Positions 1-64,000 of a DNA stretch of 64,000 bases are shown in pieces. The stretch spans positions 62,001 through 126,000 of the forward strand of contig JAIXOE010000057.1 of the NCBI GenBank assembly GCA_027486895.1, in the 5' to 3' direction. The stretch is from Sphingomonadales bacterium. GTDB lineage: Bacteria; Pseudomonadota; Alphaproteobacteria; Sphingomonadales; Sphingomonadaceae. Position numbers and translations under genes: made by a program. The notes beneath the pieces are model-generated. The model saw nothing but the letters and a program-made list of their open reading frames with translations, was not told where the DNA came from and did not search any database. Position 1 is the stretch's first letter. Every line of letters starts with the position of its first letter.

Positions 1-55
1 CAGCGCTTGCTCACAGAGGAGGTCTGGCAGAGTGCGGCTGAACGGCGCGCGCATG

Positions 56-1681
56 TCAGGAGGCTTTGCTTTGGATGAAGCCACGATAGCCCTCTGCTGC
101 AACCTCATCGCAAATTCGGGTATAGACCCCCAACCCACCAACATAAGGAAGCATTACACGCGGCTTTCCCGGGATGTTAGCACCCATATACCAACTGTCG
201 GCGTGCACATGGAGTGTCCCGTTGGCGACTTCGCGGACATGTTCGACCCAGTCATCTTCAGCCTGCTGGTCTGCTTCGATCAATTGCAATTCTTCGCGCG
301 CCATGTGTATCAGGCAATTGCCCACCCAGTCTACATGTTGTTCAATCGACATGACTACATTGGTCAAAATGGACGGACTGCCGGGACCGGTCAGCGTAAA
401 AAGATTGGGAAAGCCGGCCACCATGATTCCCAGATATGTCTTGGGCCCGTCGCTCCACTTGTCCTTCAACGACTTGCCAGCGCGTCCCCGGATGTCGATC
501 CGCGTTAGCGCGCCGGTGACTGCGTCATAGCCGGTGGCGAAAACAATGCTATCAACCGGATAGAAGTCGTCGGTCGTTTCAATGCCTTCCTTGGTTATTC
601 GCTGTATAGGCGTCGCGCGCGCATCGACTAGCGCAACATTATCGCGGTTGAACGTCGCATAATAATCGGTGTCGACGCAAATGCGCTTGGTACCTATCGC
701 GTGATCAGTTGGCGTCAGTTTCGCTGCGACGTCTTGATCTTGAACAATTTCCCCGATCTTCGTCCGCACATAATCGGCAGCCAGATCATTTGCTGCCTTG
801 CTCTTGAACAGGTCATTAAAGGCATGCGTGAAATTGGCGCCACCGTGTGACCATCGAGCATCAAATTCGCCTTGCCGTTCTTCGTCGCTCACTTCTAACG
901 CGCTGCGCTGGCTGTACTGGTATAATGCCCCGGATTTTGATGCTTTGGCGGTTGCGCGATGATGCGCCGCCTGTCGTTTCCAGTTTTCTTGTTCAGCGTT
1001 TGATAGCGGATAGTTCCAAGCGGGTATGCTGAAATTGGGCGTTCGCTGAAAAACCGTAAGATGTGCAGCTTGTTGGGCAACCATAGGAGTAACCTGAATG
1101 CCTGACGACCCGGTACCGATCACTGCAACACGTTGTCCCGTAAAATCAACCGGATCGTGCGGCCATTGACCAGTGTGATACCAGGTACCGCCAAAGTCGT
1201 CCAAGCCTTCGAAATCCGGCTTACGAGATGCGGACAGCGCGCCTGACGCCATAATGCAGTAACATGCAGTGACTGTAGTGCCGTCCTCAGTTTCAACCCG
1301 CCAGATATCTGTTTCTTCGTCAAAATGCGCTGCGGTCACGCGGGTATCGAATTGAATGTCGCGCCGCAAATCGAAACGGTCCGCAACATGTTCGATATAT
1401 TTCAGTATCTCAGGCTGCGCAGGATAGCGTTCGGTCCAAACCCATTCCTGCTGAAGTTGCTCATCAAACGAGTAGGAATATTCCATGCTGTATACATCGC
1501 AGCGCGCGCCGGGATAGCGGTTCCAAAACCATGTTCCGCCAACATCGCTGCCCGTCTCGAAACCACGGGCTGACAAGCCAATCTCGCGCAGTTTGTGGAG
1601 CATATAGAGTCCGGCGAAACCAGCGCCGACGACAATTGCATCATAATCCGTTTGTGGCTTTGCAGGCAAATGAGGTGACAT
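56..1681 (-). CDS. Baeyer-Villiger-type flavin monooxygenase (short form)
   Basis: Predicted FAD- and NADPH-dependent monooxygenase that inserts oxygen next to a ketone to give an ester or lactone; cytoplasmic. Seen: FAD-binding GAGFAG at residues 19-24, the class B fingerprint FGGTWYHTGQWP at 163-174, and a second Rossmann motif GTGSSG at 189-194 for NADPH. The 541-residue length is typical of cyclohexanone/phenylacetone monooxygenases. The reading frame stays open to a GTG at 1744, but the ATG at 1681 is preferred: it has a GGAGAG element upstream and gives the usual N-terminus. It is divergent from the SDR gene, with a palindromic operator between them. The physiological ketone cannot be told from sequence. 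Confidence 0.88.
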   Translation of the reverse strand: MSPHLPAKPQTDYDAIVVGAGFAGLYMLHKLREIGLSARGFETGSDVGGTWFWNRYPGARCDVYSMEYSYSFDEQLQQEWVWTERYPAQPEILKYIEHVADRFDLRRDIQFDTRVTAAHFDEETDIWRVETEDGTTVTACYCIMASGALSASRKPDFEGLDDFGGTWYHTGQWPHDPVDFTGQRVAVIGTGSSGIQVTPMVAQQAAHLTVFQRTPNFSIPAWNYPLSNAEQENWKRQAAHHRATAKASKSGALYQYSQRSALEVSDEERQGEFDARWSHGGANFTHAFNDLFKSKAANDLAADYVRTKIGEIVQDQDVAAKLTPTDHAIGTKRICVDTDYYATFNRDNVALVDARATPIQRITKEGIETTDDFYPVDSIVFATGYDAVTGALTRIDIRGRAGKSLKDKWSDGPKTYLGIMVAGFPNLFTLTGPGSPSILTNVVMSIEQHVDWVGNCLIHMAREELQLIEADQQAEDDWVEHVREVANGTLHVHADSWYMGANIPGKPRVMLPYVGGLGVYTRICDEVAAEGYRGFIQSKAS

Positions 1682-1749
1682 TAGCAGCAGGCTCTCCAAT
1701 CTTTCAGCATCGTTCGTGGGGTATAAATTTACGCTCGACAGCACTCAAA

Positions 1750-1765
1750 TCAACACCTATGTTGA
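1750..1765. promoter_or_regulatory. Palindromic operator, copy 1 of TCAACA-N4-TGTTGA
   Basis: TCAACACCTATGTTGA is a perfect 6-bp inverted repeat around a 4-bp spacer, between the divergent monooxygenase and SDR genes. The same 16-bp design recurs at 12146, 12330 and 19488, always in front of genes of this catabolic cluster. A TATAAT-like element (1771-1776) lies just beside it. The likely binder is the TetR protein encoded at 18650-19309; that link is inference. A second short palindrome, ATACTAACTAGTAT (1795-1808), lies closer to the SDR start. Confidence 0.6.
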
Positions 1766-1820
1766 AAGCATATAATACCACAAAGTTATTTGCAATACTA
1801 ACTAGTATGATTGCGAAAAT

Positions 1821-2591
1821 ATGGACGAATTTTTAGGCAAGATTGCATTAGTCACCGGGGCCGGAGCGGGAATTGGCCGTGCAATTGCGCTGCGGTTGGC
1901 AAGCGGCGGAGCCGATGTGGGTGTTTTTGATGTTAATGCTAACGCCGCGCAGGAGGTGGCTGAAGCTGTGGGCGACCTTGGGCGTCGCGCCTGTGTTGTT
2001 ATCGGCGACGTCGCGCAGCGGGACGCGGCGAGGGCTGCGGTTGCTGCGGTCGCCGCTGAACTTGGCGGAATCGATGTTATGGTAAATAACGCTGGAATAT
2101 TGCGCACAGCGTCGTTTCTGGACGTTAGTGAAAGCGATTGGCATTCGACCTTTGCAATTAATCTCGACGGAGTGTTTCATTTCAGTCAGGCTGTCTTGCC
2201 GGGAATGATAGAACGTGGGGCGGGTTGCATCATCAATATGTCTTCCTGGACCGGCAAAAAAGGTGTGCCAAATCATGCTGCTTATGGTGCGACCAAGGCG
2301 GCGATCATTAATCTCACCCAAAGCCTTGCTGGTGAATTCGGTGTATCAGGTATTCGTGTTAACGCTGTCTGCCCCGGTATCATTGTTGATACCAACATGC
2401 GCGCTGAAGCTGAGGAAATGAACCGTGTGCAAAACTTGCCAAGTGTCGCTGCGCGCGTCCAAGCTGTCCCGTTACGCCGTGCCGGCTACCCTTCTGAAAT
2501 AGCCGAAGTCGTGGCCTTTCTAGCTTCCGACAACGCCGCATATATGACGGGGCAGGCGATAAACATCACGGGTGGCCACTGGATGAATTGA
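1821..2591 (+). CDS. SDR family NAD(P)-dependent oxidoreductase
   Basis: Short-chain dehydrogenase/reductase interconverting an alcohol and a ketone with NAD(P). Seen: TGAGAGIG nucleotide-binding motif at residues 12-19, NNAG at 89-92, the active-site serine pair near 141-142 and YGATK with Tyr155 and Lys159. The 256-residue length is the classical SDR size. Followed after 12 bp by a GST gene on the same strand, so probably a two-gene operon driven from the operator-bearing region upstream. In this setting it could make the ketone that a neighbouring Baeyer-Villiger enzyme uses; that is inference. Confidence 0.9.
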   Translation: MDEFLGKIALVTGAGAGIGRAIALRLASGGADVGVFDVNANAAQEVAEAVGDLGRRACVVIGDVAQRDAARAAVAAVAAELGGIDVMVNNAGILRTASFLDVSESDWHSTFAINLDGVFHFSQAVLPGMIERGAGCIINMSSWTGKKGVPNHAAYGATKAAIINLTQSLAGEFGVSGIRVNAVCPGIIVDTNMRAEAEEMNRVQNLPSVAARVQAVPLRRAGYPSEIAEVVAFLASDNAAYMTGQAINITGGHWMN

Positions 2592-2603
2592 GGATTACGC
2601 AAA

Positions 2604-3269
2604 ATGATATTGATCAGTGCAACGCCAAGTCCCTTTGCGCGCAAAGTGCGCATTGCATTGATTGAAAAGGGAATAGCCTTCACTCTTCAGAACGAAGTGC
2701 CTTGGCATGCCGATACCCAGACTCCGTGCTATAATCCGCTGGAGCAGCTACCAATATTGATCCCCGATGACGGCGATCCCGTCTTTGAGTCGACCTTCTT
2801 GATGGACTGGCTTGAACATAAATATCCGGAGCCATCGATGCTTCCAGCCGATCCAGAGCGCGTGCTGGAGGCCAAGCTGATCCACACGATTGCAGAAGGA
2901 GTTGCTGACGCCACGGTACTTCTGTTCTGGGAAATGCAACGCGAACATATCAGCACCGAATGGACCCAACGGCAACTTAGGAAGGTTAAAGGCGGTCTCA
3001 CCGACCTCAACCGCCGCGTTGGCGACCGCGAATTTTTTGTTGGTGATCGATTTGGTTTGGCCGACATTGCCGTGATTGCATTGCTCGGTATGCAAGACAT
3101 AGTGATCAATACCGGCATGATTACCGCTTGGCAAAACTTCGCACCTGACATGGACGATTGGAATTTGCTGTATAGAAATCTAAAGCGGTTCGACGCACAT
3201 CACCGCGACAGGCCATCTGTGAAGCAAACTGCTCCATTTATGTTTGATTTGGCCGAGAAGATCGTTTGA
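2604..3269 (+). CDS. Glutathione S-transferase family protein
   Basis: 221 residues with an N-terminal thioredoxin-fold domain (SATPSPFARKVRIALIEKGI at residues 4-23, where Ser/Thr near the start would bind glutathione) and a helical C-terminal domain containing the usual FFVGDRFGLADIAVIALL signature near residues 140-157. Such proteins conjugate, isomerise or cleave substrates with glutathione in the cytoplasm. Translated just after the SDR gene, so likely part of the same catabolic transcript. The exact GST class is not evident. Convergent with the cyclase-family gene, with 5 bp between stop codons. Confidence 0.85.
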   Translation: MILISATPSPFARKVRIALIEKGIAFTLQNEVPWHADTQTPCYNPLEQLPILIPDDGDPVFESTFLMDWLEHKYPEPSMLPADPERVLEAKLIHTIAEGVADATVLLFWEMQREHISTEWTQRQLRKVKGGLTDLNRRVGDREFFVGDRFGLADIAVIALLGMQDIVINTGMITAWQNFAPDMDDWNLLYRNLKRFDAHHRDRPSVKQTAPFMFDLAEKIV

Positions 3270-3274
3270 GGGGA

Positions 3275-4051
3275 TTAATCCTCAAATATTGCCACCGCTC
3301 GCGTCCAGCCGGCCGATGCAGCGCGTATCTTCATCGGGAAACAGGCAATGGTAAATCCTGTGGGCGGCAGTACCTCTAGATTATGTAGCTTTTCGAGGTG
3401 ACAATACCCGATATCGCGCCCGGCTTTATGACCTTCCCAAATCAATTCCGCATTGCCAGTTGATTCATACGCTTCGCGTGTATGGACGAACGGCGCGTCC
3501 CAGCTCCAGCCGTCGGTTCCCGTCAAGCGGACGCCGCGTTCAAGAAGGTACATAGTCGCTTCGTATCCCATGCCGCAGCCAGATGTGACATAATTATCCT
3601 GTCCGTAACGCTTACCCGCAGCCGTGTTGACGACGACGATTTCAAGTGGGGAAAGCGTATGACCAATACGCGTGAGTTCTGCCTCTACATCAGCGGCGGT
3701 CACGACATAGCCGTCTGCGAATGTCGAAAAATCAAGCTTCACCCCGGGCTGAAAGCACCAATCGAGTGGCACTTCGTCAATCGTTATCGCACGCTCGCCC
3801 CTGTTCATCGTTGAAGCGAAGTGATAGGGCGCATCAAGATGGGTGCCGTTATGCGTTATCAACTCAACCTTCTCGATGGCCCAAGCCTCACCGTCCGGCA
3901 AATCTTGGGCCTTTAGGCCGGGGAAAAAGTTAATCAGGGAAGGGATCGAGGTATTGTGGTCGATATATTCGATCTTCGGCTGATATGGCGGCGGATCTGA
4001 GATTACGTCATTTTCGAGATAGATGGAAAGATCAACGATTGTCCGCGCCAT
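3275..4051 (-). CDS. Cyclase-family (kynurenine-formamidase-like) metal hydrolase
   Basis: 258 residues with the family's metal-binding signature HNGTHLDAPYH at residues 67-77, in which the two outer His and the Asp normally hold Zn or Mn. Relatives hydrolyse amides, lactones or isatin-type rings (KynB, isatin hydrolase). It is the last gene of a long minus-strand operon that begins with the monooxygenase at 12064, 3 bp after the BKACE gene. A lactone- or ester-opening step after Baeyer-Villiger oxidation is an attractive role, but this is inference; there is no tryptophan-pathway gene beside it. Confidence 0.82.
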   Translation of the reverse strand: MARTIVDLSIYLENDVISDPPPYQPKIEYIDHNTSIPSLINFFPGLKAQDLPDGEAWAIEKVELITHNGTHLDAPYHFASTMNRGERAITIDEVPLDWCFQPGVKLDFSTFADGYVVTAADVEAELTRIGHTLSPLEIVVVNTAAGKRYGQDNYVTSGCGMGYEATMYLLERGVRLTGTDGWSWDAPFVHTREAYESTGNAELIWEGHKAGRDIGYCHLEKLHNLEVLPPTGFTIACFPMKIRAASAGWTRAVAIFED

Positions 4052-4054
4052 GCA

Positions 4055-4981
4055 TTAAAACTCCACTCTGTCGCCGCCTTTGAGACCCAGCATAATGCGT
4101 GCCTCGCTCGGCGTCGCTGGTTCATGCCCCATTTCGCGAATTATGCGCACGATTTTTTCGACCTGCTGCGCGTTCGATACCGCAAGCTGGCCACGTTCGA
4201 TGAATAGGCTATCCTCGAGCCCGACGCGGACGTGCCCTCCCATGAGTGCGGCTTGAGTGAGAAATGGCATTTGATACTTGCCAGCGGCGAGGACAGACCA
4301 CTGGAAACTGTCCTTGCCAAACAGCCGGTCTGCGGTAGATTTCATGAACATCAGATTTTCAAGGTCAGGCCCAATGCCCCCCATTATTCCAAAGATCATC
4401 TGGATGAAGAACGGTGGCTTTACGGCGCCGCTATCGACAAAGTAGGCAAGGTTATAAAGGTGACCGACGTCGTAGCATTCATGCTCGAAACGCGTGCCAG
4501 CTTCACCCATTGTCTCCAATATTGTCGCGATATCACGGAAGGTATTCCGAAAAATGAAATCGTCGGAACCGAGAATATAATCCTTTTCCCAATCATGCTT
4601 CCAACTGCTGACGCGCTTGGCAGCGGGAAACATTGCAAAGTTTATGGTACCCATGTTGAGCGAACACATTTCGGGCTTGAATCTAACGGCGGCACGTAAG
4701 CGCTCGGCCAATGGCATCGTCGCTGAACCGCCGGTAGTGATGTTGACCACAGCATCGGTCCGTTGTTTGATGACGGGGAGAAACTGGTTGTAGACATCAG
4801 GGTCACCCGTGGGGCGGCCGTCCTCCGGCATCCGTGCATGAAGGTGAAGTATCGCGGCGCCAGCTTCGGCGGCTGCTACGCTTTGTTCAGCAATCTCTGC
4901 GGGCGTGCAGGGCAGCGCGTCCGACATAGTCGGTGTGTGCGCGCCGCCAGTTACGGCACAGGTGATTATGATCTTGCTCAT
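4055..4981 (-). CDS. BKACE family (3-keto-5-aminohexanoate cleavage enzyme-like) protein
   Basis: Zn-dependent TIM-barrel enzyme of the BKACE (formerly DUF849) family, which condenses a beta-keto acid with acetyl-CoA to give acetoacetate and a new CoA ester. Seen: N-terminal ITCAVTGGAHTPTMSDALP and ILHLHAR, whose His pair is the usual metal site. 308 residues from the ATG at 4981. The start is chosen because it overlaps the preceding stop as ATGA; an in-frame upstream extension of 15 residues is unlikely. Substrate range in BKACE is broad, so only the reaction class can be suggested. It implies that a beta-keto acid arises in this pathway. Confidence 0.85.
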   Translation of the reverse strand: MSKIIITCAVTGGAHTPTMSDALPCTPAEIAEQSVAAAEAGAAILHLHARMPEDGRPTGDPDVYNQFLPVIKQRTDAVVNITTGGSATMPLAERLRAAVRFKPEMCSLNMGTINFAMFPAAKRVSSWKHDWEKDYILGSDDFIFRNTFRDIATILETMGEAGTRFEHECYDVGHLYNLAYFVDSGAVKPPFFIQMIFGIMGGIGPDLENLMFMKSTADRLFGKDSFQWSVLAAGKYQMPFLTQAALMGGHVRVGLEDSLFIERGQLAVSNAQQVEKIVRIIREMGHEPATPSEARIMLGLKGGDRVEF

Positions 4982-5778
4982 TTGGGATCCATTAATGAAC
5001 GGCTTAGGCCGAGCCGGTCGGCGCAAACCTGAACGCGAGAGACTGCACCATCGGCCACGTCGAACAATCCGGCGAGCCGGAGGATCACGCTTTGGCCAAC
5101 AAGCGTAGTATCGAGATCGGGAAAGCCGCCTTTGTATTTCCCCGTACAGGAGAGGTGGAAAGCACCTCGATTGCCCGCCGAAAAAAGTTGATCGACCGTG
5201 ATATCTGCTATGGCAACAAGATCAGCAAAACGCGGACCTTCTGCACTGATTTCATCGATGCGTGAGGAGTCGGCCCAGCTGGCCGAGTCGTTAAGAAACG
5301 CACGCGCGATGGCCTCCACCTCGACATTAGGCGCTTCGCAGGGGGCGTCCCACGGGGCAGGGTGAGGGGATTGCACCACATCGCATGTGGCTTGTGCCAA
5401 CTGCCTTTTGCGGGCGAAATAATCTTCTTCGGCCCAACCCTGATGCAGTCGGCCATTTTTAATGCGGAATAACGTCACACCACCCCATGTCGAACGCCGC
5501 CCGTGGTGTCGGTTAGAGACCCCATGTTCGGTAAAACGCATGGCGACCGCATCGGGGCCAATGACAGTGTCATGTACTGTCACACAAAGGCCGGGAAATT
5601 GGTCGAGCTGTGCTGCGGTTGCAGGCAGATAGGCGTCATCGCGTCCGGCAAGGAGAACACCGCTTATACTGAGCGCATAATCGGGCTCCATAATCGTCTC
5701 CACCGCTGTCGGATTATGGCAGGTGAGAAAATCGACCGCGAAGCCGCGAAGTAACCGAGCGGATGGACTTATGGACAT
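4978..5778 (-). CDS. SnoaL / NTF2-like domain protein, probably two domains
   Basis: 266 residues. The first half (to about residue 120) reads as a SnoaL-like cone fold: conserved start ARLLRGFAVDFLTCHNPTAVETIMEPDYALSI-type layout and a GVTLFRIKNGRLHQGWAEEDYFARKRQL strand pattern. The second half looks like a repeat of the same fold (IARAFLNDSASWADSS at about 155-170). Such proteins are small isomerases, hydratases or cyclases, or have no catalytic role. The ATG at 5778 is chosen for its AAGGA ribosome site; it overlaps the end of the acyl-CoA ligase gene by 10 bp, and the next gene overlaps by ATGA, so the three are translationally coupled. Confidence 0.7.
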   Translation of the reverse strand: MSISPSARLLRGFAVDFLTCHNPTAVETIMEPDYALSISGVLLAGRDDAYLPATAAQLDQFPGLCVTVHDTVIGPDAVAMRFTEHGVSNRHHGRRSTWGGVTLFRIKNGRLHQGWAEEDYFARKRQLAQATCDVVQSPHPAPWDAPCEAPNVEVEAIARAFLNDSASWADSSRIDEISAEGPRFADLVAIADITVDQLFSAGNRGAFHLSCTGKYKGGFPDLDTTLVGQSVILRLAGLFDVADGAVSRVQVCADRLGLSRSLMDPK

Positions 5779-7295
5779 GCATTTTCCTTTAACCACTCAG
5801 GGTTTCGCATTTCTTTTTTGAGAATTTTGCCAGATGCATTCATCGGCAATTGCGTTACGAACGCCACTGAAGTCGGGCATTTATAATGAGCCAATTGCGC
5901 GCGTGTGAAAGCAATGAGTTCGGTTTCTGACGGATGGCTTCCGTTACGCACGACCACAAAGGCTTTCGGTGTCTCGCCCCAGCGCTCGTGGGGGACACCA
6001 ATAACGGCGACCTGCGTGACGTCGGGGTGTTGATAAAGCACATTTTCGATCTCAGTCGGGTAGATATTCTCCGCACCTGAAACGATCATATCCTTGTAGC
6101 GATCGTGCATGTAGATAAAGCCGTCTTCGTCGCGGTAAGCAGCATCACCCGTTCGCAGCCAACCGTCTGCTGTGGTCGCTCTTGCGGTTTCTTCAGGCTT
6201 GTTCCAATACCCGAGCATGTTGGCTTTGGAACGGATACGAATTTCGCCAACTTCCCCAACCGCTACCGGATTTTCTGTCGCTGGATTGACCAGCATCACC
6301 TCGTTCCAGGGCATGGGCCGACCGCATGACCGTAAGCGGTTGGCAAAGGGGCCGTCCGGCTCATGCTCTTCCGGCGCAAGCATCACGACGCTTCCGCCTG
6401 TTTCCGTCATGCCGTAGGTGTGCATAAACCCACAACCGAATATTTCGATCGCCCGTTTTAACACTGCTTCTCCAATGGGGGCAGCGCCATAGACAATGCG
6501 GTTAAGGCTAGTCAGATCCATGTCAGCAACACCGGGCAAGTCGAGCAGCATCTGGATTACGGTTGGCACGAAAAACCCGTGCGTGACTTTTTTACCTTGA
6601 ATGGCCGCGACGATGTCACGCGGCACAACTTGCTGCATCAACACTGTATGGCCACCCTGGCTCATGCAGGTCATTGCATAACCAATGCCACCAATATGAA
6701 AAAGCGGACTGGCGACTAGATTGACGCTTTGATCTGACATATCCCACAATTCGTGGGCCATCCGGGCAAGATATGACAGGTTGCCGTGACTGAGGACCAC
6801 CCCCTTGGGGGTCCCTGTTGTGCCAGACGTGTAGAGCAAAAGAAGCGGAGAATTTGGCGATGGTGTATGATCCGCGTCGTCGGGTTGCGCAGAGTCTCGC
6901 CACAGCGGATAATGACTCAGCAGAGTCCGGGTCTGATGCGGCATGTCAAGCGACAGCAATGGCTGAAATTCGTCTTCTATGAAAAGGAGCGACGGGGACG
7001 CGTCAGAGAGGATATCTGCGATTTCCCGTGCCGACAATCTCCAGTTGATAGGCACGAATATTACACCAGATTTCGCACATCCGAAAAATAGCTCAAAATG
7101 AACCGATGTATTGCGGGCAACGATGGCGACCCGGTCGCCTGATTGGATGTTCAAAGCTGCCAGCGCACGTGCAACACGACTTGCACGCGCGTCCACATCG
7201 CCAAAGCTCAATGTTTCCGTGCCGAATGTAAGGCACGGTGATTGGGGCTTTTGCGTAGCGTGAGTTCGCAACAACGTGACTAAGTTTGTTTCCAT
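5769..7295 (-). CDS. Acyl-CoA synthetase (class I adenylate-forming)
   Basis: Activates a carboxylic acid to its CoA thioester through an acyl-adenylate. Seen in 508 residues: the phosphate loop YTSGTTGTPKGVVLSH at 155-170, the YGMTETGG adenylate motif, the hinge region GWLRTGDAAYRDEDGF, and the C-terminal catalytic lysine in NASGKILKKEMR. Sits third-from-middle in the minus-strand operon between the acyl-CoA dehydrogenase (3 bp gap) and the SnoaL-like gene. It most likely feeds the side-chain acid of the pathway substrate into the CoA-dependent steps. Chain preference is not visible from sequence. Confidence 0.92.
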   Translation of the reverse strand: METNLVTLLRTHATQKPQSPCLTFGTETLSFGDVDARASRVARALAALNIQSGDRVAIVARNTSVHFELFFGCAKSGVIFVPINWRLSAREIADILSDASPSLLFIEDEFQPLLSLDMPHQTRTLLSHYPLWRDSAQPDDADHTPSPNSPLLLLYTSGTTGTPKGVVLSHGNLSYLARMAHELWDMSDQSVNLVASPLFHIGGIGYAMTCMSQGGHTVLMQQVVPRDIVAAIQGKKVTHGFFVPTVIQMLLDLPGVADMDLTSLNRIVYGAAPIGEAVLKRAIEIFGCGFMHTYGMTETGGSVVMLAPEEHEPDGPFANRLRSCGRPMPWNEVMLVNPATENPVAVGEVGEIRIRSKANMLGYWNKPEETARATTADGWLRTGDAAYRDEDGFIYMHDRYKDMIVSGAENIYPTEIENVLYQHPDVTQVAVIGVPHERWGETPKAFVVVRNGSHPSETELIAFTRAQLAHYKCPTSVAFVTQLPMNASGKILKKEMRNPEWLKENACP

Positions 7296-7298
7296 TGG

Positions 7299-8477
7299 TT
7301 AGTAACTCTTTGGTAACCCTAAGCTATGCGTTGATACATAATTCAGAATCATTTCGCGACTGACCGGGGCAGTTCGATGAAGGCGCGCAATAAACCACAA
7401 ATCGGAAAGACCATATTCGTTCGAAAGACCATTGCCGCCATGGACTTGAATTGCCTGATCGAGCGCTTTTAATGATGCTTCTGCCGCAGCAAATTTTGCC
7501 ATATTCGCAGTCTCGGCCGCGTCTTCCCCATTGTCACATAATTGGGCCGCGCGTGCGTTGAGAAGGCGGGCCGCTTGGACGTTGATATACGCCTCTGCAA
7601 GTGGGTGTGCCACCCCTTGATGCGCGCCTATTGGCGTATTCCAGACGGATCGGTCTTTGGCATATTGCGCGCCCTGTTCAATGGCAAATCTGGAAATGCC
7701 GTTGTTGATAGCCGCTGCAGCGATTCGTTCCGGATTCAGGCCAGCGAATACTTGCTTTAAACCCGCTCCGGCTTCTCCGATCAATGCATCTTGGGGAACC
7801 TCAACGTTGTCAAAGAATACGGTGAACTGCTTTTCGGAAGTGCGCAACGCTGCATCGATGCGGGTCATGGAAATGCCCGGCGTATTGGTAGGTACAACAA
7901 ACAACGACAGCCCTTGACGCGACCCGTCAGTGACAGGGGCACCATCGCGTGCAACGACCATAACGGCGGCGGATTGATCGATATCTGACGTCCAGTATTT
8001 AGCGCCATTAATGACCCAACGGTCACCGCGTTTAACCGCGTGTGTAGAGACTTTATGGGTATTGGAGCCTGCATCTGGCTCGGTAATCGCAAAACACATT
8101 TTGCGCTTTCCAGCCGCGATGTCGGGCAACCACTCGCGCTTCATTGCCTCTGTTCCCACACTCCCAATGATGGGCGCTGTGATCGAGGAAATAACCATAG
8201 CAAGTATCGGACAGCCTTGCGCTGCCGTTTCCTCGATACAGATATTTAATTCGGCCAGACCACCGCCACCGCCACCGTATTCTTCGGATACGTGCACGCC
8301 TAAAAAACCTGCGTCGCCCAATTCTCTCCACAGCGCGTCAGGCTGTTCACCTTTATTCACGACATCCTGAAAATACTTACGTCCGAATTTGCCAACGAGT
8401 TTGCTAACGCTATCGCGCAGGTCGCGATGATGCTCTGCGGTATCACATAACGAAGATTGAAATAAGTCAGATGCCAT
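7299..8477 (-). CDS. Acyl-CoA dehydrogenase
   Basis: FAD enzyme making an alpha,beta-unsaturated acyl-CoA. 392 residues with CFAITEPDAGSNTHK (FAD/substrate loop), an AKYWTSDIDQS region and the C-terminal QVHGGNGLSNEYGLSDLWFI. In medium-chain enzymes the catalytic Glu follows in a Y-E-G-T motif; here the corresponding stretch reads RLHRTAPVSREMI without that Glu, so the base may lie elsewhere or the subclass differs. The operon order ligase, dehydrogenase, 3-hydroxyacyl-CoA dehydrogenase, crotonase gives most of a beta-oxidation round, with the thiolytic or aldol step encoded separately at 19583-22213. Confidence 0.9.
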   Translation of the reverse strand: MASDLFQSSLCDTAEHHRDLRDSVSKLVGKFGRKYFQDVVNKGEQPDALWRELGDAGFLGVHVSEEYGGGGGGLAELNICIEETAAQGCPILAMVISSITAPIIGSVGTEAMKREWLPDIAAGKRKMCFAITEPDAGSNTHKVSTHAVKRGDRWVINGAKYWTSDIDQSAAVMVVARDGAPVTDGSRQGLSLFVVPTNTPGISMTRIDAALRTSEKQFTVFFDNVEVPQDALIGEAGAGLKQVFAGLNPERIAAAAINNGISRFAIEQGAQYAKDRSVWNTPIGAHQGVAHPLAEAYINVQAARLLNARAAQLCDNGEDAAETANMAKFAAAEASLKALDQAIQVHGGNGLSNEYGLSDLWFIARLHRTAPVSREMILNYVSTHSLGLPKSY

Positions 8478-8504
8478 GTGGGTTGCTCCAAAACTAAGTT
8501 GAAA

Positions 8505-9347
8505 TTATTGAGGCCAAGAGAAGAACCCCTCGCCGGATTTTACACCCAACTTACCCTCAGCGACCATATCAATGAGGATTTGGGGTGGTGAAAAACGGGC
8601 CCCATGCGCGGCCTCCAATGTGCGGGCGATATCGAGCCGCACATCGAGTCCGACGATATCACTCAAGCGCAGCGGCCCTACTGGATGCCGGTATGCAAGG
8701 ACTGCAGCCTTGTCGATATCTGCGGCAGTTGTAACGCCTGACTCAACCATTCGCATCGCTTCAAGGCTGGATATGAGATCGAGCCGACTGGTTGCGAACC
8801 CGGGTACGTCGCGCACCGTAAGCGATTGCTTGCCAAGCCATTCAACAAACTGCCGGGCCTCGGTGAGGGACGCTTCCGAAGTATGTTGGCCACGCACTAA
8901 TTCAACCAGAGGTAGCGACCAGACCGGATTGAAAAAGTGCATTCCCAAAAATATGGCTGGATCGGGCAAGGCTTGTGCCAGCCGATCAATTGACATGGCA
9001 CTTGTATTGCTACCGATCAATTTTGGCGCACGTGCTGAGATCGCAGCCAATATTTCAAGTTTGAGTTCTAGTTTCTCAGATACAGTTTCTATCGCGACAT
9101 CGACGGCCACTGGTACTTGTGCAACCGACGTCACCCGCTCAATTCGGGAACGAAGCGCATCTCCGCCTGCCTCGTCCATTTTGCCGCGCGCGATGGAGGA
9201 CAGAACGGTCTCATCGACAATGCGGCTGAAGGCCAAAGCGCGAGATTGATCGGGCTCCACAACCGTCACAGTCGCCCCTGCCATGGCGGATACATAAGCA
9301 ATGCCGACACCCATTGTGCCGCCTCCAACTACTGCGACGTGTTTCAT
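8505..9347 (-). CDS. 3-hydroxyacyl-CoA dehydrogenase
   Basis: NAD-dependent oxidation of 3-hydroxyacyl-CoA to 3-ketoacyl-CoA. Seen in 280 residues: N-terminal VVGGGTMGVGIAYV Rossmann motif, NTSAMSIDRLA, the catalytic-His motif MHFFNPV, and the C-terminal all-helical domain with GEGFFSW. The start at 9347 is preferred over an ATG five codons upstream because it overlaps the crotonase stop codon as TAATG. It is a stand-alone enzyme, not fused to a hydratase, fitting the split architecture of this operon. Confidence 0.9.
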   Translation of the reverse strand: MKHVAVVGGGTMGVGIAYVSAMAGATVTVVEPDQSRALAFSRIVDETVLSSIARGKMDEAGGDALRSRIERVTSVAQVPVAVDVAIETVSEKLELKLEILAAISARAPKLIGSNTSAMSIDRLAQALPDPAIFLGMHFFNPVWSLPLVELVRGQHTSEASLTEARQFVEWLGKQSLTVRDVPGFATSRLDLISSLEAMRMVESGVTTAADIDKAAVLAYRHPVGPLRLSDIVGLDVRLDIARTLEAAHGARFSPPQILIDMVAEGKLGVKSGEGFFSWPQ

Positions 9348-10111
9348 TAACGGCCTTTCCATTGAGGAGCGCGCTTTTCCGAGAATGCCCGAGCGCCCTC
9401 AAGGGCATCTTCTGATCGGATGACCAAATCTACCAACGGCCGTTGCAGTGTCCAAATATCGGCTTCTGGCCAATTTGGCGCTTCACGAACAATACGCTTT
9501 GTCATGGCAATACTTAGCGGCGCGTTGGCAGTGATTACCTTGGCCATCGCTATTGCCCCGTCCAGTGCGGCGCCTTCCTTTGTTACCCGGTTTACTAACC
9601 CCCATTTGTGGGCAGTATTGGCATCCATTCGCTCTCCGGTCAGGGCATATTCAAGTGCGATTGCTTCCGGAATCCGGCGCGGTAGACGGACAAGGCCACC
9701 AGAACCCGCTACCAGTCCGCGTTGAACTTCGGGCAATCCGAACCAAGCAGTTTCTGCCGCCACAATCAGATCACATGTAAGTGCTAGTTCACACCCACCA
9801 GCTAAAGCAAAACCTTCTACTGCAGCAATTAGCGGTTTTTCCGGCGGCGCCTCGGTTAAGCCTGCAAAGCCTCTACCTTCAATTTCCGGCCGCTCCCCAT
9901 CCGCAAACGCTTTCAAGTCCATGCCTGCGCAAAAATACCCACCATGACCGGTTATAATACCCACACGCAGTTCGGGGTCAGATTCCAGCCGGTCGATAGC
10001 GGTTGCGATGGCAAGCGACACTGCTCTATTAACGGCGTTGCGTTGAAGCGGCCGGTTTATCGAAATAATCAAAATTCCATCGAGCTGCTGGATTTCAACG
10101 GCATCCGACAT
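9347..10111 (-). CDS. Enoyl-CoA hydratase/isomerase (crotonase) family protein
   Basis: 254 residues with the two oxyanion-hole segments GYFCAGMDLKAFA (about 56-68) and FALAGGCELALTCD, followed by GLPEVQRGLVAGSGGLVRLPR, where the Glu is at the usual catalytic position. Likely a 2-enoyl-CoA hydratase, though crotonase-fold enzymes also act as isomerases or C-C hydrolases. Coupled to the next gene by TAATG overlap and 3 bp downstream of the long monooxygenase. A separate MaoC-type hydratase pair is encoded at 19583-20580, so the two hydratases probably serve different intermediates. Confidence 0.9.
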   Translation of the reverse strand: MSDAVEIQQLDGILIISINRPLQRNAVNRAVSLAIATAIDRLESDPELRVGIITGHGGYFCAGMDLKAFADGERPEIEGRGFAGLTEAPPEKPLIAAVEGFALAGGCELALTCDLIVAAETAWFGLPEVQRGLVAGSGGLVRLPRRIPEAIALEYALTGERMDANTAHKWGLVNRVTKEGAALDGAIAMAKVITANAPLSIAMTKRIVREAPNWPEADIWTLQRPLVDLVIRSEDALEGARAFSEKRAPQWKGR

Positions 10112-10114
10112 CGT

Positions 10115-12064
10115 TCAAGCCACCACAGTATCGGTAGGGTCGATCGTATATCTCCCCACTTTAAACTCGCTGAGGTCAGCTGTCTCTGTCATTTGCCAAT
10201 ATTCGAGGATCCGAAAAGGATTGTTAACAACCACGCGGCCTCTTGAATTCTTATAATAAGTTTCAACTCCGGGATAAGTCCAGACCATGCCCGCGTGAGT
10301 GCTGTCCACCTTCTCATTATACGCGTCATGAACGTGCTTATCGACTTCGATCTGGGTGGCGCCCATTTCCAGCATTTGTCGAACCAGCGACATGACATAA
10401 TGCATTTGTCGTTCAAGGACGGTTATAAGACTGCCGCCATGCCCAAACTGAGTGTTCGGCCCGTACAGGCAGAAGAAATTGGGATAACCGGGCACAACTG
10501 TCCCCAAATAGGCGCGCGCGTCGTCGCCGTTCCAATCATCATGAAGCTCGCGGCCGCCAAGGCCTACGACCTTCATGGGAGCTAGAAGATTTACGACATC
10601 AAATCCGGTTGCCCAGATTAAAACATCCGCCTCGTGCTTCTGACCGTCATTTGTCGTGACGCCAGTGGCGTGCGCTTCGACGACAGAGCCAGTGACCAGT
10701 TTGACGTTTTTTTTCGCCAAAGTGCGGAACCAGCCATTGTCTAAAAGCATGCGTTTTCCAAAGGGCGGATAATCGGGCAATACTTGGGGCAGTAGGTGTA
10801 TAGCACTTCCAAGTTCTGACTTGATATAGGCCTCTAAACCCACACGATGCGCGTCGTTAATGGCGTTGATTGATCGACCGCCGCCGTCCCACGAAGGATC
10901 CTGCTGCAACGCTTCGTAGAGCTTGTCGTTAAAGGCCCAGCTGAGTCGCAGCCGGTACCACAACCGATACAGCGGTACTTCCATTAGCAAGCGTCTTAAT
11001 GAGTCAGGTATGTCCTGACCGAACTTTGGAAATGGCGCCGCCCATTGTGGCGTGCGTTGTACAATGGTGAGCGAAGCGACTTTATCTACGATTGCGGGCG
11101 CAACTTGCATGGCGCTTGCGCCATTTCCGACCAAAATAACGTTCCGCCCCTCCAGATCTATGCCTTCCTGAGGGTAACAAGCAGTGTGGACGCTTGGTCC
11201 CTTAAAGTCGGACAATCCCGGGACGTTGGGCAGTCTAGGTTTGTTAAATGCGCCAACTCCGCTGATCAAAAGATTGGCAAACATAAGCTGCTGTGTGCCG
11301 TCAGCATCGATTAGACTGGCTTCCCATGTTCCGGATACTTCGTCAAATCGGGCTTCGACAACTTCTTGACCAAAACGAATGTGGCGACGAATGTCGTACC
11401 TGTCTGCTACGTCGTCCAGATAATTATGAATCTCGATGCTACCCGCAAAAAATCTCGACCAGTCGTATGCGGCGAATGAAAATGAGTATAGGTAACTCGG
11501 GACATCACATGCCGCGCCGGGATATCGATTTTCAAACCAGACACCGCCCAGGTCGTTGTGACGCTCAACTATAGTGTAAGGGATGCCTGCCGCTTCAAAC
11601 TCTATCGCCGCGCAGAGGCCAGAAATTCCAGCCCCTATAATCAAGGCGCAGAAATCGGAATTCGCCGGCGTGCTTATCCGGGAGGCAGCGGAGTCATCAC
11701 TTAATGCCAAGTCGTTACGGATCATTGGCGCATATGATTGCGGCACGATTTCACCCAGCGACGCGCTCATCATCTCAACGAGCAATTCATCCGTCGGATT
11801 TGGAAGGGCGGGGCTTTTCCCGGATAACCAGTCGTTCAATGCGACATAAGCAGCATCTCGAATTTTTTGCTTCACGCTCTCGGTGAACCCACCGCTGTCA
11901 TTATCATCCAGACCACGAGTACGCGATGGAACGAATTCGCCTTCGATCCAGCTGCGATGCCCCGTCAGATGAACGAGCAAACAGCACAAGGTAGGCAAAT
12001 TTGCCGCGGTGAGCGCATCGAGGAGCCATTCCTGGTCGCCCGCACTTTTTGTCTGTCCGTCCAT
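10115..12064 (-). CDS. 4-Hydroxyacetophenone-monooxygenase-like Baeyer-Villiger monooxygenase
   Basis: 649 residues from the ATG at 12064 (the frame stays open to a TTG at 12121). A helical N-terminal extension of about 130 residues precedes the FAD motif GAGISG at 144-149, the class B fingerprint FKGPSVHTACYP and the NADPH motif GNGASAM. This extension and length match the 4-hydroxyacetophenone monooxygenase subgroup, which turns aryl or alkyl ketones into esters. It is the first gene of the minus-strand operon reaching to 3275, with an operator copy 82-97 bp upstream. The ketone it uses could be the product of the aldolase encoded at 21020; this is inference. Confidence 0.88.
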   Translation of the reverse strand: MDGQTKSAGDQEWLLDALTAANLPTLCCLLVHLTGHRSWIEGEFVPSRTRGLDDNDSGGFTESVKQKIRDAAYVALNDWLSGKSPALPNPTDELLVEMMSASLGEIVPQSYAPMIRNDLALSDDSAASRISTPANSDFCALIIGAGISGLCAAIEFEAAGIPYTIVERHNDLGGVWFENRYPGAACDVPSYLYSFSFAAYDWSRFFAGSIEIHNYLDDVADRYDIRRHIRFGQEVVEARFDEVSGTWEASLIDADGTQQLMFANLLISGVGAFNKPRLPNVPGLSDFKGPSVHTACYPQEGIDLEGRNVILVGNGASAMQVAPAIVDKVASLTIVQRTPQWAAPFPKFGQDIPDSLRRLLMEVPLYRLWYRLRLSWAFNDKLYEALQQDPSWDGGGRSINAINDAHRVGLEAYIKSELGSAIHLLPQVLPDYPPFGKRMLLDNGWFRTLAKKNVKLVTGSVVEAHATGVTTNDGQKHEADVLIWATGFDVVNLLAPMKVVGLGGRELHDDWNGDDARAYLGTVVPGYPNFFCLYGPNTQFGHGGSLITVLERQMHYVMSLVRQMLEMGATQIEVDKHVHDAYNEKVDSTHAGMVWTYPGVETYYKNSRGRVVVNNPFRILEYWQMTETADLSEFKVGRYTIDPTDTVVA

Positions 12065-12145
12065 AATTGCGCTGTCATCTGCTTTCTGTCTGCATCGCCT
12101 CAAAGCGCGCTTCGATTGCAAAAATTATCCGCAAAAATGAAATTG

Positions 12146-12161
12146 TCAACATGTACGTTGA
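12146..12161. promoter_or_regulatory. Palindromic operator, copy 2
   Basis: TCAACATGTACGTTGA: the 16-bp TCAACA-N4-TGTTGA design with one arm mismatch (C for T) at the inner edge. The symmetry extends outward as ATTGTCAAC / GTTGATAAT with one mismatch. It lies upstream of the long monooxygenase operon. Candidate TetR-family binding site; see the copies at 1750, 12330 and 19488. Confidence 0.55.
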
Positions 12162-12329
12162 TAATATTTCTAAGTTGGCCACTGGAGATAGTGAAATATC
12201 GAATGTCTGATATAATCGAGTATGTTAAAAATACGATTTATAAACAATATTTTAAGAACGATAATTGATTGAAATTTGACTTGACGCATTAGGTTGTGCC
12301 TATCCAACGCACGTGCTTTCTAGGCCTAT

Positions 12330-12345
12330 GCAACAGAGGTGTTGA
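12330..12345. promoter_or_regulatory. Palindromic operator, copy 3
   Basis: GCAACAGAGGTGTTGA: the same 16-bp design with one mismatch at the outer edge (G for T). It is about 90 bp upstream of the TonB receptor start, placed so that a bound repressor could block transcription of the receptor, PQQ dehydrogenase and aldehyde dehydrogenase genes. Confidence 0.5.
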
Positions 12346-12437
12346 CGAACCAGAAATTATCTGGCTACATTACTGTTGATAAGAGTGGCGACTCGATATG
12401 CCACCGAAAAACAAGCTTAGTTGGAGAGGGAGTCGAG

Positions 12438-15029
12438 ATGAGGAAAAGCAGAACGTTATTGTACACAGCTGCCGCGGTTGGCCTGATGGCCATAACTACC
12501 CCAGCACATGCGCAAAATGAACAAAGCACGTCGGACACTCAAGATGGCCTCGGCGAAATCATTGTGACTGCAACCAAACGCAACGAAAACCTTCAAGATG
12601 TGCCGGTCGCAATAACTGCCATCACGACCGAGCAGCTAACCAAGCAGGGTGTTTTTTCGACCGCGGACCTAAACAACTCTATTCCTAATCTTCAAGTCAG
12701 CTCTGCCTATGGCGAGACACAACCCAACTTCACGGTTCGCGGGATCGGTGTGGGCACAGAATACAACTCTAATGCGGCCTCGCCAGTTGGGGTGTACGTG
12801 GACGAAGTTTACCAATCATTTCGCGCCAGTCATGGCCAACAATTGTACGACCTTGAGCAAGTGGAAGTCGTTCGCGGTCCTCAAGGAACGTTGTTTGGCC
12901 GAAACACTACCGGGGGTGCTATTAACTTTATAACCCGGAAGCCACGCCTTACCGGTTCCAACGGGCACGCGACGATCGGATACGGCTCTTTCAATCGCAT
13001 AAGCGCACTTGGCGCGATTGAGGTAACGCCCGTCGAGGATAAGCTAGGGATCCGCATTGCGGGTAGTTATGTGAATTCCGATCCTTACGTAAAAAATATC
13101 CAACCGGTAGGCTTGATCAAGTCTAATCCTAATGTCCCAGATAATGTTGCATTCGGCGACCAGAATGCTGGAATTTCGCCCGGCGGACATGAAACTTGGG
13201 GTCTTCGTGGCCAAATTAGGTTTGTCCCCACCGACACGATTGACATCAATTTTAAAGCGTATGTTGCTCAGTCGGTCGGCGGGCAAGATTCGCCTCAAAA
13301 TCACGGGCCATCCCTAACCGATGACACCATAAGCTTAGCAGACTCTGCTTTTGGCTTTTTTTACACGCCACTTGCCAGCACGTTGTTTGGCAATGGGAAC
13401 GATTTGACCCGATTTCTGCCACCTGCATATAGCGCGAAGGGTCGGGGTCTCTCTGCCAGGGAAATCGAGGGTAACTCAATTGGTACCGCCGAAACAAAAA
13501 CCTTTGGCGCAGTTCTGAATGCTAAATTTGAGTTGTCTGACAGCGTCAACCTGACTTCAATCACTGGGTTTGATAGGACACGAAACGGATTACTGCCGCG
13601 TATCGATTGTGACGGTACTCCGTACAATGTGTGCTCAATCGGTTACGCTTCATTGTCCAAGAGCTTTAACCAAGATCTCCGCGTCGATTTCTCAACTGAC
13701 CGATTTAAAGCCATCGCTGGTGTATATTATGGTTGGGATAAAATCGTCACAAATAACACCCCAGATTTTTACGGCTTCCTAAGCGACGTTAACGCCGCTA
13801 TTGGAAATCCGAAAAATTACTTTAACCCAGCGGGTCTGGGGCGTGAAGCCGGTTTAGCAACTGCATTGAAGGCAAAGCAGGACTATACCCAAGAGCGTAA
13901 ATCGATGGCCATATATGGCGAAGCAAGTTACGAGCTTACCGACAGTGTAAAGTTCACCGCCGGGCTCCGTTACACGAGAGATAAGTTTGCTTATCTTGAC
14001 GCCCTCACCACATTTTTTGATGATACCGGTGCCCCCCGACTTTACACTGTATCAGACTATGCTCCAGGTGGCGTTTTCCAAAAATACTTTATTGGTGATT
14101 CCGCAGCGCTGGATGCAAGCATTAAGCCTCTGAACCGCCGCGATGGTTCAAACGCTCTAACAGGCCGTGCAATCCTCGACTGGAAGGTCAACGACGACGT
14201 TCTTCTCTACGCAAGCTACAGTCGTGGCTATCGTGGCGGAACATATAATGGCCTTGCATTCCAGTCCGCAGCGCAAGTTTACTTTGTGGAACCGGAAAAA
14301 GTGGATGCATTTGAAGTCGGCATGAAGAGCCGCTTCTTTGACAACCGCCTCCAGTTTAACGCCTCAGTGTTTCATTATAAATATGCAGGTCAACAGCAGC
14401 AATTGCTAGATCCAAGCTCAGTTACATTCTTGATTAACCTTGACGGCAAACTTACGGGTCTTGACGCTGAGCTTATCTTTGCAGTGACAGATGACATCCG
14501 CCTGAATGCTGGCTTTGGATATCTTGATAGCAGCTTCAACAGTGGTTCGTGTCCGACTGCGCCAATTAATGGTACGCCACCTCAAGTAGGTAATTGCATT
14601 TCCACAGCAGGTGGTAAAATTGACGTCGGCGGAAATCCGTTTCCTTATGCCAGCAAAGCGTCAGGAAATATTGGCGTCGACTGGGATGTTGCCAAAACGG
14701 AATCAGGAACATTTACGGTTCATGCTGACACCAGTTACACCGGACGCTACTACTACGACGTTTTTGGATCCTATGACTATGTGGGACCTCAAGGTAGTTC
14801 TGTGCTTTCCGGTAGAGGGCCGCTAGGTGAAGGGCAAGACCCGTATTGGCTGATCAACGGGCGAATTTCCTATACCACCGACAGCTTTACTATTGCTGGC
14901 TTTGTTAAAAACCTGACCGATAAACTATATTATCCAAATGCGATCAACGTTGAAGGAAGCTATGGTAGCGATTATCGGATTCGCGCAGCACCGCGCACCT
15001 TTGGAGTGGAACTCTCCGCAAAATTCTAG
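12438..15029 (+). CDS. TonB-dependent outer-membrane receptor
   Basis: 863 residues from the ATG at 12438, which follows GGAGAGGGAG; a 33-residue in-frame extension upstream is not expected. A signal peptide (MRKSRTLLYTAAAVGLMAIT, cut after AHA) is followed by a TonB-box-like EIIVTATKR, the plug domain with VEVVRGPQGTLFGRNTTGGAINF, and a C-terminal beta-barrel ending in Phe. In sphingomonads such receptors often import plant- or pollutant-derived aromatics and terpenoids rather than iron. The catabolic context and operator upstream support substrate uptake; no Fur-like site is visible here. Ends in a strong terminator. Confidence 0.92.
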   Translation: MRKSRTLLYTAAAVGLMAITTPAHAQNEQSTSDTQDGLGEIIVTATKRNENLQDVPVAITAITTEQLTKQGVFSTADLNNSIPNLQVSSAYGETQPNFTVRGIGVGTEYNSNAASPVGVYVDEVYQSFRASHGQQLYDLEQVEVVRGPQGTLFGRNTTGGAINFITRKPRLTGSNGHATIGYGSFNRISALGAIEVTPVEDKLGIRIAGSYVNSDPYVKNIQPVGLIKSNPNVPDNVAFGDQNAGISPGGHETWGLRGQIRFVPTDTIDINFKAYVAQSVGGQDSPQNHGPSLTDDTISLADSAFGFFYTPLASTLFGNGNDLTRFLPPAYSAKGRGLSAREIEGNSIGTAETKTFGAVLNAKFELSDSVNLTSITGFDRTRNGLLPRIDCDGTPYNVCSIGYASLSKSFNQDLRVDFSTDRFKAIAGVYYGWDKIVTNNTPDFYGFLSDVNAAIGNPKNYFNPAGLGREAGLATALKAKQDYTQERKSMAIYGEASYELTDSVKFTAGLRYTRDKFAYLDALTTFFDDTGAPRLYTVSDYAPGGVFQKYFIGDSAALDASIKPLNRRDGSNALTGRAILDWKVNDDVLLYASYSRGYRGGTYNGLAFQSAAQVYFVEPEKVDAFEVGMKSRFFDNRLQFNASVFHYKYAGQQQQLLDPSSVTFLINLDGKLTGLDAELIFAVTDDIRLNAGFGYLDSSFNSGSCPTAPINGTPPQVGNCISTAGGKIDVGGNPFPYASKASGNIGVDWDVAKTESGTFTVHADTSYTGRYYYDVFGSYDYVGPQGSSVLSGRGPLGEGQDPYWLINGRISYTTDSFTIAGFVKNLTDKLYYPNAINVEGSYGSDYRIRAAPRTFGVELSAKF

Positions 15030-15040
15030 AAGATTAAAGA

Positions 15041-15075
15041 GACACCCGCGCTGATAGTTCTGCGCGGGTGTCTTT
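15041..15075 (+). terminator. Rho-independent terminator after TonB receptor
   Basis: GACACCCGCGC (15041-15051) pairs perfectly with GCGCGGGTGTC (15062-15072) across a 10-nt loop, followed by TTTCCTT. It sits 12 bp after the receptor stop codon and may separate, or partly attenuate, expression of the downstream dehydrogenase genes. Confidence 0.8.
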
Positions 15076-15112
15076 CCTTATGGCGAGGTAAATTGAGACA
15101 GGACGGATAATT

Positions 15113-17200
15113 ATGCGCAAGCTTTGTGTGGTCTTAGCCATGGCTTTTTTGGTTTCGTGCGGGTCCGGGTATGAGGATGGCGTAATAGACACTTCCCGCT
15201 TGGACGGCGCGGCTTCCGAAACCCAAAACTGGCTGACATACGGCGGTACCTACGAAGAACAGCGTTACAGTGGTCTGGAAGAAATAAACGCTGAGACGGC
15301 TAGCAGCCTCGGCCTTGAATGGTCCCATGAGTTTGACACGGCGCGTGGGTTAGAAGCCACGCCGCTTGTGGCAGACGGGGTGATCTACACAACCACTGCA
15401 TGGTCCAAAGTTCATGCGCTTGATGCGACCACGGGTAAGCTGCTGTGGAAATATGATCCGAAAGTACCGGGGGAAACAGGTTTCAAGGCTTGCTGTGATG
15501 TCGTCAATCGCGGCGCAGCAATTTATAATGGCAAAATTTATTCTGGTACGTTGGACGGGCGCCTGATTGCCCTTGATGCCAAGACGGGCAAGCTTGTTTG
15601 GTCCGTCGTCACCGTTGACCAGAGCAAGCCTTATACGATCACGGGCGCACCTCGAATCGTCAAAGGCCGCGTGCTTATTGGCAACGGCGGCGGTGAATAT
15701 GGTGTCCGTGGTTATGTGTCTGCATACGACGCAGAAACGGGTAAGCAGGCGTGGCGCTTTTATACGGTTCCGCCGGCGAAAGGCGCCAAGCCTGACGGAG
15801 CGGCGTCCGATGATATTATCGCCAAAATGCAAGACACTTGGGATGGCGATTACACCAAATTTGGTGGCGGCGGTACCGTATGGGACGCAATTGTTTACGA
15901 CAAGGATTTCAATCAAGTCCTTATCGGTGTGGGCAATGGATCACCATGGGATCACCGTGTCCGTTCGAATGGAAAGGGTGACAATCTGTTCCTGTCGTCT
16001 GTGGTTGCGCTTGATGCCGATACGGGCAAATATAAATGGCATTACCAAGGAACGCCCGCCGAAACTTGGGATTTCACGCAGACACAGCCGATCATTCTCG
16101 CATCGTTGAAAATTGGTGGGGCTGATCGCAAGGTCATGATGCAAGCACCGAAAAATGGCTTTTTCTACGTTATAGACCGAAGCAACGGCAAACTCGTTTC
16201 GGCGAAGAATTTTGTACCGCAAAATTGGACTTCGGGCGTGGATATGAAAACCGGCAGACCTATAGAGATGCCAGGTGCCCGTTATGAAAATGGACCTTTC
16301 GTAGCTAATCCCTCAGGCCACGGCGCCCACAACTGGCAGCCTATGGCGTTCAGCCCGAAGACCAATCTGGTATATATTCCCGCACAGGAAGTGCCGATGG
16401 CTTACCAATCTGATGCGCCATTTGTCGGTCGAGAAGGGGGTTGGAACCTCGGCGTGAACCTAGCAATCAATACCCTACCTGACGATGAGGCTGGACTGAA
16501 AGCCATCCGTGCAATTCTGAAAGGCGTCTTGATCGCTTGGGATCCCATAAAGCAAAAGGAAATGTGGCGGGTCGATCACGGTGGTCCTTGGAACGGTGGC
16601 GTGTTGGCAACTGCTGGCGGCTTGGTTTTCCAGGGTAACGCCAAAGGCGAGTTTAATGCATTTAACGCAACCAGCGGCAAAAAACTGTGGTCATTTGACA
16701 GCAAGATTGGGATCGTGGCGCCTCCGGTTAGCTACTCGGTTAACGGCAAGCAATATGTTGCGGTGATGGTCGGTTATGGCGGCGGCTATGGCGTCGCCAG
16801 CCCCTTCACAGAAAATATGGGACCACGGCCCAATGGCCGACTGCTGGTATTCGCGATTGGCGGAAAGGCACCCTATAAGGTGGAACGTATGGATCCCGGT
16901 CCGGCAGTTGTCGTGAAAGGTGAATGGTCGGCCGCTACCGTCGCCAAAGGTGCACAAATTTTCGAGACTACCTGTTCTGTATGCCATGGCGGCACAGCAC
17001 GATCTTCCGGCGTCTTGCCTGATCTGCGTCGCTCGCCGGTATTGGCTGACGAGAAATTATGGCAAGAAGTGGTCCATGATGGAATACTGAAGGACAATGG
17101 TATGGTTGGCTTCAGCAAATGGCTGTCGCGTGAAGATGTGGAGGCTACACGCGCCTATGTTGCTGGTCGAGCGAAAGTCCTGGCGACCAAGGGCATCTGA
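15113..17200 (+). CDS. PQQ-dependent quinohemoprotein alcohol dehydrogenase, lipoprotein
   Basis: Periplasmic oxidation of alcohols (to aldehyde) with electrons passed through a covalent heme c. 695 residues: lipoprotein signal ending LVSC near residue 16; eight-bladed propeller with repeated ALDAxTGK blade motifs; the adjacent Cys127-Cys128 pair that forms the ring near PQQ; C-terminal cytochrome c domain with heme site CSVCH at residues 621-625. This is a type II layout, but with a lipobox instead of an ordinary signal peptide. Its position after the receptor and before an aldehyde dehydrogenase suggests successive oxidation of the imported substrate. PQQ biosynthesis genes are not in the window. 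Confidence 0.92.
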   Translation: MRKLCVVLAMAFLVSCGSGYEDGVIDTSRLDGAASETQNWLTYGGTYEEQRYSGLEEINAETASSLGLEWSHEFDTARGLEATPLVADGVIYTTTAWSKVHALDATTGKLLWKYDPKVPGETGFKACCDVVNRGAAIYNGKIYSGTLDGRLIALDAKTGKLVWSVVTVDQSKPYTITGAPRIVKGRVLIGNGGGEYGVRGYVSAYDAETGKQAWRFYTVPPAKGAKPDGAASDDIIAKMQDTWDGDYTKFGGGGTVWDAIVYDKDFNQVLIGVGNGSPWDHRVRSNGKGDNLFLSSVVALDADTGKYKWHYQGTPAETWDFTQTQPIILASLKIGGADRKVMMQAPKNGFFYVIDRSNGKLVSAKNFVPQNWTSGVDMKTGRPIEMPGARYENGPFVANPSGHGAHNWQPMAFSPKTNLVYIPAQEVPMAYQSDAPFVGREGGWNLGVNLAINTLPDDEAGLKAIRAILKGVLIAWDPIKQKEMWRVDHGGPWNGGVLATAGGLVFQGNAKGEFNAFNATSGKKLWSFDSKIGIVAPPVSYSVNGKQYVAVMVGYGGGYGVASPFTENMGPRPNGRLLVFAIGGKAPYKVERMDPGPAVVVKGEWSAATVAKGAQIFETTCSVCHGGTARSSGVLPDLRRSPVLADEKLWQEVVHDGILKDNGMVGFSKWLSREDVEATRAYVAGRAKVLATKGI

Positions 17201-17226
17201 TAGATACCGGATTAGGAGAGTTTGTA

Positions 17227-18645
17227 ATGGAAGTGCGCTACGACATGCTAGTGAACGGTAAAATGATCGGCGGTAGCCGAACGGTTGATGTCGTTGATCC
17301 GGCGACCGAAGAAGTGTTTGCGGCCTGTGCCTGCGCGTCGCGTGAAGAGATTGAAGATGCTGTAACCGCTGCAGCGGTCGCGTTCCCAGCCTGGTCCGCG
17401 ACCTCGATCGATGAGCGCCGTGCTGTGCTCATTAAAATGGCTGAAGCCATTGAGGCGAACATCGAATCCATCGCCCGTACGCTGACTCGTGAACAAGGAA
17501 AACCAACGGCCGATGCACAAGGCGAGGTCGGCGGAGCCGCTTATTTTCTGCGTTATTATGCGGGGCTAGAAATCCCTGTAGAGTTGATTGAAGACAGCGA
17601 AACTCGGCGGATCGAACTACACCGCCGCCCGCTTGGTGTGGTTGCTGCGATCGTGCCGTGGAATTTTCCGGTTCTTACCGCCGTAAATAAGGTCGGTGCA
17701 GCGTTAATTACGGGTAACACCGTGGTCGTAAAGCCAGCTGCAACCACACCCCTGGCAACATTGCAGGTCGCAGCACTTTGGAGAGATATTGTTCCAGCGG
17801 GCGTTGTGAATATTGTCACCGATAAGAATGATCTCGGCGATGTGCTCACCAGTCATCCGATGGTACGTAAAGTCAGCTTCACGGGATCGACCAGTACAGG
17901 CATGAAGGTCATGTCGTCAGGCTCTGATACGCTCAAGCGAATGACATTGGAACTCGGCGGAAATGATTCCGGCATCGTTCTCGACGACTGTGATCCCGAT
18001 ACAGTCTCACAGCAACTATTCGATTCTGCCTTCATGAACAATGGTCAAGTCTGTATCGCGCTAAAGCGTTTGTATGTGCATGACAGCAAGTATGACGCCA
18101 TCTGCGCAAAACTCGCTGAAATTGCAAAAGCAGCTGTTGTCGGACCGGGCTCGCAGCAGGGCACACAGCTTGGTCCTGTGCAAAACCGTGTTCAATTCGA
18201 CAAGCTGAAGGCCCTGATCGAGGAAACGCGAGCCGAAGGAACCATAATCGCAGGGGGTGACAGCCCCGACGGTCAGGGGTACTTCATTAATCCCACAATC
18301 GTGCGTGATATTTCGGACAATGCGCGTCTGGTTACTGACGAACAATTTGGCCCAGTTTTGCCGGTCATGCGCTTCTCAGACGTCGATGACGTCGTCGCAC
18401 GCGCGAACGACAGTAGTTTTGGCCTTGGCAATTCGGTTTGGTCGTCGGACAGCGAAAAAGCCGGCGCAGTTGCTGCGCGGCTCGATTCCGGCACCGTGTG
18501 GATCAACAAACACGGAGACATCGGTCCTGATACTCCCTTCGCCGGAGCGAAAATGTCAGGCGTGGGTATCGAAATGGGGATGCATGGCTTGCTCGAATTT
18601 ACGCAGGCCAAAGTTATGAACTTTGCAAAAATGGCAAACGTTTAA
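17227..18645 (+). CDS. NAD(P)-dependent aldehyde dehydrogenase
   Basis: 472 residues of the ALDH superfamily, oxidising an aldehyde to an acid. Seen: PWNFPVL substrate/cofactor loop, GSTSTG, the general-base motif LELGGND, and the catalytic cysteine NNGQVC with Cys276. A clear GGAGAG ribosome site precedes the ATG. It follows the PQQ dehydrogenase by 26 bp and so presumably handles its aldehyde product; the acid could then be activated by the CoA ligase of the opposite operon. Convergent with the TetR gene with 4 bp between them, leaving no room for a stand-alone terminator. Confidence 0.92.
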   Translation: MEVRYDMLVNGKMIGGSRTVDVVDPATEEVFAACACASREEIEDAVTAAAVAFPAWSATSIDERRAVLIKMAEAIEANIESIARTLTREQGKPTADAQGEVGGAAYFLRYYAGLEIPVELIEDSETRRIELHRRPLGVVAAIVPWNFPVLTAVNKVGAALITGNTVVVKPAATTPLATLQVAALWRDIVPAGVVNIVTDKNDLGDVLTSHPMVRKVSFTGSTSTGMKVMSSGSDTLKRMTLELGGNDSGIVLDDCDPDTVSQQLFDSAFMNNGQVCIALKRLYVHDSKYDAICAKLAEIAKAAVVGPGSQQGTQLGPVQNRVQFDKLKALIEETRAEGTIIAGGDSPDGQGYFINPTIVRDISDNARLVTDEQFGPVLPVMRFSDVDDVVARANDSSFGLGNSVWSSDSEKAGAVAARLDSGTVWINKHGDIGPDTPFAGAKMSGVGIEMGMHGLLEFTQAKVMNFAKMANV

Positions 18646-18649
18646 CTGG

Positions 18650-19309
18650 CTAAGGTCCGTAAGGACTTTCGAGCCCAGCCAGCAACAATTCGGCATAGGT
18701 CTTGCCGATTTCTTCTGCGCTGACATCGCTTCGATCGGGCCGGAACCAGCGATGGGTCCACCCGACGATGCCTAATATACCATATGCAACGACACGAGAT
18801 GATCCCACTTTACGTAGGCTGTTATCGGCATAGCCCTCTTCTACGATTGAAATGACCGAATCAACGGTCTCGGCATTGATTTTGCGCATAGACTTTGACC
18901 ACTCAGTTCGTGCATCGCTCACATGGCTGAGATTCTCGCGAATATATATGTAGAACAGGGGGTAATTGTCTCCGTAGGAGGTCATCAATGTATTGACCAA
19001 GTCGCGCAGTTTGCGGCGAGGGCTGACGCCGCTTGATTCTATCTGTTTGATGAGCTCGAGGTTGCGTTCGACCACCGTGCGCACGAGTTGGTCAAACAAT
19101 TCCTCTTTTGATGAAAAGTAATAATACAGAGATGCTCGATCGATATCGAGTTCGGCTGCTACCGCACTCATGCTGGCGCCTTTAAAGCCCCGACGGTTAA
19201 AAACGCGAATTGAGGCTTCGGCAATCTCTTTTCGGCGCGCGTCATATGATGCGCTTGAATCGTCTTTTGCAAGTTTGCGGCGTTTCCCGATGTTACTCAC
19301 TGGTTTCAT
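18650..19309 (-). CDS. TetR/AcrR family transcriptional regulator
   Basis: 219 residues. An N-terminal helix-turn-helix spans roughly residues 27-72 (IAEASIRVFNRRGFKGASMSAVAAELDIDRASLYYYFSSKEELF), then an all-helical ligand-binding domain ending GWTHRWFRPDRSDVSAEEIGKTYAELLLAGL, a tail often seen in regulators of acyl-CoA and steroid catabolism. It is the only DNA-binding regulator inside the catabolic cluster and lies beside two of its operons, so it is the best candidate to bind the four TCAACA-N4-TGTTGA palindromes. An acyl-CoA inducer is likely for this subgroup but unproven. Confidence 0.9.
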   Translation of the reverse strand: MKPVSNIGKRRKLAKDDSSASYDARRKEIAEASIRVFNRRGFKGASMSAVAAELDIDRASLYYYFSSKEELFDQLVRTVVERNLELIKQIESSGVSPRRKLRDLVNTLMTSYGDNYPLFYIYIRENLSHVSDARTEWSKSMRKINAETVDSVISIVEEGYADNSLRKVGSSRVVAYGILGIVGWTHRWFRPDRSDVSAEEIGKTYAELLLAGLESPYGP

Positions 19310-19487
19310 AAATCGTCCCTAGTTTCCATTCTATACTCGCATATTCTAGCGCCGCCCCAACATCACGAATTTGTCAGGACGTTCGCCGCACTGCCACTAT
19401 TCCGGTGCCTTGCGCAATCAGCGATTCAGCCGATTCGATTGCCGCCGACAACTAGATTAAGGTGCTTGCACTAACATTGCAGCTTTT

Positions 19488-19503
19488 TCAACAATAGTGT
19501 TGA
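19488..19503. promoter_or_regulatory. Palindromic operator, copy 4 of TCAACA-N4-TGTTGA
   Basis: TCAACAATAGTGTTGA, a perfect 6-bp inverted repeat with 4-bp spacer, 80 bp before the first MaoC-like gene and in the gap shared with the TetR gene. A TTGCAC (from 19466) lies about 17 bp before its start, so the palindrome would cover a -10 region. The repeat matches copy 1 exactly in both arms. Confidence 0.6.
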
Positions 19504-19582
19504 CGAAAGTGATTGCTTGATACATCTTCAACCCAGACACGAATCTAATTTTGCTGCACAAGTGCAGAATAGGAGGCACCTG

Positions 19583-20023
19583 ATGAGTCGCACCGACGTG
19601 CTGAATTCCCCACTGGTTACGCGCGACACGCCTGTCGGGTACCAGCTTCAGAGCATTAAGAAGAAGGCCGTAATTCAGTTGATGGGCTCGCGTCTTTGGG
19701 GTCGATTTAATCCAAACCACTGGGATCCTGTTTACGCCGCCACAACGGGTCTTTCTGCACCGATCCAAACGGGAGAAATGTCCTCGGCCTATCTGGCCGA
19801 AATGTGTGTGAATCACTTCGGTGCTCAGATGTTCAGCAATGCCCGCATGGTTTGCAAATATGTGGCGTCTACGCTGGCTAATGAAGTAATCGTTACGCAT
19901 GGCGTAGTCAGAGAAAAGGCGGCCAAAGGAAATGGTTTCAGGTTCACGGTTGATATTTGGAGCGAGAACGAAGCGGGCGAAAAGAAAACCGTCGGCTGGG
20001 TGGAAGTCGATGTTGGTGTTTGA
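19583..20023 (+). CDS. MaoC-like single hot-dog protein (hydratase subunit)
   Basis: 146 residues from the ATG at 19583, which has an AGGAGG ribosome site; the frame runs on upstream but lacks a good start. It carries a hot-dog core with NPNHWDPVYAATTGLSAPIQTGEMSSAYLAEM, resembling the second half of FAS1-like/MaoC hydratases where His and Asp contribute to catalysis. Single-domain MaoC proteins of this kind pair with a second chain to form a 2-enoyl-CoA hydratase. The next gene encodes a candidate partner, as ChsH1 and ChsH2 do in steroid side-chain degradation. Confidence 0.78.
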   Translation: MSRTDVLNSPLVTRDTPVGYQLQSIKKKAVIQLMGSRLWGRFNPNHWDPVYAATTGLSAPIQTGEMSSAYLAEMCVNHFGAQMFSNARMVCKYVASTLANEVIVTHGVVREKAAKGNGFRFTVDIWSENEAGEKKTVGWVEVDVGV

Positions 20024-20043
20024 ATTAAGCAAGGGAACGAACG

Positions 20044-20580
20044 ATGCAATCCGAGACAATCCGAACTGACGCCCTTCGTCCGTTGAGCGATATACAAATA
20101 GAGCAGACGCGCGAATTCATTGATAGCCTTGAGCAAGGGTCTCAAACCTATTGGGATATGGTTGAGATTGGTGATGAGCTATCCCGAGATCTCCATATAA
20201 CGCCCGAGTTGGTGATCCTGTATGCTGACGCTGTGGAGGACTTCAATCCGTGGTATGAAGCATGGAAAATGAACACATGGCATATCAAAGGCGAGTCCCC
20301 CTTCGGCGGTGCTATTGTGCCGCCGGTTCTGGTTTCGCATTTCGTTTTGTCTGTGCAATTTGACCATAACAAACCGTTTGCGATAGGTTCCATCCACACA
20401 TTTCACGATTCCGAGATTCTAGCGCCCATTCCCGTTGGCGCGACCGTGAGGATCGCGACCCGGGCAACCGATAAATATGAAAAGCGCGGAAGGCGGTATG
20501 TAAGGCACGAAGTGAACGTCACTGACGTTGAAAACGGAACGCATTATTTTCGCGAAACGCGGGATATTCTGTCGCTATGA
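20044..20580 (+). CDS. MaoC / FAS1-like dehydratase-domain protein
   Basis: 178 residues of hot-dog fold. The segment ILYADAVEDFNPWYEAWKMN corresponds to the hydratase-2 motif (D-x-N-P-x-H) but has Tyr where the catalytic His would be, so activity may need the other subunit. PFGGAIVPPVLVSHF is the following core helix turn. Separated from the first MaoC gene by 20 bp and overlapping the DUF35 gene as ATGA. In ChsH2 this domain and DUF35 are fused; here they are separate genes. Confidence 0.8.
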   Translation: MQSETIRTDALRPLSDIQIEQTREFIDSLEQGSQTYWDMVEIGDELSRDLHITPELVILYADAVEDFNPWYEAWKMNTWHIKGESPFGGAIVPPVLVSHFVLSVQFDHNKPFAIGSIHTFHDSEILAPIPVGATVRIATRATDKYEKRGRRYVRHEVNVTDVENGTHYFRETRDILSL

Positions 20581-21023
20581 TGGCGCAACAACACGCAAGC
20601 ACTCCAATCGTGGAGGGCTTGTTCGAAATTGTCGCGGGAACTCCAAAACTGATCGGTTCGCAGTGCCATGGCTGCAACACGATTTACTTCCCGCAAGCAT
20701 TAAGTTGCCGAAACCCTAAATGCCGGGACAAATCGGTTGAGCAGACATTCTTGCCTCATTGCGGCACTCTTTATAGCTATACCGTGCAGAGATATCAGCC
20801 GCCACCTTTGTTTCGGATGGATCACTGGTCGCCATATGCTTTGGGCCTTGTCGATCTGGGTGATGGGTTACAAGTAATGGGCATGCTGACTGGCATAAAG
20901 TTAGACGAGATAGCCATCGGGATGGCACTCAAACTTGTAGTGGAGCCGCTATATTCTGATGCCGAAATCGGTGAAAAACTGACGTACAAATTTGCGCCAG
21001 CGGAGAGGGCAGGGGCAGCATGA
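20577..21023 (+). CDS. DUF35 / OB-fold zinc-ribbon protein
   Basis: 148 residues: a rubredoxin-like zinc ribbon with Cys30, Cys33, Cys44 and Cys49 (CHGC...CRNPKC) followed by an OB-fold strand set (GTLYSYTVQRYQPPPLF, YALGLVDLGDGLQVMGML). DUF35 proteins bind and activate thiolase-fold partners; in the ChsH2-Ltp2 system the DUF35 part docks the aldolase. Both neighbours overlap it by ATGA, so the three proteins are likely made in fixed ratio and assembled together. Starts with two Met codons, either of which is usable. Confidence 0.88.
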   Translation: MMAQQHASTPIVEGLFEIVAGTPKLIGSQCHGCNTIYFPQALSCRNPKCRDKSVEQTFLPHCGTLYSYTVQRYQPPPLFRMDHWSPYALGLVDLGDGLQVMGMLTGIKLDEIAIGMALKLVVEPLYSDAEIGEKLTYKFAPAERAGAA

Positions 21024-22213
21024 CAAGGTCAGTTTACGTGCTAGGCGCAGGGGCACATCCGTGGGGGAAATGGCCAGATAAGCCGCAGCTTCAACTCGCA
21101 CATGAAGCCATGAATTTGGCGCTTGAAGATGCTTCATTAGCTTGGCCCGAGATTCAAGGGCTTGTTGCCGCAAGCTCTCGGTTTGAGGGAGGCATGGGCT
21201 GGGGGCTTCACGCGAATGAAGTTGTTCAGTCGGTGGCTGAACAAGGTATTCCATGCATTAATGTTGGTGGTGCGTGTGCTGCCGGAGCAGTGGCATTTCA
21301 AACTGCATATGCGTTGATTGCGAGTGGGCAGCATGACGTTGTTGCGGTTTTGGGTGCTGAACGAATGCCTAAGGGCTTTATCCCGCGGCCACCCGGTAGT
21401 CCTGATGATATTAGCGACAGCGATTATCTGCGTTGGGTGGCTATGGGGGCAACAAACCCAGCCTACTGGGCTATCGAAGCCAATAGACGTAAATTTGATT
21501 TTGGGACCAGCGATGAGACCTTAGCTCGGGCTGCGGTCATGATGCGAAAGAACGCGAGTGGCAACCGTCTCGCACGCTTTCGCGCAGCCACTAGCATCGA
21601 AGAAGTCCTGGCATCACCAATGGTTGCCGATCCGCTGCATCTTCTTGAAATTTGTCCAGTGAGTGACGGCGCCGCAGCAGTCATTTTGGGGACGCAAGAG
21701 TATACTAGGAAAACTGGGCGCAAGCAAGTGGAGGTTGCGGGCTGTGCAATCGCTACCGGCGATTTTGGTGACCCGGCACGTCGTATTCCGACGGTATCGA
21801 CGAACGTTTTACCTAATGTTTCTCACACCAGTGAGGTTGTAAATGCCGTCAATCGCGCATGTGAAATGGCAGGAATTGGACCAGAGGACGTTGATGTATT
21901 AGAAATGGCAGACAATACAGTCTGGCACTTGCTATCCTGGCCCGAGCTTTTTGGTTTTTATGAACCCGGACAAGGCGACTGGATGCTCGACAATGGCAAG
22001 CTTGAAATCGGTGGCCAGTTGTCCGTGAACCCTAGCGGCGGCTTTTTGTCTTTTGGCGAAGCAACGACTGCGCAGGCGGTTCTTCAGATATGCGAACTTA
22101 CGTGGCAACTCCGCGGAGAGGCAGAAGGGCACCAAGTCCCTAATGCGACGATAGGTATGTCAGCTGTATTAGGGCTCGGCGCGAATGGTGGGTCGGTTAT
22201 TCTGAAAACCTGA
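21020..22213 (+). CDS. Thiolase-fold protein, Ltp2-like aldolase candidate
   Basis: 397 residues of the SCP-x-type thiolase family. The nucleophile Cys86 is present in GGACAAG. The usual catalytic His motif (G-H-P) reads FGEA, with Glu347 in the His position, and the second active Cys is absent (GLGANGG). Those losses argue against ordinary thiolysis and for the retro-aldol role known for Ltp2, which cleaves a 3-hydroxyacyl-CoA to a ketone or aldehyde plus acetyl- or propionyl-CoA. Coupled by ATGA to the DUF35 gene. If so, its ketone product is a natural substrate for one of the Baeyer-Villiger enzymes. Confidence 0.85.
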   Translation: MTRSVYVLGAGAHPWGKWPDKPQLQLAHEAMNLALEDASLAWPEIQGLVAASSRFEGGMGWGLHANEVVQSVAEQGIPCINVGGACAAGAVAFQTAYALIASGQHDVVAVLGAERMPKGFIPRPPGSPDDISDSDYLRWVAMGATNPAYWAIEANRRKFDFGTSDETLARAAVMMRKNASGNRLARFRAATSIEEVLASPMVADPLHLLEICPVSDGAAAVILGTQEYTRKTGRKQVEVAGCAIATGDFGDPARRIPTVSTNVLPNVSHTSEVVNAVNRACEMAGIGPEDVDVLEMADNTVWHLLSWPELFGFYEPGQGDWMLDNGKLEIGGQLSVNPSGGFLSFGEATTAQAVLQICELTWQLRGEAEGHQVPNATIGMSAVLGLGANGGSVILKT

Positions 22214-22264
22214 GACACTGTATCGAAGAGACTGGTGCAGTTTCCGACATTTCTCCGTGCGGAT

Positions 22265-23413
22265 TTAGCGCCAACGTAACATTGATCGATTGAGCGAGGT
22301 GACTGACCGAACGCCCATCAACTTCATATCGCGTTCGATTTCGTCACGCAGTTTGCCCACTATGCGTCGCACGCCAGGTTCACCTGCGGCAGCCAACGCA
22401 TACAGATATAATCGTCCGCCGGAACAAGCTGTCGCGCCAGCGGCGAGCGCTTTCAGGACATGGCTTCCGCGTTGCACACCGCCATCGCAGATGATGTCGA
22501 TTTTGCCGCCAACGGCGTCGGCGATTTCGGCGATCTGGTCAAAAGGCGAACGCGAGCCATCCAATTGCCGACCGCCATGGTTGGAAACCATGATCGCGGT
22601 CGCCCCAATATCAACGGCGCGTTTCGCATCGTCTACGGACATGATGCCTTTCAGGCAAAACTGACCGCTCCAATCCGACCTTACCTTTTCGGCCATTTTC
22701 CAGTCCATTGACGTATCAAGCATCGTGTTGAAATATTCCGCGACAGACACCGCGACATTGGTGCCAGCATCGACATGAGTCTGCAAATTGGGAAGCGCGA
22801 ATTTCTCGCGAAAGATATAATTCAGCGCCCACATCGGGTGGATGGCATAGCTTAATACGGAGGCGGGCGTAAAACGCGGTGGAGAGGTAAACCCGCTGCG
22901 CAGGCAACGTTCGCGGTTGCCCGAAACGATGGTATCAACGGTCAGCGCAATCGCATCGAACTTCGCGGCCTTGCAGCGTTCGATCATCGATGCGTTCAGC
23001 CCTTTGTCTTTGTGGATGTAGAGCTGGAATAACTTCGGTGAAGTGATGGTCTCGCCGACTTCTTCAATGCTTACGGTCGCAAGTGAAGATATGCCAAACC
23101 ATGTGTTAAATTCCTGCGCTGTCGCAGCAACGGCACGCTCACCCTGCCAATGAAAAAGGCGCTGCAATGCCGTGGGTGACAACATGAGCGGCATCGAAAT
23201 TCGTTTTCCCATGACCGTTGCACCCATGTCGATTTCAGACACGCCAGCAAGAACGTTCGGGACGAGGTCGCAACTGTCAAAAGCATTTGTGTTGCGATCC
23301 TTTGTGCGCTCGTCATCTGCTGCCCCGTCGATATAATTGAATATCGGCGACGGAAGCCGCCGCTTTGCCAACAGCCTGAAGTCATTGACGTTATGGCAAT
23401 CTGATAAACGCAT
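22265..23413 (-). CDS. FMN-dependent alpha-hydroxy-acid dehydrogenase
   Basis: 382 residues of the lactate dehydrogenase/glycolate oxidase TIM-barrel family, oxidising a 2-hydroxy acid to a 2-keto acid with FMN and usually passing electrons to the quinone pool. Seen: FNYIDGAADDERT near the start, the active-site motif SNHGGRQLDG containing the catalytic His and substrate-binding Arg, and DGGVQRGSHVLKALAAGA for phosphate binding. It is convergent with the aldolase gene and has its own upstream region without a TCAACA palindrome, so it may not belong to the regulon. Confidence 0.9.
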   Translation of the reverse strand: MRLSDCHNVNDFRLLAKRRLPSPIFNYIDGAADDERTKDRNTNAFDSCDLVPNVLAGVSEIDMGATVMGKRISMPLMLSPTALQRLFHWQGERAVAATAQEFNTWFGISSLATVSIEEVGETITSPKLFQLYIHKDKGLNASMIERCKAAKFDAIALTVDTIVSGNRERCLRSGFTSPPRFTPASVLSYAIHPMWALNYIFREKFALPNLQTHVDAGTNVAVSVAEYFNTMLDTSMDWKMAEKVRSDWSGQFCLKGIMSVDDAKRAVDIGATAIMVSNHGGRQLDGSRSPFDQIAEIADAVGGKIDIICDGGVQRGSHVLKALAAGATACSGGRLYLYALAAAGEPGVRRIVGKLRDEIERDMKLMGVRSVTSLNRSMLRWR

Positions 23414-23627
23414 TTGAGAGCTATGGCAGGGCTCGTTTGTAATTGCACTTGTTAAATTGCGCGTGCATCGGTCTCGCTAGCGCATTGCAGTGGAACTATC
23501 TTATATCTCGGTTCTATAGAAGTTAGGACTGCGCAAGATGACTTAATTTCATTCACGATAGCTGACCAAAATAATTTGCCTTAGCTCCTTATAATCGCAA
23601 TAGAACATCAAAGATTTGGAGGGCAAA

Positions 23628-25565
23628 ATGTCGGAAATCTATCCTGTTTCGGATGAATGGAAGAAAAAGGCTTTCATTACGTCGGAGCGTTATGACGCTG
23701 CTTATGCCCAATCTATCAGTGACCCGGATACATTCTGGCGAGAGGAGGCCAAGCGCCTCGACTGGATGATGCCATTCACCAAAGTGAAGAACACAAGCTT
23801 CAACGAGACCGATTTCGGTATCAAATGGTTCGAAGATGGTGCGTTGAATGTATCTGTAAACTGCATTGATCGCCATTTGCCAGACCGCAAAGACGATATT
23901 GCGATCATTTGGGAAGGTGATGATCCCTCGCAGCAGCGGCGGATTAGTTTCGGCGAATTGCACGCCGAAGTTTGCCTGATGGCCAACGCCTTAAAAGAAT
24001 TGGGCGCACGCAAGGGCGACCGCATCACAATCTACATGCCGATGATCCCCGAAGCGGCAATGGCAATGCTTGCGTGTACGCGCATCGGGGCCATCCACTC
24101 GATCGTTTTTGGCGGCTTCTCTCCCGATGCGCTTGCTGGGCGTATTCAAGATTGTGATTCTAACATTGTCATCACGGCTGACGCTGGCATGCGTGGCGGC
24201 AAGCTGGTTCCGCTTAAGCAGAATGTTGATGAGGCGCTGACACATTGCACGTCGGTCAAGGCATGCCTTGTCGTCCGCCATGTCGGAAACGACATTGAAA
24301 TGCAGGGCGACCGGGATGCTTGGTATCACGAGGCGCGCACAAAAGTCCCCAGCGATTGCGAACCAGAAGTGATGGGCGCAGAAGATCCGCTTTTTATTCT
24401 GTACACGTCGGGCTCAACGGGAGAGCCAAAGGGCGTGCTGCACACGACTGGCGGATATCTGGTGTGGGCAGCGATGACTCACCATTATGTGTTCAACTAT
24501 ACGCCGGGCGAGGTCTATTGGTGTGCCGCCGACATTGGCTGGGTCACTGGCCATAGCTATGTTGTTTATGGGCCGCTTGCAAACGGCGCGACAACCGTCA
24601 TGTTTGAAGGCGTCCCAAATTATCCCGACCATAGCCGCTTCTGGCAAATCGTTGACCGGCACCAAGTCAATATTTTCTACGGCGCGCCTACCGCGTTGCG
24701 TTCGCTGATGCGCGAAGGCGATGAGTGGGTGAAGAAAACGTCGCGCAGCTCGCTCCATCTGCTTGGGTCGGTCGGCGAGCCTATCAATCCCGAGGCATGG
24801 GAATGGTATTACCATGTGGTCGGCGAGGGACGCTGCCCCATTGTGGATACTTATTGGCAGACCGAGACAGGCGCGACGATGATGACGCCTTTGCCGGGTG
24901 CCCATGCGCTTAAGCCCGGTGCAGCGTCGAAGCCAATGTTCGGCGTGCAGCCAGCGATTGTCGACGCAGACGGCAAAGTGCTTGATGGCGAGACCGATGG
25001 TAATCTGTGCATGACCGATAGCTGGCCGGGGCAGATGCGCACCGTGTGGGGCGATCATGAGCGGTTTTTCCAAACCTATTTCACAACCTATCCCGGCAAA
25101 TATTTCACGGGCGATGGCTGCCGACGTGACGAAGATGGCTATTATTGGATTACGGGCCGGGTCGACGACGTAATTAATGTATCAGGTCACCGAATGGGTA
25201 CCGCTGAGGTCGAAAGCGCGCTCGTTGCCCATGCAAAAGTTGCTGAGGCAGCAGTTGTCGGCTTCCCACACGATATCAAGGGGCAGGGCATTTACGCTTA
25301 TGTCACTTTGAATGCGAATGAAGCGGAAACGCCTGAAGTTCGGGCAGAGCTTGTCAAATGGGTTCGCCATGAAATTGGTCCCATTGCCACGCCCGACGTC
25401 ATCCATTTTGCGCCGGGCCTGCCCAAGACTCGGTCTGGCAAAATCATGCGCCGGATATTACGCAAGATTGCCGAGGGCGATGTGTCGAACCTGGGTGACA
25501 TATCTACACTGGCCGATCCGTCGGTCGTTGCAACTCTGGTGGGTTCACGTTCCGTCCTCACATGA
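23628..25565 (+). CDS. acsA: Acetyl-CoA synthetase
   Basis: Makes acetyl-CoA from acetate, ATP and CoA. 645 residues, the normal Acs size. Seen: [20 protein letters not shown] phosphate loop, [15 protein letters not shown]-type region ([16 protein letters not shown] here), DTYWQTETG, and the C-terminal [13 protein letters not shown] with the lysine that is the usual acetylation switch. The start at 23628 follows TTGGAGGG; a TTG four codons earlier is in frame but overlaps the ribosome site. Marks the left side of the accessory island. It could absorb acetate released by ester hydrolysis in the catabolic cluster. Confidence 0.95.
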
Positions 25566-25774
25566 CGGGCACCATAGCAAATCTTGGCAGTCTGCGGCCA
25601 TTTATTGCGCCGGTTTTTTTGGAAGCTGCAGGCCCATTGAGAGATGCGGCTTTGCTTGATCGCGTCTTTAAACAAACAAAGGAAATCGCTCGACGCAATA
25701 CCGCGAGCACCGCCCGAAGAATGATATTCGAAAGTGCCGTAGATCAGTTCGATGGACATTTTTTCCAGGCATAA
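25562..25774 (+). CDS. Small unidentified ORF at island edge
   Basis: 70 codons starting with an ATG that overlaps the acsA stop as ATGA. The peptide has an amphipathic helical look ([27 protein letters not shown]) but I do not recognise it. It is in the same reading frame as the following large ORF, separated by a single TAA at 25772 and five codons. It is therefore either the start of a gene broken by a stop codon or junction sequence left by a deletion. No ribosome site is evident. Confidence 0.3.
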
Positions 25775-25789
25775 GCGTATCGAGAAAAG

Positions 25790-27367
25790 TTGGTGCCGGC
25801 GTGGCTTTCGGGGCGCGCGCCGGAGGATGAAAGTCATGAGTTGATAGTAGTGTCAGTTCGCGACAACATTGCAACCATTTGCGCCTCGGATGCCTCGATG
25901 CGCGACCGCTTGGTCAAGGAGTTGAAAGCCTGCAGGCCAATTTCGCGCGAGCGTATCAGTGCATTTGTCGGTACTGCGGCAAGAGCACTTTGGTTGGGCG
26001 GCGTACACACGCCAACGGCGTCCAAAGCCGATACAAAAGCTATTACGGGGTCTGCACTCGAATATGCGCTGGATCCAATAGGCGACCAAACTTACTATTT
26101 GAGCGCTGTTCGCTCGGTCCCCCAAGTCACAGGCCTTCAAAAGGCCGGCCGCAAACCTGTAGTGGGGGCAGCACCTGGCGGCGCGCGAATCTGGTTACGG
26201 CGGGCCGAGAGTTGGGACGACTTCAAGGCAATAATGGCGATCTTGATTGAACACGCCAGGACAGGGAAGCCCGCCAATAACCCCTTTGCTTCCCTATCGC
26301 AGCCAATCGATGATGGCTCACAGATCAGCGATGCATATGGCTTGTCTGTTGCGCCGAGCGAGTTGCTCTCCGAGGACGCCGTTGCCGAGATAACCTATGA
26401 ACTTGCCAGGAAATGGGCATTTGACGCTGAATTCGACGTGAAGCCGCTTGCGGGGCCCTCGTTACGCGCTGAAGTTAGCCTTTCTGGCGATGTCATCGGC
26501 ACAGCTCAAATCATGATAGCAATTGACGCGGGCGTTGCGGAAACGGACGTGACCTGGATCAATCCTGTGGCGGGCAAAGAGCCCGAGAGGGCAGAGTGCG
26601 AGAGTTTTCTTTCCGATGCAGAACGGATCAAGATTTACTATGATAGCGGACATACGATAGCGCAGGGACGCTGTTATGCGGGGGGATATGCCGACCAGCC
26701 ATTTGAATGGGATTTTCGCGCATTTGGCGGGTACGAAATTGATCGTGAAAAGCCTGTCGTTCCCGCAGGCTTAACGCTTGGCGCGGTCATCGGAGAACAT
26801 GGCGATAAGTCACTATTTGCGTATGTCCTAGAAAAGATGTTCGTTGATGACAAAGGTGTGCCCAAAGGTTGGCTCGTCTGCGACGACGGGTCGATGGAAT
26901 TGGCAGATTTTATCCACGTCGATCCTGACGAAAGGGTTGTCTCACTTGTTCACGTAAAAGCTTCTACGAAACAGGACCCTAAAAGGGGCGCCAAAGCGGC
27001 CGACTATGAGCTGGTGACGGCGCAAGCTGTAAAGAACTTGCGGCACCTCGATCGGCGCAATCTGTACGACGAGTTGAAAAAGAGCAAGGACAAAAAAATA
27101 GCCAAGGCTATATGGTTCGACGGAGTAAGGCAGCCCAATCGTGACGATTTCTTGAAAGCGGTGAAGAAATTGCCGAGAAATCATCGGACAGTGCTGATAG
27201 TGTTGCAACCTTCGGTGACGAAAAGAACGCGCGACAAATGTTTGGCGGATGGCGCCGCACCTACCTTTGCGATGCGAATGAAGCAGATTGATACCCTACT
27301 GCTGGCAGCTCGCGCCTCTGCCTTGGCATGCGGCGCCACATTCGTAGGCATTGGCGATCTGGGTTAG
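25790..27367 (+). CDS. Nuclease-like protein, probably the C-terminal part of a larger defence protein
   Basis: 525 residues with TTG (25790) or GTG (25793) as the only early starts and no clear ribosome site, both signs of a lost 5' end. Towards the C-terminus, DDGSMELADFIHVD (365-378) followed by VSLVHVKAS (384-392, with His388 and Lys390) looks like a restriction-endonuclease-like active site, Asp373 and Lys390 taking the usual acid and Lys roles. The N-terminal LSGRAPEDESHELIVV and LEYALDPIGDQTYY recall the back half of large helicase-nuclease proteins of defence islands; this is from memory, not a search. No helicase motif is present here. Confidence 0.6.
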   Translation: MVPAWLSGRAPEDESHELIVVSVRDNIATICASDASMRDRLVKELKACRPISRERISAFVGTAARALWLGGVHTPTASKADTKAITGSALEYALDPIGDQTYYLSAVRSVPQVTGLQKAGRKPVVGAAPGGARIWLRRAESWDDFKAIMAILIEHARTGKPANNPFASLSQPIDDGSQISDAYGLSVAPSELLSEDAVAEITYELARKWAFDAEFDVKPLAGPSLRAEVSLSGDVIGTAQIMIAIDAGVAETDVTWINPVAGKEPERAECESFLSDAERIKIYYDSGHTIAQGRCYAGGYADQPFEWDFRAFGGYEIDREKPVVPAGLTLGAVIGEHGDKSLFAYVLEKMFVDDKGVPKGWLVCDDGSMELADFIHVDPDERVVSLVHVKASTKQDPKRGAKAADYELVTAQAVKNLRHLDRRNLYDELKKSKDKKIAKAIWFDGVRQPNRDDFLKAVKKLPRNHRTVLIVLQPSVTKRTRDKCLADGAAPTFAMRMKQIDTLLLAARASALACGATFVGIGDLG

Positions 27368-27918
27368 CTCCCGAGTTTACACCTGAGTTGGTCTAGCTCT
27401 GCTAGCGCCTCCTCTTGTTCAGCGATGAGCTTTTCCCAGCCTAGGTAAACTTGTTCATCATCCGGGTTGTGGAGCACAAACGAAATATAACCTTCGATAT
27501 CCACGCCCGTCGCATCGATAATTTCTGCGGCCAAATAGTCGAAATGGCGTTCCGCGCCGGAGCAAATCCTGCAAATAATATCAATGCCACGAGCAGTTCG
27601 GATATTGCTATAATGCGGAGTCCAAAATTGGTGAGCAAAGTTGTTCCGAATGCCCTTGGCGTCCTTGATGTATGCTAGCCACGGGTCGTTCGGCAAGCTG
27701 AACCTATCCTTCATAATCTGAAATAACTGTCCAAGGTCATACCGAAGCAATCGGTTGATGAACTTTTGCTTGGCCGCCGCGTCGATCGCGCCATTTTTCG
27801 CTAGCTTAACCGCCATATTTTCGCTCAATGCAAGACGCATAATTTGCTCGATTGCTGCGATTTTGGTGAGCGTTTTGCCAAAAGCGGTGAATGCGGGCGT
27901 TGGGTCCGGAGTTTCCAA
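27364..27918 (-). CDS. HEPN-like hypothetical protein
   Basis: 184 residues, mostly helical, soluble. The sequence IRNNFAHQFW contains Arg91-x4-His96, the R-x4-6-H signature of HEPN-fold ribonucleases found in toxin-antitoxin and abortive-infection systems, preceded by acidic/polar helices as in that fold. It starts with TTG after a GAGGT element and ends overlapping the opposing nuclease-like gene by 4 bp. No antitoxin-like partner gene (MNT or similar) is visible next to it. Function not proven; the fold call rests on one motif and helical pattern. Confidence 0.6.
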   Translation of the reverse strand: METPDPTPAFTAFGKTLTKIAAIEQIMRLALSENMAVKLAKNGAIDAAAKQKFINRLLRYDLGQLFQIMKDRFSLPNDPWLAYIKDAKGIRNNFAHQFWTPHYSNIRTARGIDIICRICSGAERHFDYLAAEIIDATGVDIEGYISFVLHNPDDEQVYLGWEKLIAEQEEALAELDQLRCKLGS

Positions 27919-28547
27919 AGTGACCTCATGTAGTGAACGTATTGCTGCTATCGCTTAGCTTCTTTCGTCTTTAAGAGAAAATTATCCTCCGCAAAGACGG
28001 GTAGCGTCTTCCATGATGCAGCCGATGTCTGTGAACAGTTTGCGAACTTCATCGTGCACGGGTTTTGCCATGCAACGACACATACTCGATATGCCGCTAA
28101 AGTCGATATGCAGCTTTTGCGATCCGACTTCCTAGTGGATTAGCATCGGTTTCACCGTTAGGCGCAAAGATATGCCAGCCATCGGCAGCAGAATCGACAA
28201 AACAGGCACGCTCATCGCCGACGGTGGCGGCTACGCGTTGCGCCGTAATATCGGCGGGCGTTGGAGACTGGATCTCCACTGTGTGCTTGTCGATCATGTC
28301 GAAAAGCGCGTTCGGACTTCGGTATCGTCGTTGCTGAAGGCCTGATCGATGTCGACACTCTGGGACCAGATGTTGCAACAGTCTAATATTCTGCGTTAAT
28401 TCGAACAATCCACTCGACTTCGTTGGACAATAGAGCATTGGTCTAGGTGTAACGCATGGCCCGACTGCTGTGCGAAAGAGCTTCGCAATAGCGGGGCTGT
28501 GGGTGGTGGGAGCAGCATGACGCTGCTCCTTTTAGGGAGTACCACCC
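27919..28547. other. Degenerate 629-bp stretch in the accessory island
   Basis: No confident gene. A minus-strand ORF of 113 codons occupies 28097-28438; its second half has a protein-like composition while its first half does not, and the other frames also show short protein-like runs, as in a frameshifted remnant. A very short minus-strand frame (about 28065-27989) encodes a peptide with MAKPVHDEVRKLF near its middle. A small hairpin (TGCGAA / TTCGCA, 28471-28487) and the larger stem-loop at 28500-28548 lie at its right end. Confidence 0.45.
28097..28438 (-). CDS. Doubtful hypothetical ORF or gene remnant
   Basis: 113 codons from an ATG at 28438. The part from about residue 43 (NALFDMIDKHTVEIQSPTPA to NPLGSRIAKAAYRL) has a plausible amino-acid mix; the N-terminal part does not. 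No ribosome site or recognisable motif was found. It may be a frameshifted remnant rather than an expressed gene. Confidence 0.25.
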   Translation of the reverse strand: MLYCPTKSSGLFELTQNIRLLQHLVPECRHRSGLQQRRYRSPNALFDMIDKHTVEIQSPTPADITAQRVAATVGDERACFVDSAADGWHIFAPNGETDANPLGSRIAKAAYRL

Positions 28548-28548
28548 A
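28500..28548 (+). promoter_or_regulatory. Stem-loop enclosing the ribosome site and start of the DUF3489 gene
   Basis: Two nested inverted repeats: outer TGGGTGGT (28500-28507) with ACCACCCA (28541-28548) and inner GGAGCAGC (28509-28516) with GCTGCTCC (28522-28529). The SD-like GGGAG (28535-28539) is in the bulge and the A of the ATG is the last paired base. In RNA this would limit translation of the operon; as DNA it could also be a protein-binding site. Confidence 0.5.
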
Positions 28549-28802
28549 TGACACAGACTTCAGCCGCTAAACCGACTGCTCAATCTTCAAAGCCGGAACC
28601 AACAACCAAGAACCAGAAGGTTATCGCTCTGCTGTCCCGCGAGGGCGGGGCGACGCTCGAAGGAATGTCGACGCTCGCCACTTGGCAGCCTCATTCAACG
28701 CGATCATTCATGACCGGCCTGAAGAAAAAGGGTCATGTCATTGAAAGCGACAAGATCGATGGCATCCACCTCTATCGGATCACTTTAAATGGAGGCACAT
28801 AA
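28548..28802 (+). CDS. DUF3489 domain-containing protein
   Basis: 84 residues: a low-complexity Ala/Thr/Lys-rich N-terminus, then a small winged-helix-like domain (NQKVIALLSREGGATLEGMSTLATWQPHSTRSFMTGLKKKGHVI). This small protein regularly precedes DUF2924 and a large serine recombinase in alphaproteobacterial genomes. It may act as a DNA-binding accessory factor or regulator of the recombinase; that is inference. It overlaps the next gene as TAATG. Confidence 0.85.
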   Translation: MTQTSAAKPTAQSSKPEPTTKNQKVIALLSREGGATLEGMSTLATWQPHSTRSFMTGLKKKGHVIESDKIDGIHLYRITLNGGT

Positions 28803-29239
28803 TGGCGCGAGCCGATGAACTTGATGCCGAACTGCAGACGCTGGCGACGTTGTCGCCAGCGCAACTCAGACAATCCTGGTCGGACACAACCGGTGTGAAT
28901 TTACCGCATGCTTCACCGAGTCTGCTTCGACATCTAATAGCGCACCAACTGCAGGAAAAGACCTTGGGCAAACTACCGACGTATATCGAGCGCGAACTTG
29001 ATAAATTTTGCGGAAACAGCGATGCAACCGCACCAACTTTGCCCCGACGCGGCCCTGTACTGCCTGGAACGCGCTTCGTTCGCGAATGGAACGGCAAGAC
29101 TATAGCGGTTCAAGTTACCGAAAAAGGGTTTGAATGGAATAATGAGACTTATCGCTCGCTCTCGGAAATCGCCTGCAAGGTGACGGGTGCACATTGGTCA
29201 GGTCCTCGGTTCTTCGGACTGAATGCAAAGGCGACCTGA
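28802..29239 (+). CDS. DUF2924 domain-containing protein
   Basis: 145 residues. N-terminal helical part (LATLSPAQLRQSWSDTTG, LLRHLIAHQLQEK) and a C-terminal basic part with PGTRFVREWNGKTIAVQVTEKGFEWNNETYRSLSEIACKVTGAHWSGPRFFGL, the hallmark of the family and similar to a DNA-binding RAMA/ribbon-type domain. It is always found next to large serine recombinases and is probably an accessory or directionality factor; unproven. Ends 1 bp before the preferred recombinase start. Confidence 0.88.
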   Translation: MARADELDAELQTLATLSPAQLRQSWSDTTGVNLPHASPSLLRHLIAHQLQEKTLGKLPTYIERELDKFCGNSDATAPTLPRRGPVLPGTRFVREWNGKTIAVQVTEKGFEWNNETYRSLSEIACKVTGAHWSGPRFFGLNAKAT

Positions 29240-29240
29240 C

Positions 29241-30929
29241 ATGGAACGGACAAAGAAAATGGTCCGCTGTGCGATATACACGCGTAAATCGACCGAGGAC
29301 GGTCTGGAACAGGAATATAACAGCCTAGATGCCCAATATGATGCCTGCACAGCCTATGCTCTAAGCCAGCGGCACGAAGGCTGGACGGTCACCAAAGACC
29401 GCTACGATGATGGCGGGTTCTCGGGCGGAACGCTCGAACGACCAGGGCTGAAACAATTATTGGCCGACATCGAAGCAGGCAAGGTCGATATCATCCTGCT
29501 TTACAAGATCGACCGACTTACTCGCTCACTGTCGGACTTTGCCAAAATTGTGGAAATCCTCGACCGCAAGGGCGCCAGCTTCGTATCGATAACCCAATCA
29601 TTCAACACCACCACCAGCATGGGCAGGCTGACCCTTAACATGCTACTTTCCTTTGCCCAGTTCGAGCGAGAGGTCACCGGCGAGCGCATCCGTGACAAAA
29701 TCTATGCCTCCAAACGCAAAGGCATATGGATGGGCGGGCCTGTGCCGCTCGGATACGACGTCGTGGAGCGCAAATTGGTCGTCAACGAACGAGAAGCCGA
29801 GCAGGTTCGCAAGATCATGCAACTTTACCTAACCGCGAGCTCGGTGCCTGAACTGGTTGAAATATTGGCCCGTAATGGCAGTTATACTAAGGTCCAACAG
29901 CGCAAAGATGGTGAGACGAAGGGAGGTGTGCAATTCAAGCGCGGCAACCTCTACCATCTCCTGTCGAACCGGATTTATCGTGGCTTGACGGTCCATAAGA
30001 GCGAAGCCTTTGAAGGCGAGCACGAAGCGATTGTCTCAGAAGAACTGTGGAATCAGGTGCAATCGAAGCTTGCGAAGCAAGGGCAGGGTGGTAGTTCGCG
30101 CAAGGTCAGCCCCAGAACCGGTGTTTTGGCAGGCCTCATATATGATGGTGACAGCAGGGCGATGGTTCTTACCCATACCCAGAAGGGCAATCGCCGCTTC
30201 CACTATTATGCGAACCGCTACGAAACTCTCGGCGATTCAACGGCATCGCGAGTCAGCGCTCGGGATATCGAGAATATTGTCGTTGATCAGCTTTCTAAAA
30301 CTCTGGTGTCGGGCAGCCAGATGCAAAGCATGTTGTTGGACGGCTCATACACAAGTGAACAGCTGTACAATGTAATCACACGGTGCAGCACGCTGGCGAC
30401 CGAACTTGGGGCTACGAAATATGCACGAAAGCAGGAAATTATTCGAAACGTGCTTGACCGTATCGAACTGCATGAGAACCGTGTTGTTATCCGGATGGAC
30501 AACCGCGGTCTGCTCAACATCGTTAGAGCCGACAACACGGTTCAGGCAACGCTAGCGAATCTCACGATTGAACGTCAGGCGATTAGGCTGCGTCGCGGGA
30601 AAGCACTACGACTAGTCATCCCAGCACCAACATCGGAAAGCGATATCCAAATGCGCGATGAAAAACTCATCTCACTGATAGCAGAATCGCGAACAATCAT
30701 GGCGCAGATCACCGACAATCCTGACAAATCAATCCCTGCTCTCGCCACGGAGCAGGGCAGGTGTCGTGTCAGGATGATGAAGGTTGCAAAGCTCGCTTGC
30801 CTCGCACCCGACATTGTCACCGCAATTGTTGAAGGTCGGCAACCGCTAAAACTTACACCGGGCAAGCTTCTTGCCGACGATCTCCCGCTAGCCTGGGCTG
30901 AACAGAAGCGCGTACTCGGATTCGGCTGA
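29241..30929 (+). CDS. Large serine recombinase
   Basis: 562 residues. Resolvase catalytic domain at the N-terminus (YTRKSTEDG with the nucleophile Ser17; DRLTRS; RLTLNMLLSFAQFEREVTGERIRDK), recombinase domain from about 170 (GPVPLGYDV), a zinc-ribbon-like segment (GLIYDGDSRAMVLTH...RRFHYYANRY) that lacks the usual paired cysteines, and a C-terminal extension. It would cut and rejoin DNA at specific att sites. The ATG at 29241 is preferred over 29223 because AAAGGCG is well placed. Followed by a strong terminator and then tRNA-Arg, the right boundary of the island. Confidence 0.9.
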   Translation: MERTKKMVRCAIYTRKSTEDGLEQEYNSLDAQYDACTAYALSQRHEGWTVTKDRYDDGGFSGGTLERPGLKQLLADIEAGKVDIILLYKIDRLTRSLSDFAKIVEILDRKGASFVSITQSFNTTTSMGRLTLNMLLSFAQFEREVTGERIRDKIYASKRKGIWMGGPVPLGYDVVERKLVVNEREAEQVRKIMQLYLTASSVPELVEILARNGSYTKVQQRKDGETKGGVQFKRGNLYHLLSNRIYRGLTVHKSEAFEGEHEAIVSEELWNQVQSKLAKQGQGGSSRKVSPRTGVLAGLIYDGDSRAMVLTHTQKGNRRFHYYANRYETLGDSTASRVSARDIENIVVDQLSKTLVSGSQMQSMLLDGSYTSEQLYNVITRCSTLATELGATKYARKQEIIRNVLDRIELHENRVVIRMDNRGLLNIVRADNTVQATLANLTIERQAIRLRRGKALRLVIPAPTSESDIQMRDEKLISLIAESRTIMAQITDNPDKSIPALATEQGRCRVRMMKVAKLACLAPDIVTAIVEGRQPLKLTPGKLLADDLPLAWAEQKRVLGFG

Positions 30930-30962
30930 CCCCTCGCACATTCAAACAGAAGTCTGTTTTTT

Positions 30963-30990
30963 GGCCCCGTGAGACGGGGCCTATTTTTTT
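30963..30990 (+). terminator. Rho-independent terminator after the recombinase
   Basis: GGCCCCGT (30963-30970) and ACGGGGCC (30974-30981) form an 8-bp stem with a 3-nt loop, followed by TATTTTTTT. It is 34 bp past the recombinase stop codon. Confidence 0.9.
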
Positions 30991-31020
30991 GGCAAATGAA
31001 CTCACAACAGAGACGATTTT

Positions 31021-31063
31021 GACTTCCGGTCGAATTTTGCACCCGCCAAAGCGCGCGGAAGTC
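31021..31063. repeat. Inverted repeat between terminator and tRNA-Arg
   Basis: GACTTCCG (31021-31028) and CGGAAGTC (31056-31063) are perfect 8-bp inverted arms around 27 bp. No T-run follows, so it is not an obvious terminator. It lies between the recombinase and the tRNA and might mark a recombination site, though no matching second copy was found. Confidence 0.35.
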
Positions 31064-31122
31064 CCCCGCTTTCAGTGCGGAGCATCAAAAGTCTCTGGAT
31101 AACTGTGTTTTTAAGGACTGCG

Positions 31123-31199
31123 TGGCGCGCCCTACAGGAGTCGAACCTGTGGCCTCAAGATTAGAAGTCTCGCGCTCTATCCAGCTGAGCTAAGGGCGC
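31123..31199 (-). tRNA. tRNA-Arg (anticodon TCT)
   Basis: The minus strand folds as a full cloverleaf: 7-bp acceptor stem GCGCCCT / AGGGCGC, D-arm GCTC-GAGC, anticodon stem CGAGA / TCTTG with loop CTTCTAA giving anticodon TCT, a 5-nt variable loop, T-arm ACAGG-TTCGACT-CCTGT, discriminator G and an encoded CCA. It decodes AGA. It borders the accessory island on the right. Confidence 0.97.
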
Positions 31200-31257
31200 G
31201 CGCTGTCAGGCGCAATAACGGCTTTGCGTGCGAACGCAAAGCTGCTTATGTCATTTT

Positions 31258-31989
31258 ATGCAAGATGCTCCTATTGTAACCGAAAGCGCAAGTGCCGTCG
31301 CCGGACGCCAGTTCCGCTATTATGATTTCGTCATGGCGGCGTTTGTCGCCATTCTGCTGCTATCCAACATCATTGGTGCGGCAAAACCGGCTGCGGTGAC
31401 CATCAGCGGCGAGCAATGGATTTTCGGAGCAGGCATCTTATTTTTCCCGCTTGGTTACGTCATCGGCGACGTTCTGACCGAAGTATATGGCTATGCCAGA
31501 GCGCGTCGTGTCATCTGGGCTGGCTTTGCTGGTCTGCTGTTCATGGCGTTCATGAGCTGGGTTGTTGTCGCTTTGCCGCCAGCCCCAGGCTGGGAAGGGC
31601 AAGCGGCTTATGAAAGCGTTTTCGGGCAAGTTTGGCGGATAGTTTTTGCGTCAATCACTGCGTTTTGGGCAGGCGAATTTGTGAATAGCTACGTCATGGC
31701 GCGCATGAAAATCTGGACGGGCGGAAAGCATCTGTGGTTGCGTACGATTGGATCGACCGTGGTTGGGCAAGGTGTCGATAGCATCATATTTTATCCACTC
31801 GCTTTTTGGGGCGTGTGGAGCCAAGAGCAGGTCATCAGCGTTATGATCACCAACTGGCTGCTGAAAGTGGGCTGGGAAGTTGTGCTGACGCCCCTGACAT
31901 ATGTCGTGGTAGGCTGGCTTAAGCGAAAAGAGGGCGTCGACATTTTCGACGAGGGAACGAATTTTTCGCCCTTCAAAACCAAAGTTTAG
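31258..31989 (+). CDS. Queuosine-precursor transporter family (YhhQ/VUT) membrane protein
   Basis: 243 residues with about six hydrophobic membrane segments (for example FVMAAFVAILLLSNIIG, WIFGAGILFFPLGYVIGDVLTEVYG, LLFMAFMSWVVVALP). The motif GYVIGDVLTEVYGYARAR is characteristic of the family that imports preQ0/preQ1 for tRNA queuosine. The ATG at 31258 is preferred; the ten upstream codons have no ribosome site. Located directly behind tRNA-Arg, with a small membrane protein gene 6 bp downstream. Confidence 0.88.
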   Translation: MQDAPIVTESASAVAGRQFRYYDFVMAAFVAILLLSNIIGAAKPAAVTISGEQWIFGAGILFFPLGYVIGDVLTEVYGYARARRVIWAGFAGLLFMAFMSWVVVALPPAPGWEGQAAYESVFGQVWRIVFASITAFWAGEFVNSYVMARMKIWTGGKHLWLRTIGSTVVGQGVDSIIFYPLAFWGVWSQEQVISVMITNWLLKVGWEVVLTPLTYVVVGWLKRKEGVDIFDEGTNFSPFKTKV

Positions 31990-31995
31990 GACGTC

Positions 31996-32397
31996 ATGCA
32001 GGATTATTTGCAGCAACTGGCCGAATATTGGATCGGTTATAAAATGCGCTTGGTTGAGGCGGTGGGACTGACCAACGATGCAATGCATATCCACGGGTCA
32101 TTGTTGATACTGTTTTGTTCGGCCATCATCTTACGCCGCAGGCCGGATAGCGTTTGGTGTTGGTTGATGGTGCTCGTCGCCGAATTGTTCAACGAATATG
32201 CAGATTTGCAGGGTCAGGCGCCAGGTGAGGCGACCATCGATGCCGCGATGCATGACCTGTACAATACGATGTTTTGGCCAACGATAATCCTGCTGCTCGG
32301 GCGGCTTTTGTTTCCGCGTGCCAAAGCACCCGAGGCAAAACCGGAAATATCAGGCGATCTCGCGGATCAGCCCCTCGAACAATCTGCGCCCGTCTGA
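31996..32397 (+). CDS. Small hypothetical membrane protein
   Basis: 133 residues with two predicted membrane helices ([16 protein letters not shown], and [15 protein letters not shown]) and a further hydrophobic stretch [16 protein letters not shown]. No family recognised. Translated 6 bp after the transporter, so likely co-transcribed with it. Its last 48 bp overlap the end of purQ on the other strand. Confidence 0.75.
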
Positions 32398-33018
32398 ACC
32401 ACCCTGCATCGCCTCAATCATCCGTTCAGGGTGCGGCATCATGCCAAGAACATTGCCTGCGTCGTTGAGGACACCCGCAATGTTGCGCGCTGAACCATTC
32501 ACCGGTTCGGCATAGCGAAACGCAACGCGGCCTTCGCCTTCCAAGCGATCAAGCGTCGCATCATCTGCAAAGAAATTGCCGTCATGATGGGCCACCGGAA
32601 TGTGGATTTTTTCTCCGACGGAATATCCGCTGGTAAACATGGATTGACTGTTTTCAACGGTCAGACCGACCGTGCGGCAAACAAAACGAATGCCAGCGTT
32701 GCGCCTCAATGCGCCCGGCAATAATCCTGCCTCTGTCAGTATCTGGAAGCCATTGCATACGCCGAGGACGGGGACACCACGACCAGCAGCGGCAATGACG
32801 GCCTGCATCACGGGTGAACGTGCCGCCATTGCGCCTGAACGCAGATAATCCCCATAGGAAAAACCCCCAGGGATCGCGATGAGGTCTAGGTTGGAAGGCA
32901 ATTCGCTTTCGCGGTGCCACACCAGACTGGTATCAGCGCCAGTGATGTCACGAATGGCGACCGCCATGTCTCGGTCGCAATTCGACCCGGGAAACTGAAT
33001 GACGGCAGCGCGCATCAT
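32350..33018 (-). CDS. purQ: Phosphoribosylformylglycinamidine synthase, glutaminase subunit
   Basis: Supplies ammonia from glutamine for the fourth step of purine synthesis, in complex with PurS and PurL. 222 residues; class I amidotransferase with nucleophile Cys in LGVCNGFQ and the His-Glu pair in MMPHPERM. N-terminal [13 protein letters not shown] is family-typical. The ATG overlaps the purS stop as ATGA. purL is not in the window. Confidence 0.96.
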
Positions 33019-33245
33019 GCTTGCTCGATTTCGAAATTCTCAATGACCATATTGGCCAACAATTTCGTGCACATTGATTCCAGATCAGCTTTTGACAAAC
33101 CGGGCTCATGTTCGATCTCAATCAGGCGGCCCGCACGCACATCATGAACGCCTGAAAACCCAAGGCCTTCGATTGCGTGGTGAATGGCTTTCCCTTGCGG
33201 ATCGAGCACACCGTTCTTCAGGGTGACAAAAATGCGGGTTTTCAT
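33015..33245 (-). CDS. purS: Phosphoribosylformylglycinamidine synthase subunit PurS
   Basis: 76-residue small structural subunit that joins PurQ and PurL. Sequence typical of the family: [41 protein letters not shown]. Overlaps purQ by 4 bp. purC lies on the same strand about 3.3 kb upstream, with an M16 peptidase gene in between. Confidence 0.96.
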
Positions 33246-33357
33246 GTGGGCCCTATCTGCTTGGTTGTTCGCCTTTCCTATAGAAGGCGCACCGAGCGAT
33301 TCAAGGGCAAGCTCATACCTAACTGGATTTTAACCATAGTTAGAAAGGGCATTTTCA

Positions 33358-33576
33358 GTGTGTCGTGTGCATTCTTTTTTTCATATCTTGGTCGTTGCGG
33401 CACTTTTGCCGATTGGAGGGCCGATGGTCGGTTTGGCAACTGCGATGTTTATCGGGCTTTTCGCCTTTGGGCATGAACTGCTTGGCTGGGGCGGCGCGCC
33501 TAGCGACAAGGTGCAACTCGGCCTGTTTGTCGCTTTCATTCTTGGCATTGTCTGCGGATATAAAACCAAAGGCTGA
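33358..33576 (+). CDS. Small hypothetical membrane protein
   Basis: 72 residues beginning with GTG, AAAGGG upstream. Two hydrophobic helices (FFHILVVAALLPIGGPMVGLATAMFIGLFAFG and VQLGLFVAFILGIVCGY) with a short polar loop suggest an inner-membrane hairpin. Encoded opposite to its neighbours in the purS/M16 gap. No family recognised; the start is uncertain and an internal ATG at 33424 is possible. Confidence 0.6.
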   Translation: MCRVHSFFHILVVAALLPIGGPMVGLATAMFIGLFAFGHELLGWGGAPSDKVQLGLFVAFILGIVCGYKTKG

Positions 33577-33584
33577 CGCAGACA

Positions 33585-36452
33585 TTATTTCGTGGTTTTG
33601 GAAATCGTCTCGTCAGGTAATGCGCGGAATGTGAACTGCGCTGGCTTGCCGAGATATTGCTTGGCAAGTGTCCATATATCCTGCGCAGTAATGGATTTGA
33701 ACGTTTTTTCGTTCTGCCGAAACCGGTTCAGCTTGTCTGGATTGCTCTGGGCTTCTGCTGCAATACCAAGCCATGTCGGGTTGCGCTTTTTCCAGTCGGC
33801 ATAGCTTTCGAGCACAGGTTTACGCGCGCGTTCGAACAGGTCACCGTCAACGGGCGCCTGCAGGATTTCCGCCATGACCTGATCAACGGCATTTCCGATG
33901 GCCGTCAGGTCTTTCGGGTCGCCAGATGTGCCAATCGAAAAAGTACCGCGGTCGCGATAGATGTCAGACATGTCTGATCCTGCTTGGACGCCATAGGTCG
34001 CACCAAGCTTCTCACGCAATTCGTCGGTTAGCCGAAGCGTAACGACACGGGCCAACAGGTCCATCGACTGCGTTAGCTTTAGGTCGCTATCGCCCGTGGT
34101 GGTCCAGATACGGCGCCATCCCAGTTGATTGGCTTCACCTTTGTGCGGGATGTCGAAATTCCCGCTTGCTGAGCTCCAGCTTGCTTCTTGAGGTGCAATG
34201 TCTGCTGCCCCTCTTCGCTTGGGCATCGCGCCAAAAGTGCGCGCAACAGCGGCAATTGTTGCGGTTTCATTGAGATCGCCAACTATCGCGATTTCCATCC
34301 TGTTTTGGATAAGGGCATCACCCAACGCAGATTTCAGCTGCGCAAAATCCGCCGCTTGAATGTCTTCCAATGGGGCAAGCGCAAAGCGGGGGTCGTTGTC
34401 CGTCATGATCTTAGCCATAGCGATGCTCAACGCCGATCCCGGCGATGCGTCCAGCCGCGCGTAGAGCTCTGGCAGTGGACGGCGGAACAAGCGCAGGGCG
34501 CTTTCGGAATAGCCGGGATATTTGGTGTACGCTGCCATCACCTGCAACTGGCGTTCCAAATCCACTGGTGCAACAGAACCCGTGCTGCCGAAATAGTCTT
34601 CAGCAACGCCGAATGACGTCGTGACGGTTGTTCCGGCAAGTAACGATCGCAGGTCTTCAAAGTCATGCGCTTCAAGGCCTCCGGAAACATAGGCTCCGGA
34701 CATCAGCCACGCCAACACCGCGTTGTCCTTGCCAAAATGCAATCGTCCGCCATCGATCCGCAGCGAATAGCGGACTCGGTTGTCTTCGAAATCGGTTTTT
34801 TTGAGGTTTAGCAACACACCATTGGCGAAGCGAATCGTGCGAATGCCCAAGTCAGCCACGACTATATCTTCGACGACGGTGCCCGCTGGGCCGAAGTCGG
34901 TATAGGCAAAGGCCGTTGCCGCGCGTGCTACGGGTGCAGTTACCGCAACAGACCGGCTTGCGGCATAGGCCGCCAAGATATCATCGGGCTGCGCACCTGA
35001 ACTCTGCTTTGTTGAAAGAAAAATCTGCGGCGCTGTCAATTGTCCGAACCATTTTCCAAATTCGGCATCAATGGCCGTCTTTGACATAAACGGACGCAAC
35101 TGGCGCCATAGCAGCAGGCGATACTCGTCCGAGTTGTACACGTCATCGTCAAGTCCAACCAATCCGTTGGCAATGGAAGCGCTTTGCTCGGTGCCTTCTT
35201 CCTTGGCATTGTTTTCATACGCCGTGTCGAGGCGTTTTATCTGCTCGGCAACTTCGGCGTCATCAAATCCATATTGCACGGCCTGCCGGATAGCTTGTTC
35301 TGTAAACGGCAGCAGTGCCCGCCAACTTCCGTCTTTGCCGCCTGCACTAAAGCCGACTGCGGCATAACTGTCGCATGTACCCAAGGCGAAGTTTACACCA
35401 CCGCCCAGAAAGGGAATGTCCGCCGAACGCGACCGGCGGCTTATCCGCTGGGAAATGATTGCAGATGCAATTTGCATCTTTAGTTCAACCATGGCCCGTT
35501 CAACCGTGTCTGGTCGGGGTTTGTCCTTGAGAAACTGTTGTACGCCGATGGCTTCACCGATTTCAGGATGGGTAAAACTCGCGGCAGACAAGCCGCGCGT
35601 CGTATCGAGTTCGCAACGGTCAAGGTCCCGCAATGGTGGCGCCGTGACCTGCCAATCGGCGAATTTGTTCACCAACTCGCGTTCAATCGCGACAGGGTCC
35701 ACAGGCCCAACAACGATGATTTTGATCCGGTCTGGCCGATACCATTTGCGATACAACGCTTTCAACCGGTCCGCCGGTGCGGTTTCGATGATCTCGGACA
35801 GCCCAATGGGGTAACGGGTCGAAAAATAGGTGTTTGGGTAAAACAGATCGTTGGCTGCCCGGCCACTTTTAAAGGCGAAATTCTCACGCTCGCGTCGCTC
35901 AGCCAATATGATCCCACGCTCACGATCAACGGATGCGGGGTTAAACGAGATATTCCCGGCGGTCTCGCGCATCAGGAACAGAGCGCGCTCGATCAGGCGC
36001 GGGTCGGCCTTTGGCAGATCAAGTTTATACTGAGTCTGCGTGTAACCCGTTGAGGCGTTCGTATCGGCGCCAAAGGATAGGCCAAGCCGCTCAAGCATTT
36101 TGACCATTTCGCCTTCGGGCACATTAGTGCTGCCGTTAAAGGCCATATGCTCAATGAAATGCGCAAGGCCTTGCTCGTCATCGGCTTCCGCTGCTGAACC
36201 GAAGTCGATGGCCATGCGAACAAGCACCTGATTTTGCGGACGCTGGTTCGGGCGAATGGCATAACGCAGGCCATTGGAAAGCTTGCCATATATAATGCTT
36301 GGATCGGGTTCGAGATTTGAGGTCTCGGCATTCCAGGGTCCGCTCCGCTCCGCACCGGCGACTTGCGCTCGCTCTTGTGGCGCAGCGGACAAAGCTGATG
36401 GGCCTGCAACACAGGCAGCCATCACCAATACGAACATAAGCGCCTTTTTCAT
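33585..36452 (-). CDS. M16 family (insulinase-like) zinc metallopeptidase
   Basis: 955 residues with a signal peptide (MKKALMFVLVMAACVAGPSA, cut near ALSA) so probably periplasmic. The inverted zinc motif HFIEH is at residues 98-102, with a downstream Glu in the AERRERENFAFKSG region; the C-terminal half is a second, non-catalytic M16 repeat. Size and layout match PqqL-type peptidases that degrade imported or misfolded peptides. The ATG at 36452 follows AAGGTG; the frame extends 15 codons further. It lies between purC and purS on the same strand, an unusual place for a protease. Confidence 0.9.
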   Translation of the reverse strand: MKKALMFVLVMAACVAGPSALSAAPQERAQVAGAERSGPWNAETSNLEPDPSIIYGKLSNGLRYAIRPNQRPQNQVLVRMAIDFGSAAEADDEQGLAHFIEHMAFNGSTNVPEGEMVKMLERLGLSFGADTNASTGYTQTQYKLDLPKADPRLIERALFLMRETAGNISFNPASVDRERGIILAERRERENFAFKSGRAANDLFYPNTYFSTRYPIGLSEIIETAPADRLKALYRKWYRPDRIKIIVVGPVDPVAIERELVNKFADWQVTAPPLRDLDRCELDTTRGLSAASFTHPEIGEAIGVQQFLKDKPRPDTVERAMVELKMQIASAIISQRISRRSRSADIPFLGGGVNFALGTCDSYAAVGFSAGGKDGSWRALLPFTEQAIRQAVQYGFDDAEVAEQIKRLDTAYENNAKEEGTEQSASIANGLVGLDDDVYNSDEYRLLLWRQLRPFMSKTAIDAEFGKWFGQLTAPQIFLSTKQSSGAQPDDILAAYAASRSVAVTAPVARAATAFAYTDFGPAGTVVEDIVVADLGIRTIRFANGVLLNLKKTDFEDNRVRYSLRIDGGRLHFGKDNAVLAWLMSGAYVSGGLEAHDFEDLRSLLAGTTVTTSFGVAEDYFGSTGSVAPVDLERQLQVMAAYTKYPGYSESALRLFRRPLPELYARLDASPGSALSIAMAKIMTDNDPRFALAPLEDIQAADFAQLKSALGDALIQNRMEIAIVGDLNETATIAAVARTFGAMPKRRGAADIAPQEASWSSASGNFDIPHKGEANQLGWRRIWTTTGDSDLKLTQSMDLLARVVTLRLTDELREKLGATYGVQAGSDMSDIYRDRGTFSIGTSGDPKDLTAIGNAVDQVMAEILQAPVDGDLFERARKPVLESYADWKKRNPTWLGIAAEAQSNPDKLNRFRQNEKTFKSITAQDIWTLAKQYLGKPAQFTFRALPDETISKTTK

Positions 36453-36513
36453 CGATTCACCTTGTCCAAAGAAAGGCACCGATAAGCAATAGACCAAGGT
36501 GTAAATTCTTGAT

Positions 36514-37293
36514 TTACTTACCTTTACGTAAGCGGTGGCTAACCATATCGAGCACAGCGCCTTCGCTTTCGTCGGGCATCAGACCAAGTCGGCGCGCCAC
36601 TTCTTGATAAGCTTCGGCTTCACCACCCAAGTCGCGGCGGAAGCGATCCTTATCAAGCTTTTCACCTGTTTCGATGTCCCAAAGGCGGCATCCATCCGGG
36701 CTGATTTCGTCCGCCAAAATGATGCGCGAAAAATCGCCGTCAAACAGCCGACCAAACTCGAGTTTAAAGTCGACCAAACGAATGCCGATGGCCGCGAACA
36801 TGCCGCACATGAAGTCGTTTATGCGGATGGCCATCGAAGAAATGTCCTGCATCTCTTCCTGTGTGGCCCAGCCAAAGCACGCGATATGCTCTTCGGCTAC
36901 AAGCGGGTCGCCGAGACTGTCGTCTTTGTAGCAATATTCCAAGAGTGTGTGGGGCAGGGGTGTGCCTTCTTCAATGCCAAGCCGCTTGGACAAAGTGCCC
37001 GCAGCGACATTACGCACAATCACCTCAATCGGCACGATCTCCACTTGCCGGATGAGCTGCTCGCGCATGTTCAGGCGGCGGATGAAGTGTGTGGGAATGC
37101 CAATATGGCTAAGGCGCGTGAAGACATGCTCCGAGACCCGATTGTTAATGACGCCCTTGCCCGCGATTGTACCCTTTTTCTGGGCATTAAAGGCGGTCGC
37201 ATCATCTTTGAAATACTGGATCAGCGTGCCGGGTTCAGGACCTTCATATAGAATCTTGGCCTTGCCTTCGTATATTTTGCGGCGGCGGGTCAT
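36514..37293 (-). CDS. purC: SAICAR synthase (phosphoribosylaminoimidazole-succinocarboxamide synthase)
   Basis: Joins CAIR with aspartate in purine synthesis, ATP dependent. 259 residues from the ATG at 37293 (AGGGACC upstream); a 43-residue in-frame extension is rejected because the normal N-terminus is [22 protein letters not shown]. Seen: the SLGDPLV region, the VDFKLEFGR motif and [14 protein letters not shown]. Same strand as purS and purQ. Confidence 0.96.
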
Positions 37294-37446
37294 ATGCGGT
37301 CCCTGACTTTGCTTAAAATGACGTGCCCCGGCTGCGCCGGTCATAAATAAACCAAACGTTGCCGGGGCATTTATATCGCTATAATCCATTGCATGCGGCG
37401 GCGCAATTCGAGATAGGCCCATTAACGGACACGAAAGGACAGATTT

Positions 37447-38205
37447 TTGCCAATCGATCTGGATTTGCTGCTTCAGGCCTACGCCAATGGCATATTCCCG
37501 ATGTCTGATGCCCGTGACGATCCCGATACCTTTTGGATTGAACCAGAATATCGCGCAATTTTGCCGCTAGAAAGTTTTCGGCTCTCGAAATCACTGGCGA
37601 AAACGATCCGGCAGGGGCGATTTACAGTCACTGTCGATACCGCCTTTGCCCAAGTTATCGCGACATGCGCCGAGTCGCAGGACGATAGGCGCGACACGTG
37701 GATAAACCCTGATATCGAGGACTCTTTTCGCGAACTGCATGAAAGAGGCCGCGCCCACAGCGTGGAGTGTTGGGCCGACGGCCGACTAGTCGGCGGGCTA
37801 TACGGGTTAGCGATGGGCCGCGCATTCTTTGGTGAAAGCATGTTCTCGCGCGAAACGGATGCATCAAAAGTGGCGCTGGCATGGCTTGTGGCACGCCTTA
37901 AGATCGGCGGATTCGAATTGTTGGATTGTCAGTTTATGACGGACCATCTGGCAAGCCTTGGCGCGATCGAAATCACGCAAAGCGCTTATCTCAATTTATT
38001 GGAATCGGCGCTGACCAGAGCCGTTCAGGCTTCGTCGGGTTTGGCTTCTTCACCTGCTGCAGCAGCTGGTTCCGCGGGCGCAGACTGGGGGGCACTTGAC
38101 GGTGCTTTGGCCGCTGGCGCTGGCGCCTCTTCCGATGATTTTTCCTCGACCGGCGCTTCTTCCCCGGGGAAGCTCATTTTGCAGCTTTTGACCCAGACAT
38201 CGTAG
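37447..38205 (+). CDS. aat: Leucyl/phenylalanyl-tRNA-protein transferase
   Basis: Adds Leu or Phe from tRNA to N-terminal Arg/Lys for N-end-rule degradation. Typical motifs: [73 protein letters not shown]. Start is TTG after GAAAGGA. The family core ends near residue 193; the remaining roughly 60 residues (Ala/Ser/Gly-rich) are encoded antisense to the convergent DUF2155 gene and have no family counterpart, so they look like read-through past a lost stop. Confidence 0.93.
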
Positions 38206-38651
38206 ACGGGGTGTTCGACAACATTTGCAGCAGGGTTTTCTTTGAACAGCCAGCCTGAAAACACACTGCGCCATCTTTCGGCATCGGTTGTGCCCGGCGG
38301 ACGCTCGTTTACCAGCAACTGAACAAATGCACCTTCATCAGGGTAGTTTTCCCAAGGTGCTGTTTTTTCGCAGGCACGTAATCTCACGACGACCTTGCCA
38401 AAGCGAATGGCTTCGCCCGGTTTAAGTTCAATGTCGCGCGTCTGTCCGTTGCGCTTATTCAACAGGCCCAGCACAGCCACACGTTCTGCCATGGGTGTGC
38501 CAAGTGAATTGTCGGAAGTCGCGACAATCCGGTCTTCGGTCGCTTGTGCCTTGCCGGATTTTGCGGGTGCTAGCTTTTCTTCGTCGGATGGTCCGCACGC
38601 CGCGAGCGTTGCCAGCAACGGCAGCAGCATCAGGCTGTGCGGGCGGATCAT
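38025..38651 (-). CDS. DUF2155 domain-containing lipoprotein
   Basis: 208 residues. Lipobox ATLAACG near residues 14-20, central DUF2155 domain ([50 protein letters not shown]), then a Pro/Ala/Glu-rich disordered tail whose DNA overlaps the end of aat by 181 bp. Cell-envelope protein of unknown function, conserved beside NDUFA12 and aat in alphaproteobacteria. The start at 38651 overlaps the preceding stop as ATGA. Confidence 0.9.
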   Translation of the reverse strand: MIRPHSLMLLPLLATLAACGPSDEEKLAPAKSGKAQATEDRIVATSDNSLGTPMAERVAVLGLLNKRNGQTRDIELKPGEAIRFGKVVVRLRACEKTAPWENYPDEGAFVQLLVNERPPGTTDAERWRSVFSGWLFKENPAANVVEHPVYDVWVKSCKMSFPGEEAPVEEKSSEEAPAPAAKAPSSAPQSAPAEPAAAAGEEAKPDEA

Positions 38652-39034
38652 GATGCGTCGGGACTCCACGCCTCATAGTCGCCAGTGGCGGGGGCACGAT
38701 GGCCGCCACGCTCGATCGATCCCGCTGGCCGATAGGCACGATCAGTCCCCGTCAAATTGGGCTCTGGCAATGTTTCATACCCGCGGAGTGGCGGCAGATA
38801 GCTCTCTGGATCGCCATCATGGGTGCCGTGCAACCATCCGTGCCAGTCGGGCGCAACGCGGCTTGCGTCATTCGCGCCATTGTAGATAACCCAGCGACGT
38901 TTGCCGTCGGCGGACTGATAATATTTGTTTCCCTCGGCGTCGCTGCCCACAGCTTTGCCCTTACGCCAGCTGTAGATCGCCGTACCGATGGTGGCACCGT
39001 CCCACCATGTGAAGATTTTACCGAGAATTCCCAT
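38648..39034 (-). CDS. NDUFA12-like complex I accessory protein
   Basis: 128 residues homologous to the mitochondrial NADH dehydrogenase subunit NDUFA12, an accessory protein of complex I: GKIFTWWDGATIGTAIYSWRKG, EGNKYYQ, RRWVIYNGANDASRVAPDWHGWLHG. The ATG at 39034 is preferred; 12 in-frame codons upstream lack conserved sequence. Presence of this subunit is typical of alphaproteobacteria. Confidence 0.93.
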   Translation of the reverse strand: MGILGKIFTWWDGATIGTAIYSWRKGKAVGSDAEGNKYYQSADGKRRWVIYNGANDASRVAPDWHGWLHGTHDGDPESYLPPLRGYETLPEPNLTGTDRAYRPAGSIERGGHRAPATGDYEAWSPDAS

Positions 39035-39082
39035 GGACCCGCGATTAGGAGCAAGCACGTTGAGGTGCAATCCCTATTTGGG

Positions 39083-39595
39083 TTACTTTGCGGTCCATTT
39101 TACCTTGTCACCCGCTGAAATACCCAGTTCGGCGGACAACCCCCCGCGTAGCTCCAAAACTGCGCCAACAGGTTCACCCGAAGCAACCGGCGTTGTGGAG
39201 TAAGGAATTGTGTTTTCGGCGATGCTCTCAATCGTACCGTTTGTCCGGACGAAAATTATGTCGAGCGGGATCACCGTATTCTTCATCCAGAAGCTTGCCA
39301 TCCGTGGTTCAGGAAAGGGGAATACCATTCCCGCATTGTCCGCAAGCTCGGTACGGAACATCAACCCCTTGGCCTGCTGCATCGATGTCTGAGCGAGTTC
39401 GACGGTAAAAGCCCGGATCTTCGCGCCACTGGTGATGCATAATGTCACTTGTTCAAGCCCCGCGGCTGACTGACCTGCACCTGTTCCGGGTTTGCAGCCT
39501 GCGGTCTGGTTTCCGCCATTGGCGGGCATCGTGCACGCGGCAAGCGAAAGGGCGGTAACGTAAATACCCATTTTGCCAAGCTGACTTAAACTCAT
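39083..39595 (-). CDS. DUF192 domain-containing lipoprotein
   Basis: 170 residues with a lipobox (YVTALSLAAC) and the DUF192 beta-rich domain (ELAQTSMQQAKGLMFRTELADNAGMVFPFPEPRMASFWMKNTVIPLDIIFV). Exported protein of unknown function. Start at 39595 overlaps the DUF2807 stop as ATGA, hinting at coupling. Confidence 0.88.
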   Translation of the reverse strand: MSLSQLGKMGIYVTALSLAACTMPANGGNQTAGCKPGTGAGQSAAGLEQVTLCITSGAKIRAFTVELAQTSMQQAKGLMFRTELADNAGMVFPFPEPRMASFWMKNTVIPLDIIFVRTNGTIESIAENTIPYSTTPVASGEPVGAVLELRGGLSAELGISAGDKVKWTAK

Positions 39596-40353
39596 TTGCG
39601 CGATCCTTTTTCTATTCTGGCACAGTTTATAGCGGCACTTCCTGCCTGCTTCACAAAACAACTTCCGCTTCCACCTACATTGATCGTCCCGGTTCCGCGA
39701 TTAAAGATATTGGCTTCTTCACCAACATTCACGCTGGATGCCCCATTGCCAATATGTTCGAGCCGCAAAGTGCGCATTGGAACATTTGCGGCATCAAAAT
39801 TACCGGTGCCATTTAACGTTACGCGCCCCTCGCGCACGTTGCCGTCCTTGATGTCGATCCGTCCATTGCCGTCGATTGCTGCGGAGAATTGGTCCGTGAG
39901 AAGCCTGTCGACCAGTATGGAGCCATTGCCCGCAACCAGCATCCGGACGGCGTCTTGTTGCTTTACCTCTGAAATTTGCAGAGTTCCATTGCCGCTTACA
40001 GTCGCGTCTTTGACGGCCTGCGTTGATAACATGACCTCAAGCGGCTGAGTCATCGGAACGCCTTTTGCGTTGTTCAAAGCACCCTGAAGACGCACACGCA
40101 AAGTCATGCCGACACGTTCAAGTTTCAGGGCGTCGAGTATCCTTTTGTCGCCTTTGGCTTTGGCAGACGGGGCCTTGCCGGTTTGCACCTGTACTTTGAT
40201 ATCGCCGATGACTTGAATATTTTCAAAGCTGGCGACGAGTATTTTGCGTTCATCAGCTAGGGCAGGCCTCTCCGTAAAAAGTCCTACGGACAGCGATAGG
40301 GCAACACCTAATGTGCCAATGTTGCTTCGCCCCATTCGACCCAGCCAAGCCAT
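39592..40353 (-). CDS. DUF2807 (GIN-domain) exported protein, copy A
   Basis: 253 residues: signal peptide (GTLGVALSLSVGLFTERPALA) and a beta-helix-like domain with repeated short G-N-G or G-S-G turns (VSGNGTLQI, VAGNGSILV, IDGNGRIDI, LNGTGNFDA), the DUF2807 pattern. Probably periplasmic or surface adhesin-like; function unknown. AAAGGA ribosome site before the ATG. A second DUF2807 gene lies 0.6 kb upstream, beyond a methyltransferase gene that overlaps this one by 46 bp. Confidence 0.85.
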   Translation of the reverse strand: MAWLGRMGRSNIGTLGVALSLSVGLFTERPALADERKILVASFENIQVIGDIKVQVQTGKAPSAKAKGDKRILDALKLERVGMTLRVRLQGALNNAKGVPMTQPLEVMLSTQAVKDATVSGNGTLQISEVKQQDAVRMLVAGNGSILVDRLLTDQFSAAIDGNGRIDIKDGNVREGRVTLNGTGNFDAANVPMRTLRLEHIGNGASSVNVGEEANIFNRGTGTINVGGSGSCFVKQAGSAAINCARIEKGSRK

Positions 40354-40934
40354 TTTGGTGTCCTTTTCATATAATGTCCTTGTGGCGCATCACACACAAA
40401 GCCAGCGTCCGATATGGCCCCAGTTACTTGCCGGGTCAAATGGCATCCGCCGGCAATATGTTTCCAAACAGGCTCAATCCTATTTTGCCATATGGCAGCA
40501 GCAGGGTCTGGCGCTTTGCCATGCTCCAAATATATCAGCCGTCCGCCAGGGCGAAGGACGCGTCGGACCTCCGAAAGCGCGGCGGTCGGATCTTGAACCG
40601 AACACAAGGTGAAGGTGGTAACAACCGAGTCAAAGCTGCGCGCGGCAAATGGCAGTTCCTCAGCGATGCCGTTCGCGAAGTTTGCGCTTCGTCCCGATTG
40701 CGAAAGCGCATCTTGCGCTCGTGCCAGCAACTCCGGTGATGGATCAACGCCAGATAGGGATCGCACTTGCGACCAGTCATAAAATTGCAGGTTTGTCCCC
40801 CCGCCACATCCCAGTTCCAGAATGTCTCCAGCAGCGCGCGGAACAACCTTTGCGCGATCCCGCATCACCGCAGGCTGCGTACAAGCGCAACCAATAAGGC
40901 GGGGCATAACATGCCGGTCCCACCAACCATTCAT
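40308..40934 (-). CDS. Class I SAM-dependent methyltransferase
   Basis: 208 residues with motif I ILELGCGGGTNLQFYD, motif II FDSVVTTFTLCSV and the GGRLIYLEHG strand, similar to UbiE/phospholipid or small-molecule methyltransferases. The C-terminus (GHYMKRTPKWLGWVEWG) is encoded over the first codons of the next gene (46 bp overlap). Substrate not evident. Confidence 0.88.
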   Translation of the reverse strand: MNGWWDRHVMPRLIGCACTQPAVMRDRAKVVPRAAGDILELGCGGGTNLQFYDWSQVRSLSGVDPSPELLARAQDALSQSGRSANFANGIAEELPFAARSFDSVVTTFTLCSVQDPTAALSEVRRVLRPGGRLIYLEHGKAPDPAAAIWQNRIEPVWKHIAGGCHLTRQVTGAISDAGFVCDAPQGHYMKRTPKWLGWVEWGEATLAH

Positions 40935-40953
40935 GCGGGTATCCTCTCTCGTC

Positions 40954-41706
40954 TTATGAGCAATTTATGTTTCCCGAACCCATAGATTTCGAGGTGCAAG
41001 TTGCACCGCCGGTAACATTTATGTCTCCGCTGCCGGCGACTTTTGCTTCGACCTTTCCAGTGGCGTTGATGCTTACATCACCCGATCCTGCGATCGATAG
41101 CTCGGCATTTGTTGTGGTCAGTTTTTGGCCATTGATGGTGCCTGAACCGGCCACTGAAAAATCGACATTCTCGGCCGTTCCAGAAATGATGGCATCGCCC
41201 GAACCGGCAATTTTCGTTTCCAATGTTTTGGCCGCGACTTCGGCGACTTTCAGGCTGCCTGAGCCCGCAATTTTGACCTTGACGGTATCACCCTCCATTT
41301 TGTCCGCGGTGAAATCGCCTGAGCCAGCCAATGATGCGGCCGATAATTTGGGCGCGGTGATCGTGATGGTAACGCCTTCGCCTTCGTCGCCGAACCAGTT
41401 GCCCTTGGTACGGCCAATTTTGATTGTACCATCTTCCAATTTATAACGAAGGGTCGCGACGGCCTTGGCATTGCCTTCCGCTTTAATGGTGAAGGCATCG
41501 CTCGTTACAAAGACGATGTTGTCAGGGCCAAGTGCCTTTACCTCAGTAAACGCAGCAGTTGTTGCCGCAGTTGTGGAGATCGTCTTGCCATTCTCAAACG
41601 CGCTGCCATCTGAATTTTTAATATCATCGACAGCGTCCGAAACGGAGTAACCACATGCGGTTAACGCGAGTGCGGCAAGCGGCAGAAAAAATGTGATTTT
41701 ACGCAT
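40954..41706 (-). CDS. DUF2807 (GIN-domain) lipoprotein, copy B
   Basis: 250 residues with lipobox ALTACG near residue 18 and many GSGD-type turns (AGSGDFTADKM, AGSGSLKV, AGSGDAII, AGSGTING, AGSGDVSI, AGSGDINV), the beta-helical DUF2807 pattern. Envelope protein of unknown role. Ribosome site AAGGAG is seen just before the ATG. The promoter region carries a perfect palindrome (41721-41742). Confidence 0.88.
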   Translation of the reverse strand: MRKITFFLPLAALALTACGYSVSDAVDDIKNSDGSAFENGKTISTTAATTAAFTEVKALGPDNIVFVTSDAFTIKAEGNAKAVATLRYKLEDGTIKIGRTKGNWFGDEGEGVTITITAPKLSAASLAGSGDFTADKMEGDTVKVKIAGSGSLKVAEVAAKTLETKIAGSGDAIISGTAENVDFSVAGSGTINGQKLTTTNAELSIAGSGDVSINATGKVEAKVAGSGDINVTGGATCTSKSMGSGNINCS

Positions 41707-41720
41707 GGGTCAATCTCCTT

Positions 41721-41742
41721 GTGTATTGTTGTTATAATACAC
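41721..41742. promoter_or_regulatory. Palindrome in the promoter of DUF2807 copy B
   Basis: GTGTATT (41721-41727) and AATACAC (41736-41742) form perfect 7-bp arms around 8 bp. It lies 15-36 bp before the start codon and includes TATTAT/TATAAC, plausible -10 sequences, so a bound regulator would block transcription. Candidate operator; regulator unknown. Confidence 0.45.
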
Positions 41743-41779
41743 TTCAGCAATGTAACTCAAGAACAAATCGCAAGCCGTC

Positions 41780-42973
41780 CTACAAACCCATTTCACCCAG
41801 AATCTTCGGGATTTTTTCTTTGAAGGGAAAAAAGCCCTTTGTGGCATGCGGCCAGAATTTCTCGTCCCATTTCCGGCGGATTTGGACCAGAGATATGCCC
41901 TCCCGATCCAGACGCGGAGCTAATTCTGCCAAATGGTCAGCAACCGGACCCACTGGCGCGTAAGGGGTAATAATTTGTTCGGCACCTGCTTCCTTTGCAT
42001 GTGTGATCAAGGTTTCGACATCAAATGTATCAACGACATCGGTCGGACATTTAAATGTCCCGCTGATCCGTTCTGCGGCGTCGCTTGCTGCGCTTGCGAC
42101 GAAACCGCGCGCATTGTCTCCCCATAAGGTTGCGGGATCGGCTGCAACGACAGCCTTCCTGATCGCCGTCGAACTACTAAAGAGGGACTCTGGGTTCATG
42201 TCGTCGGGTGTCACCAACAACAATGCCGGCTTTTGCTCGTCCACTTGGACGGAGAATGGCACCGGACGTTGATTTATGGCGGTCAAATCAGCTGGAATTG
42301 TGGCAGTCGTTGCCAGCCCTTTTGGTTCAAATCGTCCATTGGTGTAGCGTGCGATGTTATCCGTTGTCGCAAGATAGGTTTTGCCAGCGGTTTGCAAGCC
42401 AGCCACCCAGCGCCATGACAATGTGTTGCTCGCTGCGTCGGCGTCAACCAAGTGACGCAAGAAAAAATCTGCGCCCAACGCCCAAGGTAATCGCAGTGTA
42501 AAAATCCAGATCGAGGCAAACCACATTCTGGCGTGGTTATGCAGATAGCCCGTCTCCACCAGCTCGCGCGCCCAATCGTCAAAGCCTTCAATGCCAGTCT
42601 GCCCAGCCTCGGCGTTGCGGATTGCGCGCGCGTTGGGAAAGCTGTCACGCTGCCCGTCGCGTTCTGCCTGAAACTGCGTCCACACAGACGGGCGCATTTC
42701 CAACCAGCCTTTCCAATATGTGCGCCACAATACTTCCTGAATATATTTTTCGGCTGCTGCCAGGCTGTGCCGTTCCAGAACGGCTTGGACAACTTCGTGC
42801 TCCGTAATCATCCGGTAGCGAAGATAGGGCGACAGCTTGGATACCGCGCTGGGCTGATCTGGACCTGAATCGGTGTTGCGGCCAAACGCATAATTCTGCC
42901 CCGCGCCGGGTATAAACTGGGCAAGACGCGAAAGCGCGGCATTCCGCGACGCGGGAAAAATATCGGTTATCAT
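41780..42973 (-). CDS. Photolyase-like FAD-binding protein with permuted domain order
   Basis: 397 residues. The N-terminal about 245 residues match the photolyase FAD domain: LSPYLRYRMI, YIQEVLWRTYWKGWLE, GYLHNHARMWFASIW, and ASNTLSWRWVAGLQTAGKTYLATTDNIARYTNGRF. The C-terminal about 140 residues (PALLLVTPDDMNPESL, AKEAGAEQIITPYAPVGPVADHLAEL, FWPHATKGFFPFKEKIP) look like the alpha/beta antenna domain that normally comes first. Start fixed by TAATG overlap with the upstream DCC gene. Could repair DNA or sense light; not shown. Confidence 0.82.
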   Translation of the reverse strand: MITDIFPASRNAALSRLAQFIPGAGQNYAFGRNTDSGPDQPSAVSKLSPYLRYRMITEHEVVQAVLERHSLAAAEKYIQEVLWRTYWKGWLEMRPSVWTQFQAERDGQRDSFPNARAIRNAEAGQTGIEGFDDWARELVETGYLHNHARMWFASIWIFTLRLPWALGADFFLRHLVDADAASNTLSWRWVAGLQTAGKTYLATTDNIARYTNGRFEPKGLATTATIPADLTAINQRPVPFSVQVDEQKPALLLVTPDDMNPESLFSSSTAIRKAVVAADPATLWGDNARGFVASAASDAAERISGTFKCPTDVVDTFDVETLITHAKEAGAEQIITPYAPVGPVADHLAELAPRLDREGISLVQIRRKWDEKFWPHATKGFFPFKEKIPKILGEMGL

Positions 42974-43320
42974 TATTGTGCGAGCAACTTTTGTAAGCGG
43001 GGACGGATTTTCAGGAAGCGGACATAAAGCCGCTCCAGTATGTCTAAAATAACTGGATTTTTCGCTAGCCAACCAAGTGGTTTAAGCAGGGGGACAGTCC
43101 GCCACATCGCAGCAAATGCCGCCGCGCCCGATAGCATTACGCCATTTTCGCTGGCATGCAGGCGTGCGAGCATGAGCTGACGGTCGAGCGGGCATGTGGC
43201 TGTGTCTGGTGCAATATCCTGAAAGTCGATGCCGCGGTTCCAATCAAGACGCCGCATCAACGCAATCTCGCGAACACAAAGCGGGCATGCGCCGTCGTAC
43301 CAGATGATGAGATTAGCCAT
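42973..43320 (-). CDS. DCC-family (DUF393) thiol-disulfide oxidoreductase-like protein
   Basis: 115 residues with the N-terminal YDGACPLCVRE motif (Cys12 and Cys15 as the redox pair) and a thioredoxin-like small fold. Function of the family is not well known. Its stop overlaps the start of the photolyase-like gene by one base, so they are co-translated. Confidence 0.88.
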   Translation of the reverse strand: MANLIIWYDGACPLCVREIALMRRLDWNRGIDFQDIAPDTATCPLDRQLMLARLHASENGVMLSGAAAFAAMWRTVPLLKPLGWLAKNPVILDILERLYVRFLKIRPRLQKLLAQ

Positions 43321-43383
43321 GCCGCTGCTTAGACGCGCTGCAAGAGGACGTCAGGCTGGGCATAACATGGTATAACCGATGCC

Positions 43384-43411
43384 AAAAAAAAGGACGCTGT
43401 TGCCAGCGCCC
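43384..43411 (-). terminator. Rho-independent terminator after carD
   Basis: On the minus strand GGGCGCTG - GCAA - CAGCGTCC (43411-43392, one G-U pair) is followed by eight T (43391-43384). It closes the CarD transcript and separates it from the DCC gene. Confidence 0.88.
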
Positions 43412-43437
43412 TTCAGATTTTCCGGTAAGGAAACTGG

Positions 43438-43965
43438 TTATTCGGCTTTTTCGTAATATTGCGGTGCCGCTTCATTAAGAATAGCCAAAATCTTCTGGAG
43501 AGCTGCCTTTTCGTCAGTCTTTTCCATTGCCGCAAGTTCACGAGCCAATCGGCTTGATGCAGCTTCAAAAATCTGACGCTCCGAATAGCTCTGCTCAGGC
43601 TGATCATCGGGGCGGAACAAGTCGCGGGTAACTTCAGCGATTGAAACAAGGTCGCCCGAGTTGATCTTCGCTTCATACTCTTGGGCACGGCGCGACCACA
43701 TGGTGCGCTTTACCTTAGGCTTGCCCGTAAGCGTATGCATTGCTTCCTTGAGCGTTTTGTCGCTCGAAAGCTTGCGCATACCAACGCCTTCGGCCTTGTT
43801 AAAAGGCACGCGAAGCGTCATTTTTTCTTTTTCAAAGCGCAGCACATAAAGCTGAAGCTGCATCCCTGCAATTTCGGAATCCTGAAGCTCAATTACGCGA
43901 CCAACCCCATGCTTGGGATAAACCACATAATCGCCTACATCAAACATCGCCGCGTTGGACGTCAT
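43438..43965 (-). CDS. CarD family transcriptional regulator
   Basis: 175 residues. N-terminal RNA-polymerase-interaction domain (DVGDYVVYPKHGVGRVIELQDSEIAG, KMTLRVPF) and a helical C-terminal DNA-binding domain (RTMWSRRAQEYEAKINSGDLVSIAEVTRDLF). CarD/CdnL stabilises open complexes at many promoters, including rRNA. A second ATG six codons later is also possible. Monocistronic with its own terminator. Confidence 0.94.
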   Translation of the reverse strand: MTSNAAMFDVGDYVVYPKHGVGRVIELQDSEIAGMQLQLYVLRFEKEKMTLRVPFNKAEGVGMRKLSSDKTLKEAMHTLTGKPKVKRTMWSRRAQEYEAKINSGDLVSIAEVTRDLFRPDDQPEQSYSERQIFEAASSRLARELAAMEKTDEKAALQKILAILNEAAPQYYEKAE

Positions 43966-44171
43966 ATTACGACCTTTCTGATTATTCGGGCGAATAAGCT
44001 CGCTGACAACAATGGTTGTCCATAAGACTGTTGCATTCGTCCCTTACGTCATCGACCGCATAAGCCCATGTTAGGCAAGCGGTTATCGACCATTGTTGGC
44101 CTGTCGACGCGCAGTGTAACAGATTCGCAACAAAAGTTCAATGCTGCTTTATCTAGTGTCAATAGTGCGAC

Positions 44172-44690
44172 TCAAATGGCACTTAATTTTCGCACCCGAT
44201 CATCATGTTCGGCGAACACATCCGTGCTGATCGGATTGATATCCGCCGAATTCATCCAGCACAGGTCCATATGGCCCAGAACGCGGTCATCATGGCTTCT
44301 AATGGTGACCGGGAGGATCGGTTGATGATGAAGCTCATCGACCAACACTGGATTGGATGGCACGCCCGTTCCCCATTTTTCGCCCCATTGGCGCAAGGCA
44401 ATCATTGTGGGCAGCAAATCTAGCCCTTTTTCGGTCAGGCGATATTCCACTTTGCGGCGATCATCAGGGCAGGGGGTGCGATGCAATATGCCGCTTTCGC
44501 TTAATCGGCTTAAGCGGTTCGCCAATATGTTGCGCGCAATACTGATTTCGGAGAGGAAATCCTCAAAATGGCGGATACCATTGAACGCAGCGCGCAATAT
44601 CATGAACGACCATCGTTCGCCCATAGCTTCCAGAGCGGTGGGCAACCCACACTCGGTGATGTCCTGTAGTGACTCGCGCAATTCGCCCAT
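44172..44690 (-). CDS. HxlR family transcriptional regulator
   Basis: 172 residues with the HxlR winged-helix domain near the N-terminus (CGLPTALEAMGERWSFMILRAAFNGIRHFEDFLSEISIARNILANRLSRLSESGIL). The ATG at 44690 has a GAGGA ribosome site; a GTG at 44708 is the alternative. The upstream gap contains AGTTGCAACT and further AGTT/AACT repeats, a likely autoregulatory site. The target genes and inducer are unknown. Confidence 0.9.
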   Translation of the reverse strand: MGELRESLQDITECGLPTALEAMGERWSFMILRAAFNGIRHFEDFLSEISIARNILANRLSRLSESGILHRTPCPDDRRKVEYRLTEKGLDLLPTMIALRQWGEKWGTGVPSNPVLVDELHHQPILPVTIRSHDDRVLGHMDLCWMNSADINPISTDVFAEHDDRVRKLSAI

Positions 44691-44748
44691 ATATTCATCC
44701 TCTGCCACACAGCGTGAGCCGACCTGAAAAATTTTGCAACCCCATTTA

Positions 44749-44774
44749 AGTTTTAAGTTGCAACTAGAAACTTA
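44749..44774. promoter_or_regulatory. Palindromic repeat upstream of the HxlR gene
   Basis: AGTTGCAACT (44756-44765) is a perfect 10-bp palindrome, overlapped by a TAAGTT / AACTTA inverted pair (44754-44759 and 44769-44774). HxlR proteins commonly bind such sites before their own gene. Candidate only. Confidence 0.4.
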
Positions 44775-44886
44775 ATCTAATAGGTAGCGATTCGCAACTG
44801 GTTTTCCAGAAGCGCAAAACGAGGGTCAGGGGACAACAGCACCGGCCAGCGTTGTGCAAATTTAGCAAAGCTAAAAGGATAAGATT

Positions 44887-45225
44887 ATGACTCTCTCCCA
44901 AGTTTCCGCCCGTTTGGGCGCACTCGCTGCCGCGTCGGTTATCAGCGCTACGCTTCTTTTCGGCGTCACGACACAGGCGCAAGCTGCAAGCAGCGGCCCA
45001 TATTACAAGATTGAACTGGCCCAGCCAGCCGCATCGAAGCAAGAACTGCTGCGTAGCGTGTTTGTAAAGTGCGAAGGCACCGCATGCCGTGCGCCAATCG
45101 CCTCGACCGCACCAAAGAATATGTGCATCAGCGTTGCCCGCAAATTCGGTTCGGTTTCCGCATTCACCGCTGGTGAGCGCGTCTTTACAGCCGACGAAAT
45201 CGCCGCCTGCAATGCAGGCGCTTAA
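44887..45225 (+). CDS. CC_3452 family periplasmic protein
   Basis: 112 residues with a signal peptide (LGALAAASVISATLLFGVTTQAQA) and the family's small Cys-containing domain (LLRSVFVKCEGTACRAPIASTAPKNMCISVARKFGSVSAFTAGERVF), with four Cys that could form two disulfides. Typical of Caulobacter and sphingomonads; function unknown. AAAGGATAAG precedes the ATG. Confidence 0.9.
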   Translation: MTLSQVSARLGALAAASVISATLLFGVTTQAQAASSGPYYKIELAQPAASKQELLRSVFVKCEGTACRAPIASTAPKNMCISVARKFGSVSAFTAGERVFTADEIAACNAGA

Positions 45226-45249
45226 TAAGCTAACTTCTGAATTAGAAAA

Positions 45250-45371
45250 CTCGGCTCACCTCTCCTCCTTCTAACCCGCGACAATTTTATTGACGCTTTG
45301 AGCCGAGACAACTGCACCGGAATATGGGAATACGCGAACTTACGCGGAAACCATTTTCCGGTGCTTTTTTT
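45250..45371 (+). terminator. Inverted repeats and terminator between CC_3452 gene and relA
   Basis: Two elements. CTCGGCTCA (45250-45258) and TGAGCCGAG (45299-45307) form 9-bp arms without a T-run. Then GCACCGGAA (45314-45322) pairs with TTCCGGTGC (45356-45364), 33-nt loop, followed by seven T (45365-45371), a terminator. The rest of this 258-bp gap holds no gene. Confidence 0.65.
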
Positions 45372-45492
45372 GTGGGAGCGAGACTTGCCCCGGGCGTGAC
45401 ATCCATGCCGCCACCGTACAAATCGTTGCTAAATCGGCTATTTTCATAAGTTTCCTGTTGCAACGCAGCGTAAAACCCACATCTTGCAGATT

Positions 45493-47586
45493 ATGATGCG
45501 GCAATATGAACTTGTTGAACGGGTGCGGGCCTATATCCCCGATGTGGATGAGGACCGGCTGAACCGCGCCTATGTTTTTACCGTTCAGATGCATGGTGCG
45601 CAGAAACGGGCGTCAGGCGATCCTTATTTCAGCCATCCGGTTGAAGTCGCAGGACTTATGACCGACCTCAAAATGGATGAGGACACCATTATCACCGCGC
45701 TGCTCCACGACACCGTGGAGGACACGCTCACTTCAATCGAAGATGTGGAAAACCGCTTTGGTTCCGAAGTCGCGCGTTTAGTAGATGGCGTTACCAAGCT
45801 ATCGAAAATCGAAGCGCAAACCGAAGATGAGCGCGCTGCGGAGAACTTGCGCAAGTTCTTGTTGGCCATTTCGGACGACATCCGCGTGCTGCTGGTCAAG
45901 CTTGCTGATCGTCTGCACAATATGCGGACGCTGCATTTCATCAAAAGCCCTGAAAAGCGTCGTCGTATCGCCAAGGAAACGATGGATATCTACGCGCCGC
46001 TGGCTGAGCGGATTGGCATGTATGAATATATGCGCGAGATGCAGTTGCTCGCGTTTGAACAGCTTGAGCCTGAAGCATATCAGACGATTACGGGGCGTTT
46101 GAAGCAAATCCGTGAAAAGGCCGACGTCGAAATTGACCAGATTAACCAGACCATTGCCTGGGAAATGGAACAGGCTGGACTGAAAATTAAAATCTCCGGT
46201 CGCGAGAAGCATCCTTATTCGATCTGGAAAAAAATGCAGGAACGCCATGTGGCGTTCGAGCAGCTGACCGATATCAATGCCTTTCGCGTGATAACCGAGA
46301 CCACCGAAGACTGCTATCGCGCGCTGGGCGTCCTGCATCGGCGTTGGCAAATGGTGCCCGGGCGGTTCAAGGATTTCGTCTCGACGCCAAAGCGCAACGG
46401 ATACAAATCGATTCACACAACGATCATGTTCGCCAAAAACATGCGCGTCGAAGTTCAAATCCGCAGCGCGGAGATGCATCGAAGTTCAGAACATGGCTTC
46501 GCCGCACACTGGGCCTATAAGCAAGCAGACAAGCCCGATGGGCAGGCCGCTTGGTTGCGCGATCTCATCGAAATTCTTGAAACCAGCCGAGATGCCGAGG
46601 ATATCCTCGAAAATACACGCATGGCGATGTACCAGGACCGGATATTTGCCTTCACCCCAAAGGGTGCGCTGCATCAGTTGCCGAAGGGATCGACGGTCGT
46701 TGATTTTGCCTATGCAGTGCATACCGATCTTGGGGATAAGACCGTTGGCGCTAAAGTGAACGGGCGCCATGTCCCTTTGCGCGCGCAGTTGAACAATGGC
46801 GACATGGTCGAGATCCTAAAATCCAAGGCGCAGGAACCACAGCAAGCTTGGCTCAATTTCGTGTCGACAGGCAAGGCGCGCGCGGCAATCCGGCGGCATG
46901 TGCGGCACCGCGAACGTGACGAGCTCGTCGCTATTGGCCGAAAGCTTTACGAAGAAATTGCGGCGCGCATGCCCGGCAAAATTGGCAAGAAAGCCTTAAC
47001 GGCTGCGGTCACCCGGCTAAAGCTGGAGGACGAGGAAGAGCTGATGCATCGCATTGGTCTCGGCAAGATCAACGATCGCGCGCTTATGGAGGCGTTGGTG
47101 CCTGGCTTTAATGCCGATGGCATTGGGTTTGATTTTCCGAGCCAAGAGCGGGCTATCTCTATCCGTGGACTGACTCCGGGCGTCGGTTATCATTTGGGCG
47201 AATGCTGCCACCCCATTCCGGGCGACCGGATTGTTGGGCTTCGCCTGCCCAGCCAGCCAGTCGAAGTGCATACTATCGAATGTGACCGTTTAGCCAGCGG
47301 TGTCGACGCCGACTGGGTCGACCTCAGCTGGGGGCAGGGCAGCGATGGCGCGTCCGCGCGGTTGCGCACAATCATTCACAATCGTCCCGGTACGCTTGGT
47401 GAAATTGCAGGCATCTTTGGTTACCACAAAGCGAACATCATCAATTTGCGCATGACTGCGCGCGATGTTGAGTTTCATACCTTCGAAATTGATTTGGAAG
47501 TGCATGATTTGCAGCACCTTATGCGTATCATTTCTGCGCTTCGGGCGTCCGAGGCCGTCGCGACCGCAGACCGGGTCTACGACTAA
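45493..47586 (+). CDS. relA: Bifunctional (p)ppGpp synthetase/hydrolase (RSH)
   Basis: Makes and degrades the stringent-response alarmone. 697 residues: HD hydrolase domain with HDTVEDT at residues 72-78, synthetase domain with the family's KxxxNGYxSIHT motif (KRNGYKSIHTTI), TGS domain (FTPKGALHQLPKGSTVVDFAY), and a C-terminal ACT domain (RPGTLGEIAGIFGYHKANIIN). Both catalytic halves appear intact, as in the single RSH of most alphaproteobacteria. The start at 45493 or 45496 (MMRQYEL) is preferred over the TTG at 45484. rpoZ, often adjacent, is not here. Confidence 0.94.
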   Translation: MMRQYELVERVRAYIPDVDEDRLNRAYVFTVQMHGAQKRASGDPYFSHPVEVAGLMTDLKMDEDTIITALLHDTVEDTLTSIEDVENRFGSEVARLVDGVTKLSKIEAQTEDERAAENLRKFLLAISDDIRVLLVKLADRLHNMRTLHFIKSPEKRRRIAKETMDIYAPLAERIGMYEYMREMQLLAFEQLEPEAYQTITGRLKQIREKADVEIDQINQTIAWEMEQAGLKIKISGREKHPYSIWKKMQERHVAFEQLTDINAFRVITETTEDCYRALGVLHRRWQMVPGRFKDFVSTPKRNGYKSIHTTIMFAKNMRVEVQIRSAEMHRSSEHGFAAHWAYKQADKPDGQAAWLRDLIEILETSRDAEDILENTRMAMYQDRIFAFTPKGALHQLPKGSTVVDFAYAVHTDLGDKTVGAKVNGRHVPLRAQLNNGDMVEILKSKAQEPQQAWLNFVSTGKARAAIRRHVRHRERDELVAIGRKLYEEIAARMPGKIGKKALTAAVTRLKLEDEEELMHRIGLGKINDRALMEALVPGFNADGIGFDFPSQERAISIRGLTPGVGYHLGECCHPIPGDRIVGLRLPSQPVEVHTIECDRLASGVDADWVDLSWGQGSDGASARLRTIIHNRPGTLGEIAGIFGYHKANIINLRMTARDVEFHTFEIDLEVHDLQHLMRIISALRASEAVATADRVYD

Positions 47587-48119
47587 ATCCAGTCGCCGAT
47601 TTCATCCCCGGGTTCAGCATAGACAAACCGTTTGGCCAGCTCGAAACTGTGCCCGGCGCGCAAGAACGCATTAAGCTGCTTCGTGCGTTTCTCTGGCGCC
47701 GCCGCTTCCTGCGCAAAGGGGCCGATACGTTTGCGTCGTGCGAAGTTTTCGGCCGCACTCAATGTGCTTTCTTCCATATGCGCTTTTGCCGGAATGGCAT
47801 CCGCTTGCCCTATGCCGCTTGCGCGCAAATCCTCATTCAGACGTCGTTCGCCATAGCCACGGCGCACAAATGACCTGCTTCGTGCCTCAGCAAACTGGGC
47901 ATCATTAATATAGCCAAGAGCTGCAAATTGTTCGACCAGCATTGCGATGTCTGCGCTGCGGTCGCCATCCCACCCGCGTTCGCGAATTTTGCGGTTCAAA
48001 TAGGTTCCGAGTTTCGCCTGCGTCGTAGCGTATTTGCCAACATAATGGAGCGCCAACTGCCTAAGCTTCTCGTCATTTAACGGCGGAGCGGGTTTTTTGG
48101 CGGCACGTGGGCTGTTCAC
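47583..48119 (-). CDS. recX: RecX family regulatory protein
   Basis: 178 residues, mostly helical: LRQLALHYVGKYATTQAKLGTYLNRKIRERGW, GYINDAQFAEARSRSFVRRGYGERRLNEDLRASGI are typical RecX repeats. Modulates RecA filaments. Convergent with relA, stops overlapping by 4 bp. recA is not in the window. Confidence 0.9.
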   Translation of the reverse strand: MNSPRAAKKPAPPLNDEKLRQLALHYVGKYATTQAKLGTYLNRKIRERGWDGDRSADIAMLVEQFAALGYINDAQFAEARSRSFVRRGYGERRLNEDLRASGIGQADAIPAKAHMEESTLSAAENFARRKRIGPFAQEAAAPEKRTKQLNAFLRAGHSFELAKRFVYAEPGDEIGDWI

Positions 48120-48228
48120 GCCCTATTCTTGCCACAGTCGGGTCGAAATTTGAACTGGTATCAACGCGTAATAGTGTAGGATAATAATAAAATCATGGGT
48201 CACAGCCCTATTTGCTATGGGAAAAATT

Positions 48229-49956
48229 ATGAGCGAACTCGCATCCACGCCAACGCAGGACAGTTTGCCACGCCGTTTTTCTGACTTTGCGACCTTGGGC
48301 GAAGCATTGGATTATGCGGCCCAAGGGCAGCGCGGACTCAATTTTCATGACATGCGCGGCAAATTAGCCCGCCCGTATCCCTACACCGAAATGCGCGCAG
48401 GCGCGCTGGACATGGCATATCGCCTGATCAGTCATGGCGTACGCAAAGATGACCGAATTGCTTTGGTGGCTGAGACCGGTCCAGATTTTGCGGCGCTGTT
48501 CTTCGGATGTGTATATGCAGGCGCATGGCCGGTGCCGCTGCCGTTACCAACCTCATTTGGCGGTAAAGAAAGCTATGTTGATCAGCTATCTGTGCAGCTG
48601 AAAAGCTGCGATCCCAAGATACTGTTCTTTCCAGCAGAACTCGCCGAAATGGCCAATGACGCGGCAAGCGCATGCAATGTTGAAGGCCTTGATTGGGAAA
48701 GCTTCGGCGACCGCATAGCGTTAAAGTCGGAGCTACCTTCAGCGCAGACCGATGAAATTTGCTATTTGCAATATTCGAGCGGTTCGACCCGTTTCCCGCA
48801 TGGCGTGGCCGTTACGCATCATGCCCTGCTGAACAATCTGTCGGCACATTCGCATGGCATGGAAGTGACCGAAAATGACCGCTGCGTGTCATGGTTGCCC
48901 TGGTATCATGATATGGGCCTCGTGGGTTGTTTCCTATCGCCAGTCGCCAACCAGGTTTCGACCGATTACATGAAAACCGAAGATTTCGCGCGTCGGCCAT
49001 TGGCGTGGCTAGATGTCATTAGCGCTGCGGATGGCACGGTCATCAGCTACTCGCCCACATTTGGATATGATATCTGCGCGCGGCGGGTTTCCAGCCAGAC
49101 CCATGTGAACGATCGCTTCGATCTTGCGAAATGGCGCCTCGCCGGCAATGGCGCGGATATGATCCGTCCCGATGTCATGCAGGCCTTTGTCGATGCTTTC
49201 GGGGATGCGGGCTTCAAGGCCTCTTCCTTCCTCCCGAGCTACGGTCTGGCTGAAACAACTCTGGCTGTGTCAATCATGCCTCCTGGCGAAGGCATTCAAG
49301 TTGAGCTTGTGGAAGAAACAGAATTAACGGGTCACCCCGGCGCGCCTGACCGTCCCGTCCGCTATCGCGCAATCGTTAACTGTGGCCGTGCTGTAAAAGA
49401 CATGACCATCGAAATCCGCGATGAAAACCGCGAGCCACTTGCCGATAAAACCATCGGTAAGGTGTGGTGCACCGGGCCTTCGTTGATGAAGGAATATTTC
49501 CGCGACAAGGAATCGACTGACGCGTGTTTGGTTGATGGCTGGCTTGATACGGGCGACATGGGTTACCTGTCGAACGGCTACATCTATATTGTTGGTCGTG
49601 CTAAAGACATGATTATCATCAATGGTAAAAACCATTGGCCTCAGGACATTGAATGGGCGGTCGAGCAGCTGCCTGGATTTAAAGCCGGCGACATCGCTGC
49701 TTTTTCGGTGACTACGCCGGGCGGCGAGGAAACACCTGCCGTGCTGGTCCAGTGCCGTACCACAGACGAAACCGAGCGGGCAAAACTGCGCGAGCAGATC
49801 CGCGATAAGGTTCGGTCAGTAACAGGCATGAATTGCGTCGTTGAATTGGTGCCGCCGCGGACATTGCCACGTACCAGTTCAGGCAAAATGAGCCGCGCAA
49901 AGGCACGCAACTTATATCTGTCCGGTGAAATTCAGCCATATGCTATCGCTGCCTAA
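48229..49956 (+). CDS. Fatty-acyl-AMP ligase (FAAL-like)
   Basis: 575 residues of the adenylate-forming superfamily. YLQYSSGSTRFPHGVAVTHHAL contains the phosphate loop with a non-standard STRFPHG in place of TTGxPKG, typical of FAALs that make acyl-adenylates for polyketide or lipid carriers and do not use CoA. GWLDTGDMGYLSNGYIYIVGRAKDMIIINGKNHWPQDIEWAVE and C-terminal SSGKMSRAKARNLY are intact. No carrier protein or PKS gene is adjacent. Start at 48229; an in-frame ATG at 48217 is possible. Confidence 0.87.
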   Translation: MSELASTPTQDSLPRRFSDFATLGEALDYAAQGQRGLNFHDMRGKLARPYPYTEMRAGALDMAYRLISHGVRKDDRIALVAETGPDFAALFFGCVYAGAWPVPLPLPTSFGGKESYVDQLSVQLKSCDPKILFFPAELAEMANDAASACNVEGLDWESFGDRIALKSELPSAQTDEICYLQYSSGSTRFPHGVAVTHHALLNNLSAHSHGMEVTENDRCVSWLPWYHDMGLVGCFLSPVANQVSTDYMKTEDFARRPLAWLDVISAADGTVISYSPTFGYDICARRVSSQTHVNDRFDLAKWRLAGNGADMIRPDVMQAFVDAFGDAGFKASSFLPSYGLAETTLAVSIMPPGEGIQVELVEETELTGHPGAPDRPVRYRAIVNCGRAVKDMTIEIRDENREPLADKTIGKVWCTGPSLMKEYFRDKESTDACLVDGWLDTGDMGYLSNGYIYIVGRAKDMIIINGKNHWPQDIEWAVEQLPGFKAGDIAAFSVTTPGGEETPAVLVQCRTTDETERAKLREQIRDKVRSVTGMNCVVELVPPRTLPRTSSGKMSRAKARNLYLSGEIQPYAIAA

Positions 49957-50092
49957 TCGTGTCCAATTATTGGAAATGATTGCGAGAAAATATTGGATGA
50001 AGCTGTCGAGGTAAATTCTCGTAAACTTTGATTTTCTGACATTTTTTCGCCAGCGACAGCATCTTTTTAGTCCCCGTCCTTACCTTTAAGTA

Positions 50093-52468
50093 ATGATATC
50101 GCCGTACATGTGGGGCGTGATTAAAAAAGATGCTTCCTTCGAACTGCCTAGCGACCTCTCGTACAAGGCGCTGCTTGGTCTAGCCGACCCGGTTGGCCTC
50201 GACGGGGACGTCATACGTAACATACAGGCGCGATCGATCCAGCAACGCACGACGCTTCGCGTGGCATTGAACCTTTTCTTCGCGATTATGGCCTTGGTTT
50301 TATACCGTGAAATCGCGCCAGCATGGGCGTTAGCCTCATGGGGTTTGCTCTTTTGCGTCTTTCATCTTGGCTCCTTTTACCAATTTGGCGCAAAATGGGC
50401 TTGGGATAGGCCCCAATATAATCGCGAAGACGTGAAACGGCTGAACACACATTCGGGAATAACCGCCACGATGTGGGGCTCAGCGTTTGTTCTCTTGGGT
50501 GCGAGCGGCACGATCATGGAGATGCTTGGGTTGTGGTCCATCGTGCTGGGAATGATGGTGTATTCATCATTGCTTTTGCCCACAGCCCCAATGGCGGCAA
50601 CGATTTTCATCGGGGTGACCAGCTTTTGCGCGAGTTTGGGCTTTGTCTATCACGGCGGTTATTATTTGGCTGTAGCATCCTGCGGCATCGGCGCGCTTCT
50701 TATTTTCGCCTGCTTGCGATCCGCACGTGCGCAAATCCTGTTCGAAGTTGCAAACAGCATTGTTCAGGAAAAATCGGAAACAGTGAGCTTGCTGCTGCGC
50801 GAGTTTGAAGACAGCGGTGCGGACTGGCTCTGGCAAACCGACGTTTCGCGCTGTGCAACCCACGTATCGCCCCGCTTTGCTTATGCGCTTGGTGAAGAGG
50901 CGAAAGCCGTCGAAGGGCAGCCGCTCTTAAAGTTGATCGCTGGTGATGCATGGGAGGGCGGCAAATATCCGGCAGAGCTGCATGAGCTGGCAAATCGCCT
51001 GAAGCGGCGCGAGTCTTTCAGCAACCTCATCGTACCTGTGACATTTAAAGGCGTTCAGCGCTGGTGGGAATTGTCCGCATCGCCGCGCCATTCTGAAGAT
51101 GGTGGCTTTCTTGGATTCCGTGGCGTTGGTTCGGACGTTACCGAACAGCGTGAGTCCGCAAACAAGATTTCACATCTTGCACGTTTCGATACGCTGACTG
51201 GCCTTCCCAATCGGTTGCAATTGACCGAAACTCTGGCGGGCGCTTTGCAGGAAGCGGAAAAATGGCGTCGCCGCTGCGGTTTTCTGATGATCGACCTTGA
51301 TCGGTTCAAGGCCGTCAATGATACCCTTGGACACCCTGTTGGCGATCGCCTACTCGCGCAAGTGGCGCGCCGGTTGCAGCTCATCATGACCGAGAATGAA
51401 TTGTGTGGCCGGTTGGGCGGAGACGAATTCGCAGTGGTGATCAAAGACGCGAACGACAGCAAATATGTCGCGACGCTTGCCCGGCGCATTATCGACAGCC
51501 TGTCACGGCCGTACGATGTTGATCAGAATACCTTGTTCATTGGAGCAAGCATCGGAAGTGCGCTTGGGCCAGCGGATGGACGCACGGTTGAACTGCTGAT
51601 GCGCAGTGCTGATTTAGCCCTGTACCGTTCGAAGGATCAGGGTGGCAATACGCACCACAATTACCAGCATAAGCTCCATGCCAATGCCGAAGAACGCCGG
51701 TTGATGGAGTTTGAACTGCGCGCAGCTTTAGAGCGCGAACAATTCCATGTTGAATATCAGCCAGTCGTGAACGCCAGCGGCGCAAATGAACTTGTCGGCT
51801 TTGAGGCATTGCTGCGTTGGAACAATCCAAAATTCGGGAATGTTTCGCCGGCCAAGTTCATTCCTGTGGCAGAGGATGCGCGGCTCATCGTTGGCATTGG
51901 TGATTTCATTCTGCGGCGGGCGTGTAAGGATGCCATGAGCTGGCCGGAATCGTCTCGCGTTGCGGTCAACATATCGGTTGATCAGTTGACCAGCACAAAC
52001 TTCGTGGAAACGGTTGTCTCGGCACTACATGACAGCGGTCTTCCCGCCTGGCGGCTCGAACTAGAGGTCACCGAAAGTATTTTCCTCAGGGACGGGACGC
52101 TGGCTGTGCAGGTGCTCGACCGGATCCGCGGGCTTGGTATCAAATTGTCGCTCGATGATTTCGGTACGGGATATTCGTCGCTTGGATATTTGCGCAACGT
52201 CCGCTTCGATACGATCAAAGTTGATCGCAGTTTCGTGCAGGGCGCTGCCAAGAACAAGGCCGAAAGCCTTGCCATCATTCGCGCCGTGGTTGCTTTGGCC
52301 GATAGTTTGAATATCGCTACGACTGCCGAAGGCGTTGAGACCGAGAGCGAACTCGCGATGATCCAGCAGCTTGGGTGCAAGAAAATTCAGGGCTATTATT
52401 TTGGGCGTCCGATGATTTTTGCAGACAGCCTTGAACTGTTTAAGGGGCCGCACCGCCAGGTGGCATGA
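50093..52468 (+). CDS. Membrane PAS-GGDEF-EAL cyclic-di-GMP protein
   Basis: 791 residues: five to six membrane helices (about 55-215), a PAS domain (about 232-345, WLWQTDVSRCATHVSPRFAYALG), a GGDEF domain with intact LGGDEF at 440-445 and an EAL domain with EALLRW at 571 and DDFGTGYSS near 687. Both catalytic signatures are kept, so it could make and break c-di-GMP, or one domain may regulate the other. No neighbouring partner gene. A second Met at codon 6 is an alternative start. Confidence 0.92.
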   Translation: MISPYMWGVIKKDASFELPSDLSYKALLGLADPVGLDGDVIRNIQARSIQQRTTLRVALNLFFAIMALVLYREIAPAWALASWGLLFCVFHLGSFYQFGAKWAWDRPQYNREDVKRLNTHSGITATMWGSAFVLLGASGTIMEMLGLWSIVLGMMVYSSLLLPTAPMAATIFIGVTSFCASLGFVYHGGYYLAVASCGIGALLIFACLRSARAQILFEVANSIVQEKSETVSLLLREFEDSGADWLWQTDVSRCATHVSPRFAYALGEEAKAVEGQPLLKLIAGDAWEGGKYPAELHELANRLKRRESFSNLIVPVTFKGVQRWWELSASPRHSEDGGFLGFRGVGSDVTEQRESANKISHLARFDTLTGLPNRLQLTETLAGALQEAEKWRRRCGFLMIDLDRFKAVNDTLGHPVGDRLLAQVARRLQLIMTENELCGRLGGDEFAVVIKDANDSKYVATLARRIIDSLSRPYDVDQNTLFIGASIGSALGPADGRTVELLMRSADLALYRSKDQGGNTHHNYQHKLHANAEERRLMEFELRAALEREQFHVEYQPVVNASGANELVGFEALLRWNNPKFGNVSPAKFIPVAEDARLIVGIGDFILRRACKDAMSWPESSRVAVNISVDQLTSTNFVETVVSALHDSGLPAWRLELEVTESIFLRDGTLAVQVLDRIRGLGIKLSLDDFGTGYSSLGYLRNVRFDTIKVDRSFVQGAAKNKAESLAIIRAVVALADSLNIATTAEGVETESELAMIQQLGCKKIQGYYFGRPMIFADSLELFKGPHRQVA

Positions 52469-52475
52469 GGTAGCT

Positions 52476-52823
52476 TTAAATCAGGTCAAGCACCTTATCC
52501 TGCGGCCTGCATAACCGGACGCCTTTATCCGTCTCCACAAACGGCCGTTCGACCAATATCGGGTGTTCAACCATACAGTTCAATATGCGATCCGCCGAAG
52601 CGCCGTCTATAAGACCTAGTTCCTCGGCGGGTGAGCCACGGGTACGCAGTGCTCCGCGCGGCGTTAGTCCGGCATCGTTGAACAGCTGCTCAAGCTTTGC
52701 GCGGGTGAAGGGTTGCTTGCGATATTCGACAATCTCGACCGTTACACCCGGCGCTTCTTGAAGAATGGCGAGCGTCTTGCGCGACGTCCCGCAATCCGGG
52801 TTATGCCAGATCGTTGCGTTCAT
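52476..52823 (-). CDS. arsC: Arsenate reductase, glutaredoxin-dependent type
   Basis: 115 residues of the ArsC/Spx thioredoxin-like fold. Catalytic Cys11 in HNPDCGTSRKTL, then RTRGSPAEELGL and HPILVERPFV with the usual Arg residues that bind arsenate. Reduces As(V) to As(III) with glutathione and glutaredoxin. No arsR or efflux pump next to it, so it may instead be an ArsC-like housekeeping protein. Convergent with the GGDEF-EAL gene. Confidence 0.9.
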   Translation of the reverse strand: MNATIWHNPDCGTSRKTLAILQEAPGVTVEIVEYRKQPFTRAKLEQLFNDAGLTPRGALRTRGSPAEELGLIDGASADRILNCMVEHPILVERPFVETDKGVRLCRPQDKVLDLI

Positions 52824-52913
52824 GATTATGGTCGTCCCCGATAATGCAGTTTGCGTCGCGATTTACCTAAATCGGTCACCTGCAAAAGCAAACGCGCTTT
52901 TTTACATTTTTGA

Positions 52914-52938
52914 ATTGCGTATGATAATGATTCGCAAT
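52914..52938. promoter_or_regulatory. Fur-box-like site 1
   Basis: ATTGCG (52914-52919) and CGCAAT (52933-52938) flank TATGATAATGATT, which contains GATAATGATT, a close match to half of the classical Fur box. It lies 55-79 bp before the siderophore receptor ATG. Confidence 0.7.
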
Positions 52939-52954
52939 AGGGACGGAGAATAGG

Positions 52955-52973
52955 ATTGCGAGTCATTCGCAAT
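52955..52973. promoter_or_regulatory. Fur-box-like site 2
   Basis: ATTGCGAGTCATTCGCAAT: perfect 7-bp arms (ATTGCGA / TCGCAAT) around GTCAT, sharing ATTCGCAAT with site 1. Two sites in tandem before the receptor suggest tight iron-dependent repression. Confidence 0.65.
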
Positions 52974-52992
52974 AACCATAAAAAGGTCTAAA

Positions 52993-55098
52993 ATGCTCCG
53001 TCTCTCCTCATCCGTTTTCGCCTTGATTTCTGTCGCTATGAGCGCGCCCTATGCATTCGCTGACGACGCGGCATTTGATGCCGGGGCAAATGATGACAGC
53101 CGGACAATCATCGTCACAGGTATAAGCGATGGGTATCTGGCTTCCAATTCAGTTACGGCCACAAAAACCGACACGCCGCTCATTGATATTCCGCAGACCA
53201 TCAATGTCGTAACCCGCGAACAATTGGACGATCAGGCGCATCACTCCCTGGCGGATATATTGCGTTATGTTCCTGGAACAACAGTGGGCCAAGGCGAGGG
53301 CAATCGGGACCAGATCACCCTGCGTGGACAAAATACAACGGCTGACTTTTTCTTGGATGGCGTTCGCGACGACGTTCAATATTATCGCGGACTATACAAC
53401 ATTGAACGGGTCGAAATTCTGAAGGGCCCTTATGCCCTGATCTTTGGCCGCGGCGGCGGCGGCGGTATTATCAACCGTGTCCAGAAGTCTCCGTTGAGTG
53501 ATGATTTCATTTATACAGGACAAGCCAGCGTCAACAGTTTCGGCGCCTATGACGTCTCGGCCGACTTGAACACGCCGTTGAATGCATCGACTGCTGTTCG
53601 CATTAACGCGGTTTACGAGAACCTCGACAGCCACCGTGATTCGGTCGGGGGCGAACGTTATGCTTGGAATCCCTATGTCGCGTTCAAGCTAAGCGATGGT
53701 TGGAAGCTGGGGGTCTCATACGAATATGTCCGTGATGACCGAACGACTGATCGTGGCATCCCGTCGCTAGCAACGAGTGCTGGCCAACCCAATCGTCCCT
53801 TGGCTGGTTTTCGCGACCAGTTTTTCGGCGTCCCCGGCGTCAACCGCACGCGGCTTGAAGCGCAAATTGCGAAGCTGCGGCTTGACGGCGAATTGGCACC
53901 AAATCTGAATTTCAGCGGAACGATGCTGTACGGCGATTACGACAAAATCTATGTGAACGTCTTTGCAAATGGACCGGCGACAGCACAAAATGGAACAGTC
54001 GCGCTGGCTGCTTATAGTGACCCCACCCAACGCGAAAACTTCATCGCCCAAGCAAATTTGGTTTGGGATATCGAGACCGGAGCGCTTGCGCACAAAATTC
54101 TCGTTGGCGCTGAATATGGAGATCAGCAGTCGGCCAATAGCCGGTTCAATGGCACGCTTTCAAATGCGACATTGAGCCTTTCGAACCCGATTTTTCCGAC
54201 GGTTACTTTCAACGCTTTGGCACGCGACAGCGTTTCTGACGTGAAGTTCTTCTCCGCTTATGTGCAGGACCAGATTAGCTTTGGCGAACATATCGATGTC
54301 GTCGCAGGGCTTCGGTACGACAGTTTTGACATAAGCGGTTCTGATTTGCTCCCTGCAATCGACAGACCTTTTGCACGCAAGGATGAAAAGGTCAGCCCGC
54401 GCCTTGGACTGATTTTCAAACCGCAAGAAAGCATGTCGCTTTACGGCAGCTATAGCCAGTCATTCTTGCCCCGATCGGGTGACCAGTTTCTGGCTCTGAC
54501 AGTTACACAGCAGAATTTGGCCCCGGAAAAATTCACCAACTATGAAATCGGCGCAAAATGGGATGTACAGCCCAACTTCAACCTTACACTAGCGGTGTTT
54601 CAGCTCGATCGCAGCAATGCGACTACGCCGGACCCCGCCAATCCGCTTGCAAGCATCAATATTGGCAAAACGCGGACTCAAGGAATTGAGTTGGCGGCAA
54701 CAGGGCGCGTGACTTCGCAATGGCAGGTGCATGGAGGCTACAGCTATCAGGACGCCGTTCTGGCTGGCAACAATGCTGTGCGCTTGGCGCAAGTACCGAA
54801 GCATCAGGCAAGCCTTTGGAACCGGTATGATTTTTCCGACGCGTTTGCTGCCGGTGTCGGCATCATTCATCAGTCGAGCCAATATGCAGCTATCCGCACA
54901 TCCGCGACGACAACAAAGCTGCCTGCATTCACCCGCGTTGATGCTGCCTTATATTATGATGTGAGTGATAGGTTGCAGCTTCAACTGAACGTCGAAAACC
55001 TGTTCGATACCGAATATTATTCCGACGCGCACAACAACAACAACATCTCGACAGGCGCGCCGATCAATGGTCGTTTCACAATCAGGGCGAAGTTTTAA
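52993..55098 (+). CDS. TonB-dependent siderophore receptor
   Basis: 701 residues. Signal peptide (MLRLSSSVFALISVAMSAPYAFA), TonB-box-like TIIVTGISDG, plug domain (IPQTINVVTREQLDDQ, VERVEIL-type motif IERVEILKGPYALIFGRGGGGGIINRV) and a barrel ending in Phe. The plug and the PQTINVV motif place it with ferri-siderophore receptors (catecholate/ferrichrome-like). Two Fur-box-like sites upstream support iron regulation. No siderophore biosynthesis or ABC genes adjoin, so it likely uses foreign siderophores. Convergent with the carbonic-anhydrase gene. Confidence 0.93.
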   Translation: MLRLSSSVFALISVAMSAPYAFADDAAFDAGANDDSRTIIVTGISDGYLASNSVTATKTDTPLIDIPQTINVVTREQLDDQAHHSLADILRYVPGTTVGQGEGNRDQITLRGQNTTADFFLDGVRDDVQYYRGLYNIERVEILKGPYALIFGRGGGGGIINRVQKSPLSDDFIYTGQASVNSFGAYDVSADLNTPLNASTAVRINAVYENLDSHRDSVGGERYAWNPYVAFKLSDGWKLGVSYEYVRDDRTTDRGIPSLATSAGQPNRPLAGFRDQFFGVPGVNRTRLEAQIAKLRLDGELAPNLNFSGTMLYGDYDKIYVNVFANGPATAQNGTVALAAYSDPTQRENFIAQANLVWDIETGALAHKILVGAEYGDQQSANSRFNGTLSNATLSLSNPIFPTVTFNALARDSVSDVKFFSAYVQDQISFGEHIDVVAGLRYDSFDISGSDLLPAIDRPFARKDEKVSPRLGLIFKPQESMSLYGSYSQSFLPRSGDQFLALTVTQQNLAPEKFTNYEIGAKWDVQPNFNLTLAVFQLDRSNATTPDPANPLASINIGKTRTQGIELAATGRVTSQWQVHGGYSYQDAVLAGNNAVRLAQVPKHQASLWNRYDFSDAFAAGVGIIHQSSQYAAIRTSATTTKLPAFTRVDAALYYDVSDRLQLQLNVENLFDTEYYSDAHNNNNISTGAPINGRFTIRAKF

Positions 55099-55658
55099 AT
55101 TTCGGCCGTCGCGGCAGCATGGGCCTTTGCGTTTTCGACATAATGCGCAACGCCAAGGCGCATGCCCGCGATTGCGGCTTCGTTCAAATCGCGGACAAAC
55201 CGCGCGGGCGACCCCGCCCATAATTGCCCAGCCTCAATGCGTTTGCCCTGCGTCAACATGGCTCCTGCTGCAAGCATACCGTCACCTTCAATCACAGCTC
55301 CGTTCATAACGGTCGACGACAAGCCGACAAAAGCGCGATCGTGCAATATGCACCCGTGCAGCATAACATTGTGACCGACCAGCACGTCATCTCCGATAAT
55401 CGTCGGGAAGCCATCCTCTACGCCAGGCATAGGGCCGTCACAGTGGACAATACTACCGTCCTGAATATTGGTCCGCGCGCCAATCACAACACGGTTCACT
55501 TCAGCGCGAATGACGCAATTATACCAGATGCTCGAGTCCGGTCCGATGGTAACATCACCGATAATGCGGCATCCAGGCGCGATAAACGCACTGTCATCGA
55601 TTTGTGGTGTCTTGCCGTTTAGCGTGATTATGCTGACATCGGGCCTGTTGGGCGTCAT
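55095..55658 (-). CDS. Gamma-carbonic-anhydrase-like hexapeptide-repeat protein
   Basis: 187 residues forming a left-handed beta-helix of hexapeptide repeats. The zinc-type residues are visible in SIVHCDG and VGHNVMLHGC. Likely trimeric; may hydrate CO2 or bind CoA-related ligands. The ATG at 55658 overlaps the preceding stop as ATGA; an ATG four codons upstream lacks a ribosome site. Third gene of the hemB operon. Confidence 0.88.
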   Translation of the reverse strand: MTPNRPDVSIITLNGKTPQIDDSAFIAPGCRIIGDVTIGPDSSIWYNCVIRAEVNRVVIGARTNIQDGSIVHCDGPMPGVEDGFPTIIGDDVLVGHNVMLHGCILHDRAFVGLSSTVMNGAVIEGDGMLAAGAMLTQGKRIEAGQLWAGSPARFVRDLNEAAIAGMRLGVAHYVENAKAHAAATAEI

Positions 55659-57889
55659 CGGATTTTCCATAATGAGAGATGCGGAAGCACCGACGCATAG
55701 TCGTCAGTCCACGCTTGCGTTTTGCCGGGAGGATCGAGCTTCAGCCATTGGTCTGCGTTATAATATTTGCTTTTAGTGTTAGCGAGCGGGCCCGTCAGCT
55801 GCGCCAATTTCGCTGGATCACGGCTGAGTGCAATCCATTGTGACGCGCGCGCACCTTTGTTGATCATCTCTTCGGTTGGACTGTCGTGGCGCAAAGCGGC
55901 ATACCAGCCATTTGCCTTAGCTTCAGCTGCGACAACCGGGTTAAGATCAATGTAGCGGTTGGAAATATGCACGAGCAGCATGCCATTTGGCGCCAATGCC
56001 TTGCCGTAGGTTTCGAATGCTTCCTGAGTAAGAAGATGCAGAGGAATCGCATCGGACGAGAAAGCATCCAGCGCAAGCACGTCGAATTGCCCGGGCGGTA
56101 CATCGGCGAGCGTTAGTCGGGCATCGCCAACAGTAATGGCCGCATCTGGCGCGCATTTCTCCAAGAAGGAGAATATCTTCCGGTCCTTGGCGATCTCGAC
56201 AATCAATGGATCGATTTCGAAAAACTGCCATGTTTGACCCGGTTTGCGGTAACACGCCAGCGTACCCGTGCCCAACCCAACAACACCAACGCTTGCATTC
56301 GGTCCGTACAAAGCCGGAGCCTCGGCGAGGGCTTTTCCCACGCCGGAGTTTTTGGAATAATAGCTGATGGGCAACGTTGGTTCATCCAGCAGCTGCATCC
56401 CGTGCATCGTCGTGCCATGGGTAAGCCACCGAACACGACCGGATTCAGACGAGTTTATCGTGTAGGTCCCGAAATAGCTGCGCATACGCACGCCATCAAG
56501 GCTGAGCTGCGCATTATACCAACCGCCATTGAGAGTTAGCAGGCCTGCGACCGCCAACAGAAACGGAACGCGAAAGCCCGCGACGATCGCGGCTATCGCG
56601 ATAACAACGGACGCGATGACAACTTTGCCGATCGTGAATGAATCGGGTTCCAATACGCCGCTGGCGACACCAAGAACCAATGCGAGCAAGCCAAGCCCGG
56701 CCATAACATATGGGACTTTCGGGTCATCCCTGTTGACCGTGATGAGCGTGATGGTGGGCAAAAGGACGGCAGCGGACAGTATCAAGATGGGATGTTCCCA
56801 TGTCCAATCAAACAGCAACGGCGCTACAATAGCGCAGAACAGGCCACCAACGACGCCGCCAACCGACATCATCAGATAGAAATTGGTCAACTGGCTAGGT
56901 GCTGGCCGGGTGCGATACATTTCATTATGCAGCGCAACGGCGACGACGAACAATAAGCTAAGGCTCGACACCAGTCCGTTAATCGCTGCCTTGCTGCCCG
57001 GCATGAAGATAAACGAACCTGCGACTACCATCACCAGCGGTGCAAAGCGGCTAATCCAATAGGCTGGTCGCTGATTGTCAGCAAAGGCGACGCTGAAACT
57101 CAGCAGGTAAATCGACAGCGGGATGACCCACAACAGGGGCATCGCCATCAGGTCGGTTGTCAGATGCGATGTTGTCGACAGCATCAGGCCTGATGGAACC
57201 GCAGCAAGTACAATCCAGTACAGCTTGCGTTTCCAACCAATCGCCGGTGCGTCCGCTTCTTCGTGCGCGGCAACGGGGCTGTCCGCTGCAGTCCGCCAAA
57301 TCTTCAGCGCACAAATGCCGACCAGCGCCATGAGCAACAGATATATGCCGCTCCACAGCCATTTTTGGCTGTTCAAGGCCGTGAACGGTTCAACCAGCAA
57401 CGGGTAGGTGAGAAGGCCTGCAAAGCTGCCAATATTGGACGCTGCATATAAGGCGTAAGGCTCGCCCTTATTTCCAGATATGGCGTACCAGCGCTGCATG
57501 AGCGGCGCCTGCGCGGCCACCACGAAAAACAGCGGCCCAATGGAGGCAATGAGCAGCCATGGCACCCAGAATATCGGCGACCCATCAGCCGGCGGGTTCA
57601 TGTTAACAAGGCCAAGCGGCAACCACAGTAATGCAACAGCAAACAATAGCATGTGGATAGTGGCTTGGCGGCGGGCGGGCTCACGGGCCAACCGGTGGGC
57701 GTAGGCATATCCGCCAAGCAACAACGCCTGATACACAAGCATCGCGCTGTTCCAAACCGCAGGCGCACCACCCAGCCGAGGTAGTGCCATGCGTGCAATC
57801 ATGGGCTGAACGAGGAAAAGCAGAAAACTACCAGTCAAAATGGTCAGCAGGAACAAACCCCTGCTGCTTCGTGCTTCAGTCTCGTTCAT
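55655..57889 (-). CDS. Membrane protein fused to spermidine-synthase-like domain
   Basis: 744 residues. The first about 470 residues hold a dozen membrane helices with an MFS-like or novel arrangement (FLLTILTGSFLLFLVQPMIARMALP at the start); the last about 250 carry a Rossmann methyltransferase/aminopropyltransferase fold (VGVVGLGTGTLACY, WQFFEIDPLIVEIAKD, LALDAFSSDAIPLHLLT). Such fused proteins are widespread but uncharacterised; true spermidine synthesis is doubtful. 3 bp after hemB, so co-transcribed. Confidence 0.85.
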   Translation of the reverse strand: MNETEARSSRGLFLLTILTGSFLLFLVQPMIARMALPRLGGAPAVWNSAMLVYQALLLGGYAYAHRLAREPARRQATIHMLLFAVALLWLPLGLVNMNPPADGSPIFWVPWLLIASIGPLFFVVAAQAPLMQRWYAISGNKGEPYALYAASNIGSFAGLLTYPLLVEPFTALNSQKWLWSGIYLLLMALVGICALKIWRTAADSPVAAHEEADAPAIGWKRKLYWIVLAAVPSGLMLSTTSHLTTDLMAMPLLWVIPLSIYLLSFSVAFADNQRPAYWISRFAPLVMVVAGSFIFMPGSKAAINGLVSSLSLLFVVAVALHNEMYRTRPAPSQLTNFYLMMSVGGVVGGLFCAIVAPLLFDWTWEHPILILSAAVLLPTITLITVNRDDPKVPYVMAGLGLLALVLGVASGVLEPDSFTIGKVVIASVVIAIAAIVAGFRVPFLLAVAGLLTLNGGWYNAQLSLDGVRMRSYFGTYTINSSESGRVRWLTHGTTMHGMQLLDEPTLPISYYSKNSGVGKALAEAPALYGPNASVGVVGLGTGTLACYRKPGQTWQFFEIDPLIVEIAKDRKIFSFLEKCAPDAAITVGDARLTLADVPPGQFDVLALDAFSSDAIPLHLLTQEAFETYGKALAPNGMLLVHISNRYIDLNPVVAAEAKANGWYAALRHDSPTEEMINKGARASQWIALSRDPAKLAQLTGPLANTKSKYYNADQWLKLDPPGKTQAWTDDYASVLPHLSLWKIR

Positions 57890-57892
57890 GCT

Positions 57893-58903
<1,011 letters not shown>

Positions 58904-58933
58904 TTAGCGGTGTTAGGCCGCATCCTCAATGAC

Positions 58934-60508
58934 TTATCCGTTGGTCAACGAACGGCCAACTTGAAGCGTCAGCCGGTCGATTTCGCGCTTCGGTTCATCG
59001 GTGCTTTTCGTTGGCGCACGCAATGGCGCTAGTGCGGCCCCTGCTTTGACCGATTTAAGCCGCTGAAGCGTCCCTTTGAAGCGCGCAAGGTCACTTCCAC
59101 CGAGTTGTGCGCGTTGCGTAAACTTGACCGAATTGGGGTTAACCGGGCGTCCGTTGCGATATAATTCATAGTGCAAATGCGGGCCGGTAGATAGGCCGGT
59201 TGACCCTACATAGCCGATGATTTGACCGCGCCGTACGCGGCTACCGGCACGTGCGGCGATGCGGCTCATATGGCCATAGCCACTGGCCAGTCCGCCACCA
59301 TGGTTCAATTGGACAAAGTTGCCATAACCACCTTTGCGTCCTGCATAGGCAACAACACCATCGGTGACTGCAAATATCGGTTGGCCATAGCCTGCTTTAA
59401 AATCGAGACCGCTGTGCATGCGGACATAACCCAAAATCGGGTGGCGTCTGCCGCCAAAGCCCGACGTTACCGGACCGTTGACTGGACGGCTTAGCGCGCC
59501 TTTCGATTCACCTACACCCGACGCCTCGAACCACTGGCTGTTGTCGCCATTGCTCCATTTGAGCATTTGGATCGGCGATTTACCGTCGCGGTCGACGCCG
59601 GCATACAAAAGATTGCCGACCTTAACTTCGCCTGTTTCAGCGCGCTTGTAATCAACGATGATGTCAAATTCGTCCGTCGCACGGATTGCCGATAATGACA
59701 TCCGGCCCGAAATGACTTTCAGATAATCCTGGATTGCGCCGGCGGGTGCACCGGCTGCGCGTGCCGACCGGTAAATGCCCTGGCTGCCGACTGTTCCGCG
59801 AATGCGTAGCGGTGTATCGTCGACATTAATCGGTTTGCGGTTCAACCTGAGCGCGCCACCTTCGCGGTTGATGACAAGATTGAGATCAAAACGCGCGCGA
59901 AACGCGACGGATTCCAGCGGCCGTGCCTGATTTTTGGCAGAGCGCGTACCGAGCACGATATTGATGGGGGTACCGGGTTCAATATCCGAAAGCGAAGTGA
60001 CGCCTGAAACCATGGTCGCAACATCACTGGCTTCGCTTCCACCAACGCCAGCGCGCTGCAGGACGCGGGCAAAGCTGTCACCGCGGCCCAAAGATGCTGT
60101 CAATTCGATGCGGGGGCGCTCCGGGCTTCCGGCAAGCGCAATAACTGCGTCCGTGGCGGCCATCCGTTTGCCGCTGTCACTGCCATAGGCAATCGGCATA
60201 ATCATTTGCGCCCGGGCTTCTTCGAACTCAGCTTCAGTCGCGATGGCCGGTTGCGGGCCGTAAATAGGTCCAAAGTCGGGGAGGAGCGCAAGCGCGGCCA
60301 CGCTCAACAAGGTTAGCGTTCCGAGGCCACGAAACCACCGAACGGAACCAATGTCTTCGCCAAGGTCGGGGACGAGGTCGAGTTGGGCGATGCGTTCGCG
60401 CCACGATAGTTCGGTGGCCTGGCGCATGGGTGCGACCATTGCATCGGCAAGCGTAACGCTTCCGTTCCAGCCGGCCGCGGCAAAGTGCGTATCTTTGCCT
60501 TCAAACAT
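58934..60508 (-). CDS. M23 family metallopeptidase
   Basis: 524 residues from the ATG at 60508 (24 in-frame codons upstream are not conserved). A single membrane helix at about 60-85 (GLGTLTLLSVAALALLPDFGPIYG), a long periplasmic part with OapA-like and LysM-like sections, then the M23 domain: GFGGRRHPILGYVRMHSGLDF (first His and Asp ligands) and GPHLHYEL (second His). Probably cuts peptidoglycan cross-links or is a cell-wall remodelling factor. Confidence 0.92.
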   Translation of the reverse strand: MFEGKDTHFAAAGWNGSVTLADAMVAPMRQATELSWRERIAQLDLVPDLGEDIGSVRWFRGLGTLTLLSVAALALLPDFGPIYGPQPAIATEAEFEEARAQMIMPIAYGSDSGKRMAATDAVIALAGSPERPRIELTASLGRGDSFARVLQRAGVGGSEASDVATMVSGVTSLSDIEPGTPINIVLGTRSAKNQARPLESVAFRARFDLNLVINREGGALRLNRKPINVDDTPLRIRGTVGSQGIYRSARAAGAPAGAIQDYLKVISGRMSLSAIRATDEFDIIVDYKRAETGEVKVGNLLYAGVDRDGKSPIQMLKWSNGDNSQWFEASGVGESKGALSRPVNGPVTSGFGGRRHPILGYVRMHSGLDFKAGYGQPIFAVTDGVVAYAGRKGGYGNFVQLNHGGGLASGYGHMSRIAARAGSRVRRGQIIGYVGSTGLSTGPHLHYELYRNGRPVNPNSVKFTQRAQLGGSDLARFKGTLQRLKSVKAGAALAPLRAPTKSTDEPKREIDRLTLQVGRSLTNG

Positions 60509-60746
60509 AGGGAACTCTATCCACGACCCTGTCCTTATCCACCCGGACATTTTTATCTGCCCACTTCCCTGTGACGCCATATGGTTAATGTCAATTTAAG
60601 ATAGCCGACAATTGGTCCGCGATGCGGCCAGTGGTGTATATTCACCGACCAGTCAGGGAACATTGTCGCAAGTCGTAATTCGACATTTAATCGCTTCATT
60701 AAATAATCGGCAATGCTAAAGCAGGGGGCAATATCGGGAGGGTAGA
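60509..60746. other. Intergenic region with shared palindrome
   Basis: Divergent gap between the M23 gene and the HCCA isomerase gene, AT-rich. It holds the operator-like palindrome at 60686-60703 (separate entry) and, just before the ATG at 60747, GGGAGGGTAGA as ribosome site. No gene seen. Confidence 0.6.
60686..60703. promoter_or_regulatory. Palindrome TTTAATCGCTTCATTAAA
   Basis: 18-bp inverted repeat (TTTAAT / ATTAAA) 44-61 bp before the HCCA isomerase-crotonase operon. A near-identical 18-mer (TTTAATCGTATGATTAAA) stands before the acyl-CoA dehydrogenase at 62726-63880. Candidate operator of a small acyl-CoA regulon; regulator not in the window. Confidence 0.5.
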
Positions 60747-61367
60747 ATGCACAGCGATCGGGTTGAATTTTTCTACGATCTTTCAAGCCCATGGACGTAT
60801 CTTGCGTTCACGAACATTACGGACGTGCTTGAACGCACAGGAGCGACGATGAAATTGCAGCCCATATTGGTCGGCGGCGTGTTCAACGCGATCAACCCGG
60901 CTGTCTATGCTGCCCGCGAAGCATCGGACAATCCAAAGCTGCTGCACAGTTGGAAAACACTCCGCGACTGGGCAGCGTTAGCTGGCGTTGCCTTAAATTT
61001 CCCAAGCCAATATCACCCCGCCAAGAGCGTTAACGCGATGCGCATGGCCTGCAGTCTTGCCGATGACCCAGTGGCCCTGCAAGCATTCACGAAAGCTGCG
61101 TTCGAAAGCTATTTTGGCGCTCAGGAAAATCTTGATGATCCGGACGTGCTGGTTGCAGTGGCCAACAGCGTCGGTTTGGATGGCGACGCCCTGCGCGCAC
61201 GTTCGCAGTCAGACGACGTAAAGGCATTGCTGCGCTCAAATACAGATGAAGTCATTGCGCGCGGCGGCTATGGCTCACCCACGATTTTTGTCGACAAAAC
61301 ATATATGTATTTTGGTAATGACCAACTGCCTTTGGTAGAATTCGCGTTGAATAGGAGCGCCGCATGA
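60747..61367 (+). CDS. 2-hydroxychromene-2-carboxylate isomerase family (GST-kappa/DsbA-like) protein
   Basis: 206 residues of thioredoxin-like fold with a helical insert: FFYDLSSPWTYLAFTN at the start, where Ser replaces the DsbA cysteine and would bind glutathione, and a C-terminal GYGSPTIFVDKTYMYFGNDQL. Family members isomerise 2-hydroxychromene carboxylate in naphthalene breakdown or act as kappa GSTs. Overlaps the crotonase gene by ATGA. Confidence 0.87.
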   Translation: MHSDRVEFFYDLSSPWTYLAFTNITDVLERTGATMKLQPILVGGVFNAINPAVYAAREASDNPKLLHSWKTLRDWAALAGVALNFPSQYHPAKSVNAMRMACSLADDPVALQAFTKAAFESYFGAQENLDDPDVLVAVANSVGLDGDALRARSQSDDVKALLRSNTDEVIARGGYGSPTIFVDKTYMYFGNDQLPLVEFALNRSAA

Positions 61368-62161
61368 ACGACCGCGTTAGCATAACCGTTGAAAACCACG
61401 TGGCCGATGTGCGGCTCACACGCGCCGACAAAATGAATGCGCTCGATCCAGCGATGTTTCACGGAATTATATCCGCCGGAGAAGAGCTTGCAGCCATGAA
61501 GGGCGTGCGCGCTGTGGTGCTGTCGGGTGAGGGACGTAGCTTTTGTGCAGGGCTCGATATGGCCAGCATGGCAAGCGGCGGTGCCAGCGCGAACAGCGGT
61601 ATGGGCAGCCTCACAGACCGAACGCACGGCAATGCCAATACATTCCAGCAAGTGGCCATGCTGTGGCGTAAATTGCCAATGCCGGTAGTCGCTGCAGTCC
61701 ACGGCGTTTGCTTTGGCGGCGGCCTGCAAATTGCCAGCGGTGCGGACATCCGCGTGATTGCGCCCGACGCCCGGCTTGCAGTTATGGAAATGAAATGGGG
61801 CCTGATCCCCGATATGGGCGGATACGCATTGTGGCGCGGTATGGTGCGCGAAGACATGCTGCGTGAGTTAACCTACACCAATCGCGAATTTTCAGGGGCA
61901 GAAGCTTTGACGCTTGGCTTCGCGACCTTCGTTGATGAAAATCCGCACACCCGTGCCATGGCGATTGCACGCGAAATCGCGGACCGGAACCCCGGCGCTA
62001 TGCGCGAGGCCAAGGCGCTGTTTAACGAATATGGCGACATGGACGAAGACGCGATCTTGATGGCTGAAAGCGTCCGCCAAGCGCGCGTTATCCGAACCCC
62101 CAACCAGATTGAGGCGGTTATGGCCGGGATGCAAAAGCGCGCTGCAACCTTCGCTGATTAA
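61364..62161 (+). CDS. Enoyl-CoA hydratase/isomerase (crotonase) family protein
   Basis: 265 residues with oxyanion-hole motifs GEGRSFCAGLDMASM and GVCFGGGLQIASGADIRV; then MEMKWGLIPDMGGY, where Glu and Asp hold active-site places. Likely a hydratase or isomerase of unsaturated acyl-CoA. Translationally coupled to the isomerase gene upstream; convergent with the thioesterase gene (4-bp overlap of stops). Confidence 0.88.
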   Translation: MNDRVSITVENHVADVRLTRADKMNALDPAMFHGIISAGEELAAMKGVRAVVLSGEGRSFCAGLDMASMASGGASANSGMGSLTDRTHGNANTFQQVAMLWRKLPMPVVAAVHGVCFGGGLQIASGADIRVIAPDARLAVMEMKWGLIPDMGGYALWRGMVREDMLRELTYTNREFSGAEALTLGFATFVDENPHTRAMAIAREIADRNPGAMREAKALFNEYGDMDEDAILMAESVRQARVIRTPNQIEAVMAGMQKRAATFAD

Positions 62162-62592
62162 GCTGCTTTAACGCGCAGCCGTTCAAACTCTTCTCTGAGG
62201 CCATCAGGGATGGGCGCGGCGCCGTCCGCATTGGTCAGCACGATTGTCGTGATACAGGTAGCCTTGCATTCGCCGCCTTGAAAGGCTGCTGAGGCAATGT
62301 CCCAGCTGCTGTTGCCAATCCGCGCGATGCCGCTCGCGATGGCGACATGCTCGGGGAAATGCGCCTCGGCAATATAGTCCAGATTGACGCTGGCGATCAG
62401 CCATCTTTGGCCCGGTGCACGGCGCTGGACCTCAATGGCGTGGTTAAACATGCCGCGCCCATGCTCAAACAGTCCGGCCATTGCGACATTGTTTATGTGG
62501 CCGAGCACATCCATGTCCGCAAACCGCGTTTCGGTGCGGTGGCTGAACGGATAGCTGGCAGGGTTAAGCTGCCATGCTTGAGGTCTGGGCAT
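62158..62592 (-). CDS. Acyl-CoA thioesterase (hot-dog, 4HBT-like)
   Basis: 144 residues; FADMDVLGHINNVAMAGLFEHGR carries the usual Asp and HINN of the 4-hydroxybenzoyl-CoA thioesterase subgroup. Hydrolyses acyl-CoA, probably limiting intermediate build-up in the local acyl-CoA genes. The REP-like repeat follows upstream. Confidence 0.88.
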   Translation of the reverse strand: MPRPQAWQLNPASYPFSHRTETRFADMDVLGHINNVAMAGLFEHGRGMFNHAIEVQRRAPGQRWLIASVNLDYIAEAHFPEHVAIASGIARIGNSSWDIASAAFQGGECKATCITTIVLTNADGAAPIPDGLREEFERLRVKAA

Positions 62593-62612
62593 GAGAAACC
62601 TTCATCAAAAGT

Positions 62613-62702
62613 CGTCACCCTGAACTTGTTTCAGGGTCAATTTATCAGCCTCAACCAACGGCTGTGTGGCACGATGGACCCTGAAACCAGTTCAGGGTGA
62701 CG
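62613..62702. repeat. Inverted 26-bp repeat, sphingomonad REP-like element
   Basis: The left arm (62613-62638, starting CGTCACCCTGAAC and ending TTTCAGGGTC) is repeated inverted at 62677-62702 with one mismatch in 26. Each arm is itself nearly palindromic (CCCTGAA / TTCAGGG). Arms are separated by 38 bp. This type of dispersed repeat is common in intergenic DNA of sphingomonads; it lies between the thioesterase and acyl-CoA dehydrogenase genes. Confidence 0.85.
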
Positions 62703-62725
62703 GAGTGGTATAAGGATGAAGCGCT

Positions 62726-63880
62726 TTACAACCCGCGACCAATCAGTTCCTTCATGATCTCGTTGGTGCCGCCGAAAATGCGCGTTACGCGGGCGGCACG
62801 CCACATGCGGGCGATTGGGTATTCGTTCATATAGCCAGCGCCGCCATGGAGCTGCAGACAGGCGTCAACGACTTCCCACTGCAGGTCCGTGTGCCACAAT
62901 TTTGCAGCAGCGCCTTCCTCAGCGGTCAGCTCTTTCTTGTAATGGCGATTCAACGCCCAATCGAGATGCGCCCAGCCGACCTGAAGCTTAGATTTGATGT
63001 CGGCCAGCACGAAACGGGTATTCTGGAAATCCAGCAGTGGCTTGCCGAACACGATGCGCTCGCGGCAAAATGCGACGGTTTCATCAAAGGCCTTCTGTGT
63101 GCTTGCCATCGACGATACGGCAATCGACAGGCGTTCCTGTGGCAACTCGCTCATCAGATAGATGAAACCCTTGCCTTCTTCGCCCAAGCAGTTGGTCATT
63201 GGTACGCGAACATCTTCGAAAAACAGTTCCGAAGTATCAGCTTCATCCATGCCGATTTTGTCGAGGTTACGGCCGCGCTTGAAACCGTCACGGTCTGCCT
63301 CAACGAGGACAACCGACATGCCTTTATAAGCTGGCTGGATTTCGGTATCGGTCTTGACGCAGACGAGTATCAGGTCCGCATTCTGGCCGTTGGTGATATA
63401 GGTCTTGCTGCCGTTGATGACATAATGATTGCCATCTTTGCGGGCGGTGGTCTTCATTGCCTGAAGGTCGCTTCCGGTGCCAGGCTCAGTCATGGCGATA
63501 GCGGTGATGACTTCGCCGGAAATCATCTTAGGCAGCCAATGCTTCTTTTGCTCTTCGCTCCCGTAGCTCATGATATAATTTACAACGATATCGGATTGCA
63601 GCGAGAAGCCAGTGGCTACGCCGCCATAATAAGCGGATTCTTCGTCAACGATGGCATTGTAACCGAAGTCGAGGCCAAGGCCGCCATATTCGACAGGTGC
63701 GGTGGGGCAAAGCATGCCAACTTCACCAGCCTTGGGCCAGATGGACTTGGGGACGATACCATCTTCTTGCCACTGCTTTGCGTGGGGCGCGACTTCCTTT
63801 TGAAGGAACTGGCGTACCGACTGGCGGAACGCTTCATGATCTTCATTATAGGCGGTGCGTGGAATGGTATCGAGCGACAT
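62726..63880 (-). CDS. Acyl-CoA dehydrogenase
   Basis: 384 residues: FAD-loop ITAIAMTEPGTGSDLQAMKT, HGGAGYMNEYPIARMWRAARVTRIFGGTNEIMKELIGR at the C-terminus. The usual YEGT base motif of MCAD reads FGGT, as in the long-chain and isovaleryl-type enzymes that place their Glu earlier. Preceded by an 18-bp palindrome also found before the HCCA isomerase operon. Confidence 0.93.
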   Translation of the reverse strand: MSLDTIPRTAYNEDHEAFRQSVRQFLQKEVAPHAKQWQEDGIVPKSIWPKAGEVGMLCPTAPVEYGGLGLDFGYNAIVDEESAYYGGVATGFSLQSDIVVNYIMSYGSEEQKKHWLPKMISGEVITAIAMTEPGTGSDLQAMKTTARKDGNHYVINGSKTYITNGQNADLILVCVKTDTEIQPAYKGMSVVLVEADRDGFKRGRNLDKIGMDEADTSELFFEDVRVPMTNCLGEEGKGFIYLMSELPQERLSIAVSSMASTQKAFDETVAFCRERIVFGKPLLDFQNTRFVLADIKSKLQVGWAHLDWALNRHYKKELTAEEGAAAKLWHTDLQWEVVDACLQLHGGAGYMNEYPIARMWRAARVTRIFGGTNEIMKELIGRGL

Positions 63881-63955
63881 GGTGAATCCCCTGCAAAATT
63901 TAACTGCGGTTATGCCTTATCAATGGCAGCAAGTTAACGCGGACGTCAAGCCGAA

Positions 63956-63973
63956 TTTAATCGTATGATTAAA
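63956..63973. promoter_or_regulatory. Palindrome TTTAATCGTATGATTAAA
   Basis: Perfect 7-bp arms TTTAATC / GATTAAA around GTAT, 76-93 bp before the acyl-CoA dehydrogenase start. It matches the 60686-60703 palindrome at 15 of 18 positions. Candidate operator; the regulator is unknown. The rest of 63881-64000 holds nothing else recognised. Confidence 0.5.
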
Positions 63974-64000
63974 CCGGTTCACCGGCGTCACGTGCGCGCT

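Follow-up and report, generated by a model that had tools for sequence, protein, structure and literature searches.

The window is a stretch of 64,000 nucleotides, corresponding to positions 62001-126000 of contig C37 in a genome of 2.87 Mb. Its left part carries a catabolic gene cluster that includes a TetR-family regulator and several copies of a short palindrome, TCAACA-N4-TGTTGA (Table 1). Same-strand genes continue out of the window to the left of the first Baeyer-Villiger-type monooxygenase (BVMO) and encode an acyl-CoA ligase, a cyclase and a CoA hydrolase/transferase, some of which were named from sequence only. The BKACE protein scored 513 bits (cutoff 430) and the operon to the right of the regulator gave a match to NF004715 of 460.8 bits (cutoff 424). 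The second MaoC-like protein of that operon (20044-20580) had no match in Pfam or NCBIfam and was named from its sequence.

Table 1. Genes and probable operator sites of the cluster. Positions are those of the window unless prefixed with the contig (C37).
Feature	Position	Strand	Place or basis
Upstream operator	C37:41419		Between BVMO and acyl-CoA ligase
Upstream operator	C37:44905		Upstream of CoA-transferase
Upstream operator	C37:55620		Upstream of TonB receptor-P450-MFS run
Baeyer-Villiger-type monooxygenase	56..1681	-	Profile and sequence
Operator 1, perfect TCAACA-N4-TGTTGA	1750..1765		Separates divergent BVMO and SDR-GST genes
SDR and glutathione S-transferase-like (GST) pair	1821..3269	+	SDR by Pfam; GST named from sequence
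Same-strand run: BVMO, enoyl-CoA hydratase, hydroxyacyl-CoA dehydrogenase, acyl-CoA dehydrogenase, acyl-CoA ligase, SnoaL-like, BKACE, cyclase	3275..12064	-	Beta-oxidation genes and ligase named from sequence only
Operator 2, one mismatch	12146..12161		Upstream of BVMO/beta-oxidation operon (- strand)
Operator 3, one mismatch	12330..12345		Upstream of TonB receptor-PQQ dehydrogenase-ALDH
Degenerate operator copy, two mismatches	12364..12379		34 bp from the 12330 site
TonB-dependent receptor, PQQ alcohol dehydrogenase with cytochrome c domain, aldehyde dehydrogenase (ALDH)	12438..18645	+	PQQ enzyme by profile match; receptor and ALDH named from sequence
TetR-family regulator, proposed operator binder	18650..19309	-	Pfam and site co-occurrence
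Operator 4, perfect	19488..19503		Separates TetR from MaoC-MaoC-DUF35-thiolase operon
MaoC-like hydratases, ChsH2/DUF35 zinc-ribbon OB protein, Ltp2-like thiolase (hydratase-aldolase type)	19583..22213	+	

The sequence-only reading had described four palindromes in regulatory gaps, two perfect and two with one mismatch. All four were recovered by pattern search, and all are intergenic and lie between divergent genes once likely start codons are applied (approximately 1681 for the BVMO and 1821 for the SDR, 12064 for the second BVMO and 12438 for the receptor, 19309 for TetR and 19583 for MaoC). Nine matches with at most two mismatches were found in the window compared to a shuffle mean of 2.62, and none of 100 shuffles reached nine. 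Operator 1 has a TATAAT at 1771-1776 on its + side. The minus-strand half-site of operator 2 runs out into TTGACA, and the half-sites of this operator are kept in three relatives. Operator 4 is also perfect in relatives L031, L032 and L033. Among three close relatives compared, the copy matching the degenerate one has a one-mismatch form in L031 and is lost in L033. In the gap at 12 kb, aligned across four strains, 20 of 24 columns in the half-sites are invariant compared to 126 of 317 elsewhere. A one-mismatch copy at 51966 falls within a 791-codon ORF, read as a GGDEF/EAL protein, and is probably due to chance.

Genome-wide, the pattern occurs at 20 places with at most one mismatch, compared to five for the reversed pattern, and four of these are perfect compared to none. 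The sequence-only reading had held that matches should be confined to the cluster. This is borne out for the perfect matches, all four of which lie in the 40 kb of C37:41419-81503, a region that holds seven of the 20 matches against an expectation of 0.18 based on the remainder of the genome. Twelve one-mismatch matches are on other contigs, and ten of them coincide with ORFs of 150 codons or longer, nine clearly inside; the tenth (L153) touches only the first codons of a TTG-start ORF. Of the remaining two, L150 has no covering ORF and is upstream of an integrase, and the ORFs at L154 are short (90 and 65 codons).

Three further operators, two perfect and one with one mismatch, were located upstream of the window. 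With them the regulon is larger than the sequence-only reading had proposed. The tally comes to seven operators (four in the window and three upstream) and approximately 36 genes, counted as same-strand runs from each operator with operon limits set by strand and spacing only. The genes include outer-membrane receptors, a CYP101-like P450, several BVMOs, acyl-CoA ligases, a beta-oxidation set, BKACE and the hydratase-aldolase module. This content suggests a pathway of outer-membrane uptake, P450 hydroxylation, Baeyer-Villiger oxidation, alcohol/aldehyde oxidation, CoA activation, beta-oxidation, BKACE cleavage and a retro-aldol step. The P450 is nearest to CYP101D/camphor enzymes, its top two relatives being CYP101D enzymes, and one BVMO is nearest to steroid and phenylacetone monooxygenases. 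These similarities do no more than suggest an alicyclic, possibly terpenoid, substrate class, which the pathway as a whole would also fit.

The regulator at 18650-19309 was identified by Pfam as TetR_N (56.1 bits, cutoff 24) and TetR_C_24 (54.6 bits, cutoff 26.4). It was far below the NCBIfam cutoffs for KstR (NF033703, 29.9 bits compared to 280) and FasR (NF053731, 46.7 bits compared to 330). The AlphaFold model (mean pLDDT 84.8) has the all-helical TetR fold with a C-terminal ligand/dimer domain, and is nearest to PfmR, KstR2, AibR and FadR, and also to DarR. The recognition helix reads DRASLYYYF. The palindromic operator over controlled promoters that is typical of the family is also found, at the sequence level only, as a palindrome of fixed spacing outside genes beside most orthologues.

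Loci with TetR orthologues were searched for the site. The relatives with the most similar TetR (94-97% identity) carry the label Sphingorhabdus or Sphingomonadales. The N4 spacing gave 20 perfect and 47 near sites over 28 loci with orthologues of at least 55% identity (480 kb), while each of the 12 other spacings between N0 and N12 gave no perfect and zero to four near sites. These are not 28 independent cases, since near-identical relatives are included (e.g., L031/L032, L035/L036/L046 and L041/L042). At least one N4 site was present in 21 of the 28 loci. No site with at most one mismatch was found in the available stretch of the other seven (L039, L042, L119, L121, L122, L125 and L126); of these, L039 and L125 are short stretches and L119 continues L118, where sites are present. 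The DRA(S/T) helix is present in five of the seven siteless loci, so the helix alone does not predict nearby sites. Gene order varies across the orthologue loci, and the sites lie between BVMO and acyl-CoA ligase genes, ahead of the MaoC-MaoC-DUF35-thiolase operon and ahead of TonB receptors. Leaving out the seven siteless loci and the near-duplicates L031, L036 and L046, 37 of the 39 sites in the other 18 loci are outside matches to cluster genes, which span 61% of that DNA. The first spacing count, which had L112, L113, L115 and L116, chosen at least partly for motif matches, was replaced. The final count omits L113, L116, L123, L129 and L130; L112 and L115 were kept in its group B on the basis of a TetR homologue found there by protein search. 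L127 and L128 repeat L043 and L044, L155 repeats part of G122, and G329 is not independent of L031.

A protein scan of 199 family genomes, including that of the window, gave TetR homologues in 14 at E 1e-20, and in ten of these genomes the identity is at least 55%. A perfect site was present in eight of these ten genomes compared to 22 of the 189 others (Fisher p 4e-6), and two or more perfect sites in six of ten compared to three of 189. G088 and G091 each have one perfect site, distant from their TetR gene, which makes the near-TetR count six of the ten genomes. Among the 172 genomes with neither this regulator nor the second TetR of the cluster, 21 carry a perfect site, in line with chance. 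Two genomes were found later by TetR homology. One (G426, 67% identity) has three sites within 8 kb of TetR, and the other (G335, 58%) has one near site approximately 16 kb from TetR and just upstream of a TonB_A orthologue. The sequence-only reading had assigned the palindromes to this TetR as a guess from proximity, and the co-occurrence and single spacing across genomes lend that assignment comparative support.

The same spacing was found beside remoter homologues. In 12 loci with homologues of 28-45% identity there were 13 perfect and 40 near N4 sites, and other spacings gave no perfect and zero to five near sites. The recognition helix is DRA(S/T)-x-YYY in 11 of the 12; the exception, L168, has NRAS and five near sites. 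Loci L169 and L172 have a DRA(S/T) helix yet are siteless. In Nocardioides jensenii (TetR 44% identity), 8 kb contain four N4 sites, two of them perfect. Three perfect and two near sites were found over 31 kb of a Rhodococcus ruber plasmid (TetR 37%), which was scanned once the motif was already fixed and carries BVMO, cyclase, thiolase and zinc-ribbon genes. N4 sites also surround paralogues of approximately 28-36% identity in G035, G177, G127, G486, G455, G011, G093 and G070, many by CYP101-like P450 genes; G127, G486 and G455 had been picked as weak comparators and carry clustered sites round their paralogue. No N4 sites were found around the G152 paralogue or the 45% homologue of G088. Firmicutes-group homologues (64 loci, all of L047-L110, with a few from other phyla by title) gave no perfect and four near N4 sites, not above other spacings, and their helix is mostly TKG(T/S)FYYY. 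Among the orthologues the helix is DRSS in L118 and DRST in L122 and L125, and that of L117 was not covered. L122 and L125 are without strict sites and have looser ones, a hint of coupled change.

The palindromes are very probably operators of the TetR at 18650-19309, with seven in 40 kb over approximately 36 genes and a repressor that would be released by a pathway intermediate. The conserved DRAS-x-YYY recognition helix, together with a conserved N-terminal Arg-Arg arm, would hold a TetR dimer on TCAACA-N4-TGTTGA. The 64 distinct sites, near-identical relatives included, have an informative core of 6+6 bases and a weaker outer preference that extends both edges to TGTTGAC(A/T)A. Following the embedded TTGANN, spacers of 14-18 bp are enriched in strong -10-like hexamers (18/620 compared to 8/2604); the -10 weight matrix was set from the -10 consensus, the spacer range was picked once the counts had been seen and some of the sites are related to each other. 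The operators appear to contain -35 boxes. Many half-sites have an outer TTGAC that can act as a -35, so a bound dimer would cover the -35 region and keep RNA polymerase off the two divergent promoters that flank it. With 179 bp between the nearest operator and the TetR gene start, it is uncertain whether TetR controls its own gene. TetR would be freed from the DNA by a pathway intermediate, for which an acyl-CoA thioester is the most likely candidate. A CoA-thioester effector is plausible from the model because the fold relatives include the acyl-CoA-responsive AibR and FadR; DarR, solved with nucleotide ligands, scores as high.

The outer TTGAC also resembles a -35 box in its own right, and an inverted repeat could come from divergent promoters. 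It is nevertheless scarcely credible that the palindromes are paired divergent -35 boxes, or chance repeats, with no dedicated regulator. From -35 boxes alone one would expect neither a constant N4 spacing, nor a conserved inner CA, nor sites that depend on the presence of TetR, and the reversed pattern had no perfect match in 199 genomes. A chance origin was rejected on the spacing control, the reversed-pattern control and the concentration of sites in the genome. The cluster offers another candidate binder in its second TetR (C37:49841-50491, outside the window), which is 28% identical to the first and likewise has TetR_C_24 as its C-terminal Pfam domain; some of the orthologue clusters (L035, L037 and L046) contain it too. 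However, its recognition helix differs (TKPFIYGHF compared to DRASLYYYF), as does that of its orthologues. Genomes with a homologue of the second TetR but without the first (E 1e-20) had a perfect site in none of 13 cases, while those with the first and without the second had one in five of five, the G091 site being remote from the TetR gene. The second TetR was therefore disfavoured as the binder, both for its helix and because the site does not track its presence, and binding by it, or by both TetRs jointly, is very unlikely.

Sharing of the site among several paralogous TetRs of the subfamily, each reading one operator with a different effector so that the sites act as shared nodes, is somewhat less remote but still unlikely. 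Paralogues of 28-34% identity with DRA(S/T)-x-YYY helices lie among the same N4 sites in G035, G177, G127, G486 and G455, and several genomes have two to four family members; Sphingopyxis sp. FD7 is another carrier of several. In the window's own genome, however, only one family member was found at E 1e-20, so this explanation does not apply there unless a more distant member exists. It qualifies control by the TetR at 18650-19309 in other genomes more than it replaces it. A broader proposal can be put forward tentatively, that TCAACA-N4-TGTTGA is an operator code common to the whole DRA(S/T)-x-YYY TetR subfamily in Alphaproteobacteria and Actinomycetota, cross-wiring separate P450/BVMO/CoA clusters within a genome. 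If the code is shared in this way, the repressors, having diverged to approximately 30% identity, probably have different effectors while the site read stays the same.

KstR2 and PfmR are regulators of catabolic CoA pathways, and their operators differ from TCAACA-N4-TGTTGA. KstR2 (4w97, 4w1u) and PfmR (3vpr) are among the closest solved relatives of the window TetR by sequence and fold, at 21-24% identity. AibR, solved with isovaleryl-CoA and operator DNA (5k7z), has the same fold and is a precedent for an acyl-CoA effector, but it is only 21-22% identical and serves another pathway. The nearest printed operator encountered was that of SACE_5754, a TetR-like regulator of Saccharopolyspora erythraea, whose footprinted site A is TCAACA-n2-TGTTGA with a consensus allowing n2, n4 or n11 (PMC6346578). 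The likeness is in the half-site and its orientation; site A has the n2 spacer and the targets are other than those of the window regulon. At N2 spacing no site with at most one mismatch was met in the 28 orthologue loci. EdcR of Caenibius tardaugens has a TetR_C_11 C-terminal domain and a proposed operator, TnnCnnTACnAnTnGTAnnGnnA, that overlaps the -10 box (PMC8700777). EdcR resembles the window TetR as a TetR repressor from a sphingomonad: the cluster it belongs to is catabolic, its operons diverge and a palindrome lies over the promoters. It differs in pairing TetR_C_11 with TnnCnnTACnAnTnGTAnnGnnA where the window has TetR_C_24 with TCAACA-N4-TGTTGA, and the four window sites differ in sequence from TnnCnnTACnAnTnGTAnnGnnA. 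A Pfam search at E 0.001 did not find TetR_C_11 in the window TetR, which has TetR_C_24 and a sub-cutoff TetR_C_29 instead. The TetR regulons LiuQ, FadP and PsrA for acyl-CoA catabolism in Proteobacteria were rebuilt by comparative genomics (PMC5343134), and the sections available of that study name no regulon with the window motif or gene set. The literal spellings of the motif that were tried led to no paper in the openly licensed library searched. The regulon appears to be new, the kind, a TetR repressor with palindromic operators, is known, and the operator is unusually constant across distant homologues.

These results provide a testable repressor-operator pair, with its sites, spacing and helix, for a large and apparently uncharacterised sphingomonad cluster for alicyclic, possibly terpenoid, degradation. 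The operators mark out candidate genes of the degradation pathway, and the operator code lets related clusters be found in other genomes, including the Rhodococcus plasmid. The use of one operator by diverged paralogues raises the question of crosstalk, and the operator code is also a possible biosensor part.

Before the TonB receptor, outside the window, the predicted operator lies at the centre of a 38-bp palindrome comprised of two 15-bp arms flanking an 8-base centre. Operators recurred in pairs with a spacing of 23 or 34 bp, approximately two or three helical turns, and these may be occupied by side-by-side dimers.

Positions of the operators, site and genes described (L, individual DNA loci; C, contigs of the genome).
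Feature	Position
Extended palindrome	L007:5610-5647 (C37:55609-55646)
Operator pair	L043:9639/9662
Operator pair	L044:10725/10748
Operator pair	L118:10060/10094
Operator pair	window 12330/12364
One-mismatch site	L153 (C43:4475)
Acyl-CoA ligase gene	L173:12837-14311
TetR-family fragment	L117:5731-6189

The orthologues at L122 (genome G088) and L125 (genome G070) had DRST in the recognition helix in place of DRAS. No strict sites were present at these two loci and (A/G)CAACA-N4-TGTTGT-like sites were found instead.

In a near relative, two separate, adjacent matches were obtained for the acyl-CoA ligase gene, which therefore looks broken or misassembled. The cluster copy on the Sphingopyxis sp. 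FD7 plasmid (G122) contained a TetR-family fragment that is interrupted by one internal stop and shows 56% identity. Several longer TetR family members were also encoded on this plasmid. Outside the cluster, the one-mismatch site at L153 was located at the very beginning of an ORF reading like a phasin, possibly a stray regulon member.
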